Source: Caldilinea sp. CFX5 (lineage in GTDB: Bacteria; Chloroflexota; Anaerolineae; Caldilineales; Caldilineaceae). Taken from it: a DNA stretch of 64,000 bases. Below, piece after piece: positions 1-64,000 of the stretch. The notes under the pieces were generated by a model that worked only from the letters and a program-made list of their open reading frames with translations, did no database searches and was not told where the DNA came from. How positions within the stretch are numbered: the stretch's first letter is position 1; every line of letters begins with the position of its first letter. Position numbers and translations under genes: made by a program. The DNA is taken from positions 1 to 64,000 of the forward strand of contig QWII01000054.1 of assembly GCA_021405325.1 (NCBI GenBank), in the 5' to 3' direction.

Positions 1-69
1 TAGTAAGCTCTTAGCCGGTCCGTGACCGGCGACCCCATCGCCGGTCACGGACCGGCTAAGAGCTTACTA
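1..69. repeat. Perfect 32-bp inverted repeat (palindrome family 1)
   Basis: Arms 1-32 and 38-69 are perfect reverse complements around a 5-base loop. Each arm also contains its own hairpin, CCGGTC-CGT-GACCGG, so the element can fold as nested stems. The core is shared with the elements at 1298-1357 and 60337-60440. It may extend left of the window. There is no T-run, so it is not a typical intrinsic terminator. Confidence 0.9.
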
Positions 70-100
70 GTTACCCTAATCAACGAAATGAGAAACTCTT

Positions 101-1276
101 ATGCGCATTGAAGCCATTGATTTTTTCTATCTCTCCATGCCCGAGGTGCTGGATATTGGTGACGGCAGTCAGGATGCGACACTGGTGCGGGTTGCCGGCG
201 GCGGGCTGGTCGGCTGGGGCGAATGTGAAGCGGCGCCCCTGCCGTCGATTGCCGGGCTGATCTGCCCCATGTCCCACAGCGCGTGCAAACCGGTGCAGAG
301 TTCAGTGTTGGGGCAGACACTCGACAGCGTGGCCGACATTACGCGCATCGGCGATCTGGTGCGCGCCAACAGTTTGGATTTGCTGCAAGCCGATCACATC
401 CTCTCCGGCATTGACATGGCGATGTGGGATCTGCTGGGCAAACGGCTCAACGAGCCGGTCTACGCTCTGTTGGGCTACAAACAGGTCTATCCGAAGACGC
501 CCTACGCTTCCATGCTCTTTGGCGATACGCCGCAGGAGACACTGGAAAAAGGGCGCTATGCCCGCGCCCTCGGCTATCGCGCCGCCAAATTTGGCTGGGG
601 GCCGATTGGCTTAAGCACGGCCCAGGCCGACGCCGACCAATTTATGGCCGCCCGCGAGGGTTTAGGAGATGACGGCATTCTCCTCATCGATATTGGCACC
701 GTCTGGAAAGATGATGTGGAAGCAGCCAGCCAACGGTTGCCGGCGCTCAAAGCGTGTCGCGCGACGTGGCTGGAAGAGCCGTTTGTCTCCGGTGCGCTTG
801 ACGCCTATCGGCAACTGGCGGCGCTCTCCGGCGCGGTCAAGCTGGCTGGGGGTGAGGGCAGCCACAACTATCACATGGCCCAGCACATGATCGACTATGC
901 CGGCATCGGCTATGTGCAGATCGACGCCGGACGCATCGGCGGGATCAGCGTTTCAAAAGAGGTGGCTGACTATGCGCAAACCAAGGGTGTGACCTATGTC
1001 AATCACACCTTCACGTCGCACCTGGCGCTCAGTGCCTCGCTGCAACCCTATGCCGGCATTCAACAGGATGTGATCTGTGAATATCCGGTCGAACCCAAAT
1101 CGTTGGCGCTCGATATTACACAAAACCACATTGAACGAGACGCCAACGGGCAGGTGCATGTGCCGAATGCGCCGGGTCTGGGCATGACGGTGAACACAGC
1201 CGGGTTATATCCTTACTTAGTCGATGTGGAAATTCGCGTGCAAGGCAAAACGCTCTACAAGACGCCGTCGCTGTAA
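101..1276 (+). CDS. Enolase-superfamily (mandelate racemase/muconate lactonizing type) enzyme
   Basis: 391 residues, full length for the mandelate racemase group of the enolase superfamily. Such enzymes abstract the proton alpha to a carboxylate, usually for sugar-acid dehydration or racemisation. Visible active-site elements: Lys163 in AAKFGW at the end of the second barrel strand, metal ligands Asp197 (LIDIG), Glu225 (LEEP) and Glu252 (GGEG), and the His-Asp dyad Asp275 (VQIDAG) and His302 (VNHTF) typical of the MR subgroup. The N-terminal capping domain is present (about 1-125). It stands alone between two palindromes of the same family, so context does not reveal the substrate. A decayed relative lies at 15391-15640. 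The family assignment is secure; the substrate is unknown. Confidence 0.88.
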   Translation: MRIEAIDFFYLSMPEVLDIGDGSQDATLVRVAGGGLVGWGECEAAPLPSIAGLICPMSHSACKPVQSSVLGQTLDSVADITRIGDLVRANSLDLLQADHILSGIDMAMWDLLGKRLNEPVYALLGYKQVYPKTPYASMLFGDTPQETLEKGRYARALGYRAAKFGWGPIGLSTAQADADQFMAAREGLGDDGILLIDIGTVWKDDVEAASQRLPALKACRATWLEEPFVSGALDAYRQLAALSGAVKLAGGEGSHNYHMAQHMIDYAGIGYVQIDAGRIGGISVSKEVADYAQTKGVTYVNHTFTSHLALSASLQPYAGIQQDVICEYPVEPKSLALDITQNHIERDANGQVHVPNAPGLGMTVNTAGLYPYLVDVEIRVQGKTLYKTPSL

Positions 1277-1297
1277 CCTAAGCCGGTTATAAGCTTA

Positions 1298-1357
1298 CCG
1301 CTCGTAGCCAGTCCGTGACTGGGGGCCGGACGCCAGTCACGGACTGGCTACGAGCGG
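1298..1357. repeat. 25-bp inverted repeat, same family as 1-69
   Basis: Arms 1298-1322 and 1333-1357 are perfect complements with a 10-base loop. The arm contains the hairpin CCAGTC-CGT-GACTGG. The right arm matches the right arm of the element near 60430 in all but one position over about 26 bases. The element lies between the convergent genes ending at 1276 and 1418. Confidence 0.88.
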
Positions 1358-1375
1358 GCCGGCAGCGCTAATAAA

Positions 1376-1407
1376 AAGCCCTGACAGCATAACTACTGTC
1401 AGGGCTT
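1376..1407 (-). terminator. Intrinsic terminator of the 5061-1418 operon
   Basis: 12-bp stem (1376-1387 with 1396-1407) and 8-base loop. On the minus strand it is followed by a T-run (complement of AATAAAAA at 1370-1377), just after the stop codon at 1418. This is the classic rho-independent layout. Confidence 0.8.
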
Positions 1408-1417
1408 CCCCTCACGC

Positions 1418-2227
1418 TTATCCTTCGATCACATCGCTATTAGGTGGCGGCGGTGTGTCGTCCGCCTCTAACAGTTCTCTGAGATCATCGAGACTGTCAT
1501 CATCGTGAACGTCGTAATAGATCAGCAGATCGCGCAGGCGGGGCAGGCGCTTATAGCCCTGATAGGGTTGCGTCAGGTGATGGAGTTGGCGCAGAGCATC
1601 GGTCATCTCTTTCAGCTTTTCATAGGGACGCAGCGCAATGGCGCGGGCCACCGTGCGACCACTCCCCGGTTCATAGACGACCAGTTCCCCCCACGGTACC
1701 GAGATGTTACGCCGAAATTGGCGCATAAAGCCGAGAATGCGGTCCAGATAGGCCGGCGGGTCCACGGACAACAACACGGCGTTGCTTTCAATCTGCCGGT
1801 AGGTGATCGTCCGTTGCGAAACGGTGGCCAACGGCGTGTAGACCTGCAACCCATCCTGGTTAACTTCCAGCCAGTTGAAATTATCAAAGGGGGTGCCGTT
1901 GAGCAAGGAAAGGCCCCAGCGCTGTAAGAAGCCCTTGAAGCCACGGGGGCCGGCATTGGTGATCGGGTGTTCACTGAGTTCTTTTTTCCGTTTCAGCGCA
2001 GCATCAATTCTGGCTTGCGCTGTATCGTTCTGTTTGCGCAACTCCTCAATATATTCTTTAGCGGCGCGCAAGGCTTCGAGCGGACTGAGTTTGGCAATGG
2101 CATGCGCTTTTTGAAAGGCATACTCATCGGGCATGTTCCAGTTGGTTTCCGTCCGCTCTTCGAGCAGGCTACGAATCTTTTCGAGTGCGCGCCGGTCTTT
2201 CTCCGAGAGTTCATTCAAATTCGCCAT
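1418..2227 (-). CDS. Hypothetical protein, coiled-coil N-terminus
   Basis: 269 residues, not recognised. There is no signal peptide or membrane segment. Residues 1-90 are charged and helical (ELSEKDRRALEKIRSLLEE) and look like a coiled coil. The middle (about 95-200) looks like a mixed alpha/beta domain. The C-terminus is acidic with a run of four prolines. It is the last gene of a minus-strand group with the LysM protein (16 bases upstream) and the M23 peptidase, and an intrinsic terminator follows. The context suggests a cytosolic partner of an envelope system; this is inference only. Confidence 0.6.
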   Translation of the reverse strand: MANLNELSEKDRRALEKIRSLLEERTETNWNMPDEYAFQKAHAIAKLSPLEALRAAKEYIEELRKQNDTAQARIDAALKRKKELSEHPITNAGPRGFKGFLQRWGLSLLNGTPFDNFNWLEVNQDGLQVYTPLATVSQRTITYRQIESNAVLLSVDPPAYLDRILGFMRQFRRNISVPWGELVVYEPGSGRTVARAIALRPYEKLKEMTDALRQLHHLTQPYQGYKRLPRLRDLLIYYDVHDDDSLDDLRELLEADDTPPPPNSDVIEG

Positions 2228-2242
2228 AAATGAGCCGGTCGA

Positions 2243-3280
2243 TCAATTCTCAGGAATACTCAGCACCCAGCCAACGACAATGACATTGGGGTTGGTCTTC
2301 AGGCGTGGGTACTTTGTCATATTCGCTGCCACTAAGTTGTCAACTTTAATCTTATAATACTGGGCAATCAAGGCCAGGCTCTCCCCTTGTTGCACGGTGT
2401 GGGTGCGCCCGCTGGCCGTTACTGAACCGGCGTTGGCCTGGTTGGACGGACCGCCTTGCGGCTCAGAGCCGGTATTGGTCGGCACCGGCGTCGGCATGAG
2501 CGGCTGTGTCATGTCATAGGCCTGTTCCGGCCATAGCCCTTCACCATAGACGGTAAAGGGATTTTCTTCGGTGTAGTAGCCGCCACCGGTGATACCACGC
2601 ACGGCCGTGCCATTCAAGCGGATGGTGCGGTTGGTGCGGAAACCATCCATACTACACATCATCTGCCACTCTTCATACTGCTTGGGGAACCAGCCACGGG
2701 CAATCGCCGCCACATCACAGGTAACGCCCTGCGGCAGATCGCGGCGGGTCATAACCATCGTATTGTCACTCAGTTTACCCGTGGGATTAAACATTTGCTG
2801 GATGGTTGCTACCCAAATGTCGATGGCATTGGGCTTCAGCGGGAAAGAGACCGGCTCTTCTGCCGGCGCCGGCGCCGAGCCATCGGCTGGCGCGCCGGCC
2901 GGTACACTGCCGGGGGCAGGGCCAACGGCGCCGGGGCCACTGTTGCTGTAAATCGGGCCGTTATAGGTTTCCGGCAGCGACAGACGCACCAATGAGCCGG
3001 TTACGCGATCGACCTCGCGCGCCATACGGGTGCGGGGTAGCGTATCCAGTACCTGGCTAAAGATCCAGTCACCGGTGATGACCGCTACACAACCCAGGAG
3101 AAAAGCCAAGCTGGCAAGCACAATGGTCACGCGGACGACGACAAAGATATCCCATTTGTCGATCTTGGCAATGACCAATGGCGTGATCTTGAAGAAATAG
3201 AGATAGACGATGGAGAGCGCAACAATGACGTAGAAGGCGCCGGCTAGCCACCCCAGGGTGTCTGTAATGTACCCAGACAT
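2243..3280 (-). CDS. Membrane-anchored LysM-domain protein
   Basis: 345 residues. Two transmembrane helices lie at about 12-32 and 48-70, followed by a Pro/Ala/Gly-rich linker (about 110-145), an unassigned extracytoplasmic region, and a C-terminal LysM domain (HTVQQGESLALIAQYY to the end, about 292-345). LysM domains usually bind the glycan strands of peptidoglycan, so the protein probably ties the membrane to the wall. The start is supported by AGGAG a few bases upstream. It sits between the M23 peptidase and the coiled protein on the same strand, consistent with an envelope-remodelling operon. The family of the middle part is not recognised. Confidence 0.75.
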   Translation of the reverse strand: MSGYITDTLGWLAGAFYVIVALSIVYLYFFKITPLVIAKIDKWDIFVVVRVTIVLASLAFLLGCVAVITGDWIFSQVLDTLPRTRMAREVDRVTGSLVRLSLPETYNGPIYSNSGPGAVGPAPGSVPAGAPADGSAPAPAEEPVSFPLKPNAIDIWVATIQQMFNPTGKLSDNTMVMTRRDLPQGVTCDVAAIARGWFPKQYEEWQMMCSMDGFRTNRTIRLNGTAVRGITGGGYYTEENPFTVYGEGLWPEQAYDMTQPLMPTPVPTNTGSEPQGGPSNQANAGSVTASGRTHTVQQGESLALIAQYYKIKVDNLVAANMTKYPRLKTNPNVIVVGWVLSIPEN

Positions 3281-3405
3281 AGCTTACTCCTAATCACAAT
3301 ATGGTAATAAGAACGGTGAAAATAAGAACAAATGAGACGTAAAACTACGAATAACCAGAGCTAACTCATCTCTGGTGATGAATGTTCCTGAATGAAAATC
3401 CGAAC

Positions 3406-5061
3406 TCACTGCTGCACCCACCAACCAGTTGCCTGGATAGTTGGGTGCAGGAAAAGCTTCTGCCAACTTTGGCAATCAAAGCCTACTTTGGTGCTGAATG
3501 CCTTACAATTCTCATTGATCGGCCAGCGGCGATCAAAGGCCATCATCCCGGATGCGATTGGATCGACATTAAATAATTTCTGTGTCGTTTCCAACCCGAC
3601 CACCTTGGTGCCGACAGAGCCGTAACCGGTAAAGATCGGGATAATCTGCACATCAGCAACGGTCAAATCTTTGCCGCTATCCAGGTTATGAAAGACATTC
3701 CAGAGAACCAACACGCCTTTACCCGGCAAGTTGGCAGCTTTCCGTTTCTGCGCCAGCGCTTCGGCTAACCAATAAACATCACGGCGGCGCACCTGGTCGG
3801 TAAATTCCATATCAATGGCGATGCCATCCAGGCCAAAGTTGGTTAACTCGTTTACAACTTCGTGCGCTTTTTTGAAATCGACGCCGACATCAACGATCAC
3901 CAAGCCATCGACGTGGTGCATGGCGGTCAGCAAGCGCCGTGCATCGTTCATACCAAAGCGACCACCCAACCGTGGAATCGCTACCGGGATGGGGCTGGTG
4001 CGGGTAAAGGAAGCGACATCGCGCTGCCAGTCCACCGCCTTGGCGACCAAGTCCTGGGTCTCACAAGCCTGGCCCAACGTACCGACGCCATGACAAGGCA
4101 TCCCCCACACGGCAGTATAATGAGCGCCCACCTGATAGCCGCTGCCGATAAAGGGGTAGAGACCGTAGCGCACGTAGGACCAAAGCGCCCTCGGACTTAT
4201 CTCTTCATCGTTCATCCACACGGCGACGGCGGTGCCGGTGCTGCACAAAAAGGTCGGAGCCAGAAAGACCAATAACAGGCTGACCCAGCGTAAGGGTGAC
4301 CGCGCCTGCCATTGCTGCCAACCCTGCTGGGTGGCGTGAAAAATACTATATACCATCCCCCCTGCTCTGTGCAAGCCCGTGACCACCATTTCCGGGCGGA
4401 AAAAGAGCAAAGCAGCACAGAGAACGAGCAGAACAGCAGCAATAATCTCCCGATTCAAAACGCCGCCGGTATAAAAAACGATCCCCGTGGCATCCTGGAC
4501 AGCGTCCGGGTCAGCCGCACAGAGTTTACAATAGCGGAAAATCGACCGAGAAAAGCTGGCGTCGATGCGCTGCCGCCCCCGCTCCACATGGTGGATTTCC
4601 CAGTGGACATGGGGGCCAAAGCTGGTCATCCCCGTCCAGCCGACTCGCCCTAGCGGCGTCCAGGGGGTCACCTCTTCCCCGGTCCGCACCCGCACCCGGC
4701 CCCCTTCATCAATTAAGTGGCCGTACAGGCTTAAGTAGCCATCTTTGTGGTCAACCAGCACCCAACAACCGTAGCCACCGGCGTTGTTGCACCCGGCATA
4801 GCTCACGCGCCCACCGGCCATCGGGTAGACCGTCGCGCCAAAGGGAACACTAATATCCCAGGCAAAGACCGAACCGCGCCCGGTATGATCCTGTTCATCG
4901 GACGAAAGCAAACCGCCGGCCACGGGTATCAACCAGCGGCCATCCCGCGATGCTGATCGACCACTGGCAACCGGCCAATCCTGCGCGGCGGCAGGGATTG
5001 CTGTCACCAGGGTCAATCCCCAAAGAGCCAAAAGCATGAAGGTCAGGCGTCGCCACACCAC
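3406..5061 (-). CDS. Secreted M23-type peptidase fused to a C-terminal barrel-like domain
   Basis: 551 residues from a GTG start preceded by AGGT. A signal peptide ends near AAAQ (about 27). Residues 45-165 form an M23/LytM zinc endopeptidase domain with His59, Asp69 (AWDIS), His115 (LYGH) and the HxH pair 151/153 (HVHWE); these enzymes cut peptidoglycan cross-bridges. Two membrane helices follow (about 203-221 and 260-283). Residues 340-551 look like an alpha/beta barrel resembling glycoside-hydrolase-like folds (GIAIDMEF, VLVLWNVF), which I cannot assign to a family. The fusion of a wall peptidase with a membrane-separated second domain is unusual. It is the first gene of the operon with the LysM protein. 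Confidence 0.8.
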   Translation of the reverse strand: MVWRRLTFMLLALWGLTLVTAIPAAAQDWPVASGRSASRDGRWLIPVAGGLLSSDEQDHTGRGSVFAWDISVPFGATVYPMAGGRVSYAGCNNAGGYGCWVLVDHKDGYLSLYGHLIDEGGRVRVRTGEEVTPWTPLGRVGWTGMTSFGPHVHWEIHHVERGRQRIDASFSRSIFRYCKLCAADPDAVQDATGIVFYTGGVLNREIIAAVLLVLCAALLFFRPEMVVTGLHRAGGMVYSIFHATQQGWQQWQARSPLRWVSLLLVFLAPTFLCSTGTAVAVWMNDEEISPRALWSYVRYGLYPFIGSGYQVGAHYTAVWGMPCHGVGTLGQACETQDLVAKAVDWQRDVASFTRTSPIPVAIPRLGGRFGMNDARRLLTAMHHVDGLVIVDVGVDFKKAHEVVNELTNFGLDGIAIDMEFTDQVRRRDVYWLAEALAQKRKAANLPGKGVLVLWNVFHNLDSGKDLTVADVQIIPIFTGYGSVGTKVVGLETTQKLFNVDPIASGMMAFDRRWPINENCKAFSTKVGFDCQSWQKLFLHPTIQATGWWVQQ

Positions 5062-5339
5062 GAGTTACCTACCAGGCGCACCTTGAACAGATCGCCCCCC
5101 TATTGTGAACCTGAACTTACGCCAGTGCGTCTGGAATGCAAGCTACTCCACAGAGAAAACCACCTAGCAAACAGTGTTCATTGCTGTTACAGTCTTAAGT
5201 ATACCAGCTTCTCGTGTAGATGCAAACCTTACCACCTGTGTTAAGAGAAAATGTTACAACAAATTACAAAGAACAACGGATTACAGGTGCAGCAAGGATG
5301 AAGGATGAAATTTCCGCCTTCATCCTTCATCCTTTCTTG
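5062..5339. other. Intergenic region with a 16-bp inverted repeat
   Basis: No gene is seen. Arms 5294-5309 and 5319-5334 (AAGGATGAAGGATGAA and its complement) form a hairpin with a 9-base loop directly after the ggt stop codon. Each arm is itself a tandem of AAGGATG. There is no T-run. The rest is AT-richer and probably holds the promoter of the 5061-1418 operon. Confidence 0.6.
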
Positions 5340-6986
5340 CTAGACCAGTAAAGCCATGCCATCGCTCCCGGTGTCGGAAGCGCCGGTGCGTTTGCCGGTG
5401 ACGGGGTCGATGGCAATGGCGCTGACCAAGGCAAAGCCGCCGTGACTTTGGGGAAGACGGCTGATGGGGTGGCGTTTGCGTACTTCGGCACAGACATATT
5501 CGCGGATCATAGCGCTACAGCGAATGTCGGCCACCTGGCAATCAAAACGAGGGGCGTGGACGGCCTCGGTCATACTCATGCCGAAATCCAGCGCATTGAG
5601 GATGACTTGCAGGTTAGAGGTGATGATGCGGGTGGCGCCCGGCGACCCTAGCACCAATACCGGTTTTTCGCCTTTGGTGATGATCGTGGGACACATACCG
5701 GTGGTGCGCCCTTTGCGCGGGCCAATGGAATTGGGATGACCGGGCAGCGGATGGAAGTTGATCATCGAGTTGTTATACATAAAACCCATACCCGGCGTGA
5801 TGACACCTGATGAGGCGCCGAGCGAATGGGTCAACGCCACACAATTGCCGTGGCGATCCACCACGGAGACATGGGTAGTGTCGGGCGTGCCGGTGGGCAT
5901 AAAGCTGGCGTTAATCGGCTTGCCGGCGTTGATATGGTCGCGCCATTGAGCGGCCCGTTCCTTGGAGATCATCCAGGCGACCGGCACATCGTTAAATTCC
6001 GGGTCGGCCATTGTGCGGTTGCGGTCGGCAAAGGCGGCTTTCATCGCCATTGAGACGAGGTAGATGTACTGTGGCGAATTGTGACCCAGTGCCGCCAGAT
6101 CATAACCTTCGAGAATGTTGAGAATGGCGATCAGCGTCGGGCCGCCGTGGGGAGCCGTTGCCGAGGTGACGCCGTAGCCGCGATAGGTGCCGGCCACCCG
6201 CATCGCCTCGCGCAGTTGATAGGTCGCCAAGTCTTCCGCCGTGACATAGCCGCCGTTGGCAGTGAGATCGGCGATCATCCGTTCGGCTAACTCACCAGTG
6301 TAAAAATCTTCCGGGCCATGCTTACCCAGGTGGCGCAGGGTTTTGGCATAGTCAGGGTTGCGCAGCCGTTCGCCCATCTCGTAGGTCGAGCCGTCGGCTT
6401 TGAGATAGATACGGCGCGCTTCGGCGTTGGCTTCAATATAGTCACGGAGCGACGCCGCTTCCGGGTAGCGTGCGCGTTGCAACCAGCGCACGGCCAGCCG
6501 CTCGGTGACGACAAAGCCCTCTTCGGCAATGCGCGCCGCCGGTTCCAACGCCTGCGCCCAAGAGATGGTGCCCCAGCGTTCCAACATGGTCGCCATCGTC
6601 TTGACCCAACCAGGGGTGCAGACAGAGGTGTAACCAACATCATTGACCTTGTCTTTGAGGAAGTAGCCCCAACCATCCGGGTTTGGCCCCAACACCCGAT
6701 CCGTCCACATGTTTTCGCTCACATTGGCTCCCGCCAGCGCCGGGCCATCGATCACAATCGATTGGTTTTGCACCGTCAGACCCAGTGCGCCACTTGCACT
6801 GACAGGTGGCGTCGCCAGGTGCATGGTAAGCTGGGCATAGCCGCCGATACCGCACATTTGTGGGTCGAGAATGCCTTGGACAAACGCGCAGGTGACAGCG
6901 GCGTCGATAGCGTTGCCGCCCTGCATCAAAACCTTAGCGCCTTCTTCCACCGCCTGTGGCTGGAGAGCGGCGATCATTCCTTGCAT
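5340..6986 (-). CDS. ggt: Gamma-glutamyltransferase (Ntn hydrolase)
   Basis: 548 residues, matching the usual length of GGT proenzymes. GGT hydrolyses or transfers the gamma-glutamyl group of glutathione and similar compounds. The proenzyme cleaves itself before a Thr that becomes the catalytic N-terminus. Here that is the first Thr of DTTHVSVVD (Thr370). The N-terminal signature GGNAIDAAVTCAF, the GIGG turn and the oxyanion-region GSPGATRI are present. No signal peptide is visible, so it may act in the cytosol, unlike the periplasmic E. coli enzyme. The start has AAGGAG at good spacing. It is apparently monocistronic, with a hairpin after the stop. Confidence 0.9.
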   Translation of the reverse strand: MQGMIAALQPQAVEEGAKVLMQGGNAIDAAVTCAFVQGILDPQMCGIGGYAQLTMHLATPPVSASGALGLTVQNQSIVIDGPALAGANVSENMWTDRVLGPNPDGWGYFLKDKVNDVGYTSVCTPGWVKTMATMLERWGTISWAQALEPAARIAEEGFVVTERLAVRWLQRARYPEAASLRDYIEANAEARRIYLKADGSTYEMGERLRNPDYAKTLRHLGKHGPEDFYTGELAERMIADLTANGGYVTAEDLATYQLREAMRVAGTYRGYGVTSATAPHGGPTLIAILNILEGYDLAALGHNSPQYIYLVSMAMKAAFADRNRTMADPEFNDVPVAWMISKERAAQWRDHINAGKPINASFMPTGTPDTTHVSVVDRHGNCVALTHSLGASSGVITPGMGFMYNNSMINFHPLPGHPNSIGPRKGRTTGMCPTIITKGEKPVLVLGSPGATRIITSNLQVILNALDFGMSMTEAVHAPRFDCQVADIRCSAMIREYVCAEVRKRHPISRLPQSHGGFALVSAIAIDPVTGKRTGASDTGSDGMALLV

Positions 6987-7105
6987 GTGGGAAGCTCCTT
7001 GTTGCGTTGGTGACTACAGGATGTTGATTTGCACATTGGCAATGTTTCAGTTAGTATGACTGATAGTATACACGCTCTGTACTCAAGTGACAAGGAGGTA
7101 GAAGA

Positions 7106-7345
7106 GTGAGATTTGAACTGACGGCTATCGACAATCGCGGCGTAGCCGTGATCTTACCACCAGAGCTACTTGCGCAAATTGGCATGAGCGTTGGCGATCA
7201 AGTCGATGTTACCCTTGTTGACCAAAGCATTGTTTTACAGCCGATTGAAGAAGCTGAACGCGCCCAAAAAATTGAAGAAATCACTGGGAGGCTCCTCGTT
7301 GAGCGTAGAGCAGTTTATGAAGCGTTAGCAGAAGGTGCGCGCTAA
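7106..7345 (+). CDS. AbrB/MazE-type antitoxin
   Basis: 79 residues from a GTG start with a strong AAGGAGGT six bases upstream. Residues 1-50 match the SpoVT/AbrB swapped-hairpin DNA-binding fold (NRGVAVILPPELLAQIGMSVGDQVDV). The C-terminal helix (about 50-79) would bind and neutralise the toxin. It precedes a Doc-family toxin gene by 3 bases; that gene is frameshifted here. This is the usual antitoxin-first type II arrangement, and such antitoxins normally repress their own promoter. Confidence 0.85.
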   Translation: MRFELTAIDNRGVAVILPPELLAQIGMSVGDQVDVTLVDQSIVLQPIEEAERAQKIEEITGRLLVERRAVYEALAEGAR

Positions 7346-7348
7346 CCT

Positions 7349-7727
7349 ATGGCGTTTCTCTTTCTACGCAAACAGGAAATCCTTCAGTTACACACACTCT
7401 TGATAAACAAATTTGGTGGTAGTCATGGCCTGCGTGATGAAGGCGCATTGGAATCTGCCCTGGCTGCCCCAGAAAATCGCACTTAACTATGAGAACGCGT
7501 CACTTGCCGTGTGTGCGGCAACCTACGCTTATCATTTGACACAATCCCATGCCTTCGTTGATGGGAACAAACGTGTTGCGGCTGCGGCTACTGAGTTGTT
7601 TATAGAACTCAATGGCAAAAAATTACTGGCAACCAACCAACAGCTTATCGATCTATTCCTCACGATAGCGGCGAGTGAAGCAACGCGAGAAGAAGTCGAA
7701 CAAACGCTGAAACACTGGATTCATTAG
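7349..7727 (+). pseudogene. Frameshifted Doc/Fic-family toxin
   Basis: The reading frame from ATG 7349 gives a Doc N-terminus (GLRDEGALESALAAPENR) and stops at TAA 7484-7486. The rest of the family sequence continues at once in another frame (NYENASLAVCAATYAYHL) and carries the Fic/Doc active-site motif HAFVDGNKR. Removing one base near 7483 restores a protein of about 125 residues. Doc toxins phosphorylate elongation factor Tu. As written, the product is a 45-residue fragment without the active site, so the pair would be disarmed. A sequencing or assembly error is possible. Confidence 0.8.
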
Positions 7728-7729
7728 CC

Positions 7730-8641
7730 CTACCCCGCCTGCGCAAGATAGGTGAGCATCATCCTGATCTGCTGGGGGTGCCACGCAGTGCGGTGGTGGT
7801 CATTCAGAAAATCACCATACTCACCTACCTGCACAGCTTGTTCAAAGGGGAAATCCACTAGCGCCGCCACATCTGCCTCAGCCGGCGGGTCAGCAGGAAC
7901 GCCGTGGGCCAACGCTGTGCGACAATGCGCTTCCAACGCATCAAAGTAGGCCAGATTATCATGAAGTAATTGCGGACCAATCGTCACTGGGGCATGGCAG
8001 TAGAGAACCGTTTTGGGGTTGAGCGCCGCCATCCGCGCCAGCGACTGCCGCATCACCGGCAACCCATCCACCGTGCGCGCCAACGGAAAGGGGAGTTCCC
8101 CACCATCCGCCGCCAATAACGTCGCAATCTCCGGTATATAAATCGCCAGATGGTCAGGGGTATGACCAGGCGTGGCAAAGAGTTCCAACGTCAGGTCGCC
8201 GCCATCGATGCGCAGCCGTTCTTCAAAAAGCAAGGTGGGCGGGGTCAATACCACTTCGTTGAAAATGGCTGGTTCCCGCGCTTGTCTTTGCTGAAGATGT
8301 GCAAGCACCTCCAGATCTTGGAATTGTTCGGCGCAAAGACGGGTCGCGATGATCGGCGCGGGGAATTCCGCTTGCGGGCCAGCAAAAAGTTGATTGCCCC
8401 AAGCGTGATCATAGTCGGCATGGGTGTTGATCACCAACAGTTGGCGACCATTGGTCAGATAGGGCTGGGCGTAATTCACCATCTGGCGCGCCGTCGTCGG
8501 GTTGATCACCGTATCGACCAGCACCACATAGCGCGCTGTCACGACGATGAAGGTATCCACCAGATCGCCATTGCGACAGACGAGAATCCGCTCATCCCAG
8601 CCCTGATTCGGTACAAGTTCTACGGTGTTGGTATGGGGCAT
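7730..8641 (-). CDS. Metallo-beta-lactamase-fold hydrolase
   Basis: 303 residues. The metal-binding motif HADYDH (74-79) is an HxDxDH variant of the MBL signature. Further ligands are likely His in ATPGHTPDH and His in YCHAP. Members hydrolyse thioesters, lactones, phosphodiesters or sulfur compounds, and the substrate cannot be told from sequence. It ends 6 bases from the MsrB stop-to-start junction (same strand, msrB 8648-9106 upstream), so the two probably share a transcript. There is no signal peptide, so it is cytosolic. Confidence 0.75.
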   Translation of the reverse strand: MPHTNTVELVPNQGWDERILVCRNGDLVDTFIVVTARYVVLVDTVINPTTARQMVNYAQPYLTNGRQLLVINTHADYDHAWGNQLFAGPQAEFPAPIIATRLCAEQFQDLEVLAHLQQRQAREPAIFNEVVLTPPTLLFEERLRIDGGDLTLELFATPGHTPDHLAIYIPEIATLLAADGGELPFPLARTVDGLPVMRQSLARMAALNPKTVLYCHAPVTIGPQLLHDNLAYFDALEAHCRTALAHGVPADPPAEADVAALVDFPFEQAVQVGEYGDFLNDHHRTAWHPQQIRMMLTYLAQAG

Positions 8642-8647
8642 GACGTT

Positions 8648-9106
8648 TTACTTTTTCACCATTCCTTGAAAGAGCGGCAAATATTCGCCATAGCCTTCCG
8701 CTTCCAGTTTATCGACCGGGATGAAGCGCAAGGCCGCTGAATTCATACAATAGCGTTGACCCGTTGGTGCGGGGCCGTCATCGAAAACATGGCCCAGGTG
8801 TGAATCGCCATGTTTGGAACGCACTTCGGTGCGGGTCATCCAGAGCTTGCGGTCGGTGCGGGTGGTGACATTGGCCGGTTCCAACGGTTTGGTAAAGCTG
8901 GGCCAACCCGTGCCGGAATCGTACTTGTCCAACGAGCTAAAGAGCGGTTCGCCGGTGACAATATCGACATAGATGCCGGGCGCTTTGTTGTTCCAATACT
9001 CGTTACGGAAGGCCGGTTCGGTACCCTCGTGCTGAGTGACTTGATATTGCTCACGGGTGAGCTTTTGGCGCAATTCGGCGTCGGCTGGTTTGGTGTAGGT
9101 TTTCAT
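8648..9106 (-). CDS. msrB: Peptide-methionine (R)-S-oxide reductase, zinc-less form
   Basis: 152 residues, full length. MsrB reduces R-methionine sulfoxide in proteins. The catalytic Cys120 lies in [11 protein letters not shown], with the family motifs SGTGWPSF and [10 protein letters not shown]. The usual structural zinc site, two CxxC pairs, is absent: the first pair is replaced by Asp48 and Thr51 (YVDIVTG), and the second is also lacking. No resolving Cys is obvious, so recycling may rely directly on thioredoxin or on a sulfenic-acid route. It probably forms an operon with the downstream MBL-fold gene. Confidence 0.9.
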
Positions 9107-9130
9107 AATGGCCTCGTTGTTCTGGCGTCG

Positions 9131-10060
9131 TCAATTGTTGCTACTTTTGCCTTCAGTCTTCTGCGTCGCCGAATTCATTTTTACCATTAACTCAAATAGG
9201 CGTTTGCGTTCTTTCGCCGGCAAGGCTTTTAATAATTCTTCGGCCTTCAGCCCTGCAAACAAACGGTTCCGTTCTTCAGGGGCCAATGCATCTAATAATT
9301 CTTCAGCCTTCAGCCCGGCCAGACGATCTTCAACTGGCAAAAAGGCCAATAATTCTCGACCGATATCCTCTGCCATAAACTTCAAATCGCTCTTTGACAA
9401 CGTCGATGAAATACCCGCCATTGTTAATACCTCCCTCGTCAGTTTAGGCTCAACTTCGTACGCATAGCGAATGTAGACCATGTTCTGCTGCGCAACAACT
9501 TCTTCAAGAAATTCACGGAACTTGCGCTTGCTTGCCGCAAAGAGCAGCAACCCATAATTCTTGGGCGTGATCGGCAACTCATTGATGACAATCAGATAGA
9601 TTGGTGGTTGCCCCTGTCGTCGGTAGTAACCCGCTTCGACGGGGACAAAGGGTTGCTTAAGCTGTTCCGCATAGGTGAACACAGTCTTGGGCTTGCCGGC
9701 GCAAACGATGGTGACAACCATCTCCTCCGGCGGGGTTTCTTGTTCCCCTATGTAGAGATGGGTACGGCCACGGATCAGGTGATAGCCTTGGACAGTTAAC
9801 GGATCACGCCGCCCCTTGAACTCTACTTGATTATGGTACAAAAAGTAGAAAAAAGGCGTGTTGGTGCGTACAGTTTGCAACGCCCCTTCCCCATCAACAG
9901 TGACAATAGCATCAATGGTGCGCGGAAGGCGACTCACTTCGACTTCAGTTTGTAATACGGCCGGTAAGTTTGCCAACTCATCGGTTAATGCCTGCTTGAA
10001 GACAGGATCGATCTGTCGCTGTTTTTCCTGATTCTTCCTGGCGCTCTTTGCTTTCGCCAT
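9131..10060 (-). CDS. Rpn-like/PD-(D/E)XK nuclease-family protein
   Basis: 309 residues. The N-terminal half resembles the Rpn (recombination-promoting nuclease) and DUF4351-like group: VDAIVTVDG... followed by HNQVEFKGRRDPL, a pattern of the restriction-nuclease fold in which an acidic residue is followed by a short ExK (VEFKG). The C-terminal tail carries a tandem helical repeat: LAGLKAEELLDALAPEERN, then FAGLKAEELLKALPAKERK. Such repeats are common in Rpn relatives and vary in number. The start is supported by AAGGA. Cellular role not established. Confidence 0.6.
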   Translation of the reverse strand: MAKAKSARKNQEKQRQIDPVFKQALTDELANLPAVLQTEVEVSRLPRTIDAIVTVDGEGALQTVRTNTPFFYFLYHNQVEFKGRRDPLTVQGYHLIRGRTHLYIGEQETPPEEMVVTIVCAGKPKTVFTYAEQLKQPFVPVEAGYYRRQGQPPIYLIVINELPITPKNYGLLLFAASKRKFREFLEEVVAQQNMVYIRYAYEVEPKLTREVLTMAGISSTLSKSDLKFMAEDIGRELLAFLPVEDRLAGLKAEELLDALAPEERNRLFAGLKAEELLKALPAKERKRLFELMVKMNSATQKTEGKSSNN

Positions 10061-10129
10061 TGGGGGTCCTTATCGGTTGGTGATGAATGAAGAGATGATT
10101 ATACCAGAGTGGTTCATCAGCAGACAACC

Positions 10130-10588
10130 TTAACCACATACCGACTTGAAGAAGCGCACAAGGACAAGGCCATCCGGCAACACCGTGCGTTCAGTCAGAT
10201 GATACCCATGCTTTTGGTAGAGACGCACTGCCGGTAGATTTTTCTCTGCGGTGGAAACGGTGATGCGTATCGGAGCCTTCGCGTAATTCTCAACCATTTG
10301 CAGCAGTTGCCCCGCAATCCCACGCCGGAAATATAGGGGATGAACAATCAGCCGTCCAATGTCGAGCAGGGCCGGCGTCAGTGTGAACGAGAGGACGCCA
10401 GCCAGATACCCGTCTTCCCAGTAGCCCAGAAAGGTATCTGGCTCCGCCTGGATCTCCTGCGCGGTGACAGCGAGCGGCGGGAAATCCAGGTACTCGATCA
10501 AGTCGCGCTCAACGGCATAAGATGCTTGTTGCAGGTGATAGATCTGCTCGGCGATACGCGGGTCGCGTTGATCGAGCAGGGCAATCAT
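10130..10588 (-). CDS. GNAT-family N-acetyltransferase
   Basis: 152 residues. The acetyl-CoA binding motif A appears as YFRRGIAGQLLQM, preceded by LDIGRLIVHP, and the C-terminal VRLYQKHGY is typical of the family. The substrate is unknown. Its ATG overlaps the stop of the upstream gene (ATGA, 10585-10588), so it is translationally coupled to the barrel-like protein. Confidence 0.82.
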   Translation of the reverse strand: MIALLDQRDPRIAEQIYHLQQASYAVERDLIEYLDFPPLAVTAQEIQAEPDTFLGYWEDGYLAGVLSFTLTPALLDIGRLIVHPLYFRRGIAGQLLQMVENYAKAPIRITVSTAEKNLPAVRLYQKHGYHLTERTVLPDGLVLVRFFKSVCG

Positions 10589-11958
10589 AAGACCAATTCA
10601 TCCGCCGGCTGATAGGCGCTAGTCAAGGGCTGCCACTGTTCGCCGCATAGGTCACTCATCACGGCCCACTCGCCGGCAGTGAGGTTGCCCTGATGGTGAT
10701 AGAGAAAGCGTTGCAGGCCGGCGGCTTGCGCCGCCACCAACAGTTGACGCAGATGACCAGCCGTCATCGGGTCGCCATCATGCGGGGCGCGACCGGCATC
10801 GACCCAGGGCACAATGCGCGCCGGGTCATCGACAGCCGCTAACGCCCGTTGTGTCTCCTGAGTGACCACTTGGGCAAAGAAGGCTGGTGTCAGCGCATCC
10901 TCACAGTCAAGACGGGTAGTCACAGCCGGTAAGGTCAAGCCAAAGAGCGCTTGCACGACAGCCAACGCCTCCTCGTCACGCAGATCAGGATTCCACGCCG
11001 TCAACGTTTCGACATAGCGGTAGACCGTGCCGATCAGACCATCAAAGCCACGATGAAAGAAGTAATGTTTGGGCAAGAGGATGTCCATAAAGTCAGCCAG
11101 CAGGCCGAAGTCGTAACCGCAAAGAGGGGCAAACGCGGCCGTGCGCGGCCCGACCCCCAGCTTGACATGGGAGCCAAGTTCACCGTCAATGGCGGTGTGG
11201 ACATTGCGGAAAAAGGCCGTCAGTGCGTCAACACGGAATTGCAACCAGGCGGCGAGATTGGCATCACCACCCAACAGTCGCAATGCCCCAACCAGACCGC
11301 CGGCAGCGTGAAGACGAATACGACGGCCATCCAATTGGTGCAACTGCTGATAGAGTCGATCCTTGGCCGCCACCAGCGCAGCATAGTCATATCCCAGCCG
11401 TTGACAGGCTGGGGCCACCGTTGTCGGCAGATCGTTGAAGATGTAGGAACGGTGATTCATGTGGTGGGGCGCAATTTCATAACCCCACTCCGGCCCATCC
11501 ATAATTGCGCCGTCGGCCATTGGGTAGTGCGCCAGTGTGTCGACCATGCGTGCGCAAACCGCGGCTTGCGTCTGTTCATCGGCAAAAATATGCCCATCAC
11601 CGCCCGGCCCCATGCCTGCCGACGCTTGAAAGATCCAGACTGACCAGCCCCGATCCTTGGCAGCGGTGAGGGTCCGTTCCAGTTGGCGACGTTTGTCGAG
11701 CAGCAGGGTGGGGGCCGGCGGCGGCTCGACGCCAAAGCGGCGATAGACCGTTGGGTCGGGGTCAAAGGTGGCTTGGGGATGTTTGCCCGTTTCCCAGTGC
11801 AAGCCAGGGTAGAGTTTGGGCTGATCAAAGAGCAGCGGGCCAATCACCAATCCATCAACACCGCCGGCGGCCCAAGCGTCAAAGAGTCGTTCATGGTCGG
11901 CCAGCACCGGCTCCAGGGTACGCATCACATCCATCCAGAGTTTCATCGGCAACCTCAC
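10585..11958 (-). CDS. Putative TIM-barrel (glycoside hydrolase-like) protein
   Basis: 457 residues; ATG at 11946 (MKLWMD) is an alternative start. The pattern of alternating short hydrophobic strands and helices (GLVIGPLLFD, WSVWIFQASAG, GAIMDGPEWGYE, VKLGVGP, RIVPWVDAGR) is that of an (alpha/beta)8 barrel acting on a carbohydrate. DGPEWGYE could supply acidic catalytic residues. It lacks a signal peptide. I do not recognise the exact family. It is coupled to the GNAT gene by a 4-base overlap. Confidence 0.6.
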   Translation of the reverse strand: MRLPMKLWMDVMRTLEPVLADHERLFDAWAAGGVDGLVIGPLLFDQPKLYPGLHWETGKHPQATFDPDPTVYRRFGVEPPPAPTLLLDKRRQLERTLTAAKDRGWSVWIFQASAGMGPGGDGHIFADEQTQAAVCARMVDTLAHYPMADGAIMDGPEWGYEIAPHHMNHRSYIFNDLPTTVAPACQRLGYDYAALVAAKDRLYQQLHQLDGRRIRLHAAGGLVGALRLLGGDANLAAWLQFRVDALTAFFRNVHTAIDGELGSHVKLGVGPRTAAFAPLCGYDFGLLADFMDILLPKHYFFHRGFDGLIGTVYRYVETLTAWNPDLRDEEALAVVQALFGLTLPAVTTRLDCEDALTPAFFAQVVTQETQRALAAVDDPARIVPWVDAGRAPHDGDPMTAGHLRQLLVAAQAAGLQRFLYHHQGNLTAGEWAVMSDLCGEQWQPLTSAYQPADELVL

Positions 11959-12063
11959 TTGTGATTGTCAGTAGTCCGCAGTCGTGTAGTCGCGTAGTCC
12001 AAAGTCGGTCTATTGCAATTCCGGCGATGCTGAACCCTACTGATTGTGTAATTTCAGGCGATT

Positions 12064-12258
12064 TTATGCAAGAATGGTTTGGACGCGACCAACTTCACCG
12101 CTTTCCAGACGAACTTTGATGCCGTGGGGGTGTGTTGCGGAATTGGTCAAAATTTGCTTGACCACCCCCTGCGTCCGTTTACCGGTGCGTTGATCTTCTT
12201 TTTTGACAATCTCGACAGTCAACCCAGGTTTGATATCTTTGCGATTCTGTCCATTCAT
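12064..12258 (-). CDS. ywbE: YwbE family protein
   Basis: 64 residues, matching the short conserved YwbE family: N-terminal RKDIKPGLTVEIVKKEDQ, then TGKRTQGVVKQIL and HPHGIKVRLESGEVGRVQ. The fold is a small beta-barrel of unknown biochemical role. AAGGAG sits at good spacing before the ATG. It is monocistronic, and a small hairpin, CCGGAC-AGC-GTCCGG, lies just upstream at 12279-12293. Confidence 0.85.
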   Translation of the reverse strand: MNGQNRKDIKPGLTVEIVKKEDQRTGKRTQGVVKQILTNSATHPHGIKVRLESGEVGRVQTILA

Positions 12259-12389
12259 CCAGCATTTCTCCTTACCAACCGGACAGCGTCCGGCTTGCCA
12301 TCAATTCAATAAGCTGTAGTATAGCATGAATGGTCATGAAGCAACAGTTGATTTTTCGAGCGTTGCCCGTTGGCCCGCTGATAGACGCG

Positions 12390-14096
12390 CTACCCGGAAA
12401 CCCCATGATCATTTTGGTATTGCGCCAGGAATTTCTCTTCTGCGGCAACTGTGCCGATCAAGATCAGCCGGCCAGCCACCGGCAACGGGTCGTGGGGATC
12501 GGGGCTGATCTGCCATCTCTCCCCTGTCCGCAGGGCGACAACGGTGCAACCGGTCTGCTCTCGGATCGCACTCTCGGCCAGGGTGCGCCCGATCAGACGC
12601 GCCGGGATCTCCACTTCAAAGACATCCAACCCTTCGGCCACCATGAGAATGTTGCTGCGGTTGAGCAGGTTGAAGACCGCGTTCGCGCCCAGCGAGGCAT
12701 AGGAGACGATAAAGTCAGCCCCAGCGCGATGGAGCGTGGCGATATTGCGTTCCAAGCGGGCGCGACTAATGATCTGCACATCAGGACGCAAGCGGCGACA
12801 GTAGATCGTGAGGTAGATGTTGGTGTCATCATCATGGGTGGTGATGAGGACAGCCGGCGTGGTGCGGATTCCGGCCTGTTCCAAGACGGTCAATTCGGCG
12901 GCGTCACCGACCACATATTTCGCCGGGTCGCGCACCCGTTCGGGCAACAGTTCGACAATGCGGTAGTCCAGCCCTTGTTGGGTCAAGGCGCGCCCCGCCG
13001 CTCGCCCCACGCGCCCGCCGCCGATAATGAGGATGGGGTCAACTGCCGGTGTGGCCGGACAAAAACGCCGATTGTAACGTTCGATCTGTTCAGCCGAGCC
13101 GGCCATCACCAACACATCGCCGGCGTCGATGCTCATCTCCGGCGTCACCGGTTCAAAGACACCACGCACCCAAGCGCCCAGCACGGTGACGCCAACTTGC
13201 TCGCGTAAGAGAGTGGTCCGCAGCGTTTTGCCCACCAAGTCGGTGTTTCGCACCGTTGCTTCGGCAATGACCAATTCACCAAAGCGACCAATAACATGCG
13301 CCGCCGTGACGCCACCCGCCAGCCGGCGCGCCAACATCTGCCCTAACATTTCGCCCAGTTGCAAAACATGATTGGCGCCGGCCAGTTGCAAAATATCGAC
13401 CGACGCCTGGGCATTGGCGGTGGCGATAATGGGGACGTTGTCGCTGACTTCGCGCACAGTGAAGGCGACATTGGTGTTGACCCGATCATTCGCTGTCGCC
13501 GCCACCAGCGCTGCCCGTGTGGCTCGCACCTGGCGATAGGTTGCCGGATCATCCAGATTCCCGCGCACCACCCGATAGCCCAGCGCCGAGAGACGCAATA
13601 CCTCGGTCAACTCCGGCGCCAACAAGACATATTCATACTGATATTGGGTCAACTTCTCGATCAAGTTATCGGTGACATCATCAAGCTGGATGATAATCAC
13701 ATGACCGGCTGTTGCTTCGGGCAGGCTGGTTGGGGTGCGGGCGGCCTGTTCAGCTTTGATCCAGGGGGCATAAAAATATTCGATAAAGGTGAAGGGCAGC
13801 AGGATCAAAAGAAAGATAATCCCACTCAGCAGCACCACAATCGAGAAGAAGCGCCCCAGGTCGGAATCAAAGGTAATATCGCCAAAGCCGAGGGTGGACA
13901 TCACCGTCAACGTCCAGTAGAAGCCGGTGATCCAGCTTTCTTCGCGCCCCTCATAGGCCATGAGGTAGTGGAAGAGAACGCTATAGAGGATGATCATCCC
14001 CACGAGGACGCCGAGAAAGCGCAAGAGCGCAAACATATTGACACGGCTGGGCCGGTCACTCAGGAAGAAGAGCAGTTGTGAGACAAGAAATTTCAT
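12390..14096 (-). CDS. K+ channel with tandem RCK/TrkA domains
   Basis: About 568 residues from ATG 14096 (MKFLVSQL); a start at 14126 is possible. Two membrane helices flank a pore loop whose filter reads TLGFGD instead of TVGYGD. Two RCK units follow: the first begins at HVIIIQLDDV, the second at LIIGGGRVGRAAGRAL, and each is followed by a TrkA-C-like segment (VGKTLRTTLLREQVGVTVLG; IGRTLAESAIREQTGCTVVA). A channel subunit with two RCK domains forms an eight-RCK gating ring as a tetramer. The second RCK has an intact GxGxxG; the first does not (IQLDDVTD), so only one site is likely to bind nucleotide. It is divergent from the APH-like kinase at 14268. Confidence 0.85.
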   Translation of the reverse strand: MKFLVSQLLFFLSDRPSRVNMFALLRFLGVLVGMIILYSVLFHYLMAYEGREESWITGFYWTLTVMSTLGFGDITFDSDLGRFFSIVVLLSGIIFLLILLPFTFIEYFYAPWIKAEQAARTPTSLPEATAGHVIIIQLDDVTDNLIEKLTQYQYEYVLLAPELTEVLRLSALGYRVVRGNLDDPATYRQVRATRAALVAATANDRVNTNVAFTVREVSDNVPIIATANAQASVDILQLAGANHVLQLGEMLGQMLARRLAGGVTAAHVIGRFGELVIAEATVRNTDLVGKTLRTTLLREQVGVTVLGAWVRGVFEPVTPEMSIDAGDVLVMAGSAEQIERYNRRFCPATPAVDPILIIGGGRVGRAAGRALTQQGLDYRIVELLPERVRDPAKYVVGDAAELTVLEQAGIRTTPAVLITTHDDDTNIYLTIYCRRLRPDVQIISRARLERNIATLHRAGADFIVSYASLGANAVFNLLNRSNILMVAEGLDVFEVEIPARLIGRTLAESAIREQTGCTVVALRTGERWQISPDPHDPLPVAGRLILIGTVAAEEKFLAQYQNDHGVSG

Positions 14097-14267
14097 GAAG
14101 ACATCCGTTGTTTTTTGCTGGGGCAAGGTGGGTCAAGTTCATAGACAAAGGCCCATGATATTCCCATTCTCAAAGCTAATTTTGCATTTTCTGTAACCGC
14201 CAGTACAATGGGTGATTCCCCTCCTACCCAAGTTGCTTTTTCGCTGGCATCGATCCGAGGTGATCTC

Positions 14268-15434
14268 ATGGCCCAAAGTGAACGCGACACGTTAATCGCC
14301 CGATCCGCAATTGCCGTAGAGGAGTTTGTTCGTCACCATCCCCAATATTCCATTGATGTTGACCAGCCCGTCGCGCGGGGAGGAACCAACCTCGTCACCT
14401 TCGGTCACGCCGGGGAGCAGCCGGTCGTGTTTAAGTATTTCATTCGGCCCTACCGTTGGGCGCACGAATATTTTTGCCTGCGTCACTTTGGCCCGACAGG
14501 CTATGTGCCACAACTTCTGCAGGTTGTCCCTGAGGAATTGATTGTGATGACACGCCTGCCCGACAGCCTGGTTGGCGCGGCACGTTTGCCCGAAAAAGCG
14601 AAGGTTAGTTATGAGATCGGCCAAGCGGTGGCGACGCTGGTGCAATGGCCGCTGCCAACGGTGGAAAACAGACCAGTCCTCCAATCAGAATTTGAGCAAT
14701 TTGCCTGGCGCAGCGATCTGGGTGAACTCATCCGCGACTGTCTTGCGCGCTGTTGGTGGATCCAGGAACAAGTGCCGGCCTATCAAACGCCCTTTTTCAC
14801 CGAGTCCTTGACCTTCGCCGAGCAACAAATTGACTTTATTGCTCAACAACCACGCATCCTCTTTCACGAGGACATCCCGAACTTTTGTGTGGCGCAGGGG
14901 CGCTTTCAAGGGTTTTATGATCTGGAAATGGTACGCATCGGTACAGAGGCGCTGCAACTAGGGGTCGCCCTTGACCTCTGTCGCAACCAGCAGTCCGGTG
15001 AGGAGTGGATGGTATGGTCCGATTTTCTCCAGGGCTATCAAGCGACAACGGGGCGCACGTTGAGTACAGCCGACTTCCAAGCGCTTTTGGCCATGAACCA
15101 CTTTTACTACCACATCCGCCTTTGTCGCTGGGGCAAGTGGAATGGCGATCCGGCGCAAACCGCTAGCCTACAGTTTGCCACGACCAAGGCTGCCCATTAT
15201 CTGCACATGATGAAAGCGGCCTGTTACCAGGTGCGCGCATGGGTTGATTTGCCGCACTGGTTTCCCAGTTTAACGCAGAATGGGGTCACTTTTTTAGCAG
15301 TTGACAAGCAATCGCCGCCATACTATAGTCCGGCGACAAGGGCAACACATCACAGTCGGCAAGCAGATGACAAACAAAGGGATGGTGCGGATGAAAATCA
15401 TCGATTACGAGATTATCCTGCTCAACAACATTGA
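14268..15434 (+). CDS. APH-family phosphotransferase with aberrant C-terminus
   Basis: About 388 residues from ATG 14268 (GAGGTGATCTC upstream). It has the kinase-like aminoglycoside/choline phosphotransferase fold: the catalytic loop reads FHEDIPNF (a variant of HxDxxxxN with Glu-Asp), followed by FYDLEM for metal binding. The substrate is unknown and it need not confer resistance. The last roughly 40 residues (after TFLAVDKQ) are low-complexity, polar and unlike the fold, and they are read out of the DNA of a neighbouring enolase remnant. The natural stop was probably lost when the segments were joined. The body of the protein may still fold. Confidence 0.72.
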   Translation: MAQSERDTLIARSAIAVEEFVRHHPQYSIDVDQPVARGGTNLVTFGHAGEQPVVFKYFIRPYRWAHEYFCLRHFGPTGYVPQLLQVVPEELIVMTRLPDSLVGAARLPEKAKVSYEIGQAVATLVQWPLPTVENRPVLQSEFEQFAWRSDLGELIRDCLARCWWIQEQVPAYQTPFFTESLTFAEQQIDFIAQQPRILFHEDIPNFCVAQGRFQGFYDLEMVRIGTEALQLGVALDLCRNQQSGEEWMVWSDFLQGYQATTGRTLSTADFQALLAMNHFYYHIRLCRWGKWNGDPAQTASLQFATTKAAHYLHMMKAACYQVRAWVDLPHWFPSLTQNGVTFLAVDKQSPPYYSPATRATHHSRQADDKQRDGADENHRLRDYPAQQH

Positions 15435-15640
15435 ACCCTACCGGGGTGGCCGCTATTGGATCTTTCTCCAACAGCTTGACACCTGTTCACCTAATTTTCT
15501 CATTCAGGAATTCAACGCCAATGATCTCTACCAGCAGATCTTTGTCGAACCGATCCGCTTTGAACAGGGCTACATCACCCCGCCCACCGGCCCTGGTTTG
15601 GGGGTAGCGCTTGACCCGGCGGTGGTGAAGCGGCAGCACA
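15391..15640 (+). pseudogene. Internally deleted enolase-superfamily (galactonate dehydratase-like) remnant
   Basis: From ATG 15391 the frame gives a family N-terminus (MKIIDYEIILLNNIEPYRGG, then RYWIFLQ), then jumps straight to a family C-terminus (IQEFNANDLYQQIF, VEPIRFEQGYITPPTGPGLG, VALDP). A normal member has about 280 more residues in between, including all metal ligands and the catalytic dyad, so no activity is possible. The fragment then runs into the S41 peptidase remnant on the other strand. Confidence 0.82.
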
Positions 15641-15721
15641 GAGTTCCTCTCGATCACCAGCGACAAGCACACCCGGCGCAATCCTGTCACCATAGTGCTG
15701 ACCTGTGCGATCAGCAAAAAC
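15629..15721 (-). pseudogene. C-terminal remnant of an S41-like peptidase
   Basis: On the minus strand this reads VFADRTGQHYGDRIAPGVLV followed by AGDREELCAAA, almost identical to the C-terminus of the intact S41-like protein at 36323-37273 (VFADRTGQPYGDKIAPDVLV, AGDREALCTAA). It lies just downstream of regulator A, as the intact gene lies just downstream of regulator E, which points to an ancestral regulator-peptidase pair that has decayed here. Confidence 0.85.
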
Positions 15722-15756
15722 TGATGCCCGTTCTCTATGCCTGCCCAAACCGCTCA

Positions 15757-18384
15757 TTACTGAGTCGAGTTCGCACAGTGGTGATAAGCTATGGCTTGTT
15801 GGGGTCTGTCAAACTGTCCCAGCGCAAAGGCGACCGCTTGGTCAATGGTCATGGCATAGCCTTCGGCATAGGCGCGGGTATAGGTGGTTTCGTCCAGGTG
15901 GGCGCGAGCGGCGGCGGTGAGTTGTTCATAAGACGATCGTTCGTGAAGTGGTAAAGACACAGGAAGCATTGCCCGCAAACTAGCTGCCGCACCCAATAGT
16001 CTGATTGCGCTTGCCTCATCATCGCCGGCGTGGGCGACACGCGCCAGATTTGCCAATTCATTGGCAATCTCCACTCGATCCAGCAATTGATGGGCGATCT
16101 GCAAGCTTTGACGATAGCTTTGACCGGCGCGCACAAAATCAGCTTGTGCAAAGGCCAAATCGCCTTGCAGGGTGAGTACGCTCGCCGTGCGTGGTGGATA
16201 ATCAAGTGCTTGAGCCAGCTTCAAACTTTGGGTAAGATAATGGGCCGCCCGTTCCATTTGACCTTGGCGAAGCATGATACTACCTAGTTGGTTCAGCGCC
16301 TGCATCACGCCTTCTTGATCGCCCAACTCCTGCGTGAGCGCCAACATTTCCTCGCAATAGGCGAATGCGCGCTGATACTCTCCTTTCAGCAAGGCCAGAC
16401 GCGCCATATTGGGCAAGACCTCAGCAATCCATAACTTATTTCCGCTTGCGCGATACCCTGCCATCCCTAGCTCGTAGTGCATGCTGGCTTGTACGTAGTC
16501 TCCTTGATTCATAGCAAGATTGCCCAAGCCAGAGCGGACCGCCGCCATTCGCGCTGGGTCTCCCAGCAGATCAAACAGCTTGAAACTTTGTTCATAGAAA
16601 AACTGAGCTTGCGCGTAGAGGTGCTGCTTACGGAAAATGCCGCCCAACTGCATAGATTTCTCGGCAACATTGCGCTGATCATTGAGGGTCTGATAGATCG
16701 TCAAACTCTCTTCAACCAATCTTTGCGCCTGTGGATGATTCCCCAGTATGTGTTCCATCAGGCCATTGGCGCTCAGTGCTTTTGCCCGCACAAGCGGCGG
16801 TGCATTCGCGCCGGCGGCAAGCGCCCTTTCTATCCACAACTTCCCTTCATGCAGATGCCCACGCCTATCCCAAAAGAACCCTAATGCTCCACAGAGACGC
16901 AAGGCAGTGGTCATATCACCCGTTGCCAGTGTCCAGGTGAGCGCGCTACGGATGTTGTTATGTTCAGTGTCCAGGTAGGCCAGCCACTTTGCCGCTTGCG
17001 CTTCCCATAACTTCGGTTCCACCCGCTCGACAACTTGCAAATAATAGCTGGCATGGTGCTGCTGTGCCGCCGTATCTGCAGCGTGGGCTTGCAATTGTTC
17101 ACGGGCATATTCACGCATCATCTCCAACAGCAGAAAGCGTCGTTCCACCTCGCCACCTGAAGCAATAACAAGGCTGGCTGTCACCTGCACCAGGCTTTTG
17201 CTGACCAAGCCCTGTAAAGTCTCGGCATCAAAACCAAAGTACGTTACGGCCGCGAGGTCAAAGCCATCCACAAAAACGCCTAACGTCCGAAACAGGACGC
17301 GTTCGCCTTCCGTCAACAACGCATAGCTCGTTTGAATGGCGTGACGCAACGTGCGCTGGTGTTCCGGTGCGTCTTGGGCACTATGCGTTAGTAGATCAAG
17401 CCCATGCCCTCGCAAGCGGGTGAGCATCTGGTGCGGCGCAAACAAATCAATACGCGCCGCAATCAGTTCAATCGCTAGTGGCAAACAGTCAAGCCGCTGG
17501 CAAAGCTTTTCCAAAGTGGGGTGATTTTCCGAGGTGAGATCAAAAGATGGATCAACCATCTGTGCCCGCTGCACAAACAGGGCAACCGCAAACGCCAAAT
17601 CGAGCGGCTGCACAGGAAAACGCTGCTCTGCCCGCAAATGCAACCGTTCGCGACTGGTGACCAGCAGGGATAAACGAGGACATTCCGCTAAGACAGTTGC
17701 CAGCAGCGGGGCAGCCGCAACGATCTGCTCAAAATTATCCAGCACTAACAGCAGTTCTTGCCGGCGTAAGCCCTGAATCAAGCGTTCCTGCGGGGATTGC
17801 TTGCCGGTGTCGAGCAGCTTGAGTGCATTGGCAATTGTGGTGGCGACAAGTTCAGGATCACTAATCGCCGCCAACGGCACAAAGCGCGCGCCATCCTTGA
17901 ACAAGGCTTCCAACTGACCGGCGACCGCCAACGCTAACCGCGTCTTGCCGACACCGGGCGGCCCCGTGAGGGTGAGGAGACGACCGCTGTGTCCCTGCAA
18001 GCGGTTACAGAGCGTTTTGATCGCCTGCTCCCGGCCAATCAATTCACTGGGAGGAGCAGGCAGGTGGCTGGATGGCAGGACGAAGGTTTCGCTAACAACC
18101 AGGTGGGTGGTGCGTTGCACCGTCAGCGTGGCGGGTGGTTGTTCCCCGCGCGCCAGCGCCGCCAACTCGACCAAACGGGCGGACAAGGTCGCTTCATCCT
18201 GTAAGCCTAAGGCCGGGATGAACTGCTGCAGCACGACGGCAACCGTGGGCAAGCGGCGGTTTTGTTCCAGATCACAGACAAAGGACACACTGTAGCCCAC
18301 CGCGGCGGCGAGATCGCCTTGGGTCATACCGGCGCGTTTACGGACTTGCCGAAGAAAAGCGCCAAAGGTCGTGAGGGGTGTCAT
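15757..18384 (-). CDS. Regulator A: XRE-HTH/NB-ARC/TPR STAND protein
   Basis: 875 residues. Residues 5-60 form an XRE helix-turn-helix (MTQGDLAAAVGYSVSFVCDL). The NB-ARC ATPase follows with Walker A GPPGVGKT (141-148), Walker B LLLVLDN (211-217), sensor TSRERLHLRAEQR and the GLPL-like CLPLAIEL (300-307). From about 480 to 860 there are TPR repeats (ANGLMEHILGN, GLGNLAMNQGDY, NQLGSIMLRQGQ). Such STAND proteins switch from an ADP-bound closed form to an ATP-bound oligomer when the repeats sense a ligand; here the oligomer would change DNA binding. The gene diverges from the small protein at 18505 and faces its conserved promoter. Its NB-ARC is nearest to that of regulator E. Confidence 0.88.
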   Translation of the reverse strand: MTPLTTFGAFLRQVRKRAGMTQGDLAAAVGYSVSFVCDLEQNRRLPTVAVVLQQFIPALGLQDEATLSARLVELAALARGEQPPATLTVQRTTHLVVSETFVLPSSHLPAPPSELIGREQAIKTLCNRLQGHSGRLLTLTGPPGVGKTRLALAVAGQLEALFKDGARFVPLAAISDPELVATTIANALKLLDTGKQSPQERLIQGLRRQELLLVLDNFEQIVAAAPLLATVLAECPRLSLLVTSRERLHLRAEQRFPVQPLDLAFAVALFVQRAQMVDPSFDLTSENHPTLEKLCQRLDCLPLAIELIAARIDLFAPHQMLTRLRGHGLDLLTHSAQDAPEHQRTLRHAIQTSYALLTEGERVLFRTLGVFVDGFDLAAVTYFGFDAETLQGLVSKSLVQVTASLVIASGGEVERRFLLLEMMREYAREQLQAHAADTAAQQHHASYYLQVVERVEPKLWEAQAAKWLAYLDTEHNNIRSALTWTLATGDMTTALRLCGALGFFWDRRGHLHEGKLWIERALAAGANAPPLVRAKALSANGLMEHILGNHPQAQRLVEESLTIYQTLNDQRNVAEKSMQLGGIFRKQHLYAQAQFFYEQSFKLFDLLGDPARMAAVRSGLGNLAMNQGDYVQASMHYELGMAGYRASGNKLWIAEVLPNMARLALLKGEYQRAFAYCEEMLALTQELGDQEGVMQALNQLGSIMLRQGQMERAAHYLTQSLKLAQALDYPPRTASVLTLQGDLAFAQADFVRAGQSYRQSLQIAHQLLDRVEIANELANLARVAHAGDDEASAIRLLGAAASLRAMLPVSLPLHERSSYEQLTAAARAHLDETTYTRAYAEGYAMTIDQAVAFALGQFDRPQQAIAYHHCANSTQ

Positions 18385-18444
18385 GGTTTGCTCCCGGCTG
18401 CTGCGTCAACAACAACACCGACAAACAAACAAAAGCGGAAATTC

Positions 18445-18504
18445 TGCGTACTTTTTGCGTAAAAAAGCCTTCCATCGCCGCCGTGACCGCTGTATGCTCT
18501 GCCT
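18445..18504 (+). promoter_or_regulatory. Conserved repeat promoter, locus A
   Basis: Direct repeats TGCGTA at 18445 and 18456 (11-bp period). The -35 box TTCCAT is at 18470-18475, the spacer is 17 bp, and the -10 TATGCT is at 18493-18498. The second repeat starts exactly 14 bp before the -35, as in loci B, C and E. The predicted transcription start coincides with ATG 18505. Confidence 0.75.
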
Positions 18505-18717
18505 ATGCAGCCCATCATTCACCGCACGATCACGATTACAATTACGGAAAGCTGGACGATCACCTGGCCGGACGGTCAAACAACTACCTGGCAGACGAGC
18601 GAAAAGGTGGTGTGGCCGGATGAAAGTGTAGCAGTGGAACCACCACCACGGCTGACCGCTACGGATGACGACGGGCTTGATGATCAGGCCGTGGAACCGA
18701 CGGAACCCGCTGCCTAA
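18505..18717 (+). CDS. Small 'TITIT-W' protein, leaderless
   Basis: 70 residues, no family recognised. The N-terminal half alternates Thr/Ile and Trp in a beta-strand pattern (RTITITITESWTITW, TTTWQTSEKVVW). The C-terminal part is acidic and proline-rich (EPPP, DDDGLDD). There is no signal peptide and no Shine-Dalgarno sequence: the ATG is 12 bases after the first base of the -10 box, exactly as for the paralogue at 30303, so the mRNA should be leaderless. It is the first gene of the transcript that goes on to the lipoprotein at 18891 (173 bases on). A role as a sensor or partner of the divergent regulator is inference. Confidence 0.65.
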   Translation: MQPIIHRTITITITESWTITWPDGQTTTWQTSEKVVWPDESVAVEPPPRLTATDDDGLDDQAVEPTEPAA

Positions 18718-18890
18718 GGACATGGACGGTGAGACGTTTGGGACGCCAGGCATGATACAGCGAAAAGGTAGAATTGTCAATCCGAAAGGAGGTAGCACTT
18801 TTTGCAACGGCGTAGCGCACGGCCGGCTCCCTCAACGGCTGTGCAGTTCAAGCTTGAGGGGTGTCTATTCTGTCAAAAGGAGAAGCAAAG

Positions 18891-21163
18891 ATGAATTTGA
18901 TCAATCGTTCTGCTTCAATGGCTCGTACACCGAAGCAGCGCCTTGAGCGCACTTGGCTATGGCGCTGCCTGGCGCTCATCCTGCTGCTGGCGGGCTGTAT
19001 GCCAATCCAGCCCGCCGCGGCGCCCAACCCCATCACCCTGCGCTTTGCCATCGCCGCTGGTCAGGGTTCGCCACGGATCGATCTGTATGTCCAAGAGTTT
19101 GTGACACAAGTTCACACCCTTTCGCAGGGCAACATCACCCTTGAACCGGTCTGGGACGCGGGGGCGGATGCCCCGGATGGTTTGTTCGAGGCGAAGGCAA
19201 TCCAACGTGTGCAACAAGGGGAATTTGAGTTGGGATGGCGCCTTCGCGTGCCTTTGATATCCAACAGATCACCAGCTTTCAACCGCTGCAGACGCCGTTC
19301 TTGATTACGAATGATGCCTTGGCAGAGGCCGTGGCTACCAGTGACATTGCCACCAAGATGCTGGATCATTTATCGGTTGCAGACATGGTCGGGCTGACCA
19401 TGTGGCCCGAAGACCTGCGTCACCCCTTCTCCATTGTGGCCGATAAGCCCCTTCTATCGCTCCAGGATTTTGCAGGCATGAATATCCGCACGCCACGCTC
19501 CGCTTTGGCGTATCAGATCATCAGCGCGCTGGGCGGCACCCCCATGTTTGCAGACAGCGGCTATGAAATCGCCGAATCGGGGTTACAGCAAGGGGGGACG
19601 TTGACCGGCAGCCCCATCGCCACCGGCAACGTGACTTTCTATCCCAAATATGAAGTCCTCTTTGCCAACGGTGCGGCCTTTGCGCGACTCAACGATCAAC
19701 AGCGCACGATCCTGCGCCAGGCGGCCGCCGCGACGCAAAAGAAAGCCCTTGCCAACCGCCCCAAGGAAGTGGATGCGGCGGCCGCCTATTGTGCGGATGG
19801 CGGCAGCATTGTCCTCGCCAGTGATGAGCAAGTCAAAGCCCTTGAACAGGCTGTGCAACCCGTTTTTGCCAAGCTTGAGCAAGAGCCACTCAGCGCCCAA
19901 TTCATCCAGGCGATTCGTGACCTGAAAGCCAAAGTCACGCCCGCACCTGGTGCATCGGCGTGTGGATCGCAGGCCGCCCAGCAAAATCCGGCCCCGGCTG
20001 CCAACAATCAAGTTTGGTCAAAAGATTTACCGCCCAATGGCGCTTGGCGGGTAGAATTGACCACCGAGGACTTGGTGGGAATGGGCTTGTTGAAATCTGC
20101 AGCAATCGAATGGTCTGGCGTGTATACCTGGACATTCCAAGATGGCCAAGCTGAAAATGATGTGCAAGGACCAACAGCAAAAGTCTACTGTAAGGCGACT
20201 GCCAAAGTGGTCGGGGATGCCGTACGCCTTCATTTGCTCATGGGTTCTAACGGCTGTGATGGTAATGCCTATGATGATGTGCAGTGGCGACTCGATGCAG
20301 ATGGTCTCCACTTCCACCATGTTGGTAGTAATCTCGGTCAATCGCTAGAGTTAAAGGCCATGTATGAGACCAAGCCCTGGAAGAAGGTGGAAGTGTGGTC
20401 ACCAGGCTTACCGCCCAACGGAGTTTGGCAAGTTACACAAACCGTTGATGACTTGGTGAAGATGGGTTTATTGCGCTCTTTGGCACAAAGCGACTTTGCT
20501 GGCGTAACTACCCTGACCTTCAAAGATGGCCAATCGTTGGAGGTCTGGCAAGGTGCGCAAGGGAAAACTGGCAAATGTCAGGCGAACTATGAAGTGGTTG
20601 GCGATGTGGTGCGCTTCACGTATTTCGGCAGCCCTGATGAATGTCCAAATCGGGTTGATGAGATGCAGTGGCGGCTCGATGACCAAGGTCTTCCTCATCT
20701 CCACCTTGTTTCAACCAAAAATGCTCCATTCATTGAGATCAGAGCCTATCTCGAGGCAAAGCCCTGGCAGCAGGTGGAAACGTGGTCCCCCGGTCTGCCG
20801 CCCAATGGAGTTTGGCAATATACGTTGACGGTCGATGAATTAGTGCAGGCGGGGATGTTACGCTCGGCTACGCCTGATTGGGCTGGTTTGTATACCTTCA
20901 CATTCCAAGATGGCAAATTCATGCTGGTATGGCTAGGTGAGCAAGGGCAAAAGGGCGAGTGCGGCGGCACCTACGCCGTGGTCGATAATTTTGTGCGGAT
21001 GACCCGTACGCCGATTACGGCAGACTGCCCGCGTGAAGTGGATGACATCCAATGGCGGCTCGACAAGGATGGGCTGCATGTTCATCTGCTTGCCACGCCA
21101 TATGGTCAACTTCTAGAGGGTCAGATGATGTTTGATACGAAACCCTGGCAGAAGGTTAAATAG
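18891..21163 (+). pseudogene. DctP-like lipoprotein with three C-terminal repeats, frameshifted
   Basis: Start at ATG 18891 with AAAAGGAGA. The lipobox LLAGC is at about residue 32. Residues 40-115 and the second frame (FDIQQITSFQPLQTPFLITN, then LADLSVADMVGLTMWP-like stretches) match DctP solute receptors of TRAP transporters, which bind carboxylates. The frame shifts near 19236: FELGW must be joined to APSRAFD, which needs one extra base. After the receptor domain come three repeats of about 120 residues, beginning VWSKDLPPNGAWRV, VWSPGLPPNGVWQV and TWSPGLPPNGVWQY. No TRAP membrane genes are nearby, so it may be a surface binding protein rather than a transporter part. The frameshift may be real or a sequencing error. 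Confidence 0.72.
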
Positions 21164-21182
21164 TCTGCTACTTGCTGCAGGA

Positions 21183-21220
21183 ACGCGAACTGACAAGTGG
21201 AAGCGCTTGTCAGTTCGCGT
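21183..21220. repeat. 15-bp inverted repeat between convergent genes
   Basis: Arms 21183-21197 and 21206-21220 are perfect (ACGCGAACTGACAAG and complement) with an 8-base loop. It lies between the convergent stops at 21163 and 21245 and could end transcription from both sides, though it lacks a T-run. Confidence 0.75.
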
Positions 21221-21244
21221 CTTGGCTAACTCATCTGGCTCTAT

Positions 21245-22978
21245 TTACGGTGAACCTGTCGCCACAGCCTGTACCACCTGCGCCTTGGGGCCAACAAAGA
21301 CCACGACCCAGGCGCGCAGGTCGGTGAGGGCGCGCAATTTTTCGTGTTGCAAATAGTCCTTCATCTGGGTCAGCGCCTCCTCTTTCACTTTGTTCGTCTG
21401 GCCGGCATTTTCGAGCTTGAGATACTTCAACTCAAAAGCAAATTGATAGTTCGGGTCAATCGGTGGACGCCGGGTGAGGAGTAAGTCCACATAGCGCCGG
21501 TTGGTTTCATACTCGCTATGGACAATGTAGATTTGGGTGGAGTAGATGAGCGAGGCAAAGATCGCCTTGACATACTTCTCGTCAAAGCCGCCCGCATCGC
21601 GGTTGGAGAGTTGTAACAAGATCATCTCGACCGCTTCGACCAAAGGGGTGATCTTATTGTCTTGGGCCAGGGCTAACACACGGTCATAAATCATTAAATC
21701 GTTAGCTTGCAGGTTGGTTCGTTGCAGGACAATGTGTTGAAAATATTTAAAGTAGAGTTGGGTGATAACAAAGTTAGGTGGTTCAAAGATAAAACGTGAC
21801 AATTGGGCCTGTTTGATTGTCACAATCCCCAAATAAAAGAGAATGCTCACCAAGTCATCGCGCTCGAACTCTTTTTCAAAACTAAACTGGCGCGTCAACT
21901 GGGCAGCAATTTGCCCGTTTGTGATTAATTCGTTGAGGACGGCCAGGTTTTGCACTTCCTGACCTTCGATGCGAAATAGCTCGCGCAGTTTGCCGTAATC
22001 GCTGGCAATGTTCGTATCTAACAATTCTTCGGGATAGCTTCCGCTCGGTGCAAATTCGGTGGCAAAATAGAGTACCATATCCGGGTTGTAAAGCCGCTCG
22101 GTGGCTTTGCCGTTGAAAAGATAGCCATTATACCACTGCCGCATATCGGCCATAACCCTTGGTAGATCGTCGTCCACGACCCCCACACCGTGCAGAATGG
22201 TTCCCACCTCTTGTTCAGTAAACCCCAGCATGTGATGGAACTGTAGATTCAGGGTGAGATGTTTGCCGATATTAAAGCCGCTGGTCAAGCTATCCAACGT
22301 GACCGGCGAAACCCCGGTGATGAAGATGCGATCCACGGCCCCTTCCCCAGTCGCCTCTTTGATGCTTTCGTAAAACTTGCGGACAAAGCCATTGCGACCA
22401 ACGCTCTGTTTGAAGTCCTGCAGGCGGAAGGCCACCAACTCGTTGGCAAAGTGATCATATTCATCAATCAAGAGATAAACTTTGTGCGGCAGCTTGCCAG
22501 TTACTTGATGGTTTTTTGTCCGCTCGAAGAGGCGGCTGATGACAATACCGGGGTCTTGACCCGCAAAGATATAAGCGCCATCGGCTTCGGTAAAATAGTC
22601 ACCATAGGCGGCCAGAAATTTGCTGATCCCTTGCTTGACGTTTTCCAAAAAGCCGGCTTGTGTACTTTCCTGGGTTTGCGTATTGATGCGACTAAAGTCT
22701 AACCGTAAGACCAAATAGCTACTGGCTAAAGGGGTTGGCTGCTGACCAATCGCAAAGCGTCCAAACAGATCGCTGAATTGCGCGGTAAATTCCACTCCAT
22801 AGTAGCATTGCAACATCGAGACAAAGACGGTCTTACCAAAGCGCCGTGGGCGCAGAAAAAAGAGGTAGCGTTCGCCTAACTGTTCCAGTTGAGCAATATA
22901 AGCTGTACGGTCAACAAAGTAATAATCTTCGTAGGCAATCTGCGAAAAATTGCTAGTGCCATAGGGTAATTTGAGCAT
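21245..22978 (-). CDS. AAA-ATPase-like/PD-(D/E)XK nuclease-like protein
   Basis: About 577 residues from ATG 22978 (GGAGAAC upstream). The N-terminal half matches the 'AAA-ATPase-like' family: GTSNFSQIAYEDYYFVDRT, then RPRRFGKTVFVSML as a degenerate Walker A (RRFGKT) and LLIDEYDHFAN as Walker B. The C-terminal part (FAFELKYLKLE, then the Gln-containing helix ALTQMKDYLQ) matches the PD-(D/E)XK nuclease-like DUF1703. These proteins are abundant in Bacteroidota and Chloroflexota and are thought to be linked to mobile or defence functions, but none is well characterised. It sits between regulator loci A and B with no obvious partner. Confidence 0.8.
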   Translation of the reverse strand: MLKLPYGTSNFSQIAYEDYYFVDRTAYIAQLEQLGERYLFFLRPRRFGKTVFVSMLQCYYGVEFTAQFSDLFGRFAIGQQPTPLASSYLVLRLDFSRINTQTQESTQAGFLENVKQGISKFLAAYGDYFTEADGAYIFAGQDPGIVISRLFERTKNHQVTGKLPHKVYLLIDEYDHFANELVAFRLQDFKQSVGRNGFVRKFYESIKEATGEGAVDRIFITGVSPVTLDSLTSGFNIGKHLTLNLQFHHMLGFTEQEVGTILHGVGVVDDDLPRVMADMRQWYNGYLFNGKATERLYNPDMVLYFATEFAPSGSYPEELLDTNIASDYGKLRELFRIEGQEVQNLAVLNELITNGQIAAQLTRQFSFEKEFERDDLVSILFYLGIVTIKQAQLSRFIFEPPNFVITQLYFKYFQHIVLQRTNLQANDLMIYDRVLALAQDNKITPLVEAVEMILLQLSNRDAGGFDEKYVKAIFASLIYSTQIYIVHSEYETNRRYVDLLLTRRPPIDPNYQFAFELKYLKLENAGQTNKVKEEALTQMKDYLQHEKLRALTDLRAWVVVFVGPKAQVVQAVATGSP

Positions 22979-23084
22979 GAACCGTTCTCCTCTGCCGTCA
23001 ACAACCGATTCACCCCAGTATACCACAAAGCAAGCCACGGCGCTTGATCGCCGGTGATCGATGCAGAAGAATGCGCCGCTTCAG

Positions 23085-25808
23085 TCAACCTACGGTCTTT
23101 TCGACAGCAATTGGTGATAGAATCGTCGCAAACGCCGCTTCCAACGTCATCTGCTGCCCCGCGGTGAACGCTTCAGCAAAGACCACTGGCGCCAACGCCG
23201 CCCGCACTGTTGCCAGCGCAGTCTCAGCTAGATTGCCAATTGGTCCGCCAATGACATGGTGGATCTGGCCATGGCGTGTTTCGGCCAGCCCAAAGAGGGT
23301 GGCAGCCCGTTGGTATTGCTGTTGCGCAGTGGCGAGACGGGCCGCCACCCAAAGCCGTGCGATTTCATACGGTGAGACTTTGGGTGGGTTGTTGAAGTAG
23401 GCCAGACTTTGCCCTAACCACTTTTCAGCCTCTTGGGTGTCGCCCTCCCACAGTGCGAGATCAGCGAGAAAGGTACAGACGCGCGCCAAGAGTCCTTTGT
23501 CTTTCAGTTCAACACCCAAAGACAAGCTCTCTGTCAAGAATTGGTGTGCGGCTAATCGTTCACCTTGATATAACACCACAACGCCTAACAACGACTGCCA
23601 GATGACCAGCATTTCTGTGTGCTGAAAGGTTCTGGCCGTCGTGACCACTTCGTGCAAGTGCGTGTGCGCCTGCGCCAGATCACCTTGTAACAAGGCGATT
23701 AGCCCTAAGACACCAAGTTCACCAGCGACCGCGTATTGGTTGCCGCAACGGCGATAGATTTCCAAACTTTCTAACGTGAAGGGCAACGCCTGCGCGATCT
23801 CGCCACGCTCGATCAAGGTCGTAGCATAATCCTCTAGGCAAGAGCCAAGTACAAAGTCCCGATCCGCCGTCGCACCATAGATAGAGGATAAATCCGCCTC
23901 AGTGTAAGCCGCGCGCGCCGCCACAATCGCTTTCTCCCAGAACGGGACAGCTTGGGTAAAATCATCGCTAAAGGCAGCCACAAAATACCAAGTAGCCGCC
24001 TGCAAGATTTTGACCGAGCAGCTCTCCGCCACTTGGAGCATCTCTTGCGTCCAGCGCTCGCGCGGGCGGAACGCTTCGATGACGCGCGCATTGTTATAAA
24101 CGCCATGCAGAATCATTAAGCGTAATTCAGCGGGTAACAGGTGCCGATAGGGTAGCAAATTCGCTTCCCACTTGCCATCCTCAAGCCAATTGCCGCGCAT
24201 GTGCCAAAACCAGCCGACGGCCATCATCAGCCAGACGACCTGCTCATACTCTCCTACCTTAAAAGCCCATTCTAGGGCTGAACGGATGTTATCTTGGTCA
24301 AGTTCAAGACGTATTGCCCAAGTTGCTGCCTCGGCATGGCGTACGTGGCTATCCGCAATGCGAGCGAAGAGCAAATAGGCTGCATAGTGATGTTGTCGTA
24401 TCGGGGCTTCCTCACCCTTGCTGCGTAACTGTTCTAGCGCAAATTCACGAATTGTCTCCAACAGCAGAAACCGTTGCTCGCCAGTTGTCGTAGTTTCGCT
24501 GCGCACTAAGCTTTTGCCGATGAGCGCATGCAGGGTAGCGATGAGAGAGGGTGAGATTGTGGTGCTATCCAATCGCGAATCTCCAATCGCTGATCGCCCC
24601 GTCATCACCGCCGCCATCTCTGGTAAGGCAAAGCCACCCACAAAAATGCCCAAGCGGCGAAAGAGCGTGCGTTCGGCCTCGTTCAATAATTGATAACTAT
24701 GCTCAATAGCAGCGCGCAAGGTGCGTTGGCGTGGCGGCAGATCGGCGGCGCCCTCGACCAACAGATCGAGGCGATGATCCCTTAAGCGCGCTAGCAATTG
24801 GACCGGCGTCAGCAAATCAATTTGCGCCGCACACAACTCTAGCGCCAGGGGCAGACAGTCCAGCCGCTGACAGATAGCGGCAATGGTGGGTTGGTTGGCG
24901 GGTGTGAGGCGGAAGTCAGCCGCTACGGCCTGCGCACGCTGCACAAAGAGCTCGACCGCCGCTGCCAGATCGAGCGGCGGCACCGGATAGCGTTGCTCGG
25001 CGCGCAGGTGGAGCCGTTCGCGGCTGGTGACGAGAATACGCAGATTGCCACATTCGGCCAGCAGTTCGGCGATTAACCGCACCCCCGACCCCACCCCCTG
25101 CCCCTCCCGTTCGGCTGAGCTCACGTCGAAGCCTGATAAAGGAGGGGAGAGGAGCTGCTCGAAATTGTCTAAGATCAACAAGAGTTCTTTGCGGCGCAGG
25201 TGGGCGATCAGGCGGCTTTGTGGTGAGCGAGTAGTGTCGTCCTGTAACTGTAGGGCGCTTACGAGCGTGGCCGCCACCAGGGTGGGGTTGGTGATGGCAG
25301 CCAAGGCGACAAAACAGGCGCCATCTTTGTAGCTGCTTTGCAGGGCGGCGCCCACCGCCAGCGCCAATGTCGTCTTGCCCACGCCCGGCGGCCCGATCAG
25401 CGTCAACAAGCGCCCCTGGTGGCCCAACAGGCGGTTGCAGAGGTGATTGATCTCCTGGTCGCGCCCCAGCAGGGCGGTTGGCGGGAAGGGCATGCGGTAG
25501 GCGGACGCTTCTTCTGTATGGGTGACCACCGACCGACGTTCAGGCTTGACGTTCAGGCCCGGAGGCGAACGTTGGCCGCGCGCATGGGCCGCCAATTCGA
25601 CCAGTTGGACCGCCAGGTGCGGATCTTCCTGGAGCGCCAACGCCGGTAGATAGCTTTGCATCACCGCGTCGAGGTCCGGCAACCGCTGGTCACGTTCCAG
25701 CGCGCAAATCAAGGCGCGACTGTAGCCCGTGGCCGCCGCCAGATCATCTTGGGTCATGCCCACCCGTTTGCGCAGTTGTTTGAGGAGAACGCCAAAGGTT
25801 GCCGCCAT
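23085..25808 (-). CDS. Regulator B: XRE-HTH/NB-ARC/TPR STAND protein
   Basis: About 907 residues from ATG 25808 (MAATFGVLLKQLRKRVGMTQ), with GGAAGGGAGC before it; longer forms would cross the conserved promoter. XRE HTH, then NB-ARC with Walker A GPPGVGKT, Walker B LLLILDNFEQ, TSRERLHLRAEQR and CLPLALEL. A short insertion (after LLSPPLSGFD) follows Walker B and is absent from the paralogues. TPR-type helices make up the rest. The TPR half resembles that of regulator C (GGFALPEMAAVM, LLETIREFALEQ, MAVGWFWHMRG). Only about 20 bp separate its start from the operator repeats, so binding there could also block its own expression. Confidence 0.88.
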   Translation of the reverse strand: MAATFGVLLKQLRKRVGMTQDDLAAATGYSRALICALERDQRLPDLDAVMQSYLPALALQEDPHLAVQLVELAAHARGQRSPPGLNVKPERRSVVTHTEEASAYRMPFPPTALLGRDQEINHLCNRLLGHQGRLLTLIGPPGVGKTTLALAVGAALQSSYKDGACFVALAAITNPTLVAATLVSALQLQDDTTRSPQSRLIAHLRRKELLLILDNFEQLLSPPLSGFDVSSAEREGQGVGSGVRLIAELLAECGNLRILVTSRERLHLRAEQRYPVPPLDLAAAVELFVQRAQAVAADFRLTPANQPTIAAICQRLDCLPLALELCAAQIDLLTPVQLLARLRDHRLDLLVEGAADLPPRQRTLRAAIEHSYQLLNEAERTLFRRLGIFVGGFALPEMAAVMTGRSAIGDSRLDSTTISPSLIATLHALIGKSLVRSETTTTGEQRFLLLETIREFALEQLRSKGEEAPIRQHHYAAYLLFARIADSHVRHAEAATWAIRLELDQDNIRSALEWAFKVGEYEQVVWLMMAVGWFWHMRGNWLEDGKWEANLLPYRHLLPAELRLMILHGVYNNARVIEAFRPRERWTQEMLQVAESCSVKILQAATWYFVAAFSDDFTQAVPFWEKAIVAARAAYTEADLSSIYGATADRDFVLGSCLEDYATTLIERGEIAQALPFTLESLEIYRRCGNQYAVAGELGVLGLIALLQGDLAQAHTHLHEVVTTARTFQHTEMLVIWQSLLGVVVLYQGERLAAHQFLTESLSLGVELKDKGLLARVCTFLADLALWEGDTQEAEKWLGQSLAYFNNPPKVSPYEIARLWVAARLATAQQQYQRAATLFGLAETRHGQIHHVIGGPIGNLAETALATVRAALAPVVFAEAFTAGQQMTLEAAFATILSPIAVEKTVG

Positions 25809-25828
25809 CGCCTTGCTCCCTTCCGAAT

Positions 25829-25890
25829 TTGTAGCATTTTTGTAGCAAAATCGCTTCCATCTCGCCCGCCCAGCCGGTATAGTGTCAGAG
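25829..25890 (+). promoter_or_regulatory. Conserved repeat promoter, locus B
   Basis: Direct repeats TGTAGC at 25830 and 25841, -35 TTCCAT at 25855-25860, a 17-bp spacer and -10 TATAGT at 25878-25883. Spacing is identical to loci A, C and E. No ATG stands at the predicted start, so the downstream lipoprotein mRNA would have a leader of about 175 bases that contains the 22-bp hairpin at 25930-25988. Confidence 0.72.
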
Positions 25891-25929
25891 CCACTTGACA
25901 TTATGAAGATACACAATTTATTTCGGCTA

Positions 25930-25988
25930 ACGCGGAGTTCGCACGCCCCGTAGGACTCGACTTCGCACGGGGCGTGCGAACTCCGCGT
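25930..25988. repeat. 22-bp perfect inverted repeat in a 5' leader
   Basis: Arms 25930-25951 and 25967-25988 are perfect (ACGCGGAGTTCGCACGCCCC... and complement) with a 15-base loop. It lies between the locus B promoter and the lipoprotein start at 26065, so the transcript must carry a very stable hairpin. Confidence 0.88.
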
Positions 25989-26064
25989 CGATCCGTCTAT
26001 TTTTGTAACCGCATAGTTTCAAGACGGCATAACCCGAGTTACCTACTACACAAGGAGCGAACCA

Positions 26065-26640
26065 ATGGAACGCATGAACCGGAATCTCTCACCGTTGCTG
26101 TTGCCACAGCGCCTGTCACGCACATTGCGACTGACGTTGCTGATAATGGCAGTCCTAAGCCTGGCTGCCTGCCAGCCCATCCAACGCTTGCCAGAAATGA
26201 AAACGGCCGTTGCGGCGGCGGCAGTAACGCCGCTTGAACAGGCCAACAAGGCCGTCGTCCAGCGCTTTTACGAAGAAGTGGTCAATCAAAAAAAGCTAGA
26301 GGTCTTCCAAGAAGTCTTTGACCCCAAGATGACGCCCCACGAATTAGGCTATGGCCCCCAGTTGTTTCGTGACGTAGAGCTGCTCGCTGGCTTCCCCGAT
26401 CAACACCTCACGGTCGATCTCTGGATGGTCAAGGATGACATGGTGGCGGCGGTCGTGACTGTCAGCGGAACGCACACAGCAGAGTTTATGGGCATTGCGC
26501 CCACCGGTAACAAAATGAGCTTTTCCCAGATCGACATCTGGCGGGTCAAGAATGGCAAGATCACCGATGTCTGGCACAACTTCGCCAGCGCCGACATCTT
26601 GCAGCAGGTTGGCTATACGCTGGCGCCGCCGGCGAAGTGA
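26065..26640 (+). CDS. SnoaL-like lipoprotein
   Basis: 191 residues with AAGGAGCG before the ATG. A signal peptide with lipobox LAAC (Cys at about residue 36) predicts a membrane-anchored exported protein. Residues 60-190 form a SnoaL/NTF2-like alpha+beta cone (NKAVVQRFYEEVVNQKKLEV, VSGTHTAEFMGIAPTG, FSQIDIWRVKNGKITDVW). In this family the cone is used by polyketide cyclases and many binding proteins; the exported form here has no known substrate. It is nearly the same as the last domain of the protein at 30666. It is driven by the conserved locus B promoter. Confidence 0.82.
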   Translation: MERMNRNLSPLLLPQRLSRTLRLTLLIMAVLSLAACQPIQRLPEMKTAVAAAAVTPLEQANKAVVQRFYEEVVNQKKLEVFQEVFDPKMTPHELGYGPQLFRDVELLAGFPDQHLTVDLWMVKDDMVAAVVTVSGTHTAEFMGIAPTGNKMSFSQIDIWRVKNGKITDVWHNFASADILQQVGYTLAPPAK

Positions 26641-26653
26641 AGCGATTGAAGAA

Positions 26654-26687
26654 GAATGAGCCTTGAACTAAAGTTCAAGGCTCATTC
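26654..26687. terminator. Hairpin between convergent genes
   Basis: A 16-bp perfect stem (GAATGAGCCTTGAACT and complement) with a 2-base loop lies 13 bases after the stop at 26640 and before the convergent higA stop at 26726. On the minus strand a T-rich tract follows. It probably works as a bidirectional terminator. Confidence 0.75.
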
Positions 26688-26725
26688 GGCAGCGTTGCCC
26701 AAATAGTCAGTCACCGTGACGATTA

Positions 26726-27157
26726 TTACGCAGGGATGAAATCATGTTTTAACGGATACGCTTGGACCAAAACCTCTGTAGGAATGTTCAGCCCTTTGGC
26801 CAGACAACGAATCATCGGCAACGTAAGCCGCCTGCGTTTTTCCATAATATCCCAGACGCGCTGGCGTGTGCCGATGAAAGGTTCCAAATCTTTGCGCGTC
26901 AACCCGCGCACATCGAGGACAAATTCAATCATGGCGATGGGATCCGCAGAAGCTTCAATCGGATAATTGGCTGCTTCATAGGCTTCAACCAGAGAGGCAA
27001 GCAATTCATAGCGATTGCCGTCCGGCGTGCCTGGTTCCACCCGGCCAATCATGCCATCGAGTTCGGCCAAAGCGGCTTCGTAATCCGCTTCGGTTTTGAT
27101 CGGTCGTACCAACACAGGTTCAGACAGTTGTTGCGTCAATGCGATCATACTCTGCAT
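26726..27157 (-). CDS. higA: HigA-type antitoxin (XRE)
   Basis: 143 residues; ATG 27148 is an alternative start. The N-terminal part has the HigA-type pattern (TEADYEAALAELDGMI). The C-terminal XRE HTH reads MIEFVLDVRGLTRKDLEPFI, then GTRQRVWDIMEKRRRLTLPM. It binds the toxin and represses the operon. It overlaps the 3' end of the upstream higB by 38 bases (27120-27157), the toxin-first order usual for this family. Confidence 0.88.
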   Translation of the reverse strand: MQSMIALTQQLSEPVLVRPIKTEADYEAALAELDGMIGRVEPGTPDGNRYELLASLVEAYEAANYPIEASADPIAMIEFVLDVRGLTRKDLEPFIGTRQRVWDIMEKRRRLTLPMIRCLAKGLNIPTEVLVQAYPLKHDFIPA

Positions 27158-27413
27158 GGGTTCCTATAAACCGAACATAGACATCTTGAAAGCGATATTC
27201 AATCTTGACGACAAGACGGTAATTATTGCCCCCAATGTTGAAGACGACGCGGTTATGGGGGAGAATATCGGCGAAATGATAGTCCCGCTTGACATCACTC
27301 GGTGACGACCATTCCGCTTTCTGCACATAATCATGCCAACGCTTCAAGGGCTGTTCCGCTTGTGGATGCATTGCCCAATAGTCGCGCAATCGCTTTTTCG
27401 TCAAGATACGCAT
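27120..27413 (-). CDS. higB: HigB-type mRNA interferase toxin
   Basis: About 97 residues from ATG 27413 (GGAGACGAC before it). It matches the HigB_toxin family: MRILTKKRLRDYWAMHPQA, WHDYVQKAEWSSPSDVKRDY, NNYRLVVKIEYRFQDVYVRF and IGTHAEYDRID at the end. These RelE-fold proteins cleave mRNA on the ribosome. The reading frame is intact and paired with higA. Confidence 0.88.
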   Translation of the reverse strand: MRILTKKRLRDYWAMHPQAEQPLKRWHDYVQKAEWSSPSDVKRDYHFADILPHNRVVFNIGGNNYRLVVKIEYRFQDVYVRFIGTHAEYDRIDATTV

Positions 27414-27458
27414 GTCGTCTCCATTTTGGAGACATTGTATCATGCGCCACTCCAATTG

Positions 27459-30128
27459 TCAAGCATTCTTGAAGATGGATGTTGACGTTAAAATGGTGGC
27501 AAACGCCTCTTCCAGCGCCATCTGCTGACCGGCGGCAAACGCCGCGGCAAACGCCGCCGGTTCCAGCGCGGTCTGCACTGTCGCTAACGCTGTGTCGGCC
27601 AACGTGCGCAGCGGTCCAACGGCTGGGTAGTGGAGACGGTTGCTGATCTGCTCGGCTAGGCCAAAGAGAGTGGCGGCACGCAAGTATTGCTGTTGGGCAG
27701 TCGCCAGACGGACGATGATCAGGAGCCGCTCTACGTCATACAGGGTGATCCGATGCGGTTCACTGTAATAGGCCAGAGATTGGCGCAGCCACTGTTCAGC
27801 TTCGCCTAGTTTTCCGGCCCATAGCGCCAGCTCTACCAGATACGTATAGACCTGGGTCAGGAAGAACTGGTCTTTCAGTTCGGTACAAAGGCGCAGACTC
27901 TCCTGTAACAGGCGATGCGCCTCAGCAGCGTCGCCCCGGTAGAGCGTCACCAACCCCAGCAGCGGTTGCCATAACCCCACCATCTCTTGATAATGGAACT
28001 CGGCGGCCAGGGTCACGGCTTCCAGCAGATAGGTATTGGCTTGCGTCAAATCGCCTTGCAGAAAGGCGAGCCGGCCCAAGGCGCCGGCGCTATCGGCCAT
28101 TTCGTAGCGGCTTTCCCGCCGCTGAAAGAGCTGACGGCTCTCCAGCAGCAAAGGCGAGGCCTGGGCAAATTCCCCTTGCTCGATGAGCGCACGGGCATAA
28201 GCCCACAGCAAATTACCGAGAACGAAGTCACCGTCTGTCAACAGACAAAATTCTGCTCCCAGACCAGGCGCGCTGCGAGCAGTACGGGCACAGGCAATCC
28301 CCCGTTCCCACGCTGCGGACGATTCCCTAAAATCAGCCGCATAGGCTGCGGTAAAATGCCATACGGCGGCATGAAGTAGCTGATTTTGGCAAATCGCCAA
28401 CAGATCCATCATCTCAGCCACCCACTGATCAAAAGGCTGAAACTCGGCCAGCGCCCGTACAATGGCATACAAGTTGATCAAAAGCGCCAGGCGCGTATCA
28501 GCGTCCAGTAAATGGCGAAACGGCAGCAATTGCTTTACCCACTGGCCGCGCTCGTACCACTGACCGCGCAGATGCCAGAACCACTCAACGGCCATCAGCA
28601 ACCAGGCTGCCCCTTTGTAATCACTTTTGTCAAGCGTCCACTGCAAGGCAGTGCGTAGATTGTCCTGTTCCGGTGCCAGGCGTGCTACCCAGGTAGCCGC
28701 CGCCGGCCCACGCAGATGACTGTCCCCTATGCGAAAAAGGTGCAAATAGGCGGCATAGTGCCATTGGGGCAGCCGCGCTTCCTCGCCGTGCGCCTGCATT
28801 TGTTCCAGGGCAAACTCCCGAATGGTTTCCAGGAGAAAGAAGCGCACCTCACCAGTAGGCATGCTTTCACTGCGCACCAGGCTTTTGCCAATCAGTGCAT
28901 GAAGACTGGTGATGAGCGCATGATCGATGGCAGCATTCCCCAATCGCGGGTTACGAATTTCCCATTTCTCATCCATGACCGCGGCCATCTCCGGCAAAGC
29001 AAAGCCGCCACCAAAGACACCCAGCGCACGAAACAACCGCTGCTCCTCCGCATTCAGCAGGGCATAGCTACGCCCGATAGCAAGCCGCAAGGTGCGGTGT
29101 TGGGGGGGCAAATCTTGCGCCCCATCTATCAGCAGATCGAGCGGGCGGGCTTGCAATTGGGTTAACAGGTGCGCAGGTGCGAACAGATCCACCTGCGCTG
29201 CACACAACTCTAGCGCTAGCGGTAGACAGTCCAACCGCTGGCAGATCGTTTCAATCGTCGACTGATTCTGGGGCGTGAGGGTAAAGTCGGCATCCACCGC
29301 CTGGGCGCGCTGCACAAAGAGTTCGACGGCGGGGGCCAGGTCGAGCGGCGGCACTTTGAACCGTTGCTCGGCGCGCAAATGCAACCGTTCGCGGCTCGTC
29401 GCCAGGACACAGACGCCTGGGCATTCTGCCACTAACTCGGCGATCAGGGGTGCGGCCTCCCGAATCTGCTCCAGGTTATCCAGCACCAACAGCATGGTTT
29501 TGCGACGCAGGAACTCGATCAGCCGGGTTTGGGGTGGCTTGGCACTGGCATCGCTACAACCAACGGTGGTCGCGATGGTGGCGGCCATTAAAGCCGGTTC
29601 ATTGACCGCTGCCAACGCCACAAAAGCTGCGCCATCATGATAGTGCGGTTGAACCTGCGCCGCCACGGCCAGCGCCAGTGTCGTCTTGCCGATGCCCGGC
29701 GGCCCGACCAACGTCAGCAGCCGACCACCGTGGCCAAGCAGCCGGTCGCAAAGCTGGTTGACCTGGGCAGTGCGGCCAATCAAGGCTATGGGCAGGCTGG
29801 GTAAACGTCTGGGCGGGTCGATGACTTCTTCTTGAATCACCACCTGGGCGGCGCGTTGGACGGTGATCGTAGTCGGTGGGCGTTCACCACGGGCGGTTGC
29901 GGCGAGTTCCACCAACCGTGTCGCCAACTGCGGTGCATCAGCCAGCGCCAGAGCCGGCACCAGACTCTGCACCACAAATTCGACAACGGGCAGGCGGCGC
30001 TCCTGTTCCAGCGCCGAGATGGCGGCAATGCTGTAACCAACCGCGGCGGCCAGGTCGCCCTGGGTCATGCCGACGCGTTTGCGTAAAGTCCGTAACAACA
30101 GACCAAAGCGGGTAGGGGTCGTAGACAT
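27459..30128 (-). CDS. Regulator C: XRE-HTH/NB-ARC/TPR STAND protein
   Basis: About 889 residues from ATG 30128 (MSTTPTRFGLLLRTL); the frame is open to 30158. XRE HTH (VGMTQGDLAAAVGYSIAAIS), NB-ARC with Walker A GPPGIGKT, Walker B MLLVLDNLEQ, TSRERLHLRAEQR, CLPLALEL, then TPR-like helices (DLTQANTYLLEAV, RGDAAEAHRLLQES). The HTH and NB-ARC are nearest to regulator D; the TPR half is nearest to regulator B. Its own promoter probably includes the minus-strand TATAAT at 30194-30199, conserved in D and E. It diverges from the leaderless small protein at 30303. Confidence 0.88.
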   Translation of the reverse strand: MSTTPTRFGLLLRTLRKRVGMTQGDLAAAVGYSIAAISALEQERRLPVVEFVVQSLVPALALADAPQLATRLVELAATARGERPPTTITVQRAAQVVIQEEVIDPPRRLPSLPIALIGRTAQVNQLCDRLLGHGGRLLTLVGPPGIGKTTLALAVAAQVQPHYHDGAAFVALAAVNEPALMAATIATTVGCSDASAKPPQTRLIEFLRRKTMLLVLDNLEQIREAAPLIAELVAECPGVCVLATSRERLHLRAEQRFKVPPLDLAPAVELFVQRAQAVDADFTLTPQNQSTIETICQRLDCLPLALELCAAQVDLFAPAHLLTQLQARPLDLLIDGAQDLPPQHRTLRLAIGRSYALLNAEEQRLFRALGVFGGGFALPEMAAVMDEKWEIRNPRLGNAAIDHALITSLHALIGKSLVRSESMPTGEVRFFLLETIREFALEQMQAHGEEARLPQWHYAAYLHLFRIGDSHLRGPAAATWVARLAPEQDNLRTALQWTLDKSDYKGAAWLLMAVEWFWHLRGQWYERGQWVKQLLPFRHLLDADTRLALLINLYAIVRALAEFQPFDQWVAEMMDLLAICQNQLLHAAVWHFTAAYAADFRESSAAWERGIACARTARSAPGLGAEFCLLTDGDFVLGNLLWAYARALIEQGEFAQASPLLLESRQLFQRRESRYEMADSAGALGRLAFLQGDLTQANTYLLEAVTLAAEFHYQEMVGLWQPLLGLVTLYRGDAAEAHRLLQESLRLCTELKDQFFLTQVYTYLVELALWAGKLGEAEQWLRQSLAYYSEPHRITLYDVERLLIIVRLATAQQQYLRAATLFGLAEQISNRLHYPAVGPLRTLADTALATVQTALEPAAFAAAFAAGQQMALEEAFATILTSTSIFKNA

Positions 30129-30193
30129 AGAATGGTCCTGTGGGGTAGTCACGCACAACGGACGAAAGAGTTCGCTTCCGGTACGGCCGCGCC

Positions 30194-30199
30194 ATTATA
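30194..30199 (-). promoter_or_regulatory. Regulator C own -10 box (TATAAT)
   Basis: Perfect TATAAT on the minus strand, inside a block conserved upstream of regulators C, D and E (CCATTATACCCGAC and flanks). It predicts a leader of about 60 bases before ATG 30128. No good -35 is seen. Confidence 0.6.
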
Positions 30200-30231
30200 C
30201 CCGACCCGTCCGTTATCCGCCTAAAATGTTG

Positions 30232-30302
30232 TCCAGAATGTTTGTAGAATTTTTGTAGAATTTTCGCTTCTATCAACGCCCCGCCGCCGCTATGCTGACG
30301 CT
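30232..30302 (+). promoter_or_regulatory. Conserved repeat promoter, locus C
   Basis: Repeats TGTAGAAT at 30243 and 30254, with a degenerate third copy TCCAGAAT at 30232, all at 11-bp period. The -35 TTCTAT is at 30268-30273, the spacer is 17 bp, and the -10 TATGCT is at 30291-30296. ATG 30303 falls at the expected transcription start. Confidence 0.78.
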
Positions 30303-30635
30303 ATGGGCAAACAGATCCGGCGCACCATCACCATTACCTTGACCGAGACCTGGACCTTTATCTGGGCCGCGACGGATGCTGTTCCAGCCCAAACCATCAC
30401 AGTTGAACAAGCGATCCCAGCGGAGGAACAACAGGAGGAACAAGATGCATCATTGCAACTCCCCGTAAGCACGATTGATCCGGCTAATCCCAACGCCTGT
30501 GAGCCAACGGCGCTGCCGCACCCGCTGGAGACGCCGGTTGAGCCGCCGTCTGATGGCGCACCCACCAGTGCCAGCGCCCGTCGCCCACGCAAGCGCGCCC
30601 GTCGTCGTATCAGAAGAAATCCGTCAAGCAGATGA
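30303..30635 (+). CDS. Small 'TITIT-W' protein, leaderless paralogue
   Basis: 110 residues, no family recognised. The N-terminus (RRTITITLTETWTFIW) matches that of the protein at 18505 (HRTITITITESWTITW), with about 12 of 16 identical. The middle is acidic and Gln-rich, and the last 25 residues are strongly basic (RRPRKRARRRIRR), unlike the acidic tail of the paralogue. There is no Shine-Dalgarno sequence, and the ATG sits 12 bases after the first base of the -10 box. It is followed 30 bases later by the lipoprotein gene with its own AAGGAG. Confidence 0.68.
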   Translation: MGKQIRRTITITLTETWTFIWAATDAVPAQTITVEQAIPAEEQQEEQDASLQLPVSTIDPANPNACEPTALPHPLETPVEPPSDGAPTSASARRPRKRARRRIRRNPSSR

Positions 30636-30665
30636 GACAGATGTCATTCAACAAGGAGAATTCAG

Positions 30666-32147
30666 ATGAAAAACCGCTGGTTTTTTGGACGACTGTTGAC
30701 GTTGGTATTGCTGTTCAGTTTGAGTATGGCAAGCTGTATCCAACCCATGCCAGCCGCCTCCAGGCAGGCGCTTAAGCCGGGTGACAAGATCGGAACGATG
30801 GCTCTTGTGCAAGGCCCGCCGACGTTTGACATGATGGCGATCCCACCGTGGCCGGCCTTTTGCAATTCGAATCCTGATCCGACGATGAAGCCAGGTGACA
30901 CCGAAATGAAACCCGGTGTCTACACGGTTGAATGCACCATGCCACCGTTACCGAAATTTCATATCGGTAGTGGTTTCGTCTTCGCCGACGAAAAACTGCG
31001 TGACGCCGATTGGAGCGCAGTGCATGAGGAGCTATCTGTCAACGGGCACCTCATCGATCAGGCGGCGTTTGGCAGCGTCGATGCCGATATTCCGAGTCAG
31101 CCTCCGGCTCAGTCGCAGCCAGCGAAAGCTGCCAGCCAAGCGCCTACCCTGAAATTGCGCGTTTGGAATGTGGTATTGGAAAACCTGACCCCAGGGTCAC
31201 TGACGCTGCACGAAGTGCTACGAGTTGATAAGCCGTTCCTAGATCTCTTCAGCTCGGCAACGATAGTCGCCGGCGTCTACGATCTCACCTACAAGATCAC
31301 CGTTAGCGCTGACGATCAAAGCAAGGCAGCAACGCTGACTGAGCAGGAAGCCGCCAACCAGGCCGTCATTCAACGCTTCTATGACGAGGTCATCAACCAG
31401 AAAAAGTTTGACCTCTTCGCCGAAATTTTCGACCCGCAGTCGGTCACGCACGACTTGGGCATGAAGCCCGATATCAACATGCTTTTCACGGCCTTTCCCG
31501 ATCTCCACGTCACCGCCGACCAGTGGATGCTCAAGGGCGACATGGTCACCAGCATCGCCACGTTCACGGGGACGCAGGAGGCTGAGTTTATGGGCGTGGC
31601 AGCCACCCATAAGCCAGTGACCTGGAGCCATATCGACGTCCATCGCATTAAGGACGGCAAGATTGTCGAAGTCTGGCACAATATCCCGTTCGCCGATATC
31701 CTGCAGCAAATTCAGGGCGACGCAACGGGGGAAACCGCCGCCGAGGCCGCCAACAAGGCAGTCGTCCAAAAGTTTTATGACGAGGTAGTCAACAAGAAGA
31801 ACCTGGACGCCTTCCAAGAAGTCTTTGACCCCAAGATGACCGAACACGCCTTGGGCTATGGCTCATCACCGTTCCGTGACACAGATCTGCTGGCCGGCTT
31901 CCCCGATCTCCAACTCAAAGTAGACCTCTGGCTGGTCAAAGGCGACCTGGTGACTGCCGTTGTCACCGCCAGCGGGACGCAGACCGGCGAGTTTATGGGC
32001 CTTGCGCCCACGGGGAAGAAGATGACCTTTTCGCAGATCGACATCTGGCGCGTGCAGAATGGCAAGATCACCGATGTGTGGCACAACTTTGCCAGCACCG
32101 ACATTTTGCAGCAAGTGGGCTATCAATTGACGCCGCCCACGAAGTGA
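30666..32147 (+). CDS. Lipoprotein with two SnoaL-like domains
   Basis: 493 residues with AAGGAGAA before the ATG. Signal peptide with lipobox MASC (Cys at about residue 23). Residues 30-210 are a domain not recognised. It is followed by two SnoaL/NTF2-like cones at about 225-350 (NQAVIQRFYDEVINQKKFDL) and 362-490 (NKAVVQKFYDEVVNKKNLDA). The second is almost the same as the single domain of the protein at 26065, so loci B and C share a duplicated target. Exported and membrane-anchored; ligand unknown. A short hairpin (ACGGGGTGC arms, 32156-32196) follows the stop. Confidence 0.82.
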   Translation: MKNRWFFGRLLTLVLLFSLSMASCIQPMPAASRQALKPGDKIGTMALVQGPPTFDMMAIPPWPAFCNSNPDPTMKPGDTEMKPGVYTVECTMPPLPKFHIGSGFVFADEKLRDADWSAVHEELSVNGHLIDQAAFGSVDADIPSQPPAQSQPAKAASQAPTLKLRVWNVVLENLTPGSLTLHEVLRVDKPFLDLFSSATIVAGVYDLTYKITVSADDQSKAATLTEQEAANQAVIQRFYDEVINQKKFDLFAEIFDPQSVTHDLGMKPDINMLFTAFPDLHVTADQWMLKGDMVTSIATFTGTQEAEFMGVAATHKPVTWSHIDVHRIKDGKIVEVWHNIPFADILQQIQGDATGETAAEAANKAVVQKFYDEVVNKKNLDAFQEVFDPKMTEHALGYGSSPFRDTDLLAGFPDLQLKVDLWLVKGDLVTAVVTASGTQTGEFMGLAPTGKKMTFSQIDIWRVQNGKITDVWHNFASTDILQQVGYQLTPPTK

Positions 32148-32291
32148 GTCGATGAACGGGGTGCCCCTGCTCACCCATTGAGTCGGCGCACCCCGTGATG
32201 GCCCAGCTAGGCGTTTTAGCTGGCGTCATACCGTCGAGTATTGCTCGGCGCGACAGATGCAAGTACACAATTACTAACAGGAGATAACCCT

Positions 32292-32774
32292 ATGCGCAAC
32301 CAACGTATTGCCGTTCTCATCCTCGTGGTCGGTTTGCTGGCGATTCTAACCACAACCGCCTATGCCACAAGCAGCTATCACCCCGCCGCGCCATCCATAG
32401 TCGGCACCTGGAAGACGGTTATCCCCCAATCCGAGGGCAACCCACGTCCAACCTTTGAGTCCTTCCTCACCTTCTTTGCCGATGGCAACATGATCGAAGC
32501 CAACAGCAGCAACCCGGCGTTAGCTGCCCCGGCGCACGGCGTCTGGATTGGCTCCGGCAACACCTACCTGCTGACCTTCGAGGCGTTCAGCTTCGACGAA
32601 CAGGGCAAACACACCGGCAAGATCCAGGCGCACCTCGCCATCAAAATGGATGGCCCCGACCATTTCACCGCAACCTACACGGCGGATGTCATTGATCTGG
32701 CGGGCAAGGTGACGAAGAAAGTGGTCTATGGCACGTCCGAAAGCACCCGCATGGAGGTAGTGCTACCGGAATAA
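32292..32774 (+). CDS. Small secreted lipocalin-like protein
   Basis: About 160 residues from ATG 32292 (AGGAGATAACCCT before it). A signal peptide ends near TTAYATS. The mature part resembles small beta-barrel 'lipocalin-like' secreted proteins: IVGTWKTVIPQSEGNPRPTF, FADGNMIEANSS, GVWIGSGNTYLLTFEAFSFD. The family is often seen in single copies near regulators of unknown role. It may be co-transcribed from locus C, although 145 bases with a hairpin separate it from the lipoprotein. Confidence 0.72.
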   Translation: MRNQRIAVLILVVGLLAILTTTAYATSSYHPAAPSIVGTWKTVIPQSEGNPRPTFESFLTFFADGNMIEANSSNPALAAPAHGVWIGSGNTYLLTFEAFSFDEQGKHTGKIQAHLAIKMDGPDHFTATYTADVIDLAGKVTKKVVYGTSESTRMEVVLPE

Positions 32775-32867
32775 ACCAACGATCCTGTGGTAGCTGCCTG
32801 GCCTGGTCGCAGTAGACGCGGTCAGACAATTCCATGGTAAGCCAACAAGGAGCAACTGAAAGAAAAC

Positions 32868-33488
32868 ATGACAAGTTCACAAACGTCACCAGGTCAACAC
32901 ACCACAGACGAGGCAAGCAATCGCTTTGACTTTTCCACCTTCCCCACCTTGACCACCGAACGCCTGGTCTTGCGGGAAGTGGTGGCGGCGGACGCCGCCG
33001 ATGTCTTCGTCTTCCGCAGTGATTACGAAGTACAGAAGTACAACGGCAAGCCCATGCAAGAGGTCGCCGAAGCTGTATCGCTGATCGACTGGCTGAGCGA
33101 GAAATTCAAGGCTCGCGAATTTATCTGTTGGGGGATTGCCCTGCGCGCCGACAATCGTGTGCTGGGGTTGCTGAGTTTCCACAATATCAGCCTTCAGCAG
33201 CGTTCAGTGGCGATTGGCTACGATTTGGCTCGCTCGCACTGGGGACAAGGCATTGCCACCGAAGCCGTAGACGCCACCTTGCGCTTTGGCTTTCGGCAGA
33301 TGGGGTTGCACCGCATCGAGGTGAATACCTGCATTGATGATCTGAACTCGGTGCGCCTGGTGGAGCGGCTTGGGTTTCAACGCGAGGGTGTTCGCCGCGA
33401 GGCGACATTGGAAGATGATGGTCTCTATCACGGGATCGGGATTTTCGGCCTATTGGCGCGGGAATATAAGCGCTACATGGACGTCTAG
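32868..33488 (+). CDS. RimJ/RimL-type GNAT acetyltransferase
   Basis: 206 residues. TTERLVLREVVAADAADVF near the start, LARSHWGQGIATEAVDATLR as the acetyl-CoA motif and IEVNTCIDDLNSVRLVERLG in the C-terminal half are diagnostic of the ribosomal-protein N-acetyltransferase group, which also includes many enzymes acting on small molecules. The first 25 residues are a non-conserved Ser/Thr-rich extension. It converges on regulator D. Confidence 0.82.
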   Translation: MTSSQTSPGQHTTDEASNRFDFSTFPTLTTERLVLREVVAADAADVFVFRSDYEVQKYNGKPMQEVAEAVSLIDWLSEKFKAREFICWGIALRADNRVLGLLSFHNISLQQRSVAIGYDLARSHWGQGIATEAVDATLRFGFRQMGLHRIEVNTCIDDLNSVRLVERLGFQREGVRREATLEDDGLYHGIGIFGLLAREYKRYMDV

Positions 33489-33538
33489 CCCGCGACAAAG
33501 CCGACAGAGTGCGCTGTGATTCAAGCAGGTGCAGCAAC

Positions 33539-36124
33539 TCACAAGGATGCGACGTATCCAGGTACAGGAAGAGGCGAGGCATAGTGCAGCGCCTCTTCCA
33601 ACGGCAGTGCCTGCCCTTCCGTCCAGGCGGTGGTAAAAGCCATTTCGCCAAGTTGCGCGCGGGCATTGTCAATCAAGCTGTCATATTCGTCACGATCGCG
33701 CGGGGCCAAGAATGGCAGCAGACCAGCAAAAAGCTGTTGCGCCATGCCGGCTAATCTGGCGGTGCGCGCCAGGTCACCGCGTGCTTGCGCCACCCAGGCT
33801 AGACCAACCAGGGCGCGCCCAAACAACCGCTTGTACTGCTTTTTCCAGGACAGCGCCAGGCTTTTGCCGTAATACGTGGTGGCCTGTTCAAGATTCCGGC
33901 GTACACAGCGTTCAATCTGTCCGAAGTCATACCATACGTTGATGATGCCGAGTTCAATCTCGTTCTCCTGGAAAAATTGCAACGCCTCGGTCAGATAGGT
34001 GCAAGCAGCATCCTCCTGCCCCATGCGCCAAACAACATTCGCTAGCTCTTCCAACGTGTTAGCAATTTGCCATCGGGTGCTCAGGGGCCGCACGAGTTCC
34101 ATTGCTTCGGTGAGGAGGGCAGCGGCCTGGGCATAGTCGCCAACCAGCAAAGACAAGCGCGCTTCGACTCTTAACGCATAGGCCAGACCAGGCGGGCGGT
34201 CACGCTGACGATACAAGGTTTTACCCTCTTGCAATAGCGCGCTGATCCGTGGCTGTGGCCCGCCCAGCCGGATCAACATGTTGGCGATGTTGACACAGGC
34301 AAAGGCCACCAGCCCCAACTGTCCGGCCTGCCGCGCCAGTGGCAGACTGCGCTCAAAATGACGCAACGCTTGTTCGGGTTGCTCCATCTCCGCCAACGCC
34401 CAGCCACTGACATACAACGTGCTGGCACAACCGGTGGGATTGTTCTGCGCGGCAAAGAGGGCCAGGCTTTCTTGCGCCAATGCCAATGCGATCTGGTTAT
34501 CATTTTGATCCTGAGCCAGGGCAGCGGCGGCTTGCAGCGCTAGCGCACGACTGGGCGTTGGTTCGGCGCTGGCGGCCAATGCCTTTGCCAGCCACGCGCG
34601 CCCTTCGGCAAAGCGACCTACACCGGACCAAAAACCAGAGAGTTGACCAGCCATCTGTTGCCCCACCACCGGTTGGGACTGAACCAGCCACTCCATAGCA
34701 GCGTAGAGATTGGCATGTTCCCAGGTCAACCGCGCCAGCCACGGCTTTTCCGTGCGACCGCCAAAGTGTGACACGGCCTCCTCGCTCAGTTTGAGAAAAT
34801 AGTAGGCGTGTTGCTCACGCACGCGTGCCAATTCATTGATGGCGACCAGTTGTTCCTGGGCATAATCACGGATGGTTTCGAGATAAAGAAAACGGCGTTC
34901 AGGCGCTTCATAATTTTCGATGCTCACCAGGCTCTTATTGACCAATGCCTGCAAGGTCGCTTCGGCAAAGCCCAGTGCCCTCACCCCCGCTAAATCAAAG
35001 CCACCCACAAAGGCGCCAAGCGCCCGAAAGAGCGCTTGTTCTTGTCTATCGAGAAGGATATAGCTGCGATGGATGGCCTGACGCAGCGTCTGCTGGTGAG
35101 CAGGCAGATCACGCAGACCGTTGGTGAGCAGATCCAGCCGGCGGTCTTGCAGACGGGCAAGGAGGACAGGAAGCGAAAAGAGATCAACCTGCACTGCGCT
35201 CAACTCTAGCGCCAGGGGTAGGCAGTCAAGCCGCTGACAGATGGCGGCGATGATGGGCTGGTTTTCCGGCGTGAGGACAAACGCAGGGTCAACGGCCTGG
35301 GCGCGCTGGGTAAAAAGTTCACAGGCCGCAGCAACGCTTAATGGCGGGACGGGATAGCGCTGCTCGGCACGCAAATGGAGCCGTTCACGGCTGGTAGCCA
35401 GGATACACACACCTGGGCATTCGGTCAGTAGCTCGGCGATAAGGGGAGCGGCCTCACGAATTTGTTCGAGATTATCCAGCACCAGCAACATGGTTTTGCG
35501 GCGTAGAAATTCAATCAGCCTGGTCTTTGGCGGCTTGGGACTGGCATCACTATTGCCCACTGCGCCCAGGATCGCTGAGATCATCAACGTTGGTTCGCTG
35601 ATGGCGGCTAAGGGAACAAAAGTAGCGTCATGCGGATAGTGGTATTGGACCTGCGCGGCCACGGCCAGCGCCAGCGTCGTCTTGCCGATGCCGGGTGGGC
35701 CGACCAGCGTCAATAGCCGGCCGCCGTGGCCGAGCAAGCGGTCACAAAGATGCTGAAGCTGGGTAGTGCGGCCAATCAAGGCGGTGGGTAGGCTAGGTAA
35801 ACGCCCGGGCGACTCGACAACTTCCTCATGAATCACCACTTGGGCGGCGCGTTGGATGGTGACGGCGGTTGGCGGGCGTTCACCGCGAGCGGCGGCGGCC
35901 AGTTCTACTAGCCGCGTCGCCAACTGGGGTGCATCCGCCAGCGCTAGGGCGGGGACAAGGGTCTGGACAACAAATTCAACCGCGGGCAGACGCCGTTCCT
36001 GTTCCAGCGCCGAGATAGCAGCAGCGCTATAGCCGACGGCGGCGGCCAAGTCGCCCTGCGTCATGCCGACGCGTTTGTGCAGCGTGCGCAACAATGTGCC
36101 AAAGCTGGGTGAGGTGGTGGACAT
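33539..36124 (-). CDS. Regulator D: XRE-HTH/NB-ARC/TPR STAND protein without a target
   Basis: About 861 residues from ATG 36124 (GAGGGAAACCCT before it). XRE HTH, NB-ARC with GPPGIGKT, MLLVLDNLEQ, TSRERLHLRAEQR, CLPLALEL, then TPR-type helices (DYAQAAALLTEAMELVRP, GQEDAACTYLTEALQFFQ). The first 150 residues are almost the same as in regulator E, and the NB-ARC is nearest to C. Its own TATAAT (36190-36195) is kept, but the repeat promoter of the other loci is absent: similarity ends near 36218. The adjacent DNA holds no divergent gene, so D may act on the promoters of its relatives. Confidence 0.88.
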   Translation of the reverse strand: MSTTSPSFGTLLRTLHKRVGMTQGDLAAAVGYSAAAISALEQERRLPAVEFVVQTLVPALALADAPQLATRLVELAAAARGERPPTAVTIQRAAQVVIHEEVVESPGRLPSLPTALIGRTTQLQHLCDRLLGHGGRLLTLVGPPGIGKTTLALAVAAQVQYHYPHDATFVPLAAISEPTLMISAILGAVGNSDASPKPPKTRLIEFLRRKTMLLVLDNLEQIREAAPLIAELLTECPGVCILATSRERLHLRAEQRYPVPPLSVAAACELFTQRAQAVDPAFVLTPENQPIIAAICQRLDCLPLALELSAVQVDLFSLPVLLARLQDRRLDLLTNGLRDLPAHQQTLRQAIHRSYILLDRQEQALFRALGAFVGGFDLAGVRALGFAEATLQALVNKSLVSIENYEAPERRFLYLETIRDYAQEQLVAINELARVREQHAYYFLKLSEEAVSHFGGRTEKPWLARLTWEHANLYAAMEWLVQSQPVVGQQMAGQLSGFWSGVGRFAEGRAWLAKALAASAEPTPSRALALQAAAALAQDQNDNQIALALAQESLALFAAQNNPTGCASTLYVSGWALAEMEQPEQALRHFERSLPLARQAGQLGLVAFACVNIANMLIRLGGPQPRISALLQEGKTLYRQRDRPPGLAYALRVEARLSLLVGDYAQAAALLTEAMELVRPLSTRWQIANTLEELANVVWRMGQEDAACTYLTEALQFFQENEIELGIINVWYDFGQIERCVRRNLEQATTYYGKSLALSWKKQYKRLFGRALVGLAWVAQARGDLARTARLAGMAQQLFAGLLPFLAPRDRDEYDSLIDNARAQLGEMAFTTAWTEGQALPLEEALHYASPLPVPGYVASL

Positions 36125-36189
36125 AGGGTTTCCCTCTGGGGTAGCCACGCACAACAGACAAATGGGTTCGCTTCCGGTACGGCTGCTCC

Positions 36190-36195
36190 ATTATA
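36190..36195 (-). promoter_or_regulatory. Regulator D own -10 box (TATAAT)
   Basis: Minus-strand TATAAT inside the block shared with loci C and E (GCTTCCGGTACGGC to CCTAAA). Beyond 36218 the DNA differs from the other loci, and the operator repeats are lost. Confidence 0.6.
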
Positions 36196-36322
36196 CCCGA
36201 CACCGCCGTTACCCCCTAAACGTGAAAAAGGGACAGTTCTGTATGAGAAGCGGATGAACCGTCACAAGCCTAGTGGCAAGGGCAGCAACAGACAACAGTG
36301 GGGTGTATTTCTACGATCCTCG

Positions 36323-37273
36323 TTACGATTGTTCAGATCTCATCACACTTTGCAGCCAAGCACTGGCGGCAGTACAAAGCGCCTCTCGATCACCTGCTAC
36401 AAGCACATCCGGCGCAATCTTGTCACCGTAGGGCTGACCTGTGCGATCAGCAAAAACCGCCACTGTCAGGGCGATCTCAGCACCATCGCTCAGTTCATAC
36501 CCCGCGTTGCAGGTTGAGCAACCGGCAGTGGGCTGACCAAAGCTGCGCGTCCACTCTTGCCCACGAAAGGCCACTGTCACGACCTCACCCGAACTGATGG
36601 TGGATGGCCCGGTTAGGACGGCGACGGGGGCGGGGCTGTGTCGAAGCCGAACGACAGGTGGGTCGAGTGCCAAACAGACACCTGGGCCAACAATGCATTG
36701 ACCTGCCACATAACGCCAGCCCAAGCGCAGGCCATCAGGATAGAGATGGGCGCCTACCTCCTCCACATCAAAGAGTGGCCCTAAACCGGTAATCATGGGA
36801 AACATGCTGCCGCCCGTGTTGTCGGTCAGATCGACAATCCACCCCACCGGCCCCGTAGCGTCGATAGCGCCAATAATCTGTTGGAGCGTGCGCGCATAGA
36901 CCATCGCCGCCGTCGCCGACCCCATAAAGTCTGGCACATGCAGGTAGGCGATGCCCGGTGTCAACAATTGTCCCGTGGGGAGTCGATGGCGGCTGTCCAG
37001 TGCGCCGCTTGCCACCGCCCGGACATTTTCCGGTGGTCTGAAAAAGCTGTGATGGTCGTTGAGCAGACATAAGGCCAATTCAATCGCTGGGTAGGTATCA
37101 GCGGCACTCTGCGCACCTTGCGCACGTGACCAAGTCGCAGCAACGAGCGTCGGCCAGTCAATCGTGGCTCGGTGGAGCGAATGGGTCTGTAGAATGGTCA
37201 GTGCCTCCTGTAGATAGGTGGCGGCTGTGCGGGAAATCTCCACGGATGGATAGGGAATTAATGGTTGATTCAT
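36323..37273 (-). CDS. S41-family (C-terminal processing peptidase-like) serine protease
   Basis: About 316 residues from ATG 37273 (AAGGAG nine bases before). It matches the catalytic core of S41 peptidases: GIAYLHVPDF, GWIVDLTDNTGGSMFPMI and the nucleophile region GPSTISSGEVV, with FGQPTAGCST after it. The usual general-base Lys about four turns after the Ser is not obvious (RGQEWTRSFG). There is no signal peptide and no PDZ domain, so it is a cytosolic or atypical member. It lies 206 bases downstream of regulator E on the same strand; a decayed copy lies in the same place after regulator A. Confidence 0.75.
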   Translation of the reverse strand: MNQPLIPYPSVEISRTAATYLQEALTILQTHSLHRATIDWPTLVAATWSRAQGAQSAADTYPAIELALCLLNDHHSFFRPPENVRAVASGALDSRHRLPTGQLLTPGIAYLHVPDFMGSATAAMVYARTLQQIIGAIDATGPVGWIVDLTDNTGGSMFPMITGLGPLFDVEEVGAHLYPDGLRLGWRYVAGQCIVGPGVCLALDPPVVRLRHSPAPVAVLTGPSTISSGEVVTVAFRGQEWTRSFGQPTAGCSTCNAGYELSDGAEIALTVAVFADRTGQPYGDKIAPDVLVAGDREALCTAASAWLQSVMRSEQS

Positions 37274-37478
37274 GGTTGTATGCTCCTTCTGGGTTGATAG
37301 AATTGACGCCTTCATGACACTCTATCAGCGGAGCGACCCTAGCACATCGGTAACAGTTACCTACTTTTATACCTATTCACGATCCGGCGTTGTTTGTCGA
37401 TCAGCCAAAATCAGCGCAACGCAAAGGCTAGGGAAACCCTACTCCCGGCTTGGCTGGGATGCAAATGACCGGGTGGTT

Positions 37479-40241
37479 TTACAACAAATGATGATCGGCG
37501 GCGAAGCGGATGGCCGACTCGCGGCCATTGACGCCGAGTTTGCTGTAGATGGCCGTGACGTGGGCATTGACGGTGCGGCGACTGATGATCAGCTTTTCAG
37601 CGATCTGCGGGTAGGTCAAGCGCTGGGTCAAAAGCCGCAGTACCTCAACTTCACGCGCCGTGAGGTTGGCCGGGTGTAGCTTTGGTTGGGATGGGCGCGG
37701 AGCAGGCGTGGCGACATCCGGCGCAGGGGATAACCACGGGGGGCGATCCAATGGCACTGACGCACCGGGTAGGGTGGCGGCATGGGTGACGGCTTCCGCC
37801 AATGTCCAACCCTGCCCTTCGCTCCAGAGAGCGGCAAAGGTGGTCTGGGGGCTGTCACGGCGTAAGGTGTCCAGCATGGTCTGCAATTTCTCGCTGGCTG
37901 TGGCAACGAGGAACGGCGGTTGGTTGTCGAGAATTTTCTGCACCACACTACACAGCCGTGTGGCGTCGTCAAACGCCTGATCGGCAAACGCCACCTCGGC
38001 CACAGCCAGTAGATAGCGCGCGGCCATCGCAAACCCGTACCATACTTCCTGGAGCATGGCCTTGTCGTCGGCTGCCTGGAAGAACTGGCGGGCTTCTTCC
38101 CAATAGGTGCAAGCCGCCGCCCGCTTCCCGGCGAACCAATGGGCGCCGCCCAATACGGTTTGCACATAGGCGACATCCAGGCGCGAACCCATAGCGCGGT
38201 CGATCGCCAACGCCTCCTGGCAAAGCGCGATCCCCTGGCTGTAATCGCCTGTGCGGACGTGCGTCCGCCCTTTGGCGAAGTAGGTATAGGCCAATCCCTG
38301 CCAATCATCTAGTTCTTCATAAATCTGGGCGCTTTCGGCCAAGAGCGGCAAAATCTGCGCTGGGGATCGTCCTAGCGCCAGATAGCCATCGCCCACACCC
38401 ACCAGGCCATGCGCCAAACAATGGGGATCGCCAATGTCACGGGCTAAGGCCAGACTTTGTTCTAGATAGGGTAACGCCTGGGCCGGCTGGTCGAGGTTGA
38501 TCAGGATATAGCCCAGCAAACTCAACGCCTCGCAGCAGCCCACGGCATCAGCGTGGGCTTGAAAGATTTGCAGGCATTCTTGGGCCAGCGCCTGGGCTTG
38601 CACCTGATCGGTGATGAGCGCCTGCGCCCAGAGCGCCCAGGCGCGTTGCGGCGTCGGTCTGGTGTCGGCGGCCAACGCCTTGCTCAACCAGTCGCACCCT
38701 TCGTGCAGGAGCGCCTTCGCCTCCCAAAAGCGCCAGAGCCAGCGCGCCATCTCTTGCGCAGCCGGTGGGTCGGTGGCAATCAGCCACGCTAGCGCCGCCC
38801 GCAGGTTCCCGTAGTCAGCTTGCAGGCGCTCCAGCCAGGGCAGTTTTTGGCGGCGATCCATGTATTGGGCTGCTGTGGCGGCCAGATTGAGAAAATAGTC
38901 GGCATGGCGGCGCTGCACCAATGGCGCTTCATTGGCGCTATGCAGTTCTTCCAGTGCATATTCACGAACCATTTCCAGCAGGGCGAAGCGCTGTTCTGCA
39001 ACCTGGTGGGGGGCAGTCGTTGTCGGTTGAACCGCCACATGCATGAGGCTTTTCGTCATCAACCCATGCAATTCCGCAACGCCAAAGCCGACATGCGCCA
39101 CTGCGGCCAGGTCAAAGCCATCCACAAAGACGCCTGACGTACGAAAGAAAACGCGTTCATGTTCTGCCAACAACGCATAGCTGGCTTGAATCGCCCGGCG
39201 GAGCGTGCGCTGATGCAGCGGTGCATCTTGGGCATTGTCCGTCAGGAGTTCAAGCGCGTGCGTTTGCAAGTGAGCCAACATCTGTTGGGGTGAAAAGAGA
39301 TCAATGCGCGCGGCGCTCAATTCCAATGCCAACGGTAGACAATCGAGCCGGCGGCAAATTTTTTCAATCGTCAGTTGATTTTCGGGTGTCAGGGCAAAGG
39401 TTGCCGCCACCATCTGCGCTCGTTGCACAAAGAGGGTCACAGCCGCAGTCAGGTCGAGGGGTGGCACCACAAAGCGTTGCTCGGCCCGTAAATGCAGCCG
39501 CTCCCGGCTCGTGACCAGCAAAGCCAGGCGCGGGCATTCAGCCAACAGGGTTGCCAACAATGGGGCCGCTGCCACGATCTGCTCAAAATTATCTAGCACT
39601 AACAGCAATTCTTGGCGTCGCAAGCCGCGCACTAAGCGCTCTTCCGGTGATTGCCTGCCGACATCAAGCAGCTTGAGTTCATTGGCAATTGTCGTGGCGA
39701 CGAGCGCGGGATCCGTGATCGCCGCCAGCGCAATAAACCGAACCCCGTCTTTAAAGTGTAGTTCCAACCGGCTTGCCACGGCCAGCGCCAGCGTGGTCTT
39801 GCCGATACCCGGCGGCCCCATCAGTGTCAACAACCGACCGCCGTGGCCAAGCAAGCGGTCACAAAGCTGCTGAACCTGGGCGGTGCGACCAATCAAGGCG
39901 GTGGGTAGGCTGGGTAAGCGCCCTGGCGACTCGACCACTTCTTCCTGAATCACTACTTGGGCGGTGCGTTGGATGGTGACGGCGGTTGGCGGGCGTTCAC
40001 CGCGAGCGGCGGCGGCCAGTTCTACTAGCTGCTTTGCCAACTGGGGTGTATCCGTCAGTGCCAAGGCGGGGACAAGGGTCTGGACAACAAATTCGACCGC
40101 GGGCAGACGCCGTTCCTGTTCCAGCGCCGAGATGGCGGCAACGCTATAACCGACGGCGGCAGCCAGATCGCCTTGGGTCATGCCGACGCGTTTGCGTAAG
40201 GTACGCAACAACGTGCCAAAGCTGGGTGAGGTGGTGGACAT
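37479..40241 (-). CDS. Regulator E: XRE-HTH/NB-ARC/TPR/LuxR-HTH protein
   Basis: About 920 residues from ATG 40241. N-terminal XRE HTH almost the same as in D. NB-ARC (GPPGIGKT, LLLVLDNFEQ, TSRERLHLRAEQR, CLPLALEL) nearest to that of A. TPR-like helices follow. A LuxR/GerE HTH occupies the last 65 residues (LTAREVEVLRLLTQRLTYPQ, IAEKLIISRRTVNAHVTAIY), which none of the other four copies has. Two different DNA-binding domains at opposite ends of one STAND ATPase is an uncommon layout and would allow looping or bridging between sites. It diverges from the membrane protein at 40582. Confidence 0.9.
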   Translation of the reverse strand: MSTTSPSFGTLLRTLRKRVGMTQGDLAAAVGYSVAAISALEQERRLPAVEFVVQTLVPALALTDTPQLAKQLVELAAAARGERPPTAVTIQRTAQVVIQEEVVESPGRLPSLPTALIGRTAQVQQLCDRLLGHGGRLLTLMGPPGIGKTTLALAVASRLELHFKDGVRFIALAAITDPALVATTIANELKLLDVGRQSPEERLVRGLRRQELLLVLDNFEQIVAAAPLLATLLAECPRLALLVTSRERLHLRAEQRFVVPPLDLTAAVTLFVQRAQMVAATFALTPENQLTIEKICRRLDCLPLALELSAARIDLFSPQQMLAHLQTHALELLTDNAQDAPLHQRTLRRAIQASYALLAEHERVFFRTSGVFVDGFDLAAVAHVGFGVAELHGLMTKSLMHVAVQPTTTAPHQVAEQRFALLEMVREYALEELHSANEAPLVQRRHADYFLNLAATAAQYMDRRQKLPWLERLQADYGNLRAALAWLIATDPPAAQEMARWLWRFWEAKALLHEGCDWLSKALAADTRPTPQRAWALWAQALITDQVQAQALAQECLQIFQAHADAVGCCEALSLLGYILINLDQPAQALPYLEQSLALARDIGDPHCLAHGLVGVGDGYLALGRSPAQILPLLAESAQIYEELDDWQGLAYTYFAKGRTHVRTGDYSQGIALCQEALAIDRAMGSRLDVAYVQTVLGGAHWFAGKRAAACTYWEEARQFFQAADDKAMLQEVWYGFAMAARYLLAVAEVAFADQAFDDATRLCSVVQKILDNQPPFLVATASEKLQTMLDTLRRDSPQTTFAALWSEGQGWTLAEAVTHAATLPGASVPLDRPPWLSPAPDVATPAPRPSQPKLHPANLTAREVEVLRLLTQRLTYPQIAEKLIISRRTVNAHVTAIYSKLGVNGRESAIRFAADHHLL

Positions 40242-40308
40242 AGGATGTTTCTGTGGGGTAGCCACACACAACCAATAAGGCTATTCCGGAGAATTAAATA
40301 TCCCGCCC

Positions 40309-40360
40309 GTGCTGCGTGGTTCGTGTTGCGTCGCTGTTCGCCTCACGAATCACGTAGCAC
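40309..40360. repeat. Imperfect 17-bp inverted repeat upstream of regulator E
   Basis: Arms 40309-40325 and 40344-40360 pair at 15 of 17 positions. The words GTGCTACGTGATTCGTG recur, partly in tandem. It lies between the start of regulator E and its conserved upstream block. Confidence 0.65.
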
Positions 40361-40430
40361 GAATCACGTTGGCGGTATATTTATTTTTACTGAGCAGCCT
40401 AAACGTGTTCCATTCCGGTACGGCCGCGCC

Positions 40431-40436
40431 ATTATA
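40431..40436 (-). promoter_or_regulatory. Regulator E own -10 box (TATAAT)
   Basis: Minus-strand TATAAT in the block shared with loci C and D (TTCCGGTACGGCCGCGCC, then ATTATACCCGACACCGCC). Predicts a leader of about 180 bases that contains the inverted repeat at 40309-40360. Confidence 0.55.
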
Positions 40437-40468
40437 CCCGACACCGCCGTTATCCGCCTAAAGTGTTG

Positions 40469-40540
40469 TGTAGAATTTTTGTAGAATTTGTGTAGAGTTT
40501 TCGCTTCTATGAACACCGCAACGCCGCTATGCTATAGGCC
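40469..40540 (+). promoter_or_regulatory. Conserved repeat promoter, locus E
   Basis: Three TGTAGA repeats at 40469, 40480 and 40491 (11-bp period). The -35 TTCTAT is at 40505-40510, the spacer is 17 bp, and the -10 TATGCT is at 40528-40533. The last repeat again starts 14 bp before the -35. The predicted leader is about 42 bases, unlike the leaderless loci A and C. Confidence 0.78.
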
Positions 40541-40581
40541 ACAGGCATCCGTGTCAGGAATGGCAAATCTGAGGTGATCCT

Positions 40582-41862
40582 ATGCGTAAGCAAACCCCGA
40601 AGTTGGAATGGCACATTGTCGAGAATGATGAAGAATGGGAACGGCAGCAAGCCCAACACGCAGCGGTAGCGGCGCCGTGGCGTGGTCGTCTGTATATACA
40701 ACGGTACGCCGGGAACGTGTTTACGCTGTTGCTGCTGTTGGTGATGATCGGCGCCTGGTGGCGCACATCCCAAACCGACAAGGCGCAAAGGGCAGCGGCA
40801 GCAAGCGTGACCACGCCAGCCGCGCCAGATGCGATTGCACCTGGCCCCAGTAGCGTCATGGATGTTATTGATTCTAGTCAAGGCAACAGTGCAATGCTAC
40901 CGTCAACAGAGGGTGTTATCGGCCAACAGAGCGCCCAGCGTCTGGCAACGCCCTACTTTGTCTATTATTTTGGTCAGCAAGATGCGGCGGCGGTCCGGGC
41001 CGTCGCGCCGCAAATGGATAAGCTATACATCACGCTATGGCGTCATTTGGGCCTGCCGATCAGCCCGCTACCAAAGAGGCTGGTCATTGCGGTCAGTGGG
41101 GTACAACGACCAGGACAAAGCGCGCCCGCCTTCGATACACAACAACACATTACAGTGCCTTCGCCAATGCTTTATCCGGCGCCAGTAAAAATGAATAATA
41201 CTGAGTTGTTGGCGCAGTCCATTGCACTGCCCTTGCTCCAGGCGATGATAGCGCAAGCCAATAGACGCTACCGCATCAAAGCTGCCTGGCAACCCCTGTT
41301 GAATGGCCTCTATTTATGGCAACTGTGGGACACCGATCTACCCTTGGCGGCCTGGCGGGAAGAGGTGGTAAAGTGGCAGTATATTGACTTGCCGGCCACC
41401 AACCCCGGACAAGCCATTGCGCTGCCGCAGCACTACCAGGAACTCTGCGCCGACCACAAGCTTTGGCTCCAGCCACTGGGACGGATACATTTCCCACTAC
41501 TATGCGCAGGGCAGGAATGGGAAGATCGGAACTGGGAGGCGTGGCGAACAGGTGCGCCATTAACCTATTTGGAACAACTGGCTGTACCCTCTGCTCTGAC
41601 TTCGGGCGGGTGGGCGCCTTCTATAGTTGGGCCGGCATCCTTTTTCAATCATCCAGGGCAGACAGTGGCGCTCGCTACCCTTACCGGGTATGCCGTGTCC
41701 ACCTACGGACGTTATCGTCTACCCGCGCTGCTGGCCGGCTTAGGTCAGTATGACGATTGGGATACGCTGCTGCCCGCGGTCTTTGATGTATCCGCCCCTG
41801 CGTTCGAAGCGGGTTGGCAAAGGTATCTGGCGGACCACTATGGCGTCGTCGCGCCAAAGTAG
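40582..41862 (+). CDS. Single-pass membrane protein, target of locus E
   Basis: 426 residues with GAGGTGATCCT before the ATG. A charged cytosolic N-terminus (LEWHIVENDEEWERQQ) is followed by one membrane helix (about 50-66, VFTLLLLLVMIGAWW) and an outside domain. Residues 120-250 resemble the start of peptidase-MA-like domains (YFVYYFGQQDAAAVRAVAPQ, then LPKRLVIAVSG), but no HExxH is present, so catalysis is unlikely. Function unknown. It is transcribed from the conserved repeat promoter opposite regulator E, which suggests it is the regulator's main target or signal partner. Confidence 0.7.
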   Translation: MRKQTPKLEWHIVENDEEWERQQAQHAAVAAPWRGRLYIQRYAGNVFTLLLLLVMIGAWWRTSQTDKAQRAAAASVTTPAAPDAIAPGPSSVMDVIDSSQGNSAMLPSTEGVIGQQSAQRLATPYFVYYFGQQDAAAVRAVAPQMDKLYITLWRHLGLPISPLPKRLVIAVSGVQRPGQSAPAFDTQQHITVPSPMLYPAPVKMNNTELLAQSIALPLLQAMIAQANRRYRIKAAWQPLLNGLYLWQLWDTDLPLAAWREEVVKWQYIDLPATNPGQAIALPQHYQELCADHKLWLQPLGRIHFPLLCAGQEWEDRNWEAWRTGAPLTYLEQLAVPSALTSGGWAPSIVGPASFFNHPGQTVALATLTGYAVSTYGRYRLPALLAGLGQYDDWDTLLPAVFDVSAPAFEAGWQRYLADHYGVVAPK

Positions 41863-41905
41863 TGTGCTGTGCAATCCATTGTGATGATTTGGGTCGCCTG
41901 CCGAA

Positions 41906-41975
41906 TATCACCGCGAATCAAAGGATTAGCGAATCATGGCGGGGTGATTCGCTAATCCTTTGATTCGCGGTGATA
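41906..41975. repeat. 31-bp perfect inverted repeat between convergent genes
   Basis: Arms 41906-41936 and 41945-41975 are perfect with an 8-base loop. Within each arm AATC-AAAG-GATT forms a small hairpin. It lies between the stops at 41862 and 42026. Confidence 0.9.
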
Positions 41976-42025
41976 GGGTGCTGATCCACTCACTTGTCCC
42001 TACACATCAGCAGGTTGCCGGATCA

Positions 42026-42892
42026 TCAAGAAAAGCTAGCCGCCAGCAGATGGTCGCGATGGGTGACGGCGTAGCAGACGCGCCGCCACCGTTGCGCCTG
42101 ATTGGCAAAGCGCATATAGCGCAGCGCATGAAGCAAGGCGGCGCGAAAGAGGAGATCCTGTTCGGCGGCGTTTGGTCTATGGGCGCCAAAGTAGCCGCGG
42201 TAAAAGGCTTGCGCTTGGAGCCGCTGAAAGTGTAACTGTTCGGTGAGAAAGGCGGTGATCAATGGATAGCCGGCATCCAGCACCGTCGGCCCATGCCCGG
42301 CTTCATCCCAGTCGATGATGACCAGTGACCCGTCACGCCGCTGCCGTACATTGGCGCGATTGATCTCGCCATGCACCAACCCCTGTGTCGGCGCGGCCAA
42401 CAAGGGTGGCAACATGGCAACAAAGTCCAGAAATTGCTTGGGGTGGGAGTGAGTTTGGGCGTCTTGGACCAGTTCGCCCAGCACGCCAGCCGTCGGAATA
42501 GCATAAGGCACAGCGCAGTCGATAATGGCGTTAAGGCTGGCGACGACTTTGCCGAGCGCTTCCCAAGTCGCCGGGCTGTTGTCGGGCTGGCCGCCGTCAA
42601 TGTATTCCATGATGGCGATGCTCTGGTCATCCCGGTAGAGCAGTGGTTGACCATCACGGGTCTTCAAGAGGGCGGGAATATGAGGAAAGGCACGCTCTGC
42701 GAGAAAATCAAAGATGGCATAGGGTTGACAAGCTGCTGCATACGCTGGTGGTTGCCTATCGATCTTGGCGACAAATTCGCCCTGCGCGGCATGGATGCGC
42801 ACCACGCGGCGCGTCGGATAGCTTTGGAAGGTTTCGCCCAATGTAATGGTATTGAGCGGCCACTGTTCGGCGATGAGGTGTGGTGTTAGCAT
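42026..42892 (-). CDS. APH-family phosphotransferase
   Basis: 288 residues. Catalytic loop GLVHGEINRANV (HGExxxxN in place of HGDxxxxN) and the metal-binding VIIDWDEAG identify the aminoglycoside/homoserine/choline kinase-like family. The adenine-hinge region reads SIAIMEYIDG. The Asp-to-Glu change in the loop may alter activity. The substrate is not known, and the gene is alone. It is unrelated in detail to the APH-like gene at 14268. Confidence 0.78.
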   Translation of the reverse strand: MLTPHLIAEQWPLNTITLGETFQSYPTRRVVRIHAAQGEFVAKIDRQPPAYAAACQPYAIFDFLAERAFPHIPALLKTRDGQPLLYRDDQSIAIMEYIDGGQPDNSPATWEALGKVVASLNAIIDCAVPYAIPTAGVLGELVQDAQTHSHPKQFLDFVAMLPPLLAAPTQGLVHGEINRANVRQRRDGSLVIIDWDEAGHGPTVLDAGYPLITAFLTEQLHFQRLQAQAFYRGYFGAHRPNAAEQDLLFRAALLHALRYMRFANQAQRWRRVCYAVTHRDHLLAASFS

Positions 42893-43250
42893 AGGTTGCG
42901 GATGACACGGTTCACAAAATTAAGATAGTCGTTAATCTCTTCAATCTCCTCACATTATATAGTCCATAGTAGATCAAAAACTTGAAACTGCTATAGTTTA
43001 CTACGGTTTGCCGACGATACAACAAATCTCATCATTTCGACGCTGATTTACCCACTCACAAATGACGATTCTTTAACGCAACATACGCTATTTGTTAGCG
43101 GACAGCCCCACAAAGCGCCGACGTGGGCAAAGTGTCGGATGCAATTAGGAGAATTCTTGCAGAAAATAGGGAAACAGCTACGTCACAATAATTCAATTAT
43201 AGTTCATTTTGTTTTCTCATCCACCCAATGAATAACCGTAGGAGAGCCTG
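42893..43250. other. AT-rich intergenic region, divergent promoters
   Basis: 358 bases without a gene, clearly AT-richer than the surroundings (TTATATAGTCC, CTATAGTTTACTACGG). It should hold promoters for the kinase (minus) and the large surface protein (plus). No specific operator or hairpin was recognised. Confidence 0.5.
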
Positions 43251-46200
43251 ATGAATCCAACCAACATACCTGTTACCTGCCAGTCCCCACGACCATGCCC
43301 TGCGCTCTCTTCGTCGCATCGGCGGCGCAATTACCGGCGTTGGGGGCTGTTCTTTGCGCTGCTCTTTGCTGGTGTGTTGTTCTTTTGGCGCACGCCCGTC
43401 GCTCAGGCGGCGACTTGCACCGGCGGCGCAATCACCGGTCTGGCCTTTCGTGATTACAATGCCAATGGCGTGCGCGAGGCGGCTGAGCCGGGGATAGCCG
43501 GCATCGTCGTCACCGCCTATGACGCCGCCGGCACAACCGCTTCCTGTGAAACCACCGCTGATGGCAGCTATGGCATCGCCCCAGCCGGCGCCTATCCCGT
43601 GCGGCTGGAATTTACCTTGCCGACCGATGGCTCACTTGGCTATCTCAGGCCAGGCGCCGCCGGCGCAAATTCCCGCACCAATGTAACCTTTGTCAACGGC
43701 CCCACGGCTAATGTCGATGTTGGTTTTAGCAACCCGGCGGATTTCTGCGGCGCCAGCCCGTCACCTACCTTGGTGACCTCTTGCATGGTCTTTGGCGAAC
43801 AGAATGACAACCCCGCCGGCGTCAACAAAGATCGCGACGTGCTGGTCTCTTTCCCCTATCCTGCCGGCAGCGCCGATCTGACCAATAACGCCGGTGTCCG
43901 TTCGCCGACCCCGACCCCGCTGGCCGTGGCCAAACAGATTGGCGCCGTTTGGGGGCTGGCCTGGAATCCGCGCAACCAGACCCTCTATGCCTCAGCCTTT
44001 ATGAAACGGCACAGTGGCTTTGGCCCCGGCGGGCCTGGGGCGATTTACCAGATTACGCCTAGCGGTCCCAGCCTCTTCCACAACTTTGGCGCGCTGGCCG
44101 GCACCGATCCCCACCCGCAACCGGGACAAACCTGTTTGAACCCGGCGAAACCAGGAACGAATGACAATTTTAACTGCTGGCTCTACGACACTAATTCCTT
44201 TGATCAGGTCGGCAAGGTCGGCTTTGGTGATTTAGAGATCAACGAAACCTTTGACACGCTCTACACCGTTAATCTGGCCAACAACACGTTATTGGCGATT
44301 CCTATTGCCACGCCTAATGGCTTTACAGCCACCGCCATTCCAACACCCACCTCCTGTCCAGCCGTTGATCTACGGCCCTTCGGCCTGAGTGTCAAGGATG
44401 GTAAAGTCTATGTCGGCGCCGTCTGCTCGGCCGAATCGACCCTCAACCGTAATAACCTTCGTGCTTACGTCTTTGTCTATGCGAATGGCGCCTTTGCGGC
44501 TACTCCGGCGCTTGACTTTCCGCTCACCTATAACCGCGGCGGGGCAAATTTTCAGTGGCAATATTGGTTAAATCGCACTTCCTTCAACCCTAACGACCCG
44601 ATCCAGGCCGACGGCAAGTGGGCGCAGCCGTGGCTCAGCGATATTGTCTTTGACCGTGGCGACATGATCTTGGGACTGCGCGACCGGGACGGTGATCTCT
44701 TAGGTTCTGTTGCCCGCGGCCCTAACCCCACGACCACGCAAAATTATTCGGCCAAAGCGCGTGGTGATGTGCTGCGCGCATGCGCCAACGGCAGCGGCGG
44801 CTGGACATTGGAAACAAATGGCGCGTGCGGGGGTGTAACAACTGGCGGCGTCGGCAATGGCGAAGGCCCCGGCGGCGGTGAATATTATTACCAGGATCGC
44901 CAACTGAATTCAGCCGGCGCCGTTGCTCACAACGAGACGAACTATGGTTCTCTGGTGCAAGTGCCTGGTCTACCGGATGTGGTCTCCACCATCTACAACC
45001 CGCTTGAAATCACCGGTGAGGTGAGCGATTCCGGCATTAAATGGTATAACAACACGACCGGCCGGACAACGCGCGGTTATCTCATCCTCGACGCCACCGG
45101 CAACCCGGCGGCCTTTGAGAAGGCCAATGGCCTGGGCGACCTCGAAGCGCTCTGCCCGGCGGCGCCGCTGGAAATCGGCAACCGGGTCTGGCGCGACACG
45201 AATGGCGACGGCGTTCAAGGGCCGGACGAGCCGGGCCTGGATGGCGTCACCGTCGAGCTTTATCGTAACGGCCAACTGGTCGGCACAACGGTCACCGCCA
45301 ACAACGGCCAATATCTCTTCAACGACAGCAATGTCACCCTCAGCCAGGCCAGCGGCATTGCAGCCGGTCTCTGCGGTCCGAACGGGGCGAGCGTCTATGA
45401 AGTGCGCGTTCCCAATGCCACCGGTAGTAGCCAGCAGCCTGCGCTCGCGGGGTTGAATCTAACCCAGGCCAATACCGGCGGCGCCAACAATGGCGAGGTA
45501 CGAGACTCCAATGGGGGTTTGGTCGGTGTCAATGCGATTTACGCCATCCCTTGTAGCGACCTTTCGGCGCCCGGCTTTAACAACCACACCTACGACTTTG
45601 GCTTCACCGCCGCCGCGACCTTCTCGTTGGGTAACTATGTCTGGATCGACAGCAATAACGATGCGCTCGTCTCACCCGGCGAACCGCCTGTCCCAAATGG
45701 CGTGGTGGTTGAACTGCTGAACAGCGCCGGCGCGCCGACCGGCCAGGTGACCGTTACGGTGAATGGCTTCTATCTCTTTGCTGGTCTGCCGGCGGGCGAC
45801 TATCGCGTCCGTCTGGCTGCTAGTAATTTCCAACCGGGTGGCTTGTTGGCAACCTACACCAGCAGCACTGGGGCGGCGCAAGAAGCCAACCCCGACAGCA
45901 GCGGCGACCAGAACGACAATGGGCTGGACAGCGGCAACCCCGCCACCGATGGCATTACCAGCGGCATTCTCAATCTATTTGGCGATGAGCCAATCCTTGA
46001 AACGCCAACGGCGACTGGCGTACCCGGCGATGATGGACACGGTACGCTCGACCCAGACAGCAACTTGACTGTCGATTTTGGCGTTGTGCCGCCGCCGGTG
46101 GAGCGCGTCGCCATCGGCAATCTGGTCTTCCGTGATCCCAACAACAATGGGCGCTTTGAACCGGGCGCCGGTGAAGTGGGATTGAATGGCGTCCAGGTGG

Positions 46201-47141
46201 CGCTCTTCCCCGCCGGCGCCGATCCGGTGACAGCCGTGCCGCTGGCGACAACGACAACGGCCAATGGCGGCTTCTATCTCTTTGATAATCTAACCCCTGG
46301 TTCCTATTTTGTCTTCCTGCGCCCACAAAACTTCCAGAGCGGCGGCGCGTTAGTCAATCAGCGCTCCTCCACCGGCAACGGGACGAGTGATGGCGCCGAT
46401 GACAACATTGATGAAAATGGCATTGACCCCGTTGATCCGGCCACCAATGGCGTGCGCAGCATTGTCTATGATCTCCAACCAAACAGCGAACCGGTCGGTG
46501 AGGCCGGCGCCGGCAGTTATGGCGGGGCGTTGGATGACAACAATGTCAACTTCACTGCCGACTTTGGTCTTTATCAGTCATTAAGCCTGGGCAACCGGGT
46601 CTGGTTAGATAATGGGGCTGGTGGCGGTATTGCCAACAATGGTCGGTTGGATGGTGGTGAACAGGGAATTGCCAATGTACTAGTGCGGTTACTCAATGAG
46701 GCCGGCGCCCCCATTCTTGGCGCCAACGGTCAACCGTTGACAACCGTTACCGATGCGCAGGGGTACTATTTCTTTACCAACTTGCTGCCGGGCAATTACA
46801 TTGTCTTGATCGATGCGAGCAACTTTGCCGCCGGTGGCCCGTTGGCTAGTTTGCGCAGCAGTGAACCGACCGAGGCGACACCCAATAGCGACGTTGACTC
46901 GAATGACAACGGTCTGAACGACACGAATCCCGCCGGCAATGGCATCCGTAGCGGCGTCGTCACGCTGGCTTATGACACGGAACCCACGAATGAAACGGAT
47001 CTCGGCCCCGTTGGCACAGCGGAACCGCCGGCGATCAATAATCTGACCGTTGACTTTGGCTTTGTCAGCCCTACCGCCATTGATGAAGGGCAAGAACCGA
47101 GTCGCCCCACCCAGTTCTATCTACCCCTTGCCCGAAAATAA
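43251..47141 (+). CDS. Large secreted SdrD-B-repeat surface protein
   Basis: 1296 residues with AGGAG before ATG 43251. The signal peptide is long (hydrophobic segment about 29-47, ending AQAA). A first prealbumin-like SdrD-B domain (ITGLAFRDYNANGVREAAEP) is followed by a large domain at about 165-620 that resembles a beta-propeller (AVAKQIGAVWGLAWNPRNQT). Four further SdrD-B domains start at about 640, 785, 955 and 1105 (IGNRVWRDTNGDGVQGPDEP, LGNYVWIDSNNDALVSPGEP, IGNLVFRDPNNNGRFEPGAG, LGNRVWLDNGAGGGIANNGR). These bind calcium and form stiff stalks. It ends RPTQFYLPLARK without an LPXTG motif or anchor helix. Likely an adhesin or sheath protein. Confidence 0.85.
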   Translation: MNPTNIPVTCQSPRPCPALSSSHRRRNYRRWGLFFALLFAGVLFFWRTPVAQAATCTGGAITGLAFRDYNANGVREAAEPGIAGIVVTAYDAAGTTASCETTADGSYGIAPAGAYPVRLEFTLPTDGSLGYLRPGAAGANSRTNVTFVNGPTANVDVGFSNPADFCGASPSPTLVTSCMVFGEQNDNPAGVNKDRDVLVSFPYPAGSADLTNNAGVRSPTPTPLAVAKQIGAVWGLAWNPRNQTLYASAFMKRHSGFGPGGPGAIYQITPSGPSLFHNFGALAGTDPHPQPGQTCLNPAKPGTNDNFNCWLYDTNSFDQVGKVGFGDLEINETFDTLYTVNLANNTLLAIPIATPNGFTATAIPTPTSCPAVDLRPFGLSVKDGKVYVGAVCSAESTLNRNNLRAYVFVYANGAFAATPALDFPLTYNRGGANFQWQYWLNRTSFNPNDPIQADGKWAQPWLSDIVFDRGDMILGLRDRDGDLLGSVARGPNPTTTQNYSAKARGDVLRACANGSGGWTLETNGACGGVTTGGVGNGEGPGGGEYYYQDRQLNSAGAVAHNETNYGSLVQVPGLPDVVSTIYNPLEITGEVSDSGIKWYNNTTGRTTRGYLILDATGNPAAFEKANGLGDLEALCPAAPLEIGNRVWRDTNGDGVQGPDEPGLDGVTVELYRNGQLVGTTVTANNGQYLFNDSNVTLSQASGIAAGLCGPNGASVYEVRVPNATGSSQQPALAGLNLTQANTGGANNGEVRDSNGGLVGVNAIYAIPCSDLSAPGFNNHTYDFGFTAAATFSLGNYVWIDSNNDALVSPGEPPVPNGVVVELLNSAGAPTGQVTVTVNGFYLFAGLPAGDYRVRLAASNFQPGGLLATYTSSTGAAQEANPDSSGDQNDNGLDSGNPATDGITSGILNLFGDEPILETPTATGVPGDDGHGTLDPDSNLTVDFGVVPPPVERVAIGNLVFRDPNNNGRFEPGAGEVGLNGVQVALFPAGADPVTAVPLATTTTANGGFYLFDNLTPGSYFVFLRPQNFQSGGALVNQRSSTGNGTSDGADDNIDENGIDPVDPATNGVRSIVYDLQPNSEPVGEAGAGSYGGALDDNNVNFTADFGLYQSLSLGNRVWLDNGAGGGIANNGRLDGGEQGIANVLVRLLNEAGAPILGANGQPLTTVTDAQGYYFFTNLLPGNYIVLIDASNFAAGGPLASLRSSEPTEATPNSDVDSNDNGLNDTNPAGNGIRSGVVTLAYDTEPTNETDLGPVGTAEPPAINNLTVDFGFVSPTAIDEGQEPSRPTQFYLPLARK

Positions 47142-47165
47142 GAAAGGGCAAGGGCATTCTACTCA

Positions 47166-47216
47166 TGCTGCGTGCTACGTTGCCTTCGACAGGCTCAGGC
47201 AACGTAGCACGTAGCA
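47166..47216. repeat. 19-bp inverted repeat after the surface protein
   Basis: Arms 47166-47184 and 47198-47216 pair with one G-T mismatch; the loop reads TTCGACAGGCTCA. The words GTGCTACGT also occur in the repeat near 40350. It may act as terminator of the surface-protein gene, although no T-run follows. Confidence 0.75.
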
Positions 47217-47297
47217 CGCATCACGCAAGATTTTGACAGTTTCCCTCTCTTTGCCTACAATGCGGAAAAACTCACGCAATGGTAAGGAGAAAAGCTG

Positions 47298-48035
47298 ATG
47301 CAAATCCAGGGCACACATACCTTTAAGGCGCCCCAATCGATCGTCTGGGACGCCCTGCAAGATCCCACCCTGCTTTCCATGGCGCTGCCCGGTGGCGAAC
47401 AATTGGAAAAGCTCAACGAGAATGAATACAAAGCAGCCATGAATGTGCGCGTCGGGCCGGTGCAGGGTAAGTTTGAAGGCAAGATCGAACTGGGCGACAT
47501 CAATCCACCTGACAGCTATCGCATGAAGGTGAGCGGCCAGGGCGCCCCCGGCTTTGTCAACGGCGCAGGCAATGTCCGCCTGGAAGGCAACGGCGCCGAG
47601 ACGATCATGCACTATACCGGCGATGTGCAAGTCGGCGGTAAGATTGCGGGCGTCGGCCAACGCTTGATCGACAGCACGGCTAAGTCCATTATCCGCCAGG
47701 GGTTGGCGGCATTGGATGTACAGATTCAGGCCCGCGCCGAACAAGCGGCGACAGCCGCCGCCGCTGCGCCGGTGGTTGCCGCAGTGACAGAATCAGCAAC
47801 CACCGCGACGGAAGCCGTTGCCGCAACAGCGGCTGTGGTCACCACGGCCGCCACCCCTGCTACGCCGCCGGCCGGCCCTTCCGCCACTAAAATCGCCACC
47901 GAAGTGGCCAAAGATGTGGCCCGTGACCTCGCTTCCGATGTCATCCCACTCAACCAACAGGAAAAAGCGCTCTGGTTCGCCTATGGCGCGGTTGCCATGT
48001 TGGTGTTGGTACTGTTGTTGTGGGCGATCTTCTAA
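47298..48035 (+). CDS. coxG: CoxG-like SRPBCC protein with C-terminal membrane anchor
   Basis: 245 residues with AAGGAG before the ATG. Residues 1-145 are the CoxG/SRPBCC domain (MQIQGTHTFKAPQSIVWDAL, PTLLSMALPGGEQLEKLNEN, YRMKVSGQGAPGFVNGAGNV). An Ala/Thr-rich linker (about 150-205) and one helix at the very end (about 222-244) follow. CoxG recruits carbon-monoxide dehydrogenase to the membrane in Oligotropha-type bacteria. It precedes coxSLM by about 490 bases, so its transcription may be separate. Confidence 0.85.
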   Translation: MQIQGTHTFKAPQSIVWDALQDPTLLSMALPGGEQLEKLNENEYKAAMNVRVGPVQGKFEGKIELGDINPPDSYRMKVSGQGAPGFVNGAGNVRLEGNGAETIMHYTGDVQVGGKIAGVGQRLIDSTAKSIIRQGLAALDVQIQARAEQAATAAAAAPVVAAVTESATTATEAVAATAAVVTTAATPATPPAGPSATKIATEVAKDVARDLASDVIPLNQQEKALWFAYGAVAMLVLVLLLWAIF

Positions 48036-48524
48036 ATTCAGTTCAATCAGAACGTGGTGAGCAATGAACAATCTTCCGGGCAGGCCCGCCTTGTCAACCA
48101 GATGAGCGCTCCTATTTTCCCCGGAAGATTCTCCACCACAAAGCGAATGTTAAACTTTTATGCCTTGTGAGTTTGATGGTATCCAGATTTACATGTATGT
48201 ACCAGACCATAATCACCTCACTTTCATGTACGAGTACGCATGATTGGTTTGTTTTACCGTTAGCAACTGCAATATGTCCCAACCGGCTAATATCACCAAA
48301 CCCATCAACCCGCATTGACAGAATTGATGCGCTGCGCTAGAATAGGTGTAAGCTCTCCCTTACTTGAGCGATCCGTTGGCGGTTGACGCCAACGACCTTT
48401 TTCCTCAATCCAATTCCATTTTCTATTGTTACCTTGAAGCGACAAGCAGATCGGCACTCTCACCCTTGACGCCTTGGCTTCTCGCTTCTACTAACTTAAT
48501 CATCGTTATAGCGGAGGAACAATC
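48036..48524. other. Intergenic region between coxG and coxS
   Basis: 489 bases without a credible gene; short open frames on either strand have no homology I can see and no ribosome-binding site. It probably holds the promoter of coxSLM. No repeat or hairpin above 10 bp was noticed. Confidence 0.5.
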
Positions 48525-48989
48525 ATGCAGAAAATTACGGTGACGGTAAACGGCGCAGCGCATACGCGCGACGTTGAACCGCGCATGCTGCTGGTGGATT
48601 TCATTCGTGACAGCCTGAGCTTGACTGGCACCAACATCGGTTGTGACACCAGTCAGTGCGGCGCTTGTACGGTCCACATGGATGGCATGGCAGTAAAGTC
48701 GTGTACGGTGTTAGCGGTGCAGGCCGACGGCAGCAACATCACCACCATCGAAGGGCTGGCGAAGAACGGGCAACTGCACGCCATGCAACAGGCATTCTGG
48801 GATCAGCACGGGCTGCAATGTGGCTATTGCACCCCCGGCATGATCATGGCCGCCGCCAAGTTGGTGGAGAATAACCCCGGCATTACCGAAGAACAGATCC
48901 GCCACGGGTTGGAAGGCAACATCTGTCGCTGCACCGGCTACCAGAACATTGTCAAGGCTGTGGCGCAGGCTGCGGCCGCCGCTGCTTAA
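48525..48989 (+). CDS. coxS: Molybdenum hydroxylase small [2Fe-2S] subunit
   Basis: 154 residues with GGAGGAAC before the ATG. The N-terminal plant-type cluster is held by Cys40, 45, 48 and 60 ([19 protein letters not shown]). The C-terminal helical-bundle cluster is held by Cys99, 102, 134 and 136 ([23 protein letters not shown]). It passes electrons from the molybdenum site of CoxL to the FAD of CoxM. First gene of the S-L-M set, 12 bases before coxL. Confidence 0.93.
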
Positions 48990-49001
48990 TAAGGAGGCGC
49001 T

Positions 49002-51353
<2,352 letters not shown>

Positions 51354-51441
51354 ACGAGACACGAGACAAGAGACAAGGAGGCAAGAGACAAGAGACAAGA
51401 GACAGGTAATACGGTCTCGTGTCTCGTGTCTCGTGTCTCCT
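51354..51441. repeat. Tandem GAGACAA/CACGAGA words inside the cox operon
   Basis: The intergenic space between coxL and coxM (107 bases) is filled by repeats of GAGACA(C/A)(G/A) on the left and of their complement GTCTCGT on the right, so the transcript can fold into several alternative stems. Arms ACGAGACACGAGAC (51354-51367) and its complement (within 51414-51440) are perfect. The coxM Shine-Dalgarno lies just after it. Confidence 0.8.
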
Positions 51442-51460
51442 ATACAACAGGAGATAGAAC

Positions 51461-52306
51461 ATGTATCCACCAAAGTTCGATTATGTGCGCGCCAACTCGG
51501 TGGAGGAGGCGTTGTCGCAAGTGCAAGGGGGCGCAAAGGTATTGGCGGGCGGTCATAGCTTGATCCCGGCCCTCAAGTTGCGTCTTTCCGATCCGGGCAA
51601 GTTGGTTGACATCGGTCGCCTTTCCGGGTTGAAGGGGATTGCCATCAGTGGCAACAAGGCTACGATTGGCGCGTTGACCACCCATGCCATGGTCGCCGCT
51701 GCGTCAGGGCTGCCCGCCGGCTTGACCGAGGCCGCCGGTATGATTGGCGACCCGCAGGTGCGCAACCGCGGCACCGTCGGCGGCAACATTGCCCACGCCG
51801 ACCCCGCCTCCGATCTGCCCACGGTGTTGGTTGGCCTGGGCGCCACCATCAATCTGGTGGGGCCGAATGGGAGCCGCAGCGTGGCCGCCGCTGATTTCTT
51901 TATCGATCTCTTCTTCACCGCCTTGGGTGAGAATGAATTGGTTGCCAGCGTCGATGTGCCGTTGGATAACGCCGGCTCGGCTTATGCCAAGCTCTTCAAC
52001 CCGGCGTCGCGCTACGCCATTGTCGGCGCCTGTGCCAAGGTGAGTGTGGCGAATGGCGTCTGCTTGGCGGCCAGCGTTGCTGTCGGTGGTTTAACCGCTA
52101 AAGCGACGGCCGCGCCTTCGGTTAGCGCCGCGTTGGTCGGTAAAGCGCTAACCGCCGCCAATATCGCTGCCGCGGCCGCCCAGGTTGCGAACGATCTGGG
52201 TGATGATGTCATGGGCGACATTCACGCCAGCGCCGACTACCGCCGGGCGATGGCGCCGGTCTATGTCGAACGGGCATTGAGCAAGGCGGCGGCGCGGGCT
52301 GGATAA
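51461..52306 (+). CDS. coxM: Molybdenum hydroxylase FAD-binding medium subunit
   Basis: 281 residues with AGGAGAT before the ATG. The two FAD-binding motifs of the family are seen: AGGHSLIPALKLRL (about 31-44, AGGxSL/I) and TVGGNIAHADPASDLP (about 105-120, TxGGxxAxAxPAxDxP). It oxidises or reduces FAD with electrons from CoxS and hands them to a quinone or other acceptor. No maturation genes (coxD, coxE, coxF) are in the window. Confidence 0.92.
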   Translation: MYPPKFDYVRANSVEEALSQVQGGAKVLAGGHSLIPALKLRLSDPGKLVDIGRLSGLKGIAISGNKATIGALTTHAMVAAASGLPAGLTEAAGMIGDPQVRNRGTVGGNIAHADPASDLPTVLVGLGATINLVGPNGSRSVAAADFFIDLFFTALGENELVASVDVPLDNAGSAYAKLFNPASRYAIVGACAKVSVANGVCLAASVAVGGLTAKATAAPSVSAALVGKALTAANIAAAAAQVANDLGDDVMGDIHASADYRRAMAPVYVERALSKAAARAG

Positions 52307-52312
52307 TTGTTA

Positions 52313-52359
52313 GATCCAGTGTAACGACTAAGCTCTGAGCTTAGTCGTTACACTGGATC
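52313..52359. repeat. 23-bp near-perfect palindrome after coxM
   Basis: Arms 52313-52335 and 52337-52359 are perfect with a single-base centre. It begins 7 bases after the coxM stop and lies between convergent coxM and the ABC exporter gene. It could cap the 3' ends from both sides. Confidence 0.9.
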
Positions 52360-52397
52360 ATTGTATTACTTTGTCGTTGAACGGAGCGGGACAATGG

Positions 52398-54233
52398 TTA
52401 AATCGCCTGACCCTTGAACTGGCTCATATAGAGATGATGGTAGAAACCCTGGCGCGCCAGCAGTTCATTGTGCGTCCCTTTTTCAACGATTTCGCCGTGG
52501 TTGATCACTAGCACCTGGTCGGCGTCACGGATCGTGCTCAAGCGATGGGCGATGACAAAACTGGTGCGTCCTTCCATCAGGCGCAGGAGCGATTGTTGGA
52601 TGCGCGCTTCGGTGCGTGTATCGACGCTGCTTGTCGCTTCGTCGAGGATCAGGATACGCGGGTTGGCGAGGATGGCGCGGGCAATGGCGAGCAACTGGCG
52701 CTGCCCCTGGCTCAGGTTGCCGGCCCGCTCCGACAATTGGGTCTGATAGCCCTGGGGCAACTGGCGAATAAAGTGATCGGCGTCGGCCATGACGGCAGCG
52801 GCGATACACTCTTCATCGGTGGCGTCGAGGCGACCGTAGCGGATGTTTTCCAGCACGGTGTCGGCAAAGAGGAAGGTGTCCTGCAAGACGAGCGCCAGTT
52901 GGCGACGCAGATCGGCTTTCGGCATTTGGCGAATATCCGTGCCGTCGATATAGATGGCGCCGCCGTTGGTCTCGTAGAAGCGGGTCAGCAGATTGATGAT
53001 CGTTGTCTTGCCGGCCCCCGTCGGCCCGACCAGGGCAATGGTTTCGCCGGCTTTAGCGGAGAGGGTCATCTCTTTGATAATCGGCGTATCGGGGGTGTAA
53101 GCGAATTGCACATGCTCAAAGTTGACCTGGCCGTTAAGCATCTTTGGCGCAGCGGCACGGGCAACATGATCCACCTCGGCGGGGGTGTCGATGATCTCAA
53201 AGACTCGTTCGGCGCCGGCCAGCGCGCTCTGAATCGAGTTGTACATATTCGCCAACATGCGCAGCGGGTTAATAAAATTCTGCCCGTAGATGATAAAGGT
53301 AGCGATCACACCCACGCTGACCAGACCGCGCAAGGCCAGCCAGCCGCCAAAGGCTGCCAGGACGATAACAAAGAAATTCCCCAGGACGCTGGTCAGCGGC
53401 ATGAGCAGCAAGGCGTAGGTGTTGGCATAAACCCCGGCGTGATAGACTGCCGCGTTATGTTCACGAAAGGTCGCCACCACGGCGTCATTGCGGCGAAAGG
53501 CTTTGACCACCTTCTGTCCACTGATCGCTTCTTCTATGACGCCATTCATTTCGCCCACCCGTTTTTGTAATTCTCGAAAGCCCCGGCGGGTATACTTGGC
53601 GACAAACTGGGTAAACCAGAACATGATCGGCACCACCAGCACCGAGGCCAGCGCCAGCCAGATATCCAGGGCAAACATCGCGATCAAAATGCCCACCAGC
53701 GAGAGAACACCCGCCAACAGCGTGGTCACATTTTGCGAGATGGCCTGGTTGATGGCGTCAATATCGTTGGTCAAGCGGCTCATCAGTTGACCGGCGGGGT
53801 TGCGGTCGAAAAAACTCATCGGCAGCGTCTGCACATGGCGAAAGAGATCCTGCCGCAATTCCTTGAGGGCGCGCTGGGAAGCGGTCGCCATCAGCCAGCC
53901 GGCCACCGCCTGGAAAAAATTGTTTAACAGATAGACCACTAACATAAGCAGTGCGATCCAGGGCAGTTCAGCGGTGCGTTTGGGGACGATGTATTGGTCA
54001 ATGGCAAGGCCTAACAAGTAGGGGCCGGCCAGCCCCAACAGGGTGTAGAGGATGACGCAGAAAAAGACCAGCGCCAGTGTCATCCGGTAGGTGGTGAGAT
54101 AGGGTAACAGGCGATGCAAGGCATGGCGGGCATTGTGCGCTTTTTCGATCCGGCCAAAGCCCATCGGATGGCGCTGGACGGTTGGGCGTCCTTCGGCGGC
54201 GCGGTCGCGTTGTTGGTTGATTGCTTGGGTCAT
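52398..54233 (-). CDS. ABC exporter half-transporter, canonical NBD
   Basis: About 611 residues from ATG 54233 (MTQAINQQRD); the frame is open to 54269. Six membrane helices (about 50-335) with the exporter coupling segments, then an ATPase domain: Walker A GPTGAGKTT, signature NLSQGQRQ, Walker B ILILDEATSSVD with the catalytic Glu, and the switch His in FVIAHRLS. The signature reads LSQGQ rather than LSGGQ, as in the TM288 subunit of the Thermotoga heterodimeric exporter TM287/288. It pairs with the gene at 54445. Substrates are likely drugs, lipids or peptides. Confidence 0.88.
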   Translation of the reverse strand: MTQAINQQRDRAAEGRPTVQRHPMGFGRIEKAHNARHALHRLLPYLTTYRMTLALVFFCVILYTLLGLAGPYLLGLAIDQYIVPKRTAELPWIALLMLVVYLLNNFFQAVAGWLMATASQRALKELRQDLFRHVQTLPMSFFDRNPAGQLMSRLTNDIDAINQAISQNVTTLLAGVLSLVGILIAMFALDIWLALASVLVVPIMFWFTQFVAKYTRRGFRELQKRVGEMNGVIEEAISGQKVVKAFRRNDAVVATFREHNAAVYHAGVYANTYALLLMPLTSVLGNFFVIVLAAFGGWLALRGLVSVGVIATFIIYGQNFINPLRMLANMYNSIQSALAGAERVFEIIDTPAEVDHVARAAAPKMLNGQVNFEHVQFAYTPDTPIIKEMTLSAKAGETIALVGPTGAGKTTIINLLTRFYETNGGAIYIDGTDIRQMPKADLRRQLALVLQDTFLFADTVLENIRYGRLDATDEECIAAAVMADADHFIRQLPQGYQTQLSERAGNLSQGQRQLLAIARAILANPRILILDEATSSVDTRTEARIQQSLLRLMEGRTSFVIAHRLSTIRDADQVLVINHGEIVEKGTHNELLARQGFYHHLYMSQFKGQAI

Positions 54234-54279
54234 AGCTGATTTTGCTTTCTTGGTTCGCGTTATGATCACTTATGTGATG

Positions 54280-54430
54280 GCCGAGGGTTCATGAACATGA
54301 TCTAATTGTTTCGGTAATCGTAGGTGCGGTTTGTAACCGCACGGTTCCCAGTAGACCAGTGGACCAGTGCGGTTACAAACCGCACCTACGATTACCGGAT
54401 TATTTTCATAACGTTCATAAACCCTCGGCT
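54280..54430. repeat. Nested inverted repeat between the two ABC genes
   Basis: Inner arms 54312-54342 and 54367-54397 are 31-bp perfect complements. Each arm folds on its own as GTGCGGTT-TGT-AACCGCAC. Outer, imperfect arms flank it (GCCGAGGGTT at 54280 and its complement AACCCTCGGC ending at 54429). The loop carries a short direct repeat, AGACCAGT/GGACCAGT. The element fills the whole space between the two genes of one transporter. Confidence 0.9.
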
Positions 54431-54444
54431 ACCGTCAGTCGTCG

Positions 54445-56208
54445 CTACGCGACTGATTCCAGAGCGCTAATTTTTTCGCCGTTGCCCAATTGGGAGGCGT
54501 AGATTTCCTGATAAATAGGGCTACCTTGCATCAATTCCCGATGAGTGCCTTCGGCGGCGATGCGCCCTTTGTCGATGACGACAATCTTGTCAGCCTTGAG
54601 AACGGTGCTAATGCGCTGCGCTACGACCAAGGTTGTCTGATGGCCCATCTGCTGCGCCAGGGCATCCTGAATTTTGGTTTCGGTTTCGACATCGACGGCG
54701 CTGGTGCTGTCGTCGAGGATCAGGATGCGCGGTTTGGTGAGCAGCGCACGCGCGATGGCGATGCGTTGTTTTTGACCACCGGAGAGGTTGACGCCCCGCT
54801 CTTCAATATGGGTGTCATAGCCGTTGGGTAACTCCAAAATGAAATTGTGCGCTTGGGCGGCTTGGGCAGCAGCCACCACAGTAGCTTCATCGGCTTCGGG
54901 GGCGCCATAGCGAATGTTATCGCGCACGGTGCCGGAGAAGAGGATCGTTTCCTGCGGGACAATGCTGATCTGGCTTAAGAGCGATGCTTGTTTGACCTGG
55001 CGAATGTCGATGTCGTCGATCAGGATGCGCCCCGCCGTTACATCATAAAAACGGGGAACCAGGTTGACCAGCGTAGACTTGCCGGCGCCGGTCGCACCGA
55101 GGATGGCGACGGTTTGGCCCGGTTCGGCCACCAGGTTGATGTCCTCCAGCACAGCTTCGTTGCGATTGCCGTTGTAGTGAAAGTTGACCTTCTCGAACAC
55201 AATACGCCCCGCACTGTCAGCAGGAACGACGCCGGCGTTGGCTTTTTCCTGAATTTCGGGGACAGTGTCCAACACTTCATTGAGCCGCTTGGCTGAAGCA
55301 ATGCCGCTGGCCCAAGTGCTGGAAAGCCAAGTCATCATCGTCAACGGGATCATGGTGGTAAGCAGATAGTTGATAAAAGCGACAATCTGGCCCACCGAGA
55401 GATCACCACGCACCGTGTCCAGACCACCAACCCAAATCACCACCACCATGCCGATGTTGATACAGGCGGTCAACACTGGCGACATGGTTGCCATAAATTG
55501 CATGACACGGATCGAGTGGTCGGTAAAGGCTGTGCTGGCGACGGCAAAGCGTTCGCCCTCAAAGTCATTGCGCACAAAGGCTTTGACCACCCGTGCGCCG
55601 GCAATGTTCTCTTGTAACACGGTGTTCAATCGATCCAGCTTCTCCTGCACCGAGCGGTAGAGCGGTTCGGTCTTACGAATAAACCAGATCAGAATCACCG
55701 TCGTGACCAGCAGCAGCGGCACCATGGTCAAGGCCAGGTGTTGACTGGTAGTAAACATGAGAATCAAACTGCCGATCATCATGAGCGGGGCGCGCGTGCC
55801 GATGCGCAGCGAGATTTGAATCAATCGTTGAAAGGCCCCGGTGTCGCTGCTCATGCGCACCATCAGTTGACCTGTGCGCATCCGATCCAGATCGCCGTAG
55901 GAGAGCGTCTGGATCTTTAGAAAGAGGGCGTCGCGCAAGTCGCGCGCCACGCTTTCGCCCACTTGCACAGAGGTGTTATTGTTGCCGATGGCAACGAAGA
56001 CGCTCAACAACGAAATCCCCAGCATGATCAGCCCCGTTTGAATGACCACTTGCTGATTCTGCTGGTTGATCCCCTGGTCAATAATCCGCTGGATCAGGCG
56101 GGGAATCGCCAGATCGAGAAAGGTTTGCACCGTCAAAAGAATGAGGGCCACAACGGATAGTCGCCAATAGGGCTTGACAAAAGAGAGCAGTTTGAAAACA
56201 TCTTGCAT
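54445..56208 (-). CDS. ABC exporter half-transporter, degenerate NBD
   Basis: 587 residues. Six membrane helices (about 15-300), then the ATPase domain: Walker A GATGAGKST, signature NLSGGQKQ, Walker B ILILDDSTSAVD, in which the catalytic Glu is replaced by Asp, and a switch region VVAQRIST with Gln in place of His. This is the degenerate ATP site found in one half of heterodimeric exporters such as TM287/288. The gene is upstream of, and on the same strand as, its likely partner at 52398-54233, with the 31-bp palindrome in between. Confidence 0.88.
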   Translation of the reverse strand: MQDVFKLLSFVKPYWRLSVVALILLTVQTFLDLAIPRLIQRIIDQGINQQNQQVVIQTGLIMLGISLLSVFVAIGNNNTSVQVGESVARDLRDALFLKIQTLSYGDLDRMRTGQLMVRMSSDTGAFQRLIQISLRIGTRAPLMMIGSLILMFTTSQHLALTMVPLLLVTTVILIWFIRKTEPLYRSVQEKLDRLNTVLQENIAGARVVKAFVRNDFEGERFAVASTAFTDHSIRVMQFMATMSPVLTACINIGMVVVIWVGGLDTVRGDLSVGQIVAFINYLLTTMIPLTMMTWLSSTWASGIASAKRLNEVLDTVPEIQEKANAGVVPADSAGRIVFEKVNFHYNGNRNEAVLEDINLVAEPGQTVAILGATGAGKSTLVNLVPRFYDVTAGRILIDDIDIRQVKQASLLSQISIVPQETILFSGTVRDNIRYGAPEADEATVVAAAQAAQAHNFILELPNGYDTHIEERGVNLSGGQKQRIAIARALLTKPRILILDDSTSAVDVETETKIQDALAQQMGHQTTLVVAQRISTVLKADKIVVIDKGRIAAEGTHRELMQGSPIYQEIYASQLGNGEKISALESVA

Positions 56209-56350
56209 AATTGTTCACTCACCCACCAAGCAAAGAAAACAAAAAAATATCCTATCAGTATACCCGCGAAAGGGTGCTGCCGACAACCAGCACGTACAGG
56301 CAAGCGCAGCATAGGGAGACTGCTATGCCACAGGTTTGATTGACAACCGC

Positions 56351-56427
56351 AAAGTTCATCTGTCATTCGGAAAGCATCTCTCTGCTGCAACACGCAAGAG
56401 ATGCTTTCCGAATGACAGATGAACTTT
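56351..56427. repeat. 31-bp perfect inverted repeat between divergent genes
   Basis: Arms 56351-56381 and 56397-56427 are perfect with a 15-base loop (CTGCTGCAACACGCA). It lies in the 411-base space between the ABC gene start (56208) and the MFS gene (56620). No gene is seen in the rest of that space. Confidence 0.9.
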
Positions 56428-56619
56428 CTTGGTTTCGGGGAAAGCCTTGCGCTTGGCGGGCATGGTGGACAAGCAGCAGTGGTAAATTCAGCGTCCATTG
56501 CTATAGATACACTGTGATCGGGGGTTCTTCTCGCTTTTATGGGCAAGGCAGGTATAATAGAGCGATCTAGCTTATCGATTGCCGAATCATGCAATCCACC
56601 AAACGAATGAGAGCCAATC

Positions 56620-57831
56620 ATGCGTGTTCATTCTGCACCTGTTGTCCAGCAAGCGAGCAGCTACCGTTGGTATATTTTGACCCTGGCGACGCTGACCTTT
56701 ACCTTTGTCATGGGGATACCGGCCATGTCGCTGCCGGTGCTTTTTGAAGAGATCGCGCGCGAGTTGCGGCTGACGCTGGTGCAGGTCGGCTGGATCTGGG
56801 GCATCGGCGCGGTGCTGGGGATTGTTGTTGGCCTGACCGGCGGCCCGGTGAGCGACCGCTTAGGGCCACGGCGGACCTTAACCGGCGCCTGCCTGCTCAT
56901 GGGGCTGATGGGGGCGGCGCGTGGGTTGACGTGGAACTTCCCGTCGCTGGCCGCGGCGATGTTTTTCATGGGCTTTGCCCAGTCAGCCATCCCGATGAAT
57001 ATCCACAAAACCTGTGGCATCTGGTTTCCGGGGCCGCGATTAGGGACGGCCAATGGGGTGGTGTCGGTGGGGATGGCTTGTGGTTTTATGTTGGGATCAC
57101 TGTTGGCGGCGACCGTCTTCTCGCCCTGGCTGGGTGGGTGGCGCCATGTTTTTTTCGTCTATGGCGGTGTGGCGCTGCTCTTTAGCCTGCTCTGGTGGCT
57201 CTCCCAGGAGAAGGCCGCTGACGCCAATGTCGCATACGCCAATGTGCAACCCCTTTCTTTGGCGGCGGCGCTGGGCCATGTTACCAAGATTCCCAATGTC
57301 TGGCGGCTCAGTTTGGCGACGCTGGGCGTAACCGCCTGTATCAATGGCCTGTTGGGTTATCTGCCGCTCTACTTGCGCGACCTTGGTTGGCCCGAAGCGA
57401 CGGCGGACAGTGCGCTCGCCGCCTTTCATGCTGTGAGCATGGTCGCCGCCATTCCCATTGCCCTCTTTTCCGACCGTTTGGGTGCGCGCAAGGGGGTGTT
57501 GATGGCGGCAGCGCTGCTGGTGACCATCGGCGTCGGTTTACTGGCGCTTGTCCAAGGCGCCCTGATCTGGCCGGCGGTGATGCTTGCCGGCGTCGTGCGT
57601 GACGGCTATATGGCGATCACGATGACGGCGGTGATGGAGATCAAAGGCATCGGCGCCCGCTATGCCGGCACGGCGACAGGTGTTCTCATGGCGGTGATGG
57701 GCGTGGGTGCAGTGCTAGCTCCACCGGTGGGGAACAGTTTGGCGGGGATTGGGTTGAGTGTACCGTTTGTCTTTTGGGCAGGGTTGGCGCTGTTGGGGCT
57801 TGCTGGGTATTGGTTTGTGCGGGAATCGTAA
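56620..57831 (+). CDS. Major facilitator superfamily transporter
   Basis: 403 residues, about 12 membrane helices, the usual MFS length. The loop between helices 2 and 3 has GGPVSDRLGPRRTL (motif A form GxxxDRxGxRR). The two halves repeat this pattern (IALFSDRLGARKGVLM near helix 8-9). It resembles the oxalate/formate and nitrate-nitrite antiporter-like groups in overall pattern, but the substrate is unknown. The start codon has only a weak ribosome-binding site. Confidence 0.85.
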   Translation: MRVHSAPVVQQASSYRWYILTLATLTFTFVMGIPAMSLPVLFEEIARELRLTLVQVGWIWGIGAVLGIVVGLTGGPVSDRLGPRRTLTGACLLMGLMGAARGLTWNFPSLAAAMFFMGFAQSAIPMNIHKTCGIWFPGPRLGTANGVVSVGMACGFMLGSLLAATVFSPWLGGWRHVFFVYGGVALLFSLLWWLSQEKAADANVAYANVQPLSLAAALGHVTKIPNVWRLSLATLGVTACINGLLGYLPLYLRDLGWPEATADSALAAFHAVSMVAAIPIALFSDRLGARKGVLMAAALLVTIGVGLLALVQGALIWPAVMLAGVVRDGYMAITMTAVMEIKGIGARYAGTATGVLMAVMGVGAVLAPPVGNSLAGIGLSVPFVFWAGLALLGLAGYWFVRES

Positions 57832-57969
57832 GCCAGCATCAGCAAACAAATAGTTGACATTTATCCTTCAATGGCGTACAATATCATTCATCGATTCCCT
57901 TACAGCATGTAGCGAATGTAGCGTAGATGGTTAGCAGTGAAACATCAGTTTTTACGAAGCAGGTTCACC

Positions 57970-58278
57970 ATGAACGAGGCACTGTTTGCTGAATTGTTAG
58001 AAAGTGTACGTGAAGGTGGCGCGATCCTACGAGGTGAAAAAGAGCCTTCGCGTAAATTTGAAATCGAAGCACCGAATATACGGCGTATTCGCGAAGGCTA
58101 TGAGCTTTCGCAGAGTGAATTTGCTGCGATGTTAGGGGTAAGTATCAAGACATTGCAGAATTGGGAACAAGGACGGCGCACGCCACATGGTGCAGCGCGT
58201 GTTTTGCTTCAAGTAGCGGCTAAGCATCCCGATGCCGTTTGGGACATAGTTGAACCTGGGGTGCGTCAAGTTGCGTGA
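57970..58278 (+). CDS. Solitary NadS/HigA-2-type antitoxin-like XRE protein
   Basis: About 102 residues from ATG 57970; a GTG or ATG start near 57937 would add 11. The C-terminal half is an XRE HTH (IRRIREGYELSQSEFAAMLG, VSIKTLQNWEQGRRTPHGAA) typical of RelBE-like type II antitoxins of the NadS group. The N-terminal arm (FAELLESVREGGAILRGE) is also typical. No RelE/HigB toxin is found upstream or downstream, so it is an orphan: a regulator on its own, or the remnant of a pair. Confidence 0.78.
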   Translation: MNEALFAELLESVREGGAILRGEKEPSRKFEIEAPNIRRIREGYELSQSEFAAMLGVSIKTLQNWEQGRRTPHGAARVLLQVAAKHPDAVWDIVEPGVRQVA

Positions 58279-58394
58279 ATCGGCGCTATTTTCAGGAGGT
58301 AAGTGGACGACCCAACAGGACCACTGCCCTTTATCCTGACGTTAGGCGCTTGCAAAAAGTAAAATATCCAACCGTTAGATGGACCTATTTTCAC

Positions 58395-59153
58395 ATGCAG
58401 ATTACAGCAGAACAGATCCAACAATTTCGTGACAAGGGCTATTTCATTCTCGAACGGGCGATGACAGCAGCGCAATTGGAAGGGTTACGCGCCGAGTGTC
58501 AACGCTATGTTGATAAGTTTGAGCGCGAGATGGAAGCCAAAGGGGTGACGAGTCAGGGTATCAACCATTACAAGACCCGTTACTTTATTTCCAACCGCGG
58601 CAATGAAAGTCCGATCATCACCGATTTTCTTTTTAGCGAGTTGATGGCGGATGTCAACCGTGCCACATTGGGTGAGAATGCTTATCTATTCAATGAACAG
58701 TATGTAGTCAAGGCGGCAGAACGGGGAACCAAATTTGCCTGGCATCAGGATTCGGGTTATATCGGTCACTATCATCGGCCCTATCTCTCCTGCTGGTGCG
58801 CGCTGGATGATATGAGCGTGGAGAATGGGACGATCTATGTTCTCTCCTATGAAGAGGCTGGCATGACGCCCGATGATCTCTTTGACCATGTGGTCGAGGC
58901 GGGGACGAACGATAAGGTGGGCTACCACGGTTCTAATCCGGGGACGCCTTGTCTCGTACCGGCGGGGAGTGTTGTGGTTTTCTCCAGCCGCACCTTCCAC
59001 CGCAGCGGACCGAACACCACAGATAAGATGCGGCGCAGCTACCTGGCGCAATACTCGGCCGAACCAATTATGAAGAAGGATGGGTCGGGGACGTGGGCGC
59101 AGGCGGTGCCCTTATTGGTGAATGGGCAACGAGTTGCACCAATGTACAAGTAG
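58395..59153 (+). CDS. Phytanoyl-CoA dioxygenase (PhyH)-family oxygenase
   Basis: About 252 residues from ATG 58395 (MQITAEQIQQFRDKGYFILE); upstream codons have no family match. It belongs to the Fe(II)/2-oxoglutarate dioxygenases: iron ligands His-x-Asp in AWHQDSG and the distal His in SSRTFHRSGPN, with an Arg for 2-oxoglutarate in MRRSYLAQYS. Such proteins hydroxylate lipids, ectoine or natural products; the substrate is unknown. It follows the orphan antitoxin by about 120 bases. Confidence 0.85.
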   Translation: MQITAEQIQQFRDKGYFILERAMTAAQLEGLRAECQRYVDKFEREMEAKGVTSQGINHYKTRYFISNRGNESPIITDFLFSELMADVNRATLGENAYLFNEQYVVKAAERGTKFAWHQDSGYIGHYHRPYLSCWCALDDMSVENGTIYVLSYEEAGMTPDDLFDHVVEAGTNDKVGYHGSNPGTPCLVPAGSVVVFSSRTFHRSGPNTTDKMRRSYLAQYSAEPIMKKDGSGTWAQAVPLLVNGQRVAPMYK

Positions 59154-59271
59154 CAGTTGGCCATCAAATAGAATTTTCTGACCGCCTCGCCACTCTCTCG
59201 CTTTTCTTGTCGCCTAGTCTCTTAACGTGATATACTGGGCCGGTAGCGAGCAAAAGAGCAAAAACGATAAC

Positions 59272-59360
59272 GCTCATCTACAGAAAGTGTGAGGTTTCGA
59301 CCCGCCACACCTGTCAGGTTTTGGAAACCTGACAGGTGTTCACACTTTCCGTAGATGAGC
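59272..59360. repeat. Double-stem inverted repeat upstream of the GT2 gene
   Basis: Outer arms 59272-59292 and 59340-59360 pair at 20 of 21 positions. Inner arms 59307-59321 and 59325-59339 (ACACCTGTCAGGTTT) are perfect with a 3-base loop. A 14-base bulge (59293-59306) sits on one side only, suggesting insertion of one stem into another. Confidence 0.85.
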
Positions 59361-59385
59361 CAAACGATAAAGGCCCAGAATAGCT

Positions 59386-60327
59386 ATGGCGACGGTTTCG
59401 ATCATTATCGTGAGTTTTAACACGGCGGCGTTATTGCGCGCTTGTCTACAAAATTTGGCGAATTTGCAAGAAGCCGAGGAAGTGATCGTGGTGGACAATG
59501 CATCCGGCGATGGCTCGGCGCAGGTTGTGCAAAACGAGTTTCCGTGGGTGAAACTGATCCGGCTGAGTGAAAATCGGGGGTTGACCGTTGCCTCCAATGT
59601 GGGCCTGGCCGCAGCGCAAGGCGATTATATCCTCTATTTGGGGTCGGATGCTTACCCGAAGGCCGGGGTGATTCAGGGGATTAAAACGTATTTGGAAGCA
59701 CACCCGACGGTGGGCATTGCCACGGCAGAACTGCGCATGCGGGACGGCAACCTGGATATGGATGCCCATCGCGGTTTTCCGACGCCGTGGGCTTCGCTCA
59801 CCCATTTCAGTGGGCTAAACCGGCTCTTTCCCCGGTCAGCGCGGTTGAATCAATACTTTCTTGGTGATCGCGATCTCAACCAACCCCACGAAATTGATCT
59901 CTGTATTTCGCACTTTCTCTTTACCCCGCGTTCCCTTTTCGCTGTTGTCGGCAAGTGGGATGAAGATTTTTTCCTCTATGGCGAAGATGTCGATTTTTGT
60001 TACCGCGTCAAAGCCGCCGGCTACAAAATTATGTATCTGCCCCAGTTCACGGTGACCCATTATAAAGGGGCAAGCGTTGGCGTTCGGAAGCAGACCAGCG
60101 ACATTTCACAAGCTTCGACTGAAACCAAGCTGCGGGCGACCCACCTCTCTACCAAGGCGATGATGCTCTTTTACCAGAAGCACATGCAACAGCACTATCC
60201 GTGGTTGGTCAATGCGACTGTGCTGACAGCGATTCGCTTCTTAGGCGCGCTGCGTCTACAACGGGCAAAGGCCAAGTTAAAAAATGCCACCCCCCTCGCT
60301 GCCCCAACAGAGAAGCTGGGCTATTAA
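59386..60327 (+). CDS. Family 2 glycosyltransferase (rhamnosyltransferase-like)
   Basis: 313 residues. GT-A fold of family GT2: VSIIIVSFNTAALLRACLQN at the start, IVVDNASGDGS for nucleotide-sugar binding, LGSDAYP in place of the DxD motif, and EDVDFCYRVKAAGYKIMYLP as the base-containing region. The layout is that of WbbL-like rhamnosyltransferases that build surface polysaccharide. A basic amphipathic C-terminus may touch the membrane. It is monocistronic. Confidence 0.87.
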   Translation: MATVSIIIVSFNTAALLRACLQNLANLQEAEEVIVVDNASGDGSAQVVQNEFPWVKLIRLSENRGLTVASNVGLAAAQGDYILYLGSDAYPKAGVIQGIKTYLEAHPTVGIATAELRMRDGNLDMDAHRGFPTPWASLTHFSGLNRLFPRSARLNQYFLGDRDLNQPHEIDLCISHFLFTPRSLFAVVGKWDEDFFLYGEDVDFCYRVKAAGYKIMYLPQFTVTHYKGASVGVRKQTSDISQASTETKLRATHLSTKAMMLFYQKHMQQHYPWLVNATVLTAIRFLGALRLQRAKAKLKNATPLAAPTEKLGY

Positions 60328-60336
60328 AATATGCCG

Positions 60337-60440
60337 TAACTACTAAGCCCGCCCGCTCCTAGCCACTCCCAAAGGGTACCCGGTGACCGGCGTCCAAACC
60401 CGCCAGTCACGGACTGGCTAGGAGCGGGCTTGGTAGTTAC
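60337..60440. repeat. Imperfect inverted repeat, palindrome family 1
   Basis: GTAACTACTAAGCCCGC at 60337 pairs with GCGGGCTTGGTAGTTAC ending at 60440. The inner right arm CCAGTCACGGACTGGCTAGG is the same as in the 1298-1357 element in 19 of 20 positions; the left arm has diverged and has 4 extra bases. The 302-base space 60328-60629 holds no gene. Confidence 0.82.
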
Positions 60441-60629
60441 AATATGCCCCAAAACCGTTCAGCGATTTGACAGATAGCCAGAATCCGGTGTAATCTACAA
60501 GCCGGAGAGCCAATTGCTAAGTTGATCAATTCCGCTGACGCTGGTCGTCCCTCTGTTCTAAAGCGACCCAGTTCCCGTTTTGCACAACCGTAATCTTTGC
60601 ACAGTAAAAGTTGCATAGAGTGAGCGAAG

Positions 60630-61016
60630 ATGCAAGGTCAAACACCTGACGAGCCATCCACCGACTTTACTGCACTGGTATTGCATTACCTGGCCTACTT
60701 TAGTTTGTGGTTGCTGCTGGTGGCGTTGGCCGGGTTGCTGGCCTGGTCGTTGCGCATCCATCTGTTTGACCTGGGGATCTGGTTACGGTGGAATCCTTGG
60801 GTGGTGCGTGGGATTGATCGCTGGGGCATCTTTGTACTCGGTCTACTCTGGTTTACCTTTCTCATGGCAATGGAAGGTTATCTACGCGAGGCAGTGCCGC
60901 AACGACGCCTCTGGGCCAGAGCCAGACCTGTGTTGATCACCGTGCTGATTCTCTTAGCCGTCTCGTATGCTTTACAATTGCCAACCATCTCTTTACCATT
61001 CTACCCGGCTCCCTAA
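60630..61016 (+). CDS. Small integral membrane protein
   Basis: 128 residues, not recognised. Three membrane helices at about 17-40, 64-82 and 99-117, with positive residues (RRLWARARP) before the third. There is no clear ribosome-binding site. It precedes the OppF-type ATPase by 86 bases, but no other transporter genes are present, so a link is uncertain. Confidence 0.65.
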   Translation: MQGQTPDEPSTDFTALVLHYLAYFSLWLLLVALAGLLAWSLRIHLFDLGIWLRWNPWVVRGIDRWGIFVLGLLWFTFLMAMEGYLREAVPQRRLWARARPVLITVLILLAVSYALQLPTISLPFYPAP

Positions 61017-61102
61017 TGCTTGCCCCCGTTGATTTGCGATAACGCCGATGGCGCGTCAATAGCAAACCAAAGCAGTAAGGCTGGTTTACAGGAGGTACTC
61101 CC

Positions 61103-62164
61103 TTGTCGCAAATTGATGTCAATGGTGTCAAGCAGGGCCAACACACCGGCGCATCCTCTGTTCTTTTGGATGTCCAGAATCTAAAAAAATATTTCCCAAT
61201 TAAGCGCGGCTTCTTCTCTCGTGTGGTCGGTAATGTCAAAGCAGTGGATGATGTGAGCTTTCAAGTCTATGCCGGCGAGACATTGGGGCTGGTCGGCGAA
61301 AGCGGTTGCGGCAAGACGACAACTGGTCGTGTCATTCTGCGGGCGCTTGATCCCAGCGCCGGCAACATCTGGTTTGCCGATGCGGAAATGGGGCGCGTGA
61401 ATGTGGCCAACCTTGATAAACCGCAATTGAAGCGGATGCGCCGTAATATGCAGATGGTCTTTCAGGACCCCTACTCGTCGCTCAACCCGCGCATGACGCT
61501 CCTACAGAATGTGGGTGAGCCGCTGTTGGTCAATCAAGTTGCCAGCGGGAAGGAGCTAGAGGATCGGGTTGCCAAATTGCTGCGTGTGGTGGGCTTGCGC
61601 CCCGAATATATGAACCGCTACCCTCATGCCTTTAGTGGTGGGCAGCGTCAACGCATCGGCATTGCGCGCGCGTTGGCACTCAATCCACAGTTGGTAGTGC
61701 TGGATGAGCCAGTGTCGGCGCTGGATGTGTCGGTGCAGGCGCAGATCCTCAACTTGTTACAGGAACTCCAACAGCAATTCGGCTTGACCTATATCTTTGT
61801 CGCCCACGACCTGAGCGTCGTCGAGCATATTAGCGACCGCGTGGCCGTCATGTATGTCGGCCAGATTGTGGAAAGCGCCCACACGGCCAACCTCTTCACC
61901 CAACCATTGCACCCCTACACCGAAGCCCTGCTCTCGGCCGTGCCTAAACCCGACCCCCGGCAACGGGGCGAACCGATCGTCCTCGAAGGCGATGTCGCTG
62001 ACCCCGCCAACCCACCCAGCGGTTGTTACTTTCACCCCCGTTGCCGCTATAATGACGGCAAACGGTGCGTGAATGAACTGCCCACCCTCCGCGAAGTGCA
62101 GCCCGGCCATACGGTGCGCTGTCACTATGCGGAAACGTTGCATCTGGTGGGTGTGCAGGGATAA
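61103..62164 (+). CDS. Oligopeptide/dipeptide ABC transporter ATP-binding protein (OppF/DppF type)
   Basis: 353 residues from a TTG start at 61103 with AGGAGGT six bases upstream; no ATG in frame gives a complete N-terminus. Walker [11 protein letters not shown]-loop [14 protein letters not shown], signature FSGGQRQR, Walker [12 protein letters not shown] and switch AHDLS. The C-terminal OppD/F extension is present ([28 protein letters not shown] for the Fe-S-like Cys region). It would energise peptide uptake together with OppA/B/C/D encoded elsewhere; none is in this window. Confidence 0.9.
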
Positions 62165-62168
62165 TCAT

Positions 62169-62371
62169 TGCGTAGCAACAGGTGAACAAAATTTGTTGGA
62201 TATACCAAAACGTTTGGGAAAAGTGCATGACGACTTTCGTGTAATACACGAAACAATATTACACGAAAGGTATGCACGGCGTGCATCGGCCTATTTTCAT
62301 AGGTGGGTGCGCGCTATTCAGCCGATCTTATTCGGTGTCATAGAACCAGAATTTGAAGATTTGTTGTACTA
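62169..62371 (+). pseudogene. Possible C-terminal gene remnant
   Basis: An open frame without a credible start ends at TAG 62369-62371 and encodes LGKVHDDFRVIHETILHERY, ARRASAYFHRWVRAIQPILF and GVIEPEFEDLLY. The regular amphipathic helices look like a real protein tail, but I cannot name the family. A second, 33-residue frame (62390-62491, MPVVVAQWEQGWGWERALAL) follows and its stop overlaps the hicB start. Base use is AT-richer than around it. Confidence 0.4.
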
Positions 62372-62484
62372 GAAGAGCGCATCTACACCATGCCTGTTGT
62401 TGTGGCACAGTGGGAACAAGGTTGGGGCTGGGAGCGCGCTTTAGCGCTTAACCAAACCCTGAATGAACAGAAAAGTAAGGTGTT

Positions 62485-62757
62485 ATGCTAAATTCAATTT
62501 ATAAATTGCCACTGGTTCTCGAACCGCAACCTGAGGGGGGATACACAATTACCTGTCCAGTCTTACCAGAGTTGATTACGGAAGCAGACTCAATGGACGA
62601 AGTGAATGTGAATGTAGCAGATGCGCTTACCGCAATCATTGAAGCATATGAAGATTTAGGACGGCCCTTGCCGCCGGTCTTACATCCGGTGCAAACAAAT
62701 TCAATTATCTGGCTTGAAACAATTGTTTCGGTAGACACAGAAGCAGTTCCGGCATGA
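62485..62757 (+). CDS. hicB: HicB-family antitoxin
   Basis: 90 residues with the HicB fold: YKLPLVLEPQPEGGYTITCP, VLPELITEADSMDEVNVNVA, DALTAIIEAYEDLGRPLPP. No C-terminal HTH or Arc domain is seen, so it may bind DNA weakly or depend on a partner. Its ATG overlaps the stop of a 33-codon frame, and its own stop overlaps the hicA start (ATGA), so the three are translationally coupled. The order is antitoxin first, the reverse of E. coli hicAB. Confidence 0.88.
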   Translation: MLNSIYKLPLVLEPQPEGGYTITCPVLPELITEADSMDEVNVNVADALTAIIEAYEDLGRPLPPVLHPVQTNSIIWLETIVSVDTEAVPA

Positions 62758-62966
62758 AGTACCGTGAAATTGCACAAAAACTTGCTCGACTTGGCTGTGA
62801 AGAGATCCTCCGGCGCGGGGGTGGGTCTCATCGAAAATGGTACAATCCTATGACAGACAAAATTGCTCCTGTTCCAGATTGGGGTAGTAAAGATTTGAAA
62901 CTTGGAACAGTACGAGGAATCATCCGCCAGTTAGAATTGGACTGGGATGAATTTACCCGTGCATGA
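62754..62966 (+). CDS. hicA: HicA-family mRNA interferase toxin
   Basis: 70 residues, double-stranded RNA-binding-like fold with the catalytic His in GGGSHRKW (His26). The C-terminus KDLKLGTVRGIIRQLELDWD is canonical for the family. The frame is intact, so the hicBA pair looks functional. Its stop overlaps ATG 62963 of the next gene. Confidence 0.9.
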   Translation: MKYREIAQKLARLGCEEILRRGGGSHRKWYNPMTDKIAPVPDWGSKDLKLGTVRGIIRQLELDWDEFTRA

Positions 62967-64000
62967 AAGACAGTAGTGACACGATGAAAGTCATGCTCTT
63001 TTTCCCACCCAACTGGACGCCAACCATGCCCCATTTGGCGCTACCAACGTTGACCGCCTATCTGCGCAGTCATGGCGTGACGGTGATCCAGTGCGACCTC
63101 AATCTGGAGATTTTTGAGCATCTGTTGACGCGTTCCCAGTTGCGGTCGGTTCATGCCCAGTTGCGCCAACGGTATGGGGCGGATGGCTTACCACGTGGCT
63201 CGTATCGCCGCGCGCCGCAACAGCACCCCAAACCAGCGGTGATCCAGTGGGCATTGCAACAGGCGCCCAGGTTGGCCGATCAGGTGGAAAAGGCCGTTGC
63301 GGTCATGCGGAGCGAAGCCTTTTTTGATGGGCCGATTGGTTTGCAGGCGTTTCAGACGATATCCAGTGCGTTAGAAATTGCCTCGCTCCCTTTCTTTCCA
63401 GCCAATCTCCATCTGCAAAGTTACCAGGCGGCTGGGCCAGTGGACAGCAGCCGGGCCTTGCTCAAGCTAGTACGCGACCCTGAAACTAATATTTTTCTCC
63501 ATTATTTTCGTCGGAGTATCATCCCTGCAATCAGCGTCGAGCGGCCAGATGTCGTCGGCATTGCCATCCCTTCGATGCCGCAATTTTTGGCTGGGATGAC
63601 GCTGGCGCATCTGATCAAAGAAGCCGGGTTGACCTGTCATGTCACGGTGGGTGGCCCGCACATTACCATGTTGCGCGAGCAGATTGCGCGTACACCCGCC
63701 CTTTTTACCCTGATCGATAGCGCCGTGGCCTATGATGGCGAGGAAGCGCTCCTTGGGTTGGTGGGAGCGCTGACCGGCAACGGCGACCTGGCAACGATTC
63801 CGAACTTGATCTACAAAGTGGGCGACACCATTCAGGTCAACCCTCGCCAGACGCCGACCAAGATCGATCAGTTGCCCATGCCCGATTTTGCTGGCCTGCC
63901 GCTGGGGCGGTATCTAGCGCCCAGACAAGCGCTGCCGCTGTTGACCGCCCGCGGTTGTTATTTTGGCAAATGCGCTTTCTGTAACACCGGCTATGGCGCT
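62963..64000 (+). CDS. B12-binding-domain radical SAM protein (N-terminal part, truncated by window)
   Basis: At least 346 residues, running off the window. ATG 62963 overlaps the hicA stop; ATG 62984 is an alternative (MKVMLFFPPNWTPTMPHLAL). The N-terminal part has the cobalamin-binding Rossmann pattern (LPTLTAYLRSHGVTVIQCDL, DVVGIAIPSMPQFLAGMTLA, VTVGGPHITML). The radical-SAM cluster motif is CYFGKCAFC near the window edge (CxxxxCxxC as read, versus the usual CxxxCxxC). Such proteins often carry out methylations or ring formation; the role is unknown. Confidence 0.85.
   Translation, partial: MKDSSDTMKVMLFFPPNWTPTMPHLALPTLTAYLRSHGVTVIQCDLNLEIFEHLLTRSQLRSVHAQLRQRYGADGLPRGSYRRAPQQHPKPAVIQWALQQAPRLADQVEKAVAVMRSEAFFDGPIGLQAFQTISSALEIASLPFFPANLHLQSYQAAGPVDSSRALLKLVRDPETNIFLHYFRRSIIPAISVERPDVVGIAIPSMPQFLAGMTLAHLIKEAGLTCHVTVGGPHITMLREQIARTPALFTLIDSAVAYDGEEALLGLVGALTGNGDLATIPNLIYKVGDTIQVNPRQTPTKIDQLPMPDFAGLPLGRYLAPRQALPLLTARGCYFGKCAFCNTGYGA

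Follow-up and report, generated by a model that had tools for sequence, protein, structure and literature searches.

XRE-headed STAND regulators of a Caldilinea contig and the tandem-repeat promoters that they may recognize

The window (the whole stretch of 64,000 nucleotides analyzed here, from Caldilinea sp. CFX5) raises the question of whether each of a set of large regulators recognizes the promoter of the gene that it faces, and what it does there. A sequence-only reading had described five XRE-NB-ARC-TPR genes on the minus strand, four of them facing divergent genes, and the coordinates and Pfam matches agree. R1-R5 are paralogues, each matching HTH_31/HTH_3, NB-ARC/NACHT/AAA_22, and TPR families and thus containing the parts of a STAND regulator (an NB-ARC/NACHT NTPase core with a P-loop, a DNA-binding domain, and a repeat sensor). 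An XRE helix-turn-helix is indicated by N-terminal profile matches to chains of the 434 repressor and Cro, C.BclI, and HipB, and the solved chain closest to the ATPase part is AfsR (E 2e-14). A C-terminal LuxR (GerE) helix-turn-helix in R5 was absent from the earlier account. The genes are as follows:

15757..18384, minus strand: R1, XRE-NB-ARC-TPR regulator, 875 aa (Pfam); operator triplet CGT, recognition residue D
18505..18717, plus strand: TITIT micro-protein, 70 aa, facing R1; predicted beta-hairpin 9-20/26-37, protein-level selection
18891..21163, plus strand: lipoprotein / TRAP DctP-like gene; its stretches 18891-19304 and 19235-21163 overlap in different frames (Pfam)
23085..25808, minus strand: R2, XRE-NB-ARC-TPR regulator, 907 aa (Pfam)
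26065..26640, plus strand: SnoaL-domain lipoprotein, 191 aa, facing R2 (PF07366, 2e-27; lipobox)
27459..30128, minus strand: R3, XRE-NB-ARC-TPR regulator, 889 aa (Pfam)
30303..30635, plus strand: TITIT protein, 110 aa, probably leaderless, facing R3
30666..32147, plus strand: lipoprotein of 493 aa containing two SnoaL stretches, divergent to R3 (PF07366, 9e-54; lipobox)
33539..36124, minus strand: R4, XRE-NB-ARC-TPR paralogue without a repeat array (Pfam)
37479..40241, minus strand: R5, XRE-NB-ARC-TPR-LuxR regulator (Pfam); resembles R3 in XRE and operator but R1 in the ATPase part
40582..41862, plus strand: membrane protein, 426 aa, facing R5; no Pfam match, at least 109 relatives (itself included)

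The partners had been described as lipoproteins, a membrane protein, and two TITIT proteins. This holds for the TITIT genes at 18505 and 30303, the SnoaL lipoproteins at 26065 and 30666, and the membrane protein at 40582, but the ORF at 18891 supplies just the beginning, lipoprotein in character, of a TRAP/DctP-like protein, whose match to DctP falls in the overlapping ORF 19235-21163 in a different frame.

The intergenic regions of R1, R2, R3, and R5 follow one plan, in which two or three tandem heptamers (TGNNNAA) with an 11-bp period precede a -10 hexamer at a fixed distance:

18445..18462, plus strand: candidate operator of R1, TGCGTAC and TGCGTAA, 11 bp apart (array p 0.010)
18493..18498, plus strand: -10 hexamer TATGCT of the R1 locus, starting +37 from the proximal heptamer and separated by 6 nt from the ATG of TITIT, which is probably leaderless
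25830..25847, plus strand: candidate operator of R2, two copies of TGTAGCA at an 11-bp spacing (array p 0.010)
25878-25883, plus strand: -10 hexamer TATAGT of the R2 locus
30232..30260, plus strand: candidate operator of R3, TGTAGAA twice and, in degenerate form, a third unit (TCCAGAA), with a period of 11 bp (array p 0.005)
30291-30296, plus strand: -10 hexamer TATGCT of the R3 locus
40469..40497, plus strand: candidate operator of R5, TGTAGAA, TGTAGAA, and TGTAGAG, 11-bp period (array p 0.005)
40528-40533, plus strand: -10 hexamer TATGCT of the R5 locus

The earlier proposal of a single stereotyped promoter is borne out by the pattern TGTAGAA-N4-TGTAGA, whose three occurrences in the 64 kb all fall at R3 or R5 and which none of 100 shuffles contains. 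Upstream of 24 core regulators, period 11 stands out against shuffles (z 8.2; next highest z 2.9), and 124 broader relatives, most of them covered by about 450 bp of upstream sequence, show periods 12 (z 14.2) and 11 (z 6.4). At least 9 of 11 matches are found in 8/24 core upstream regions versus 6/145 others (Fisher 9e-5). A gene-blind DNA pattern search of 46 genomes returned three sites, all at core regulator promoters, and none with the reversed pattern; the strict pattern fits only three of the known arrays, and looser sites may exist elsewhere. A chance origin of the promoter is ruled out by the period-11 signal, the comparison of upstream regions, the shuffles, and the gene-blind search. 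Array significance was not reached in nine of the 24 core loci (R4, L067, L068, L071, L072, L077, L078, L032, and L035), the last two of which have one good unit each and were added by register. R4, with an XRE part 89% identical to that of R3 and 93% to that of R5, has no repeat array (p 0.62) and no divergent partner visible at its locus.

The variable triplet within the heptamer tracks one residue of the recognition helix (Ala39 in R3, aligned to residue 33 of the 434 repressor). This column ranks first of 319 in its association with the triplet (AMI 0.731), a pairing spotted by eye before that test, and again first of 140 in a separate, label-free set of 42 loci (permutation p 0.001, family-wise 0.021). 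The wider regulator sample comprised 60 sequences besides the 30 given loci, from about 150 listed. Three distant, non-Chloroflexota loci (L007, L011, and L012) were left out of the analysis. Along the DNA (-26 to +31), covariation is 0.47-0.78 in the proximal heptamer, 0.27-0.38 in the next one upstream, and at most 0.24 elsewhere. When all DNA offsets were compared with all columns (16588 tests), column 83 scored higher at two neighboring offsets (0.95 and 0.81 versus 0.78). On the tree of the ATPase part, triplet TAG needs three changes, each time with Ala; the same tree groups R5 with R1 (100/100), yet its XRE part and operator are of the R3 type. Because S and A both occur at TGG loci, the recognition position is not a pure one-residue code. 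The period-11 arrays and the covariation between triplet and recognition residue together make it very probable that the tandem repeats are XRE operators, and the recognition of each promoter by its own regulator is likewise supported by the covariation.

It could be argued that the arrays serve mainly the autoregulation of the STAND gene, leaving the divergent gene a bystander, given that the intergenic region is common to both genes and that a TATAAT-like box is kept on the regulator strand at R3, R4, and R5. This is quite improbable, as a -10-like hexamer lies on the divergent side at +37 from the array in 15/17 loci, and R4 has the regulator-side box without array or divergent partner. With proximal heptamers placed by hand, the 17 loci divide into 13 with TANNNT exactly at +37, two with GATACT/CATACT at +37, and two at +36.

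The favored reading, to which we give a probability of about 0.7, is that the modules are locus-dedicated STAND one-component switches, AfsR-like activators with XRE heads. It is supported by the presence and spacing of the arrays, the constant distance to the -10, the covariation with the recognition residue, and the recurring partners; activation, oligomerization, ligands, and a role for TITIT are what we infer beyond these. The divergent promoter would be of the sigma70 type, and the XRE heads would bind two or three head-to-tail heptamers that follow one another at each helical turn (11 bp) immediately before its -35 zone. Binding of a signal by the divergent TPR sensor would most likely trigger ATP-dependent oligomerization, as the STAND family suggests for ligand- and ATP-driven multimerization, and the oligomerized heads, by then occupying the array, would bring in RNA polymerase. 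The transcript from the divergent side, in many cases leaderless and with the TITIT beta-hairpin protein first, would yield mostly exported or surface products. The earlier idea of a signal-sensing regulator that switches on the adjoining gene may be right in this form.

Many well-known XRE proteins are repressors, and palindromes instead of repeats were seen by eye upstream of four relatives outside the core family, so that a regulator repressing the divergent gene until released by a ligand has to be weighed. It is rather unlikely: in the core set, ~30 bp separate the end of the repeats from the -10, which is left uncovered like the start site, and the -35 zone reads CGCTTCY, a poor match to TTGACA of the kind expected of an activated promoter. 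In MalT/LAL regulators, too, a STAND ATPase is joined to a TPR-type sensor. R5 shares their C-terminal LuxR helix-turn-helix, the only part at which it matches NF003420 (MalT); the N-terminal XRE head and the lack of a full-length MalT match set the present proteins apart. We know of no NB-ARC in RNPP regulators, whereas R1-R5 have one, and TITIT, divergently encoded, has no export signal. The likeness to RNPP members (Rgg, PlcR, ComR) lies in an N-terminal helix-turn-helix with a TPR sensor, as outlined in PMC5131891. AfsR, the nearest solved relative, is described in PMC10936776 as a SARP-NOD-TPR activator that works from a pair of 11-bp direct repeats in the -35 region, which argues against repression. 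It shares with R1-R5 the NOD-TPR body of the large Streptomyces SARPs and 11-bp direct repeats at the promoter. SARP repeats are spaced by 11 or 22 bp, and the 11-bp spacing seen here agrees with this, but their placement with respect to the -10 is not the same: according to the same source, the afs box covers part of the -35 and of the spacer that leads to the -10, whereas the arrays seen here are situated upstream of that zone. The AfsR head is OmpR-type with a BTA domain, that of R1-R5 HTH_31/HTH_3 (XRE). The earlier statement that no described system has these parts therefore survives for the exact set, which was not found in print, but AfsR is a close functional parallel. No paper on Chloroflexota XRE-NB-ARC-TPR regulators or their operators and targets was found in the open-licence literature.

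The recurrence of neighbor types that the sequence-only reading proposed to look for in related genomes was found. In 46 Caldilineales genomes, TITIT adjoins seven of the 18 core regulators (17 matches scoring at least 369 bits and the contig-end fragment G003:C105), and another member of the membrane-protein family to which the R5 partner belongs stands next to a regulator in G043 (P0114). A lipobox is present in the first non-TITIT divergent gene in 5/17 cases versus 13/165 control genes (p 0.016). Exported partners look enriched depending on the rule, with p 0.13 by the first and 0.002 by a second, written after it, in which the starts of the partners were placed by hand.

TITIT is a conserved micro-protein family with 12 copies in these genomes (not counting 10 profile matches at E 0.1-1, taken as chance), seven of them divergent to a core regulator and four in same-strand series of exported-protein genes. 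Its N-terminus is not signal-peptide-like by eye, neither window protein has a Pfam match up to E 0.1 (DUF397 included), and a fold search returned nothing at E 0.001. The beta-hairpin of TITIT is an AlphaFold prediction (mean pLDDT 91 for residues 11-20 and 95 for 21-30; pTM 0.37). In 10/10 regulator-linked copies the ATG lies 6-7 nt after a -10-like hexamer, and these copies are probably leaderless. This placement, together with a copy (L069) that stops after 20 codons, would fit a leader peptide whose translation at the 5' end, rather than its protein, controls the downstream genes. Such a role is unlikely, as pS exceeds pN over the N-terminus in 64/66 pairs (non-independent) and in 5/6 pairs of internal copies, and one copy (L025) is fused to a lumazine-binding/SnoaL-like domain. 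The same protein-level selection rules out a spurious ORF. In connection with the idea of a RiPP precursor, HaaT was looked at and is matched weakly by R3 (48 bits) and R5 (63 bits; cut-off 1125).

A tiny-protein gene also adjoins an XRE regulator gene in the XRE-DUF397 pairs of Streptomyces (PMC6262351, PMC10364602), and DUF397 is beta-rich by description (PMC7159879). TITIT differs in its predicted two-strand, not four-strand, hairpin, and NB-ARC-TPR does not figure in the descriptions that these three sources give. A toxin-antitoxin or anti-phage conflict pair, as once proposed for XRE-DUF397, would account for a tiny, beta-rich protein beside an XRE gene, and STAND ATPases are known from conflict systems (PMC7159879). 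It is nonetheless very improbable here: the partners are diverse and mostly exported, one third of the TITIT copies (4/12) sit among exported-protein genes, and XRE-DUF397 pairs overexpressed in S. coelicolor are reported without toxin-antitoxin behavior (PMC10364602). PADLOC returns generic helix-turn-helix, ATPase, and TPR matches only, which rules out a known defense system.

XRE-STAND genes are common in Chloroflexota (matches at E 1e-35 in 91/400 sampled genomes, with eight candidates scored per genome), and the tandem-repeat rule with its recognition-residue pairing would allow operators and target genes to be predicted from sequence across the class. Since R3, R4, and R5 have nearly one DNA head and different sensors, several signals may converge on a single type of promoter; R1, R3, and R5 form a natural domain-swap series separating sensor from head. 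One sensor amino acid tracking a DNA tag makes the proposed switch directly testable, and an unannotated micro-protein family is tied to it. A wider picture is tentative and doubtful as a whole: XRE-STAND proteins might be phylum-wide self-addressed sensor switches that combine an exchangeable TPR sensor, an ATPase acting as a clutch, and heads of the XRE type placed head-to-tail on helically phased repeats, operator identity residing largely in one recognition-helix residue. TITIT might then be their dedicated partner, a beta-hairpin produced when the promoter is activated, and feed back inside the cell as a ligand that binds the TPR sensor. The membrane protein facing R5 has no fold match at E 0.001 (best E 0.035), and one relative (P0102) is annotated with PF13485.

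The window encodes five paralogous regulators, R1-R5 (861-920 aa), in which an N-terminal XRE helix-turn-helix is followed by an ATPase of NB-ARC/NACHT type and then by TPRs, with a LuxR-type HTH at the C-terminus of R5. The sequence-only reading that four of the five lie opposite divergent genes holds for R1, R2, R3 and R5, while R4 is without one:

15757-18384, minus, R1; divergent gene for a 70-aa protein of the TITIT micro-protein family (18505-18717), then a lipoprotein gene
23085-25808, minus, R2; divergent SnoaL lipoprotein gene
27459-30128, minus, R3; divergent gene for a 110-aa TITIT protein (30303-30635), then a lipoprotein gene
33539-36124, minus, R4
37479-40241, minus, R5; divergent membrane protein gene (40582-41862)

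The TRAP DctP-like lipoprotein gene at 18891-21163 is read as two overlapping frames (18891-19304 and 19235-21163), an overlap attributed to a frame break or sequencing error. A gene between two modules (21245-23038) encodes AAA-ATPase_like and PDDEXK_9 domains, and an SdrD-B repeat surface protein of 1296 aa (43251-47141) lies just beyond the module region.

By title, the relatives of the window are mainly Caldilineaceae or Caldilineales. A five-regulator profile matched 12 loci in genome contigs, with three distant ones left out, and an XRE plus ATPase profile (A4) run on 46 Caldilineales genomes returned 15 rows at ≥482 bits, two at 369-370 and then 314. In an even sample of 400 genomes from the phylum (four candidates scored in each genome), scores >390 bits occurred only in G007, a member of the same order, the next being 386 and 374. 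Five window regulators, 17 found in the 46 genomes and a single one in each of genomes G004 and G005 make up the core set of 24.

The promoters of R1, R2, R3 and R5 contain 2-3 T-G-NNN-A-A-like heptamers with an 11-bp period (putative XRE operators). After the heptamers come N4, then a sequence resembling CGCTTCY, and finally TATGCT or TATAGT. The pattern TGTAGAA-N4-TGTAGA occurs three times in 64 kb, always at R3 and R5, and in 0/100 shuffles. For the 24 core regulators, the upstream DNA shows a lone peak at period 11 (z 8.2; next, period 12, 2.9); period 12 leads among 29 broader XRE-STAND relatives within the order (z 5.1; period 24, 3.9) and among 124 broad relatives (z 14.2, with 6.4 at period 11 and smaller peaks including 4.7 at period 9 and 4.1 at 22). 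Matches of ≥9/11 were found at period 11 in 8/24 core versus 6/145 control upstream regions (Fisher 9e-5), and at period 12 in 34/124 broad versus 12/145 control regions (Fisher 3e-5). Single-locus array scores reached p ≤0.035 at 15/24 core loci, which together with L032 and L035 (single-unit loci added by register) form a 17-locus set with proximal heptamers placed by hand. Counted from this heptamer, the -10 hexamer starts at +37 as TANNNT in 13/17 loci and as GATACT or CATACT in two, and at +36 in two. A gene-blind DNA pattern search of the 46 genomes found three sites, all at core regulator promoters, with a strict pattern that matches just three of the known arrays; control by these regulators is likely local.

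The identity of the operator triplet (the heptamer's variable NNN) largely follows one residue of the XRE domain. Across the 17 loci, the column of R3 Ala39 ranked first of 319 variable columns against triplet labels (AMI 0.731), the runner-up being column 44, just past the recognition helix (0.442). Profile positions 9-44 align to 434 repressor chain 6-42, so that Ala39 would correspond to residue 33, provided no gap precedes it; residue 33 contacts bases. The pairings are A with TAG (R2, R3, R5, L025), S with TGT (L032, L033, L035, L070, and by eye L009), N with CAT (L005, L036), R with TCA (L027, L069), and D with CGT (R1); GGG, TGG and CCG operators occur with regulators in which position 39 is G, S or A and an Asp precedes it in the helix. 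Along the DNA, AMI is 0.47-0.78 in the proximal heptamer, 0.27-0.38 in the next upstream, and ≤0.24 elsewhere. As counter-evidence, column 83 scores higher at offsets 12 and 11 (0.95, 0.81) among 16588 offset-by-column tests. In a label-free test of 48 broad loci, the Ala39-equivalent position ranks first of 142 columns, and with near-copies removed (42 loci) first of 140 (r 0.303, p 0.001, family-wise 0.021). On the ATPase-part tree, TAG needs three changes and TGT two.

That tree also places R1 and R5 as sisters (support 100/100), whereas the R5 XRE is 86% identical to that of R3 versus 58% to that of R1, and the R5 operator is R3-type. Judged from these comparisons, R5 is a natural domain swap, and the window regulators (15757-40241) are mosaics. 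R3, R4 and R5 have a common XRE head with TPR parts merely 21-35% alike. The R4 XRE part is 89% identical to R3 and 93% to R5; its locus has neither array nor divergent gene, and R4 may act in trans on the R3 and R5 promoters.

Taken with the STAND ATPase of the regulators, the helical phasing of the repeats and their place immediately before a weak -35 zone suggest activation by an oligomer, which would bind the repeats to switch on the promoter. This working mode resembles that of AfsR (PMC10936776), but the regulators fall outside the SARP class because their DNA-binding head is XRE.

An export segment was found in the first non-TITIT divergent gene at 13/17 loci versus 62/165 controls (p 0.002), and the lipobox comparison proposed in the sequence-only reading gave 5/17 versus 13/165 (p 0.016), in both tests with partner starts set by hand and control starts automatic; an earlier, simpler export rule gave 8/17 versus 50/165 (p 0.13). 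Partners include choice-of-anchor Q proteins (L032, L035), FG-GAP proteins (L005, L036), weak VWA (L027) and CSLREA (L075, under the cut-off) matches, and the lipoproteins at L070 and L073, for which Pfam gave nothing. The exceptions are a globin (L069, PF00042), a TITIT-lumazine-binding fusion (L025), TITIT only (L033), and no clear partner (L076). The family of the R5 partner numbers at least 109 members including itself, one of which (P0114) is the divergent partner of a regulator in genome G043.

A TITIT profile built from 19 rows (A5) gave 12 matches in the 46 genomes (E up to 0.0101) and two partial ones containing stops (E 0.02-0.05). Seven of the 12 adjoin a core regulator divergently; one (L029) lies ~4 kb along a core regulator's divergent gene series, one (L031) is truncated at a contig end without a clear -10, and for three (L026, L028, L030) the surrounding DNA examined contains no regulator. 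Genome G005 holds an additional copy adjoining a regulator. At L026, L028, L029 and L030, TITIT precedes a same-strand long exported-type protein, that of L029 (the only one scanned) having a choice-of-anchor Q domain (NF041518). M1, E15, W17 and W21 are invariant in the 19 aligned rows; L009, outside this alignment, lacks the first W. Selection acts at the protein level (pS > pN over codons 2-21 in 64/66 pairs), a beta-hairpin is predicted, and searches of Pfam, PADLOC and NCBIfam gave zero matches. In the ten regulator-linked TITIT genes (including L009) the ATG lies 6-7 nt after the -10, and their messages are therefore probably leaderless; leaderless genes are reported in 4/12 Chloroflexi genomes, at ~5% of genes (PMC3160421).

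L026, L028, L029 and L030 form a second TITIT subgroup with an HVIEWDEGE-like ... RADGSGW tail. Their neighbours in the same-strand gene series encode lipoproteins and long exported proteins, and several of these products have YLPxVVR or FVPVVVR-like C-terminal tails. Among the broad XRE-STAND loci, upstream palindromes were seen by eye at L082, L087 and L089 (GTATCGC, 3-4 bases, GCGATAC) and at L091 (GTATCG, 5 bases, CGATAC).
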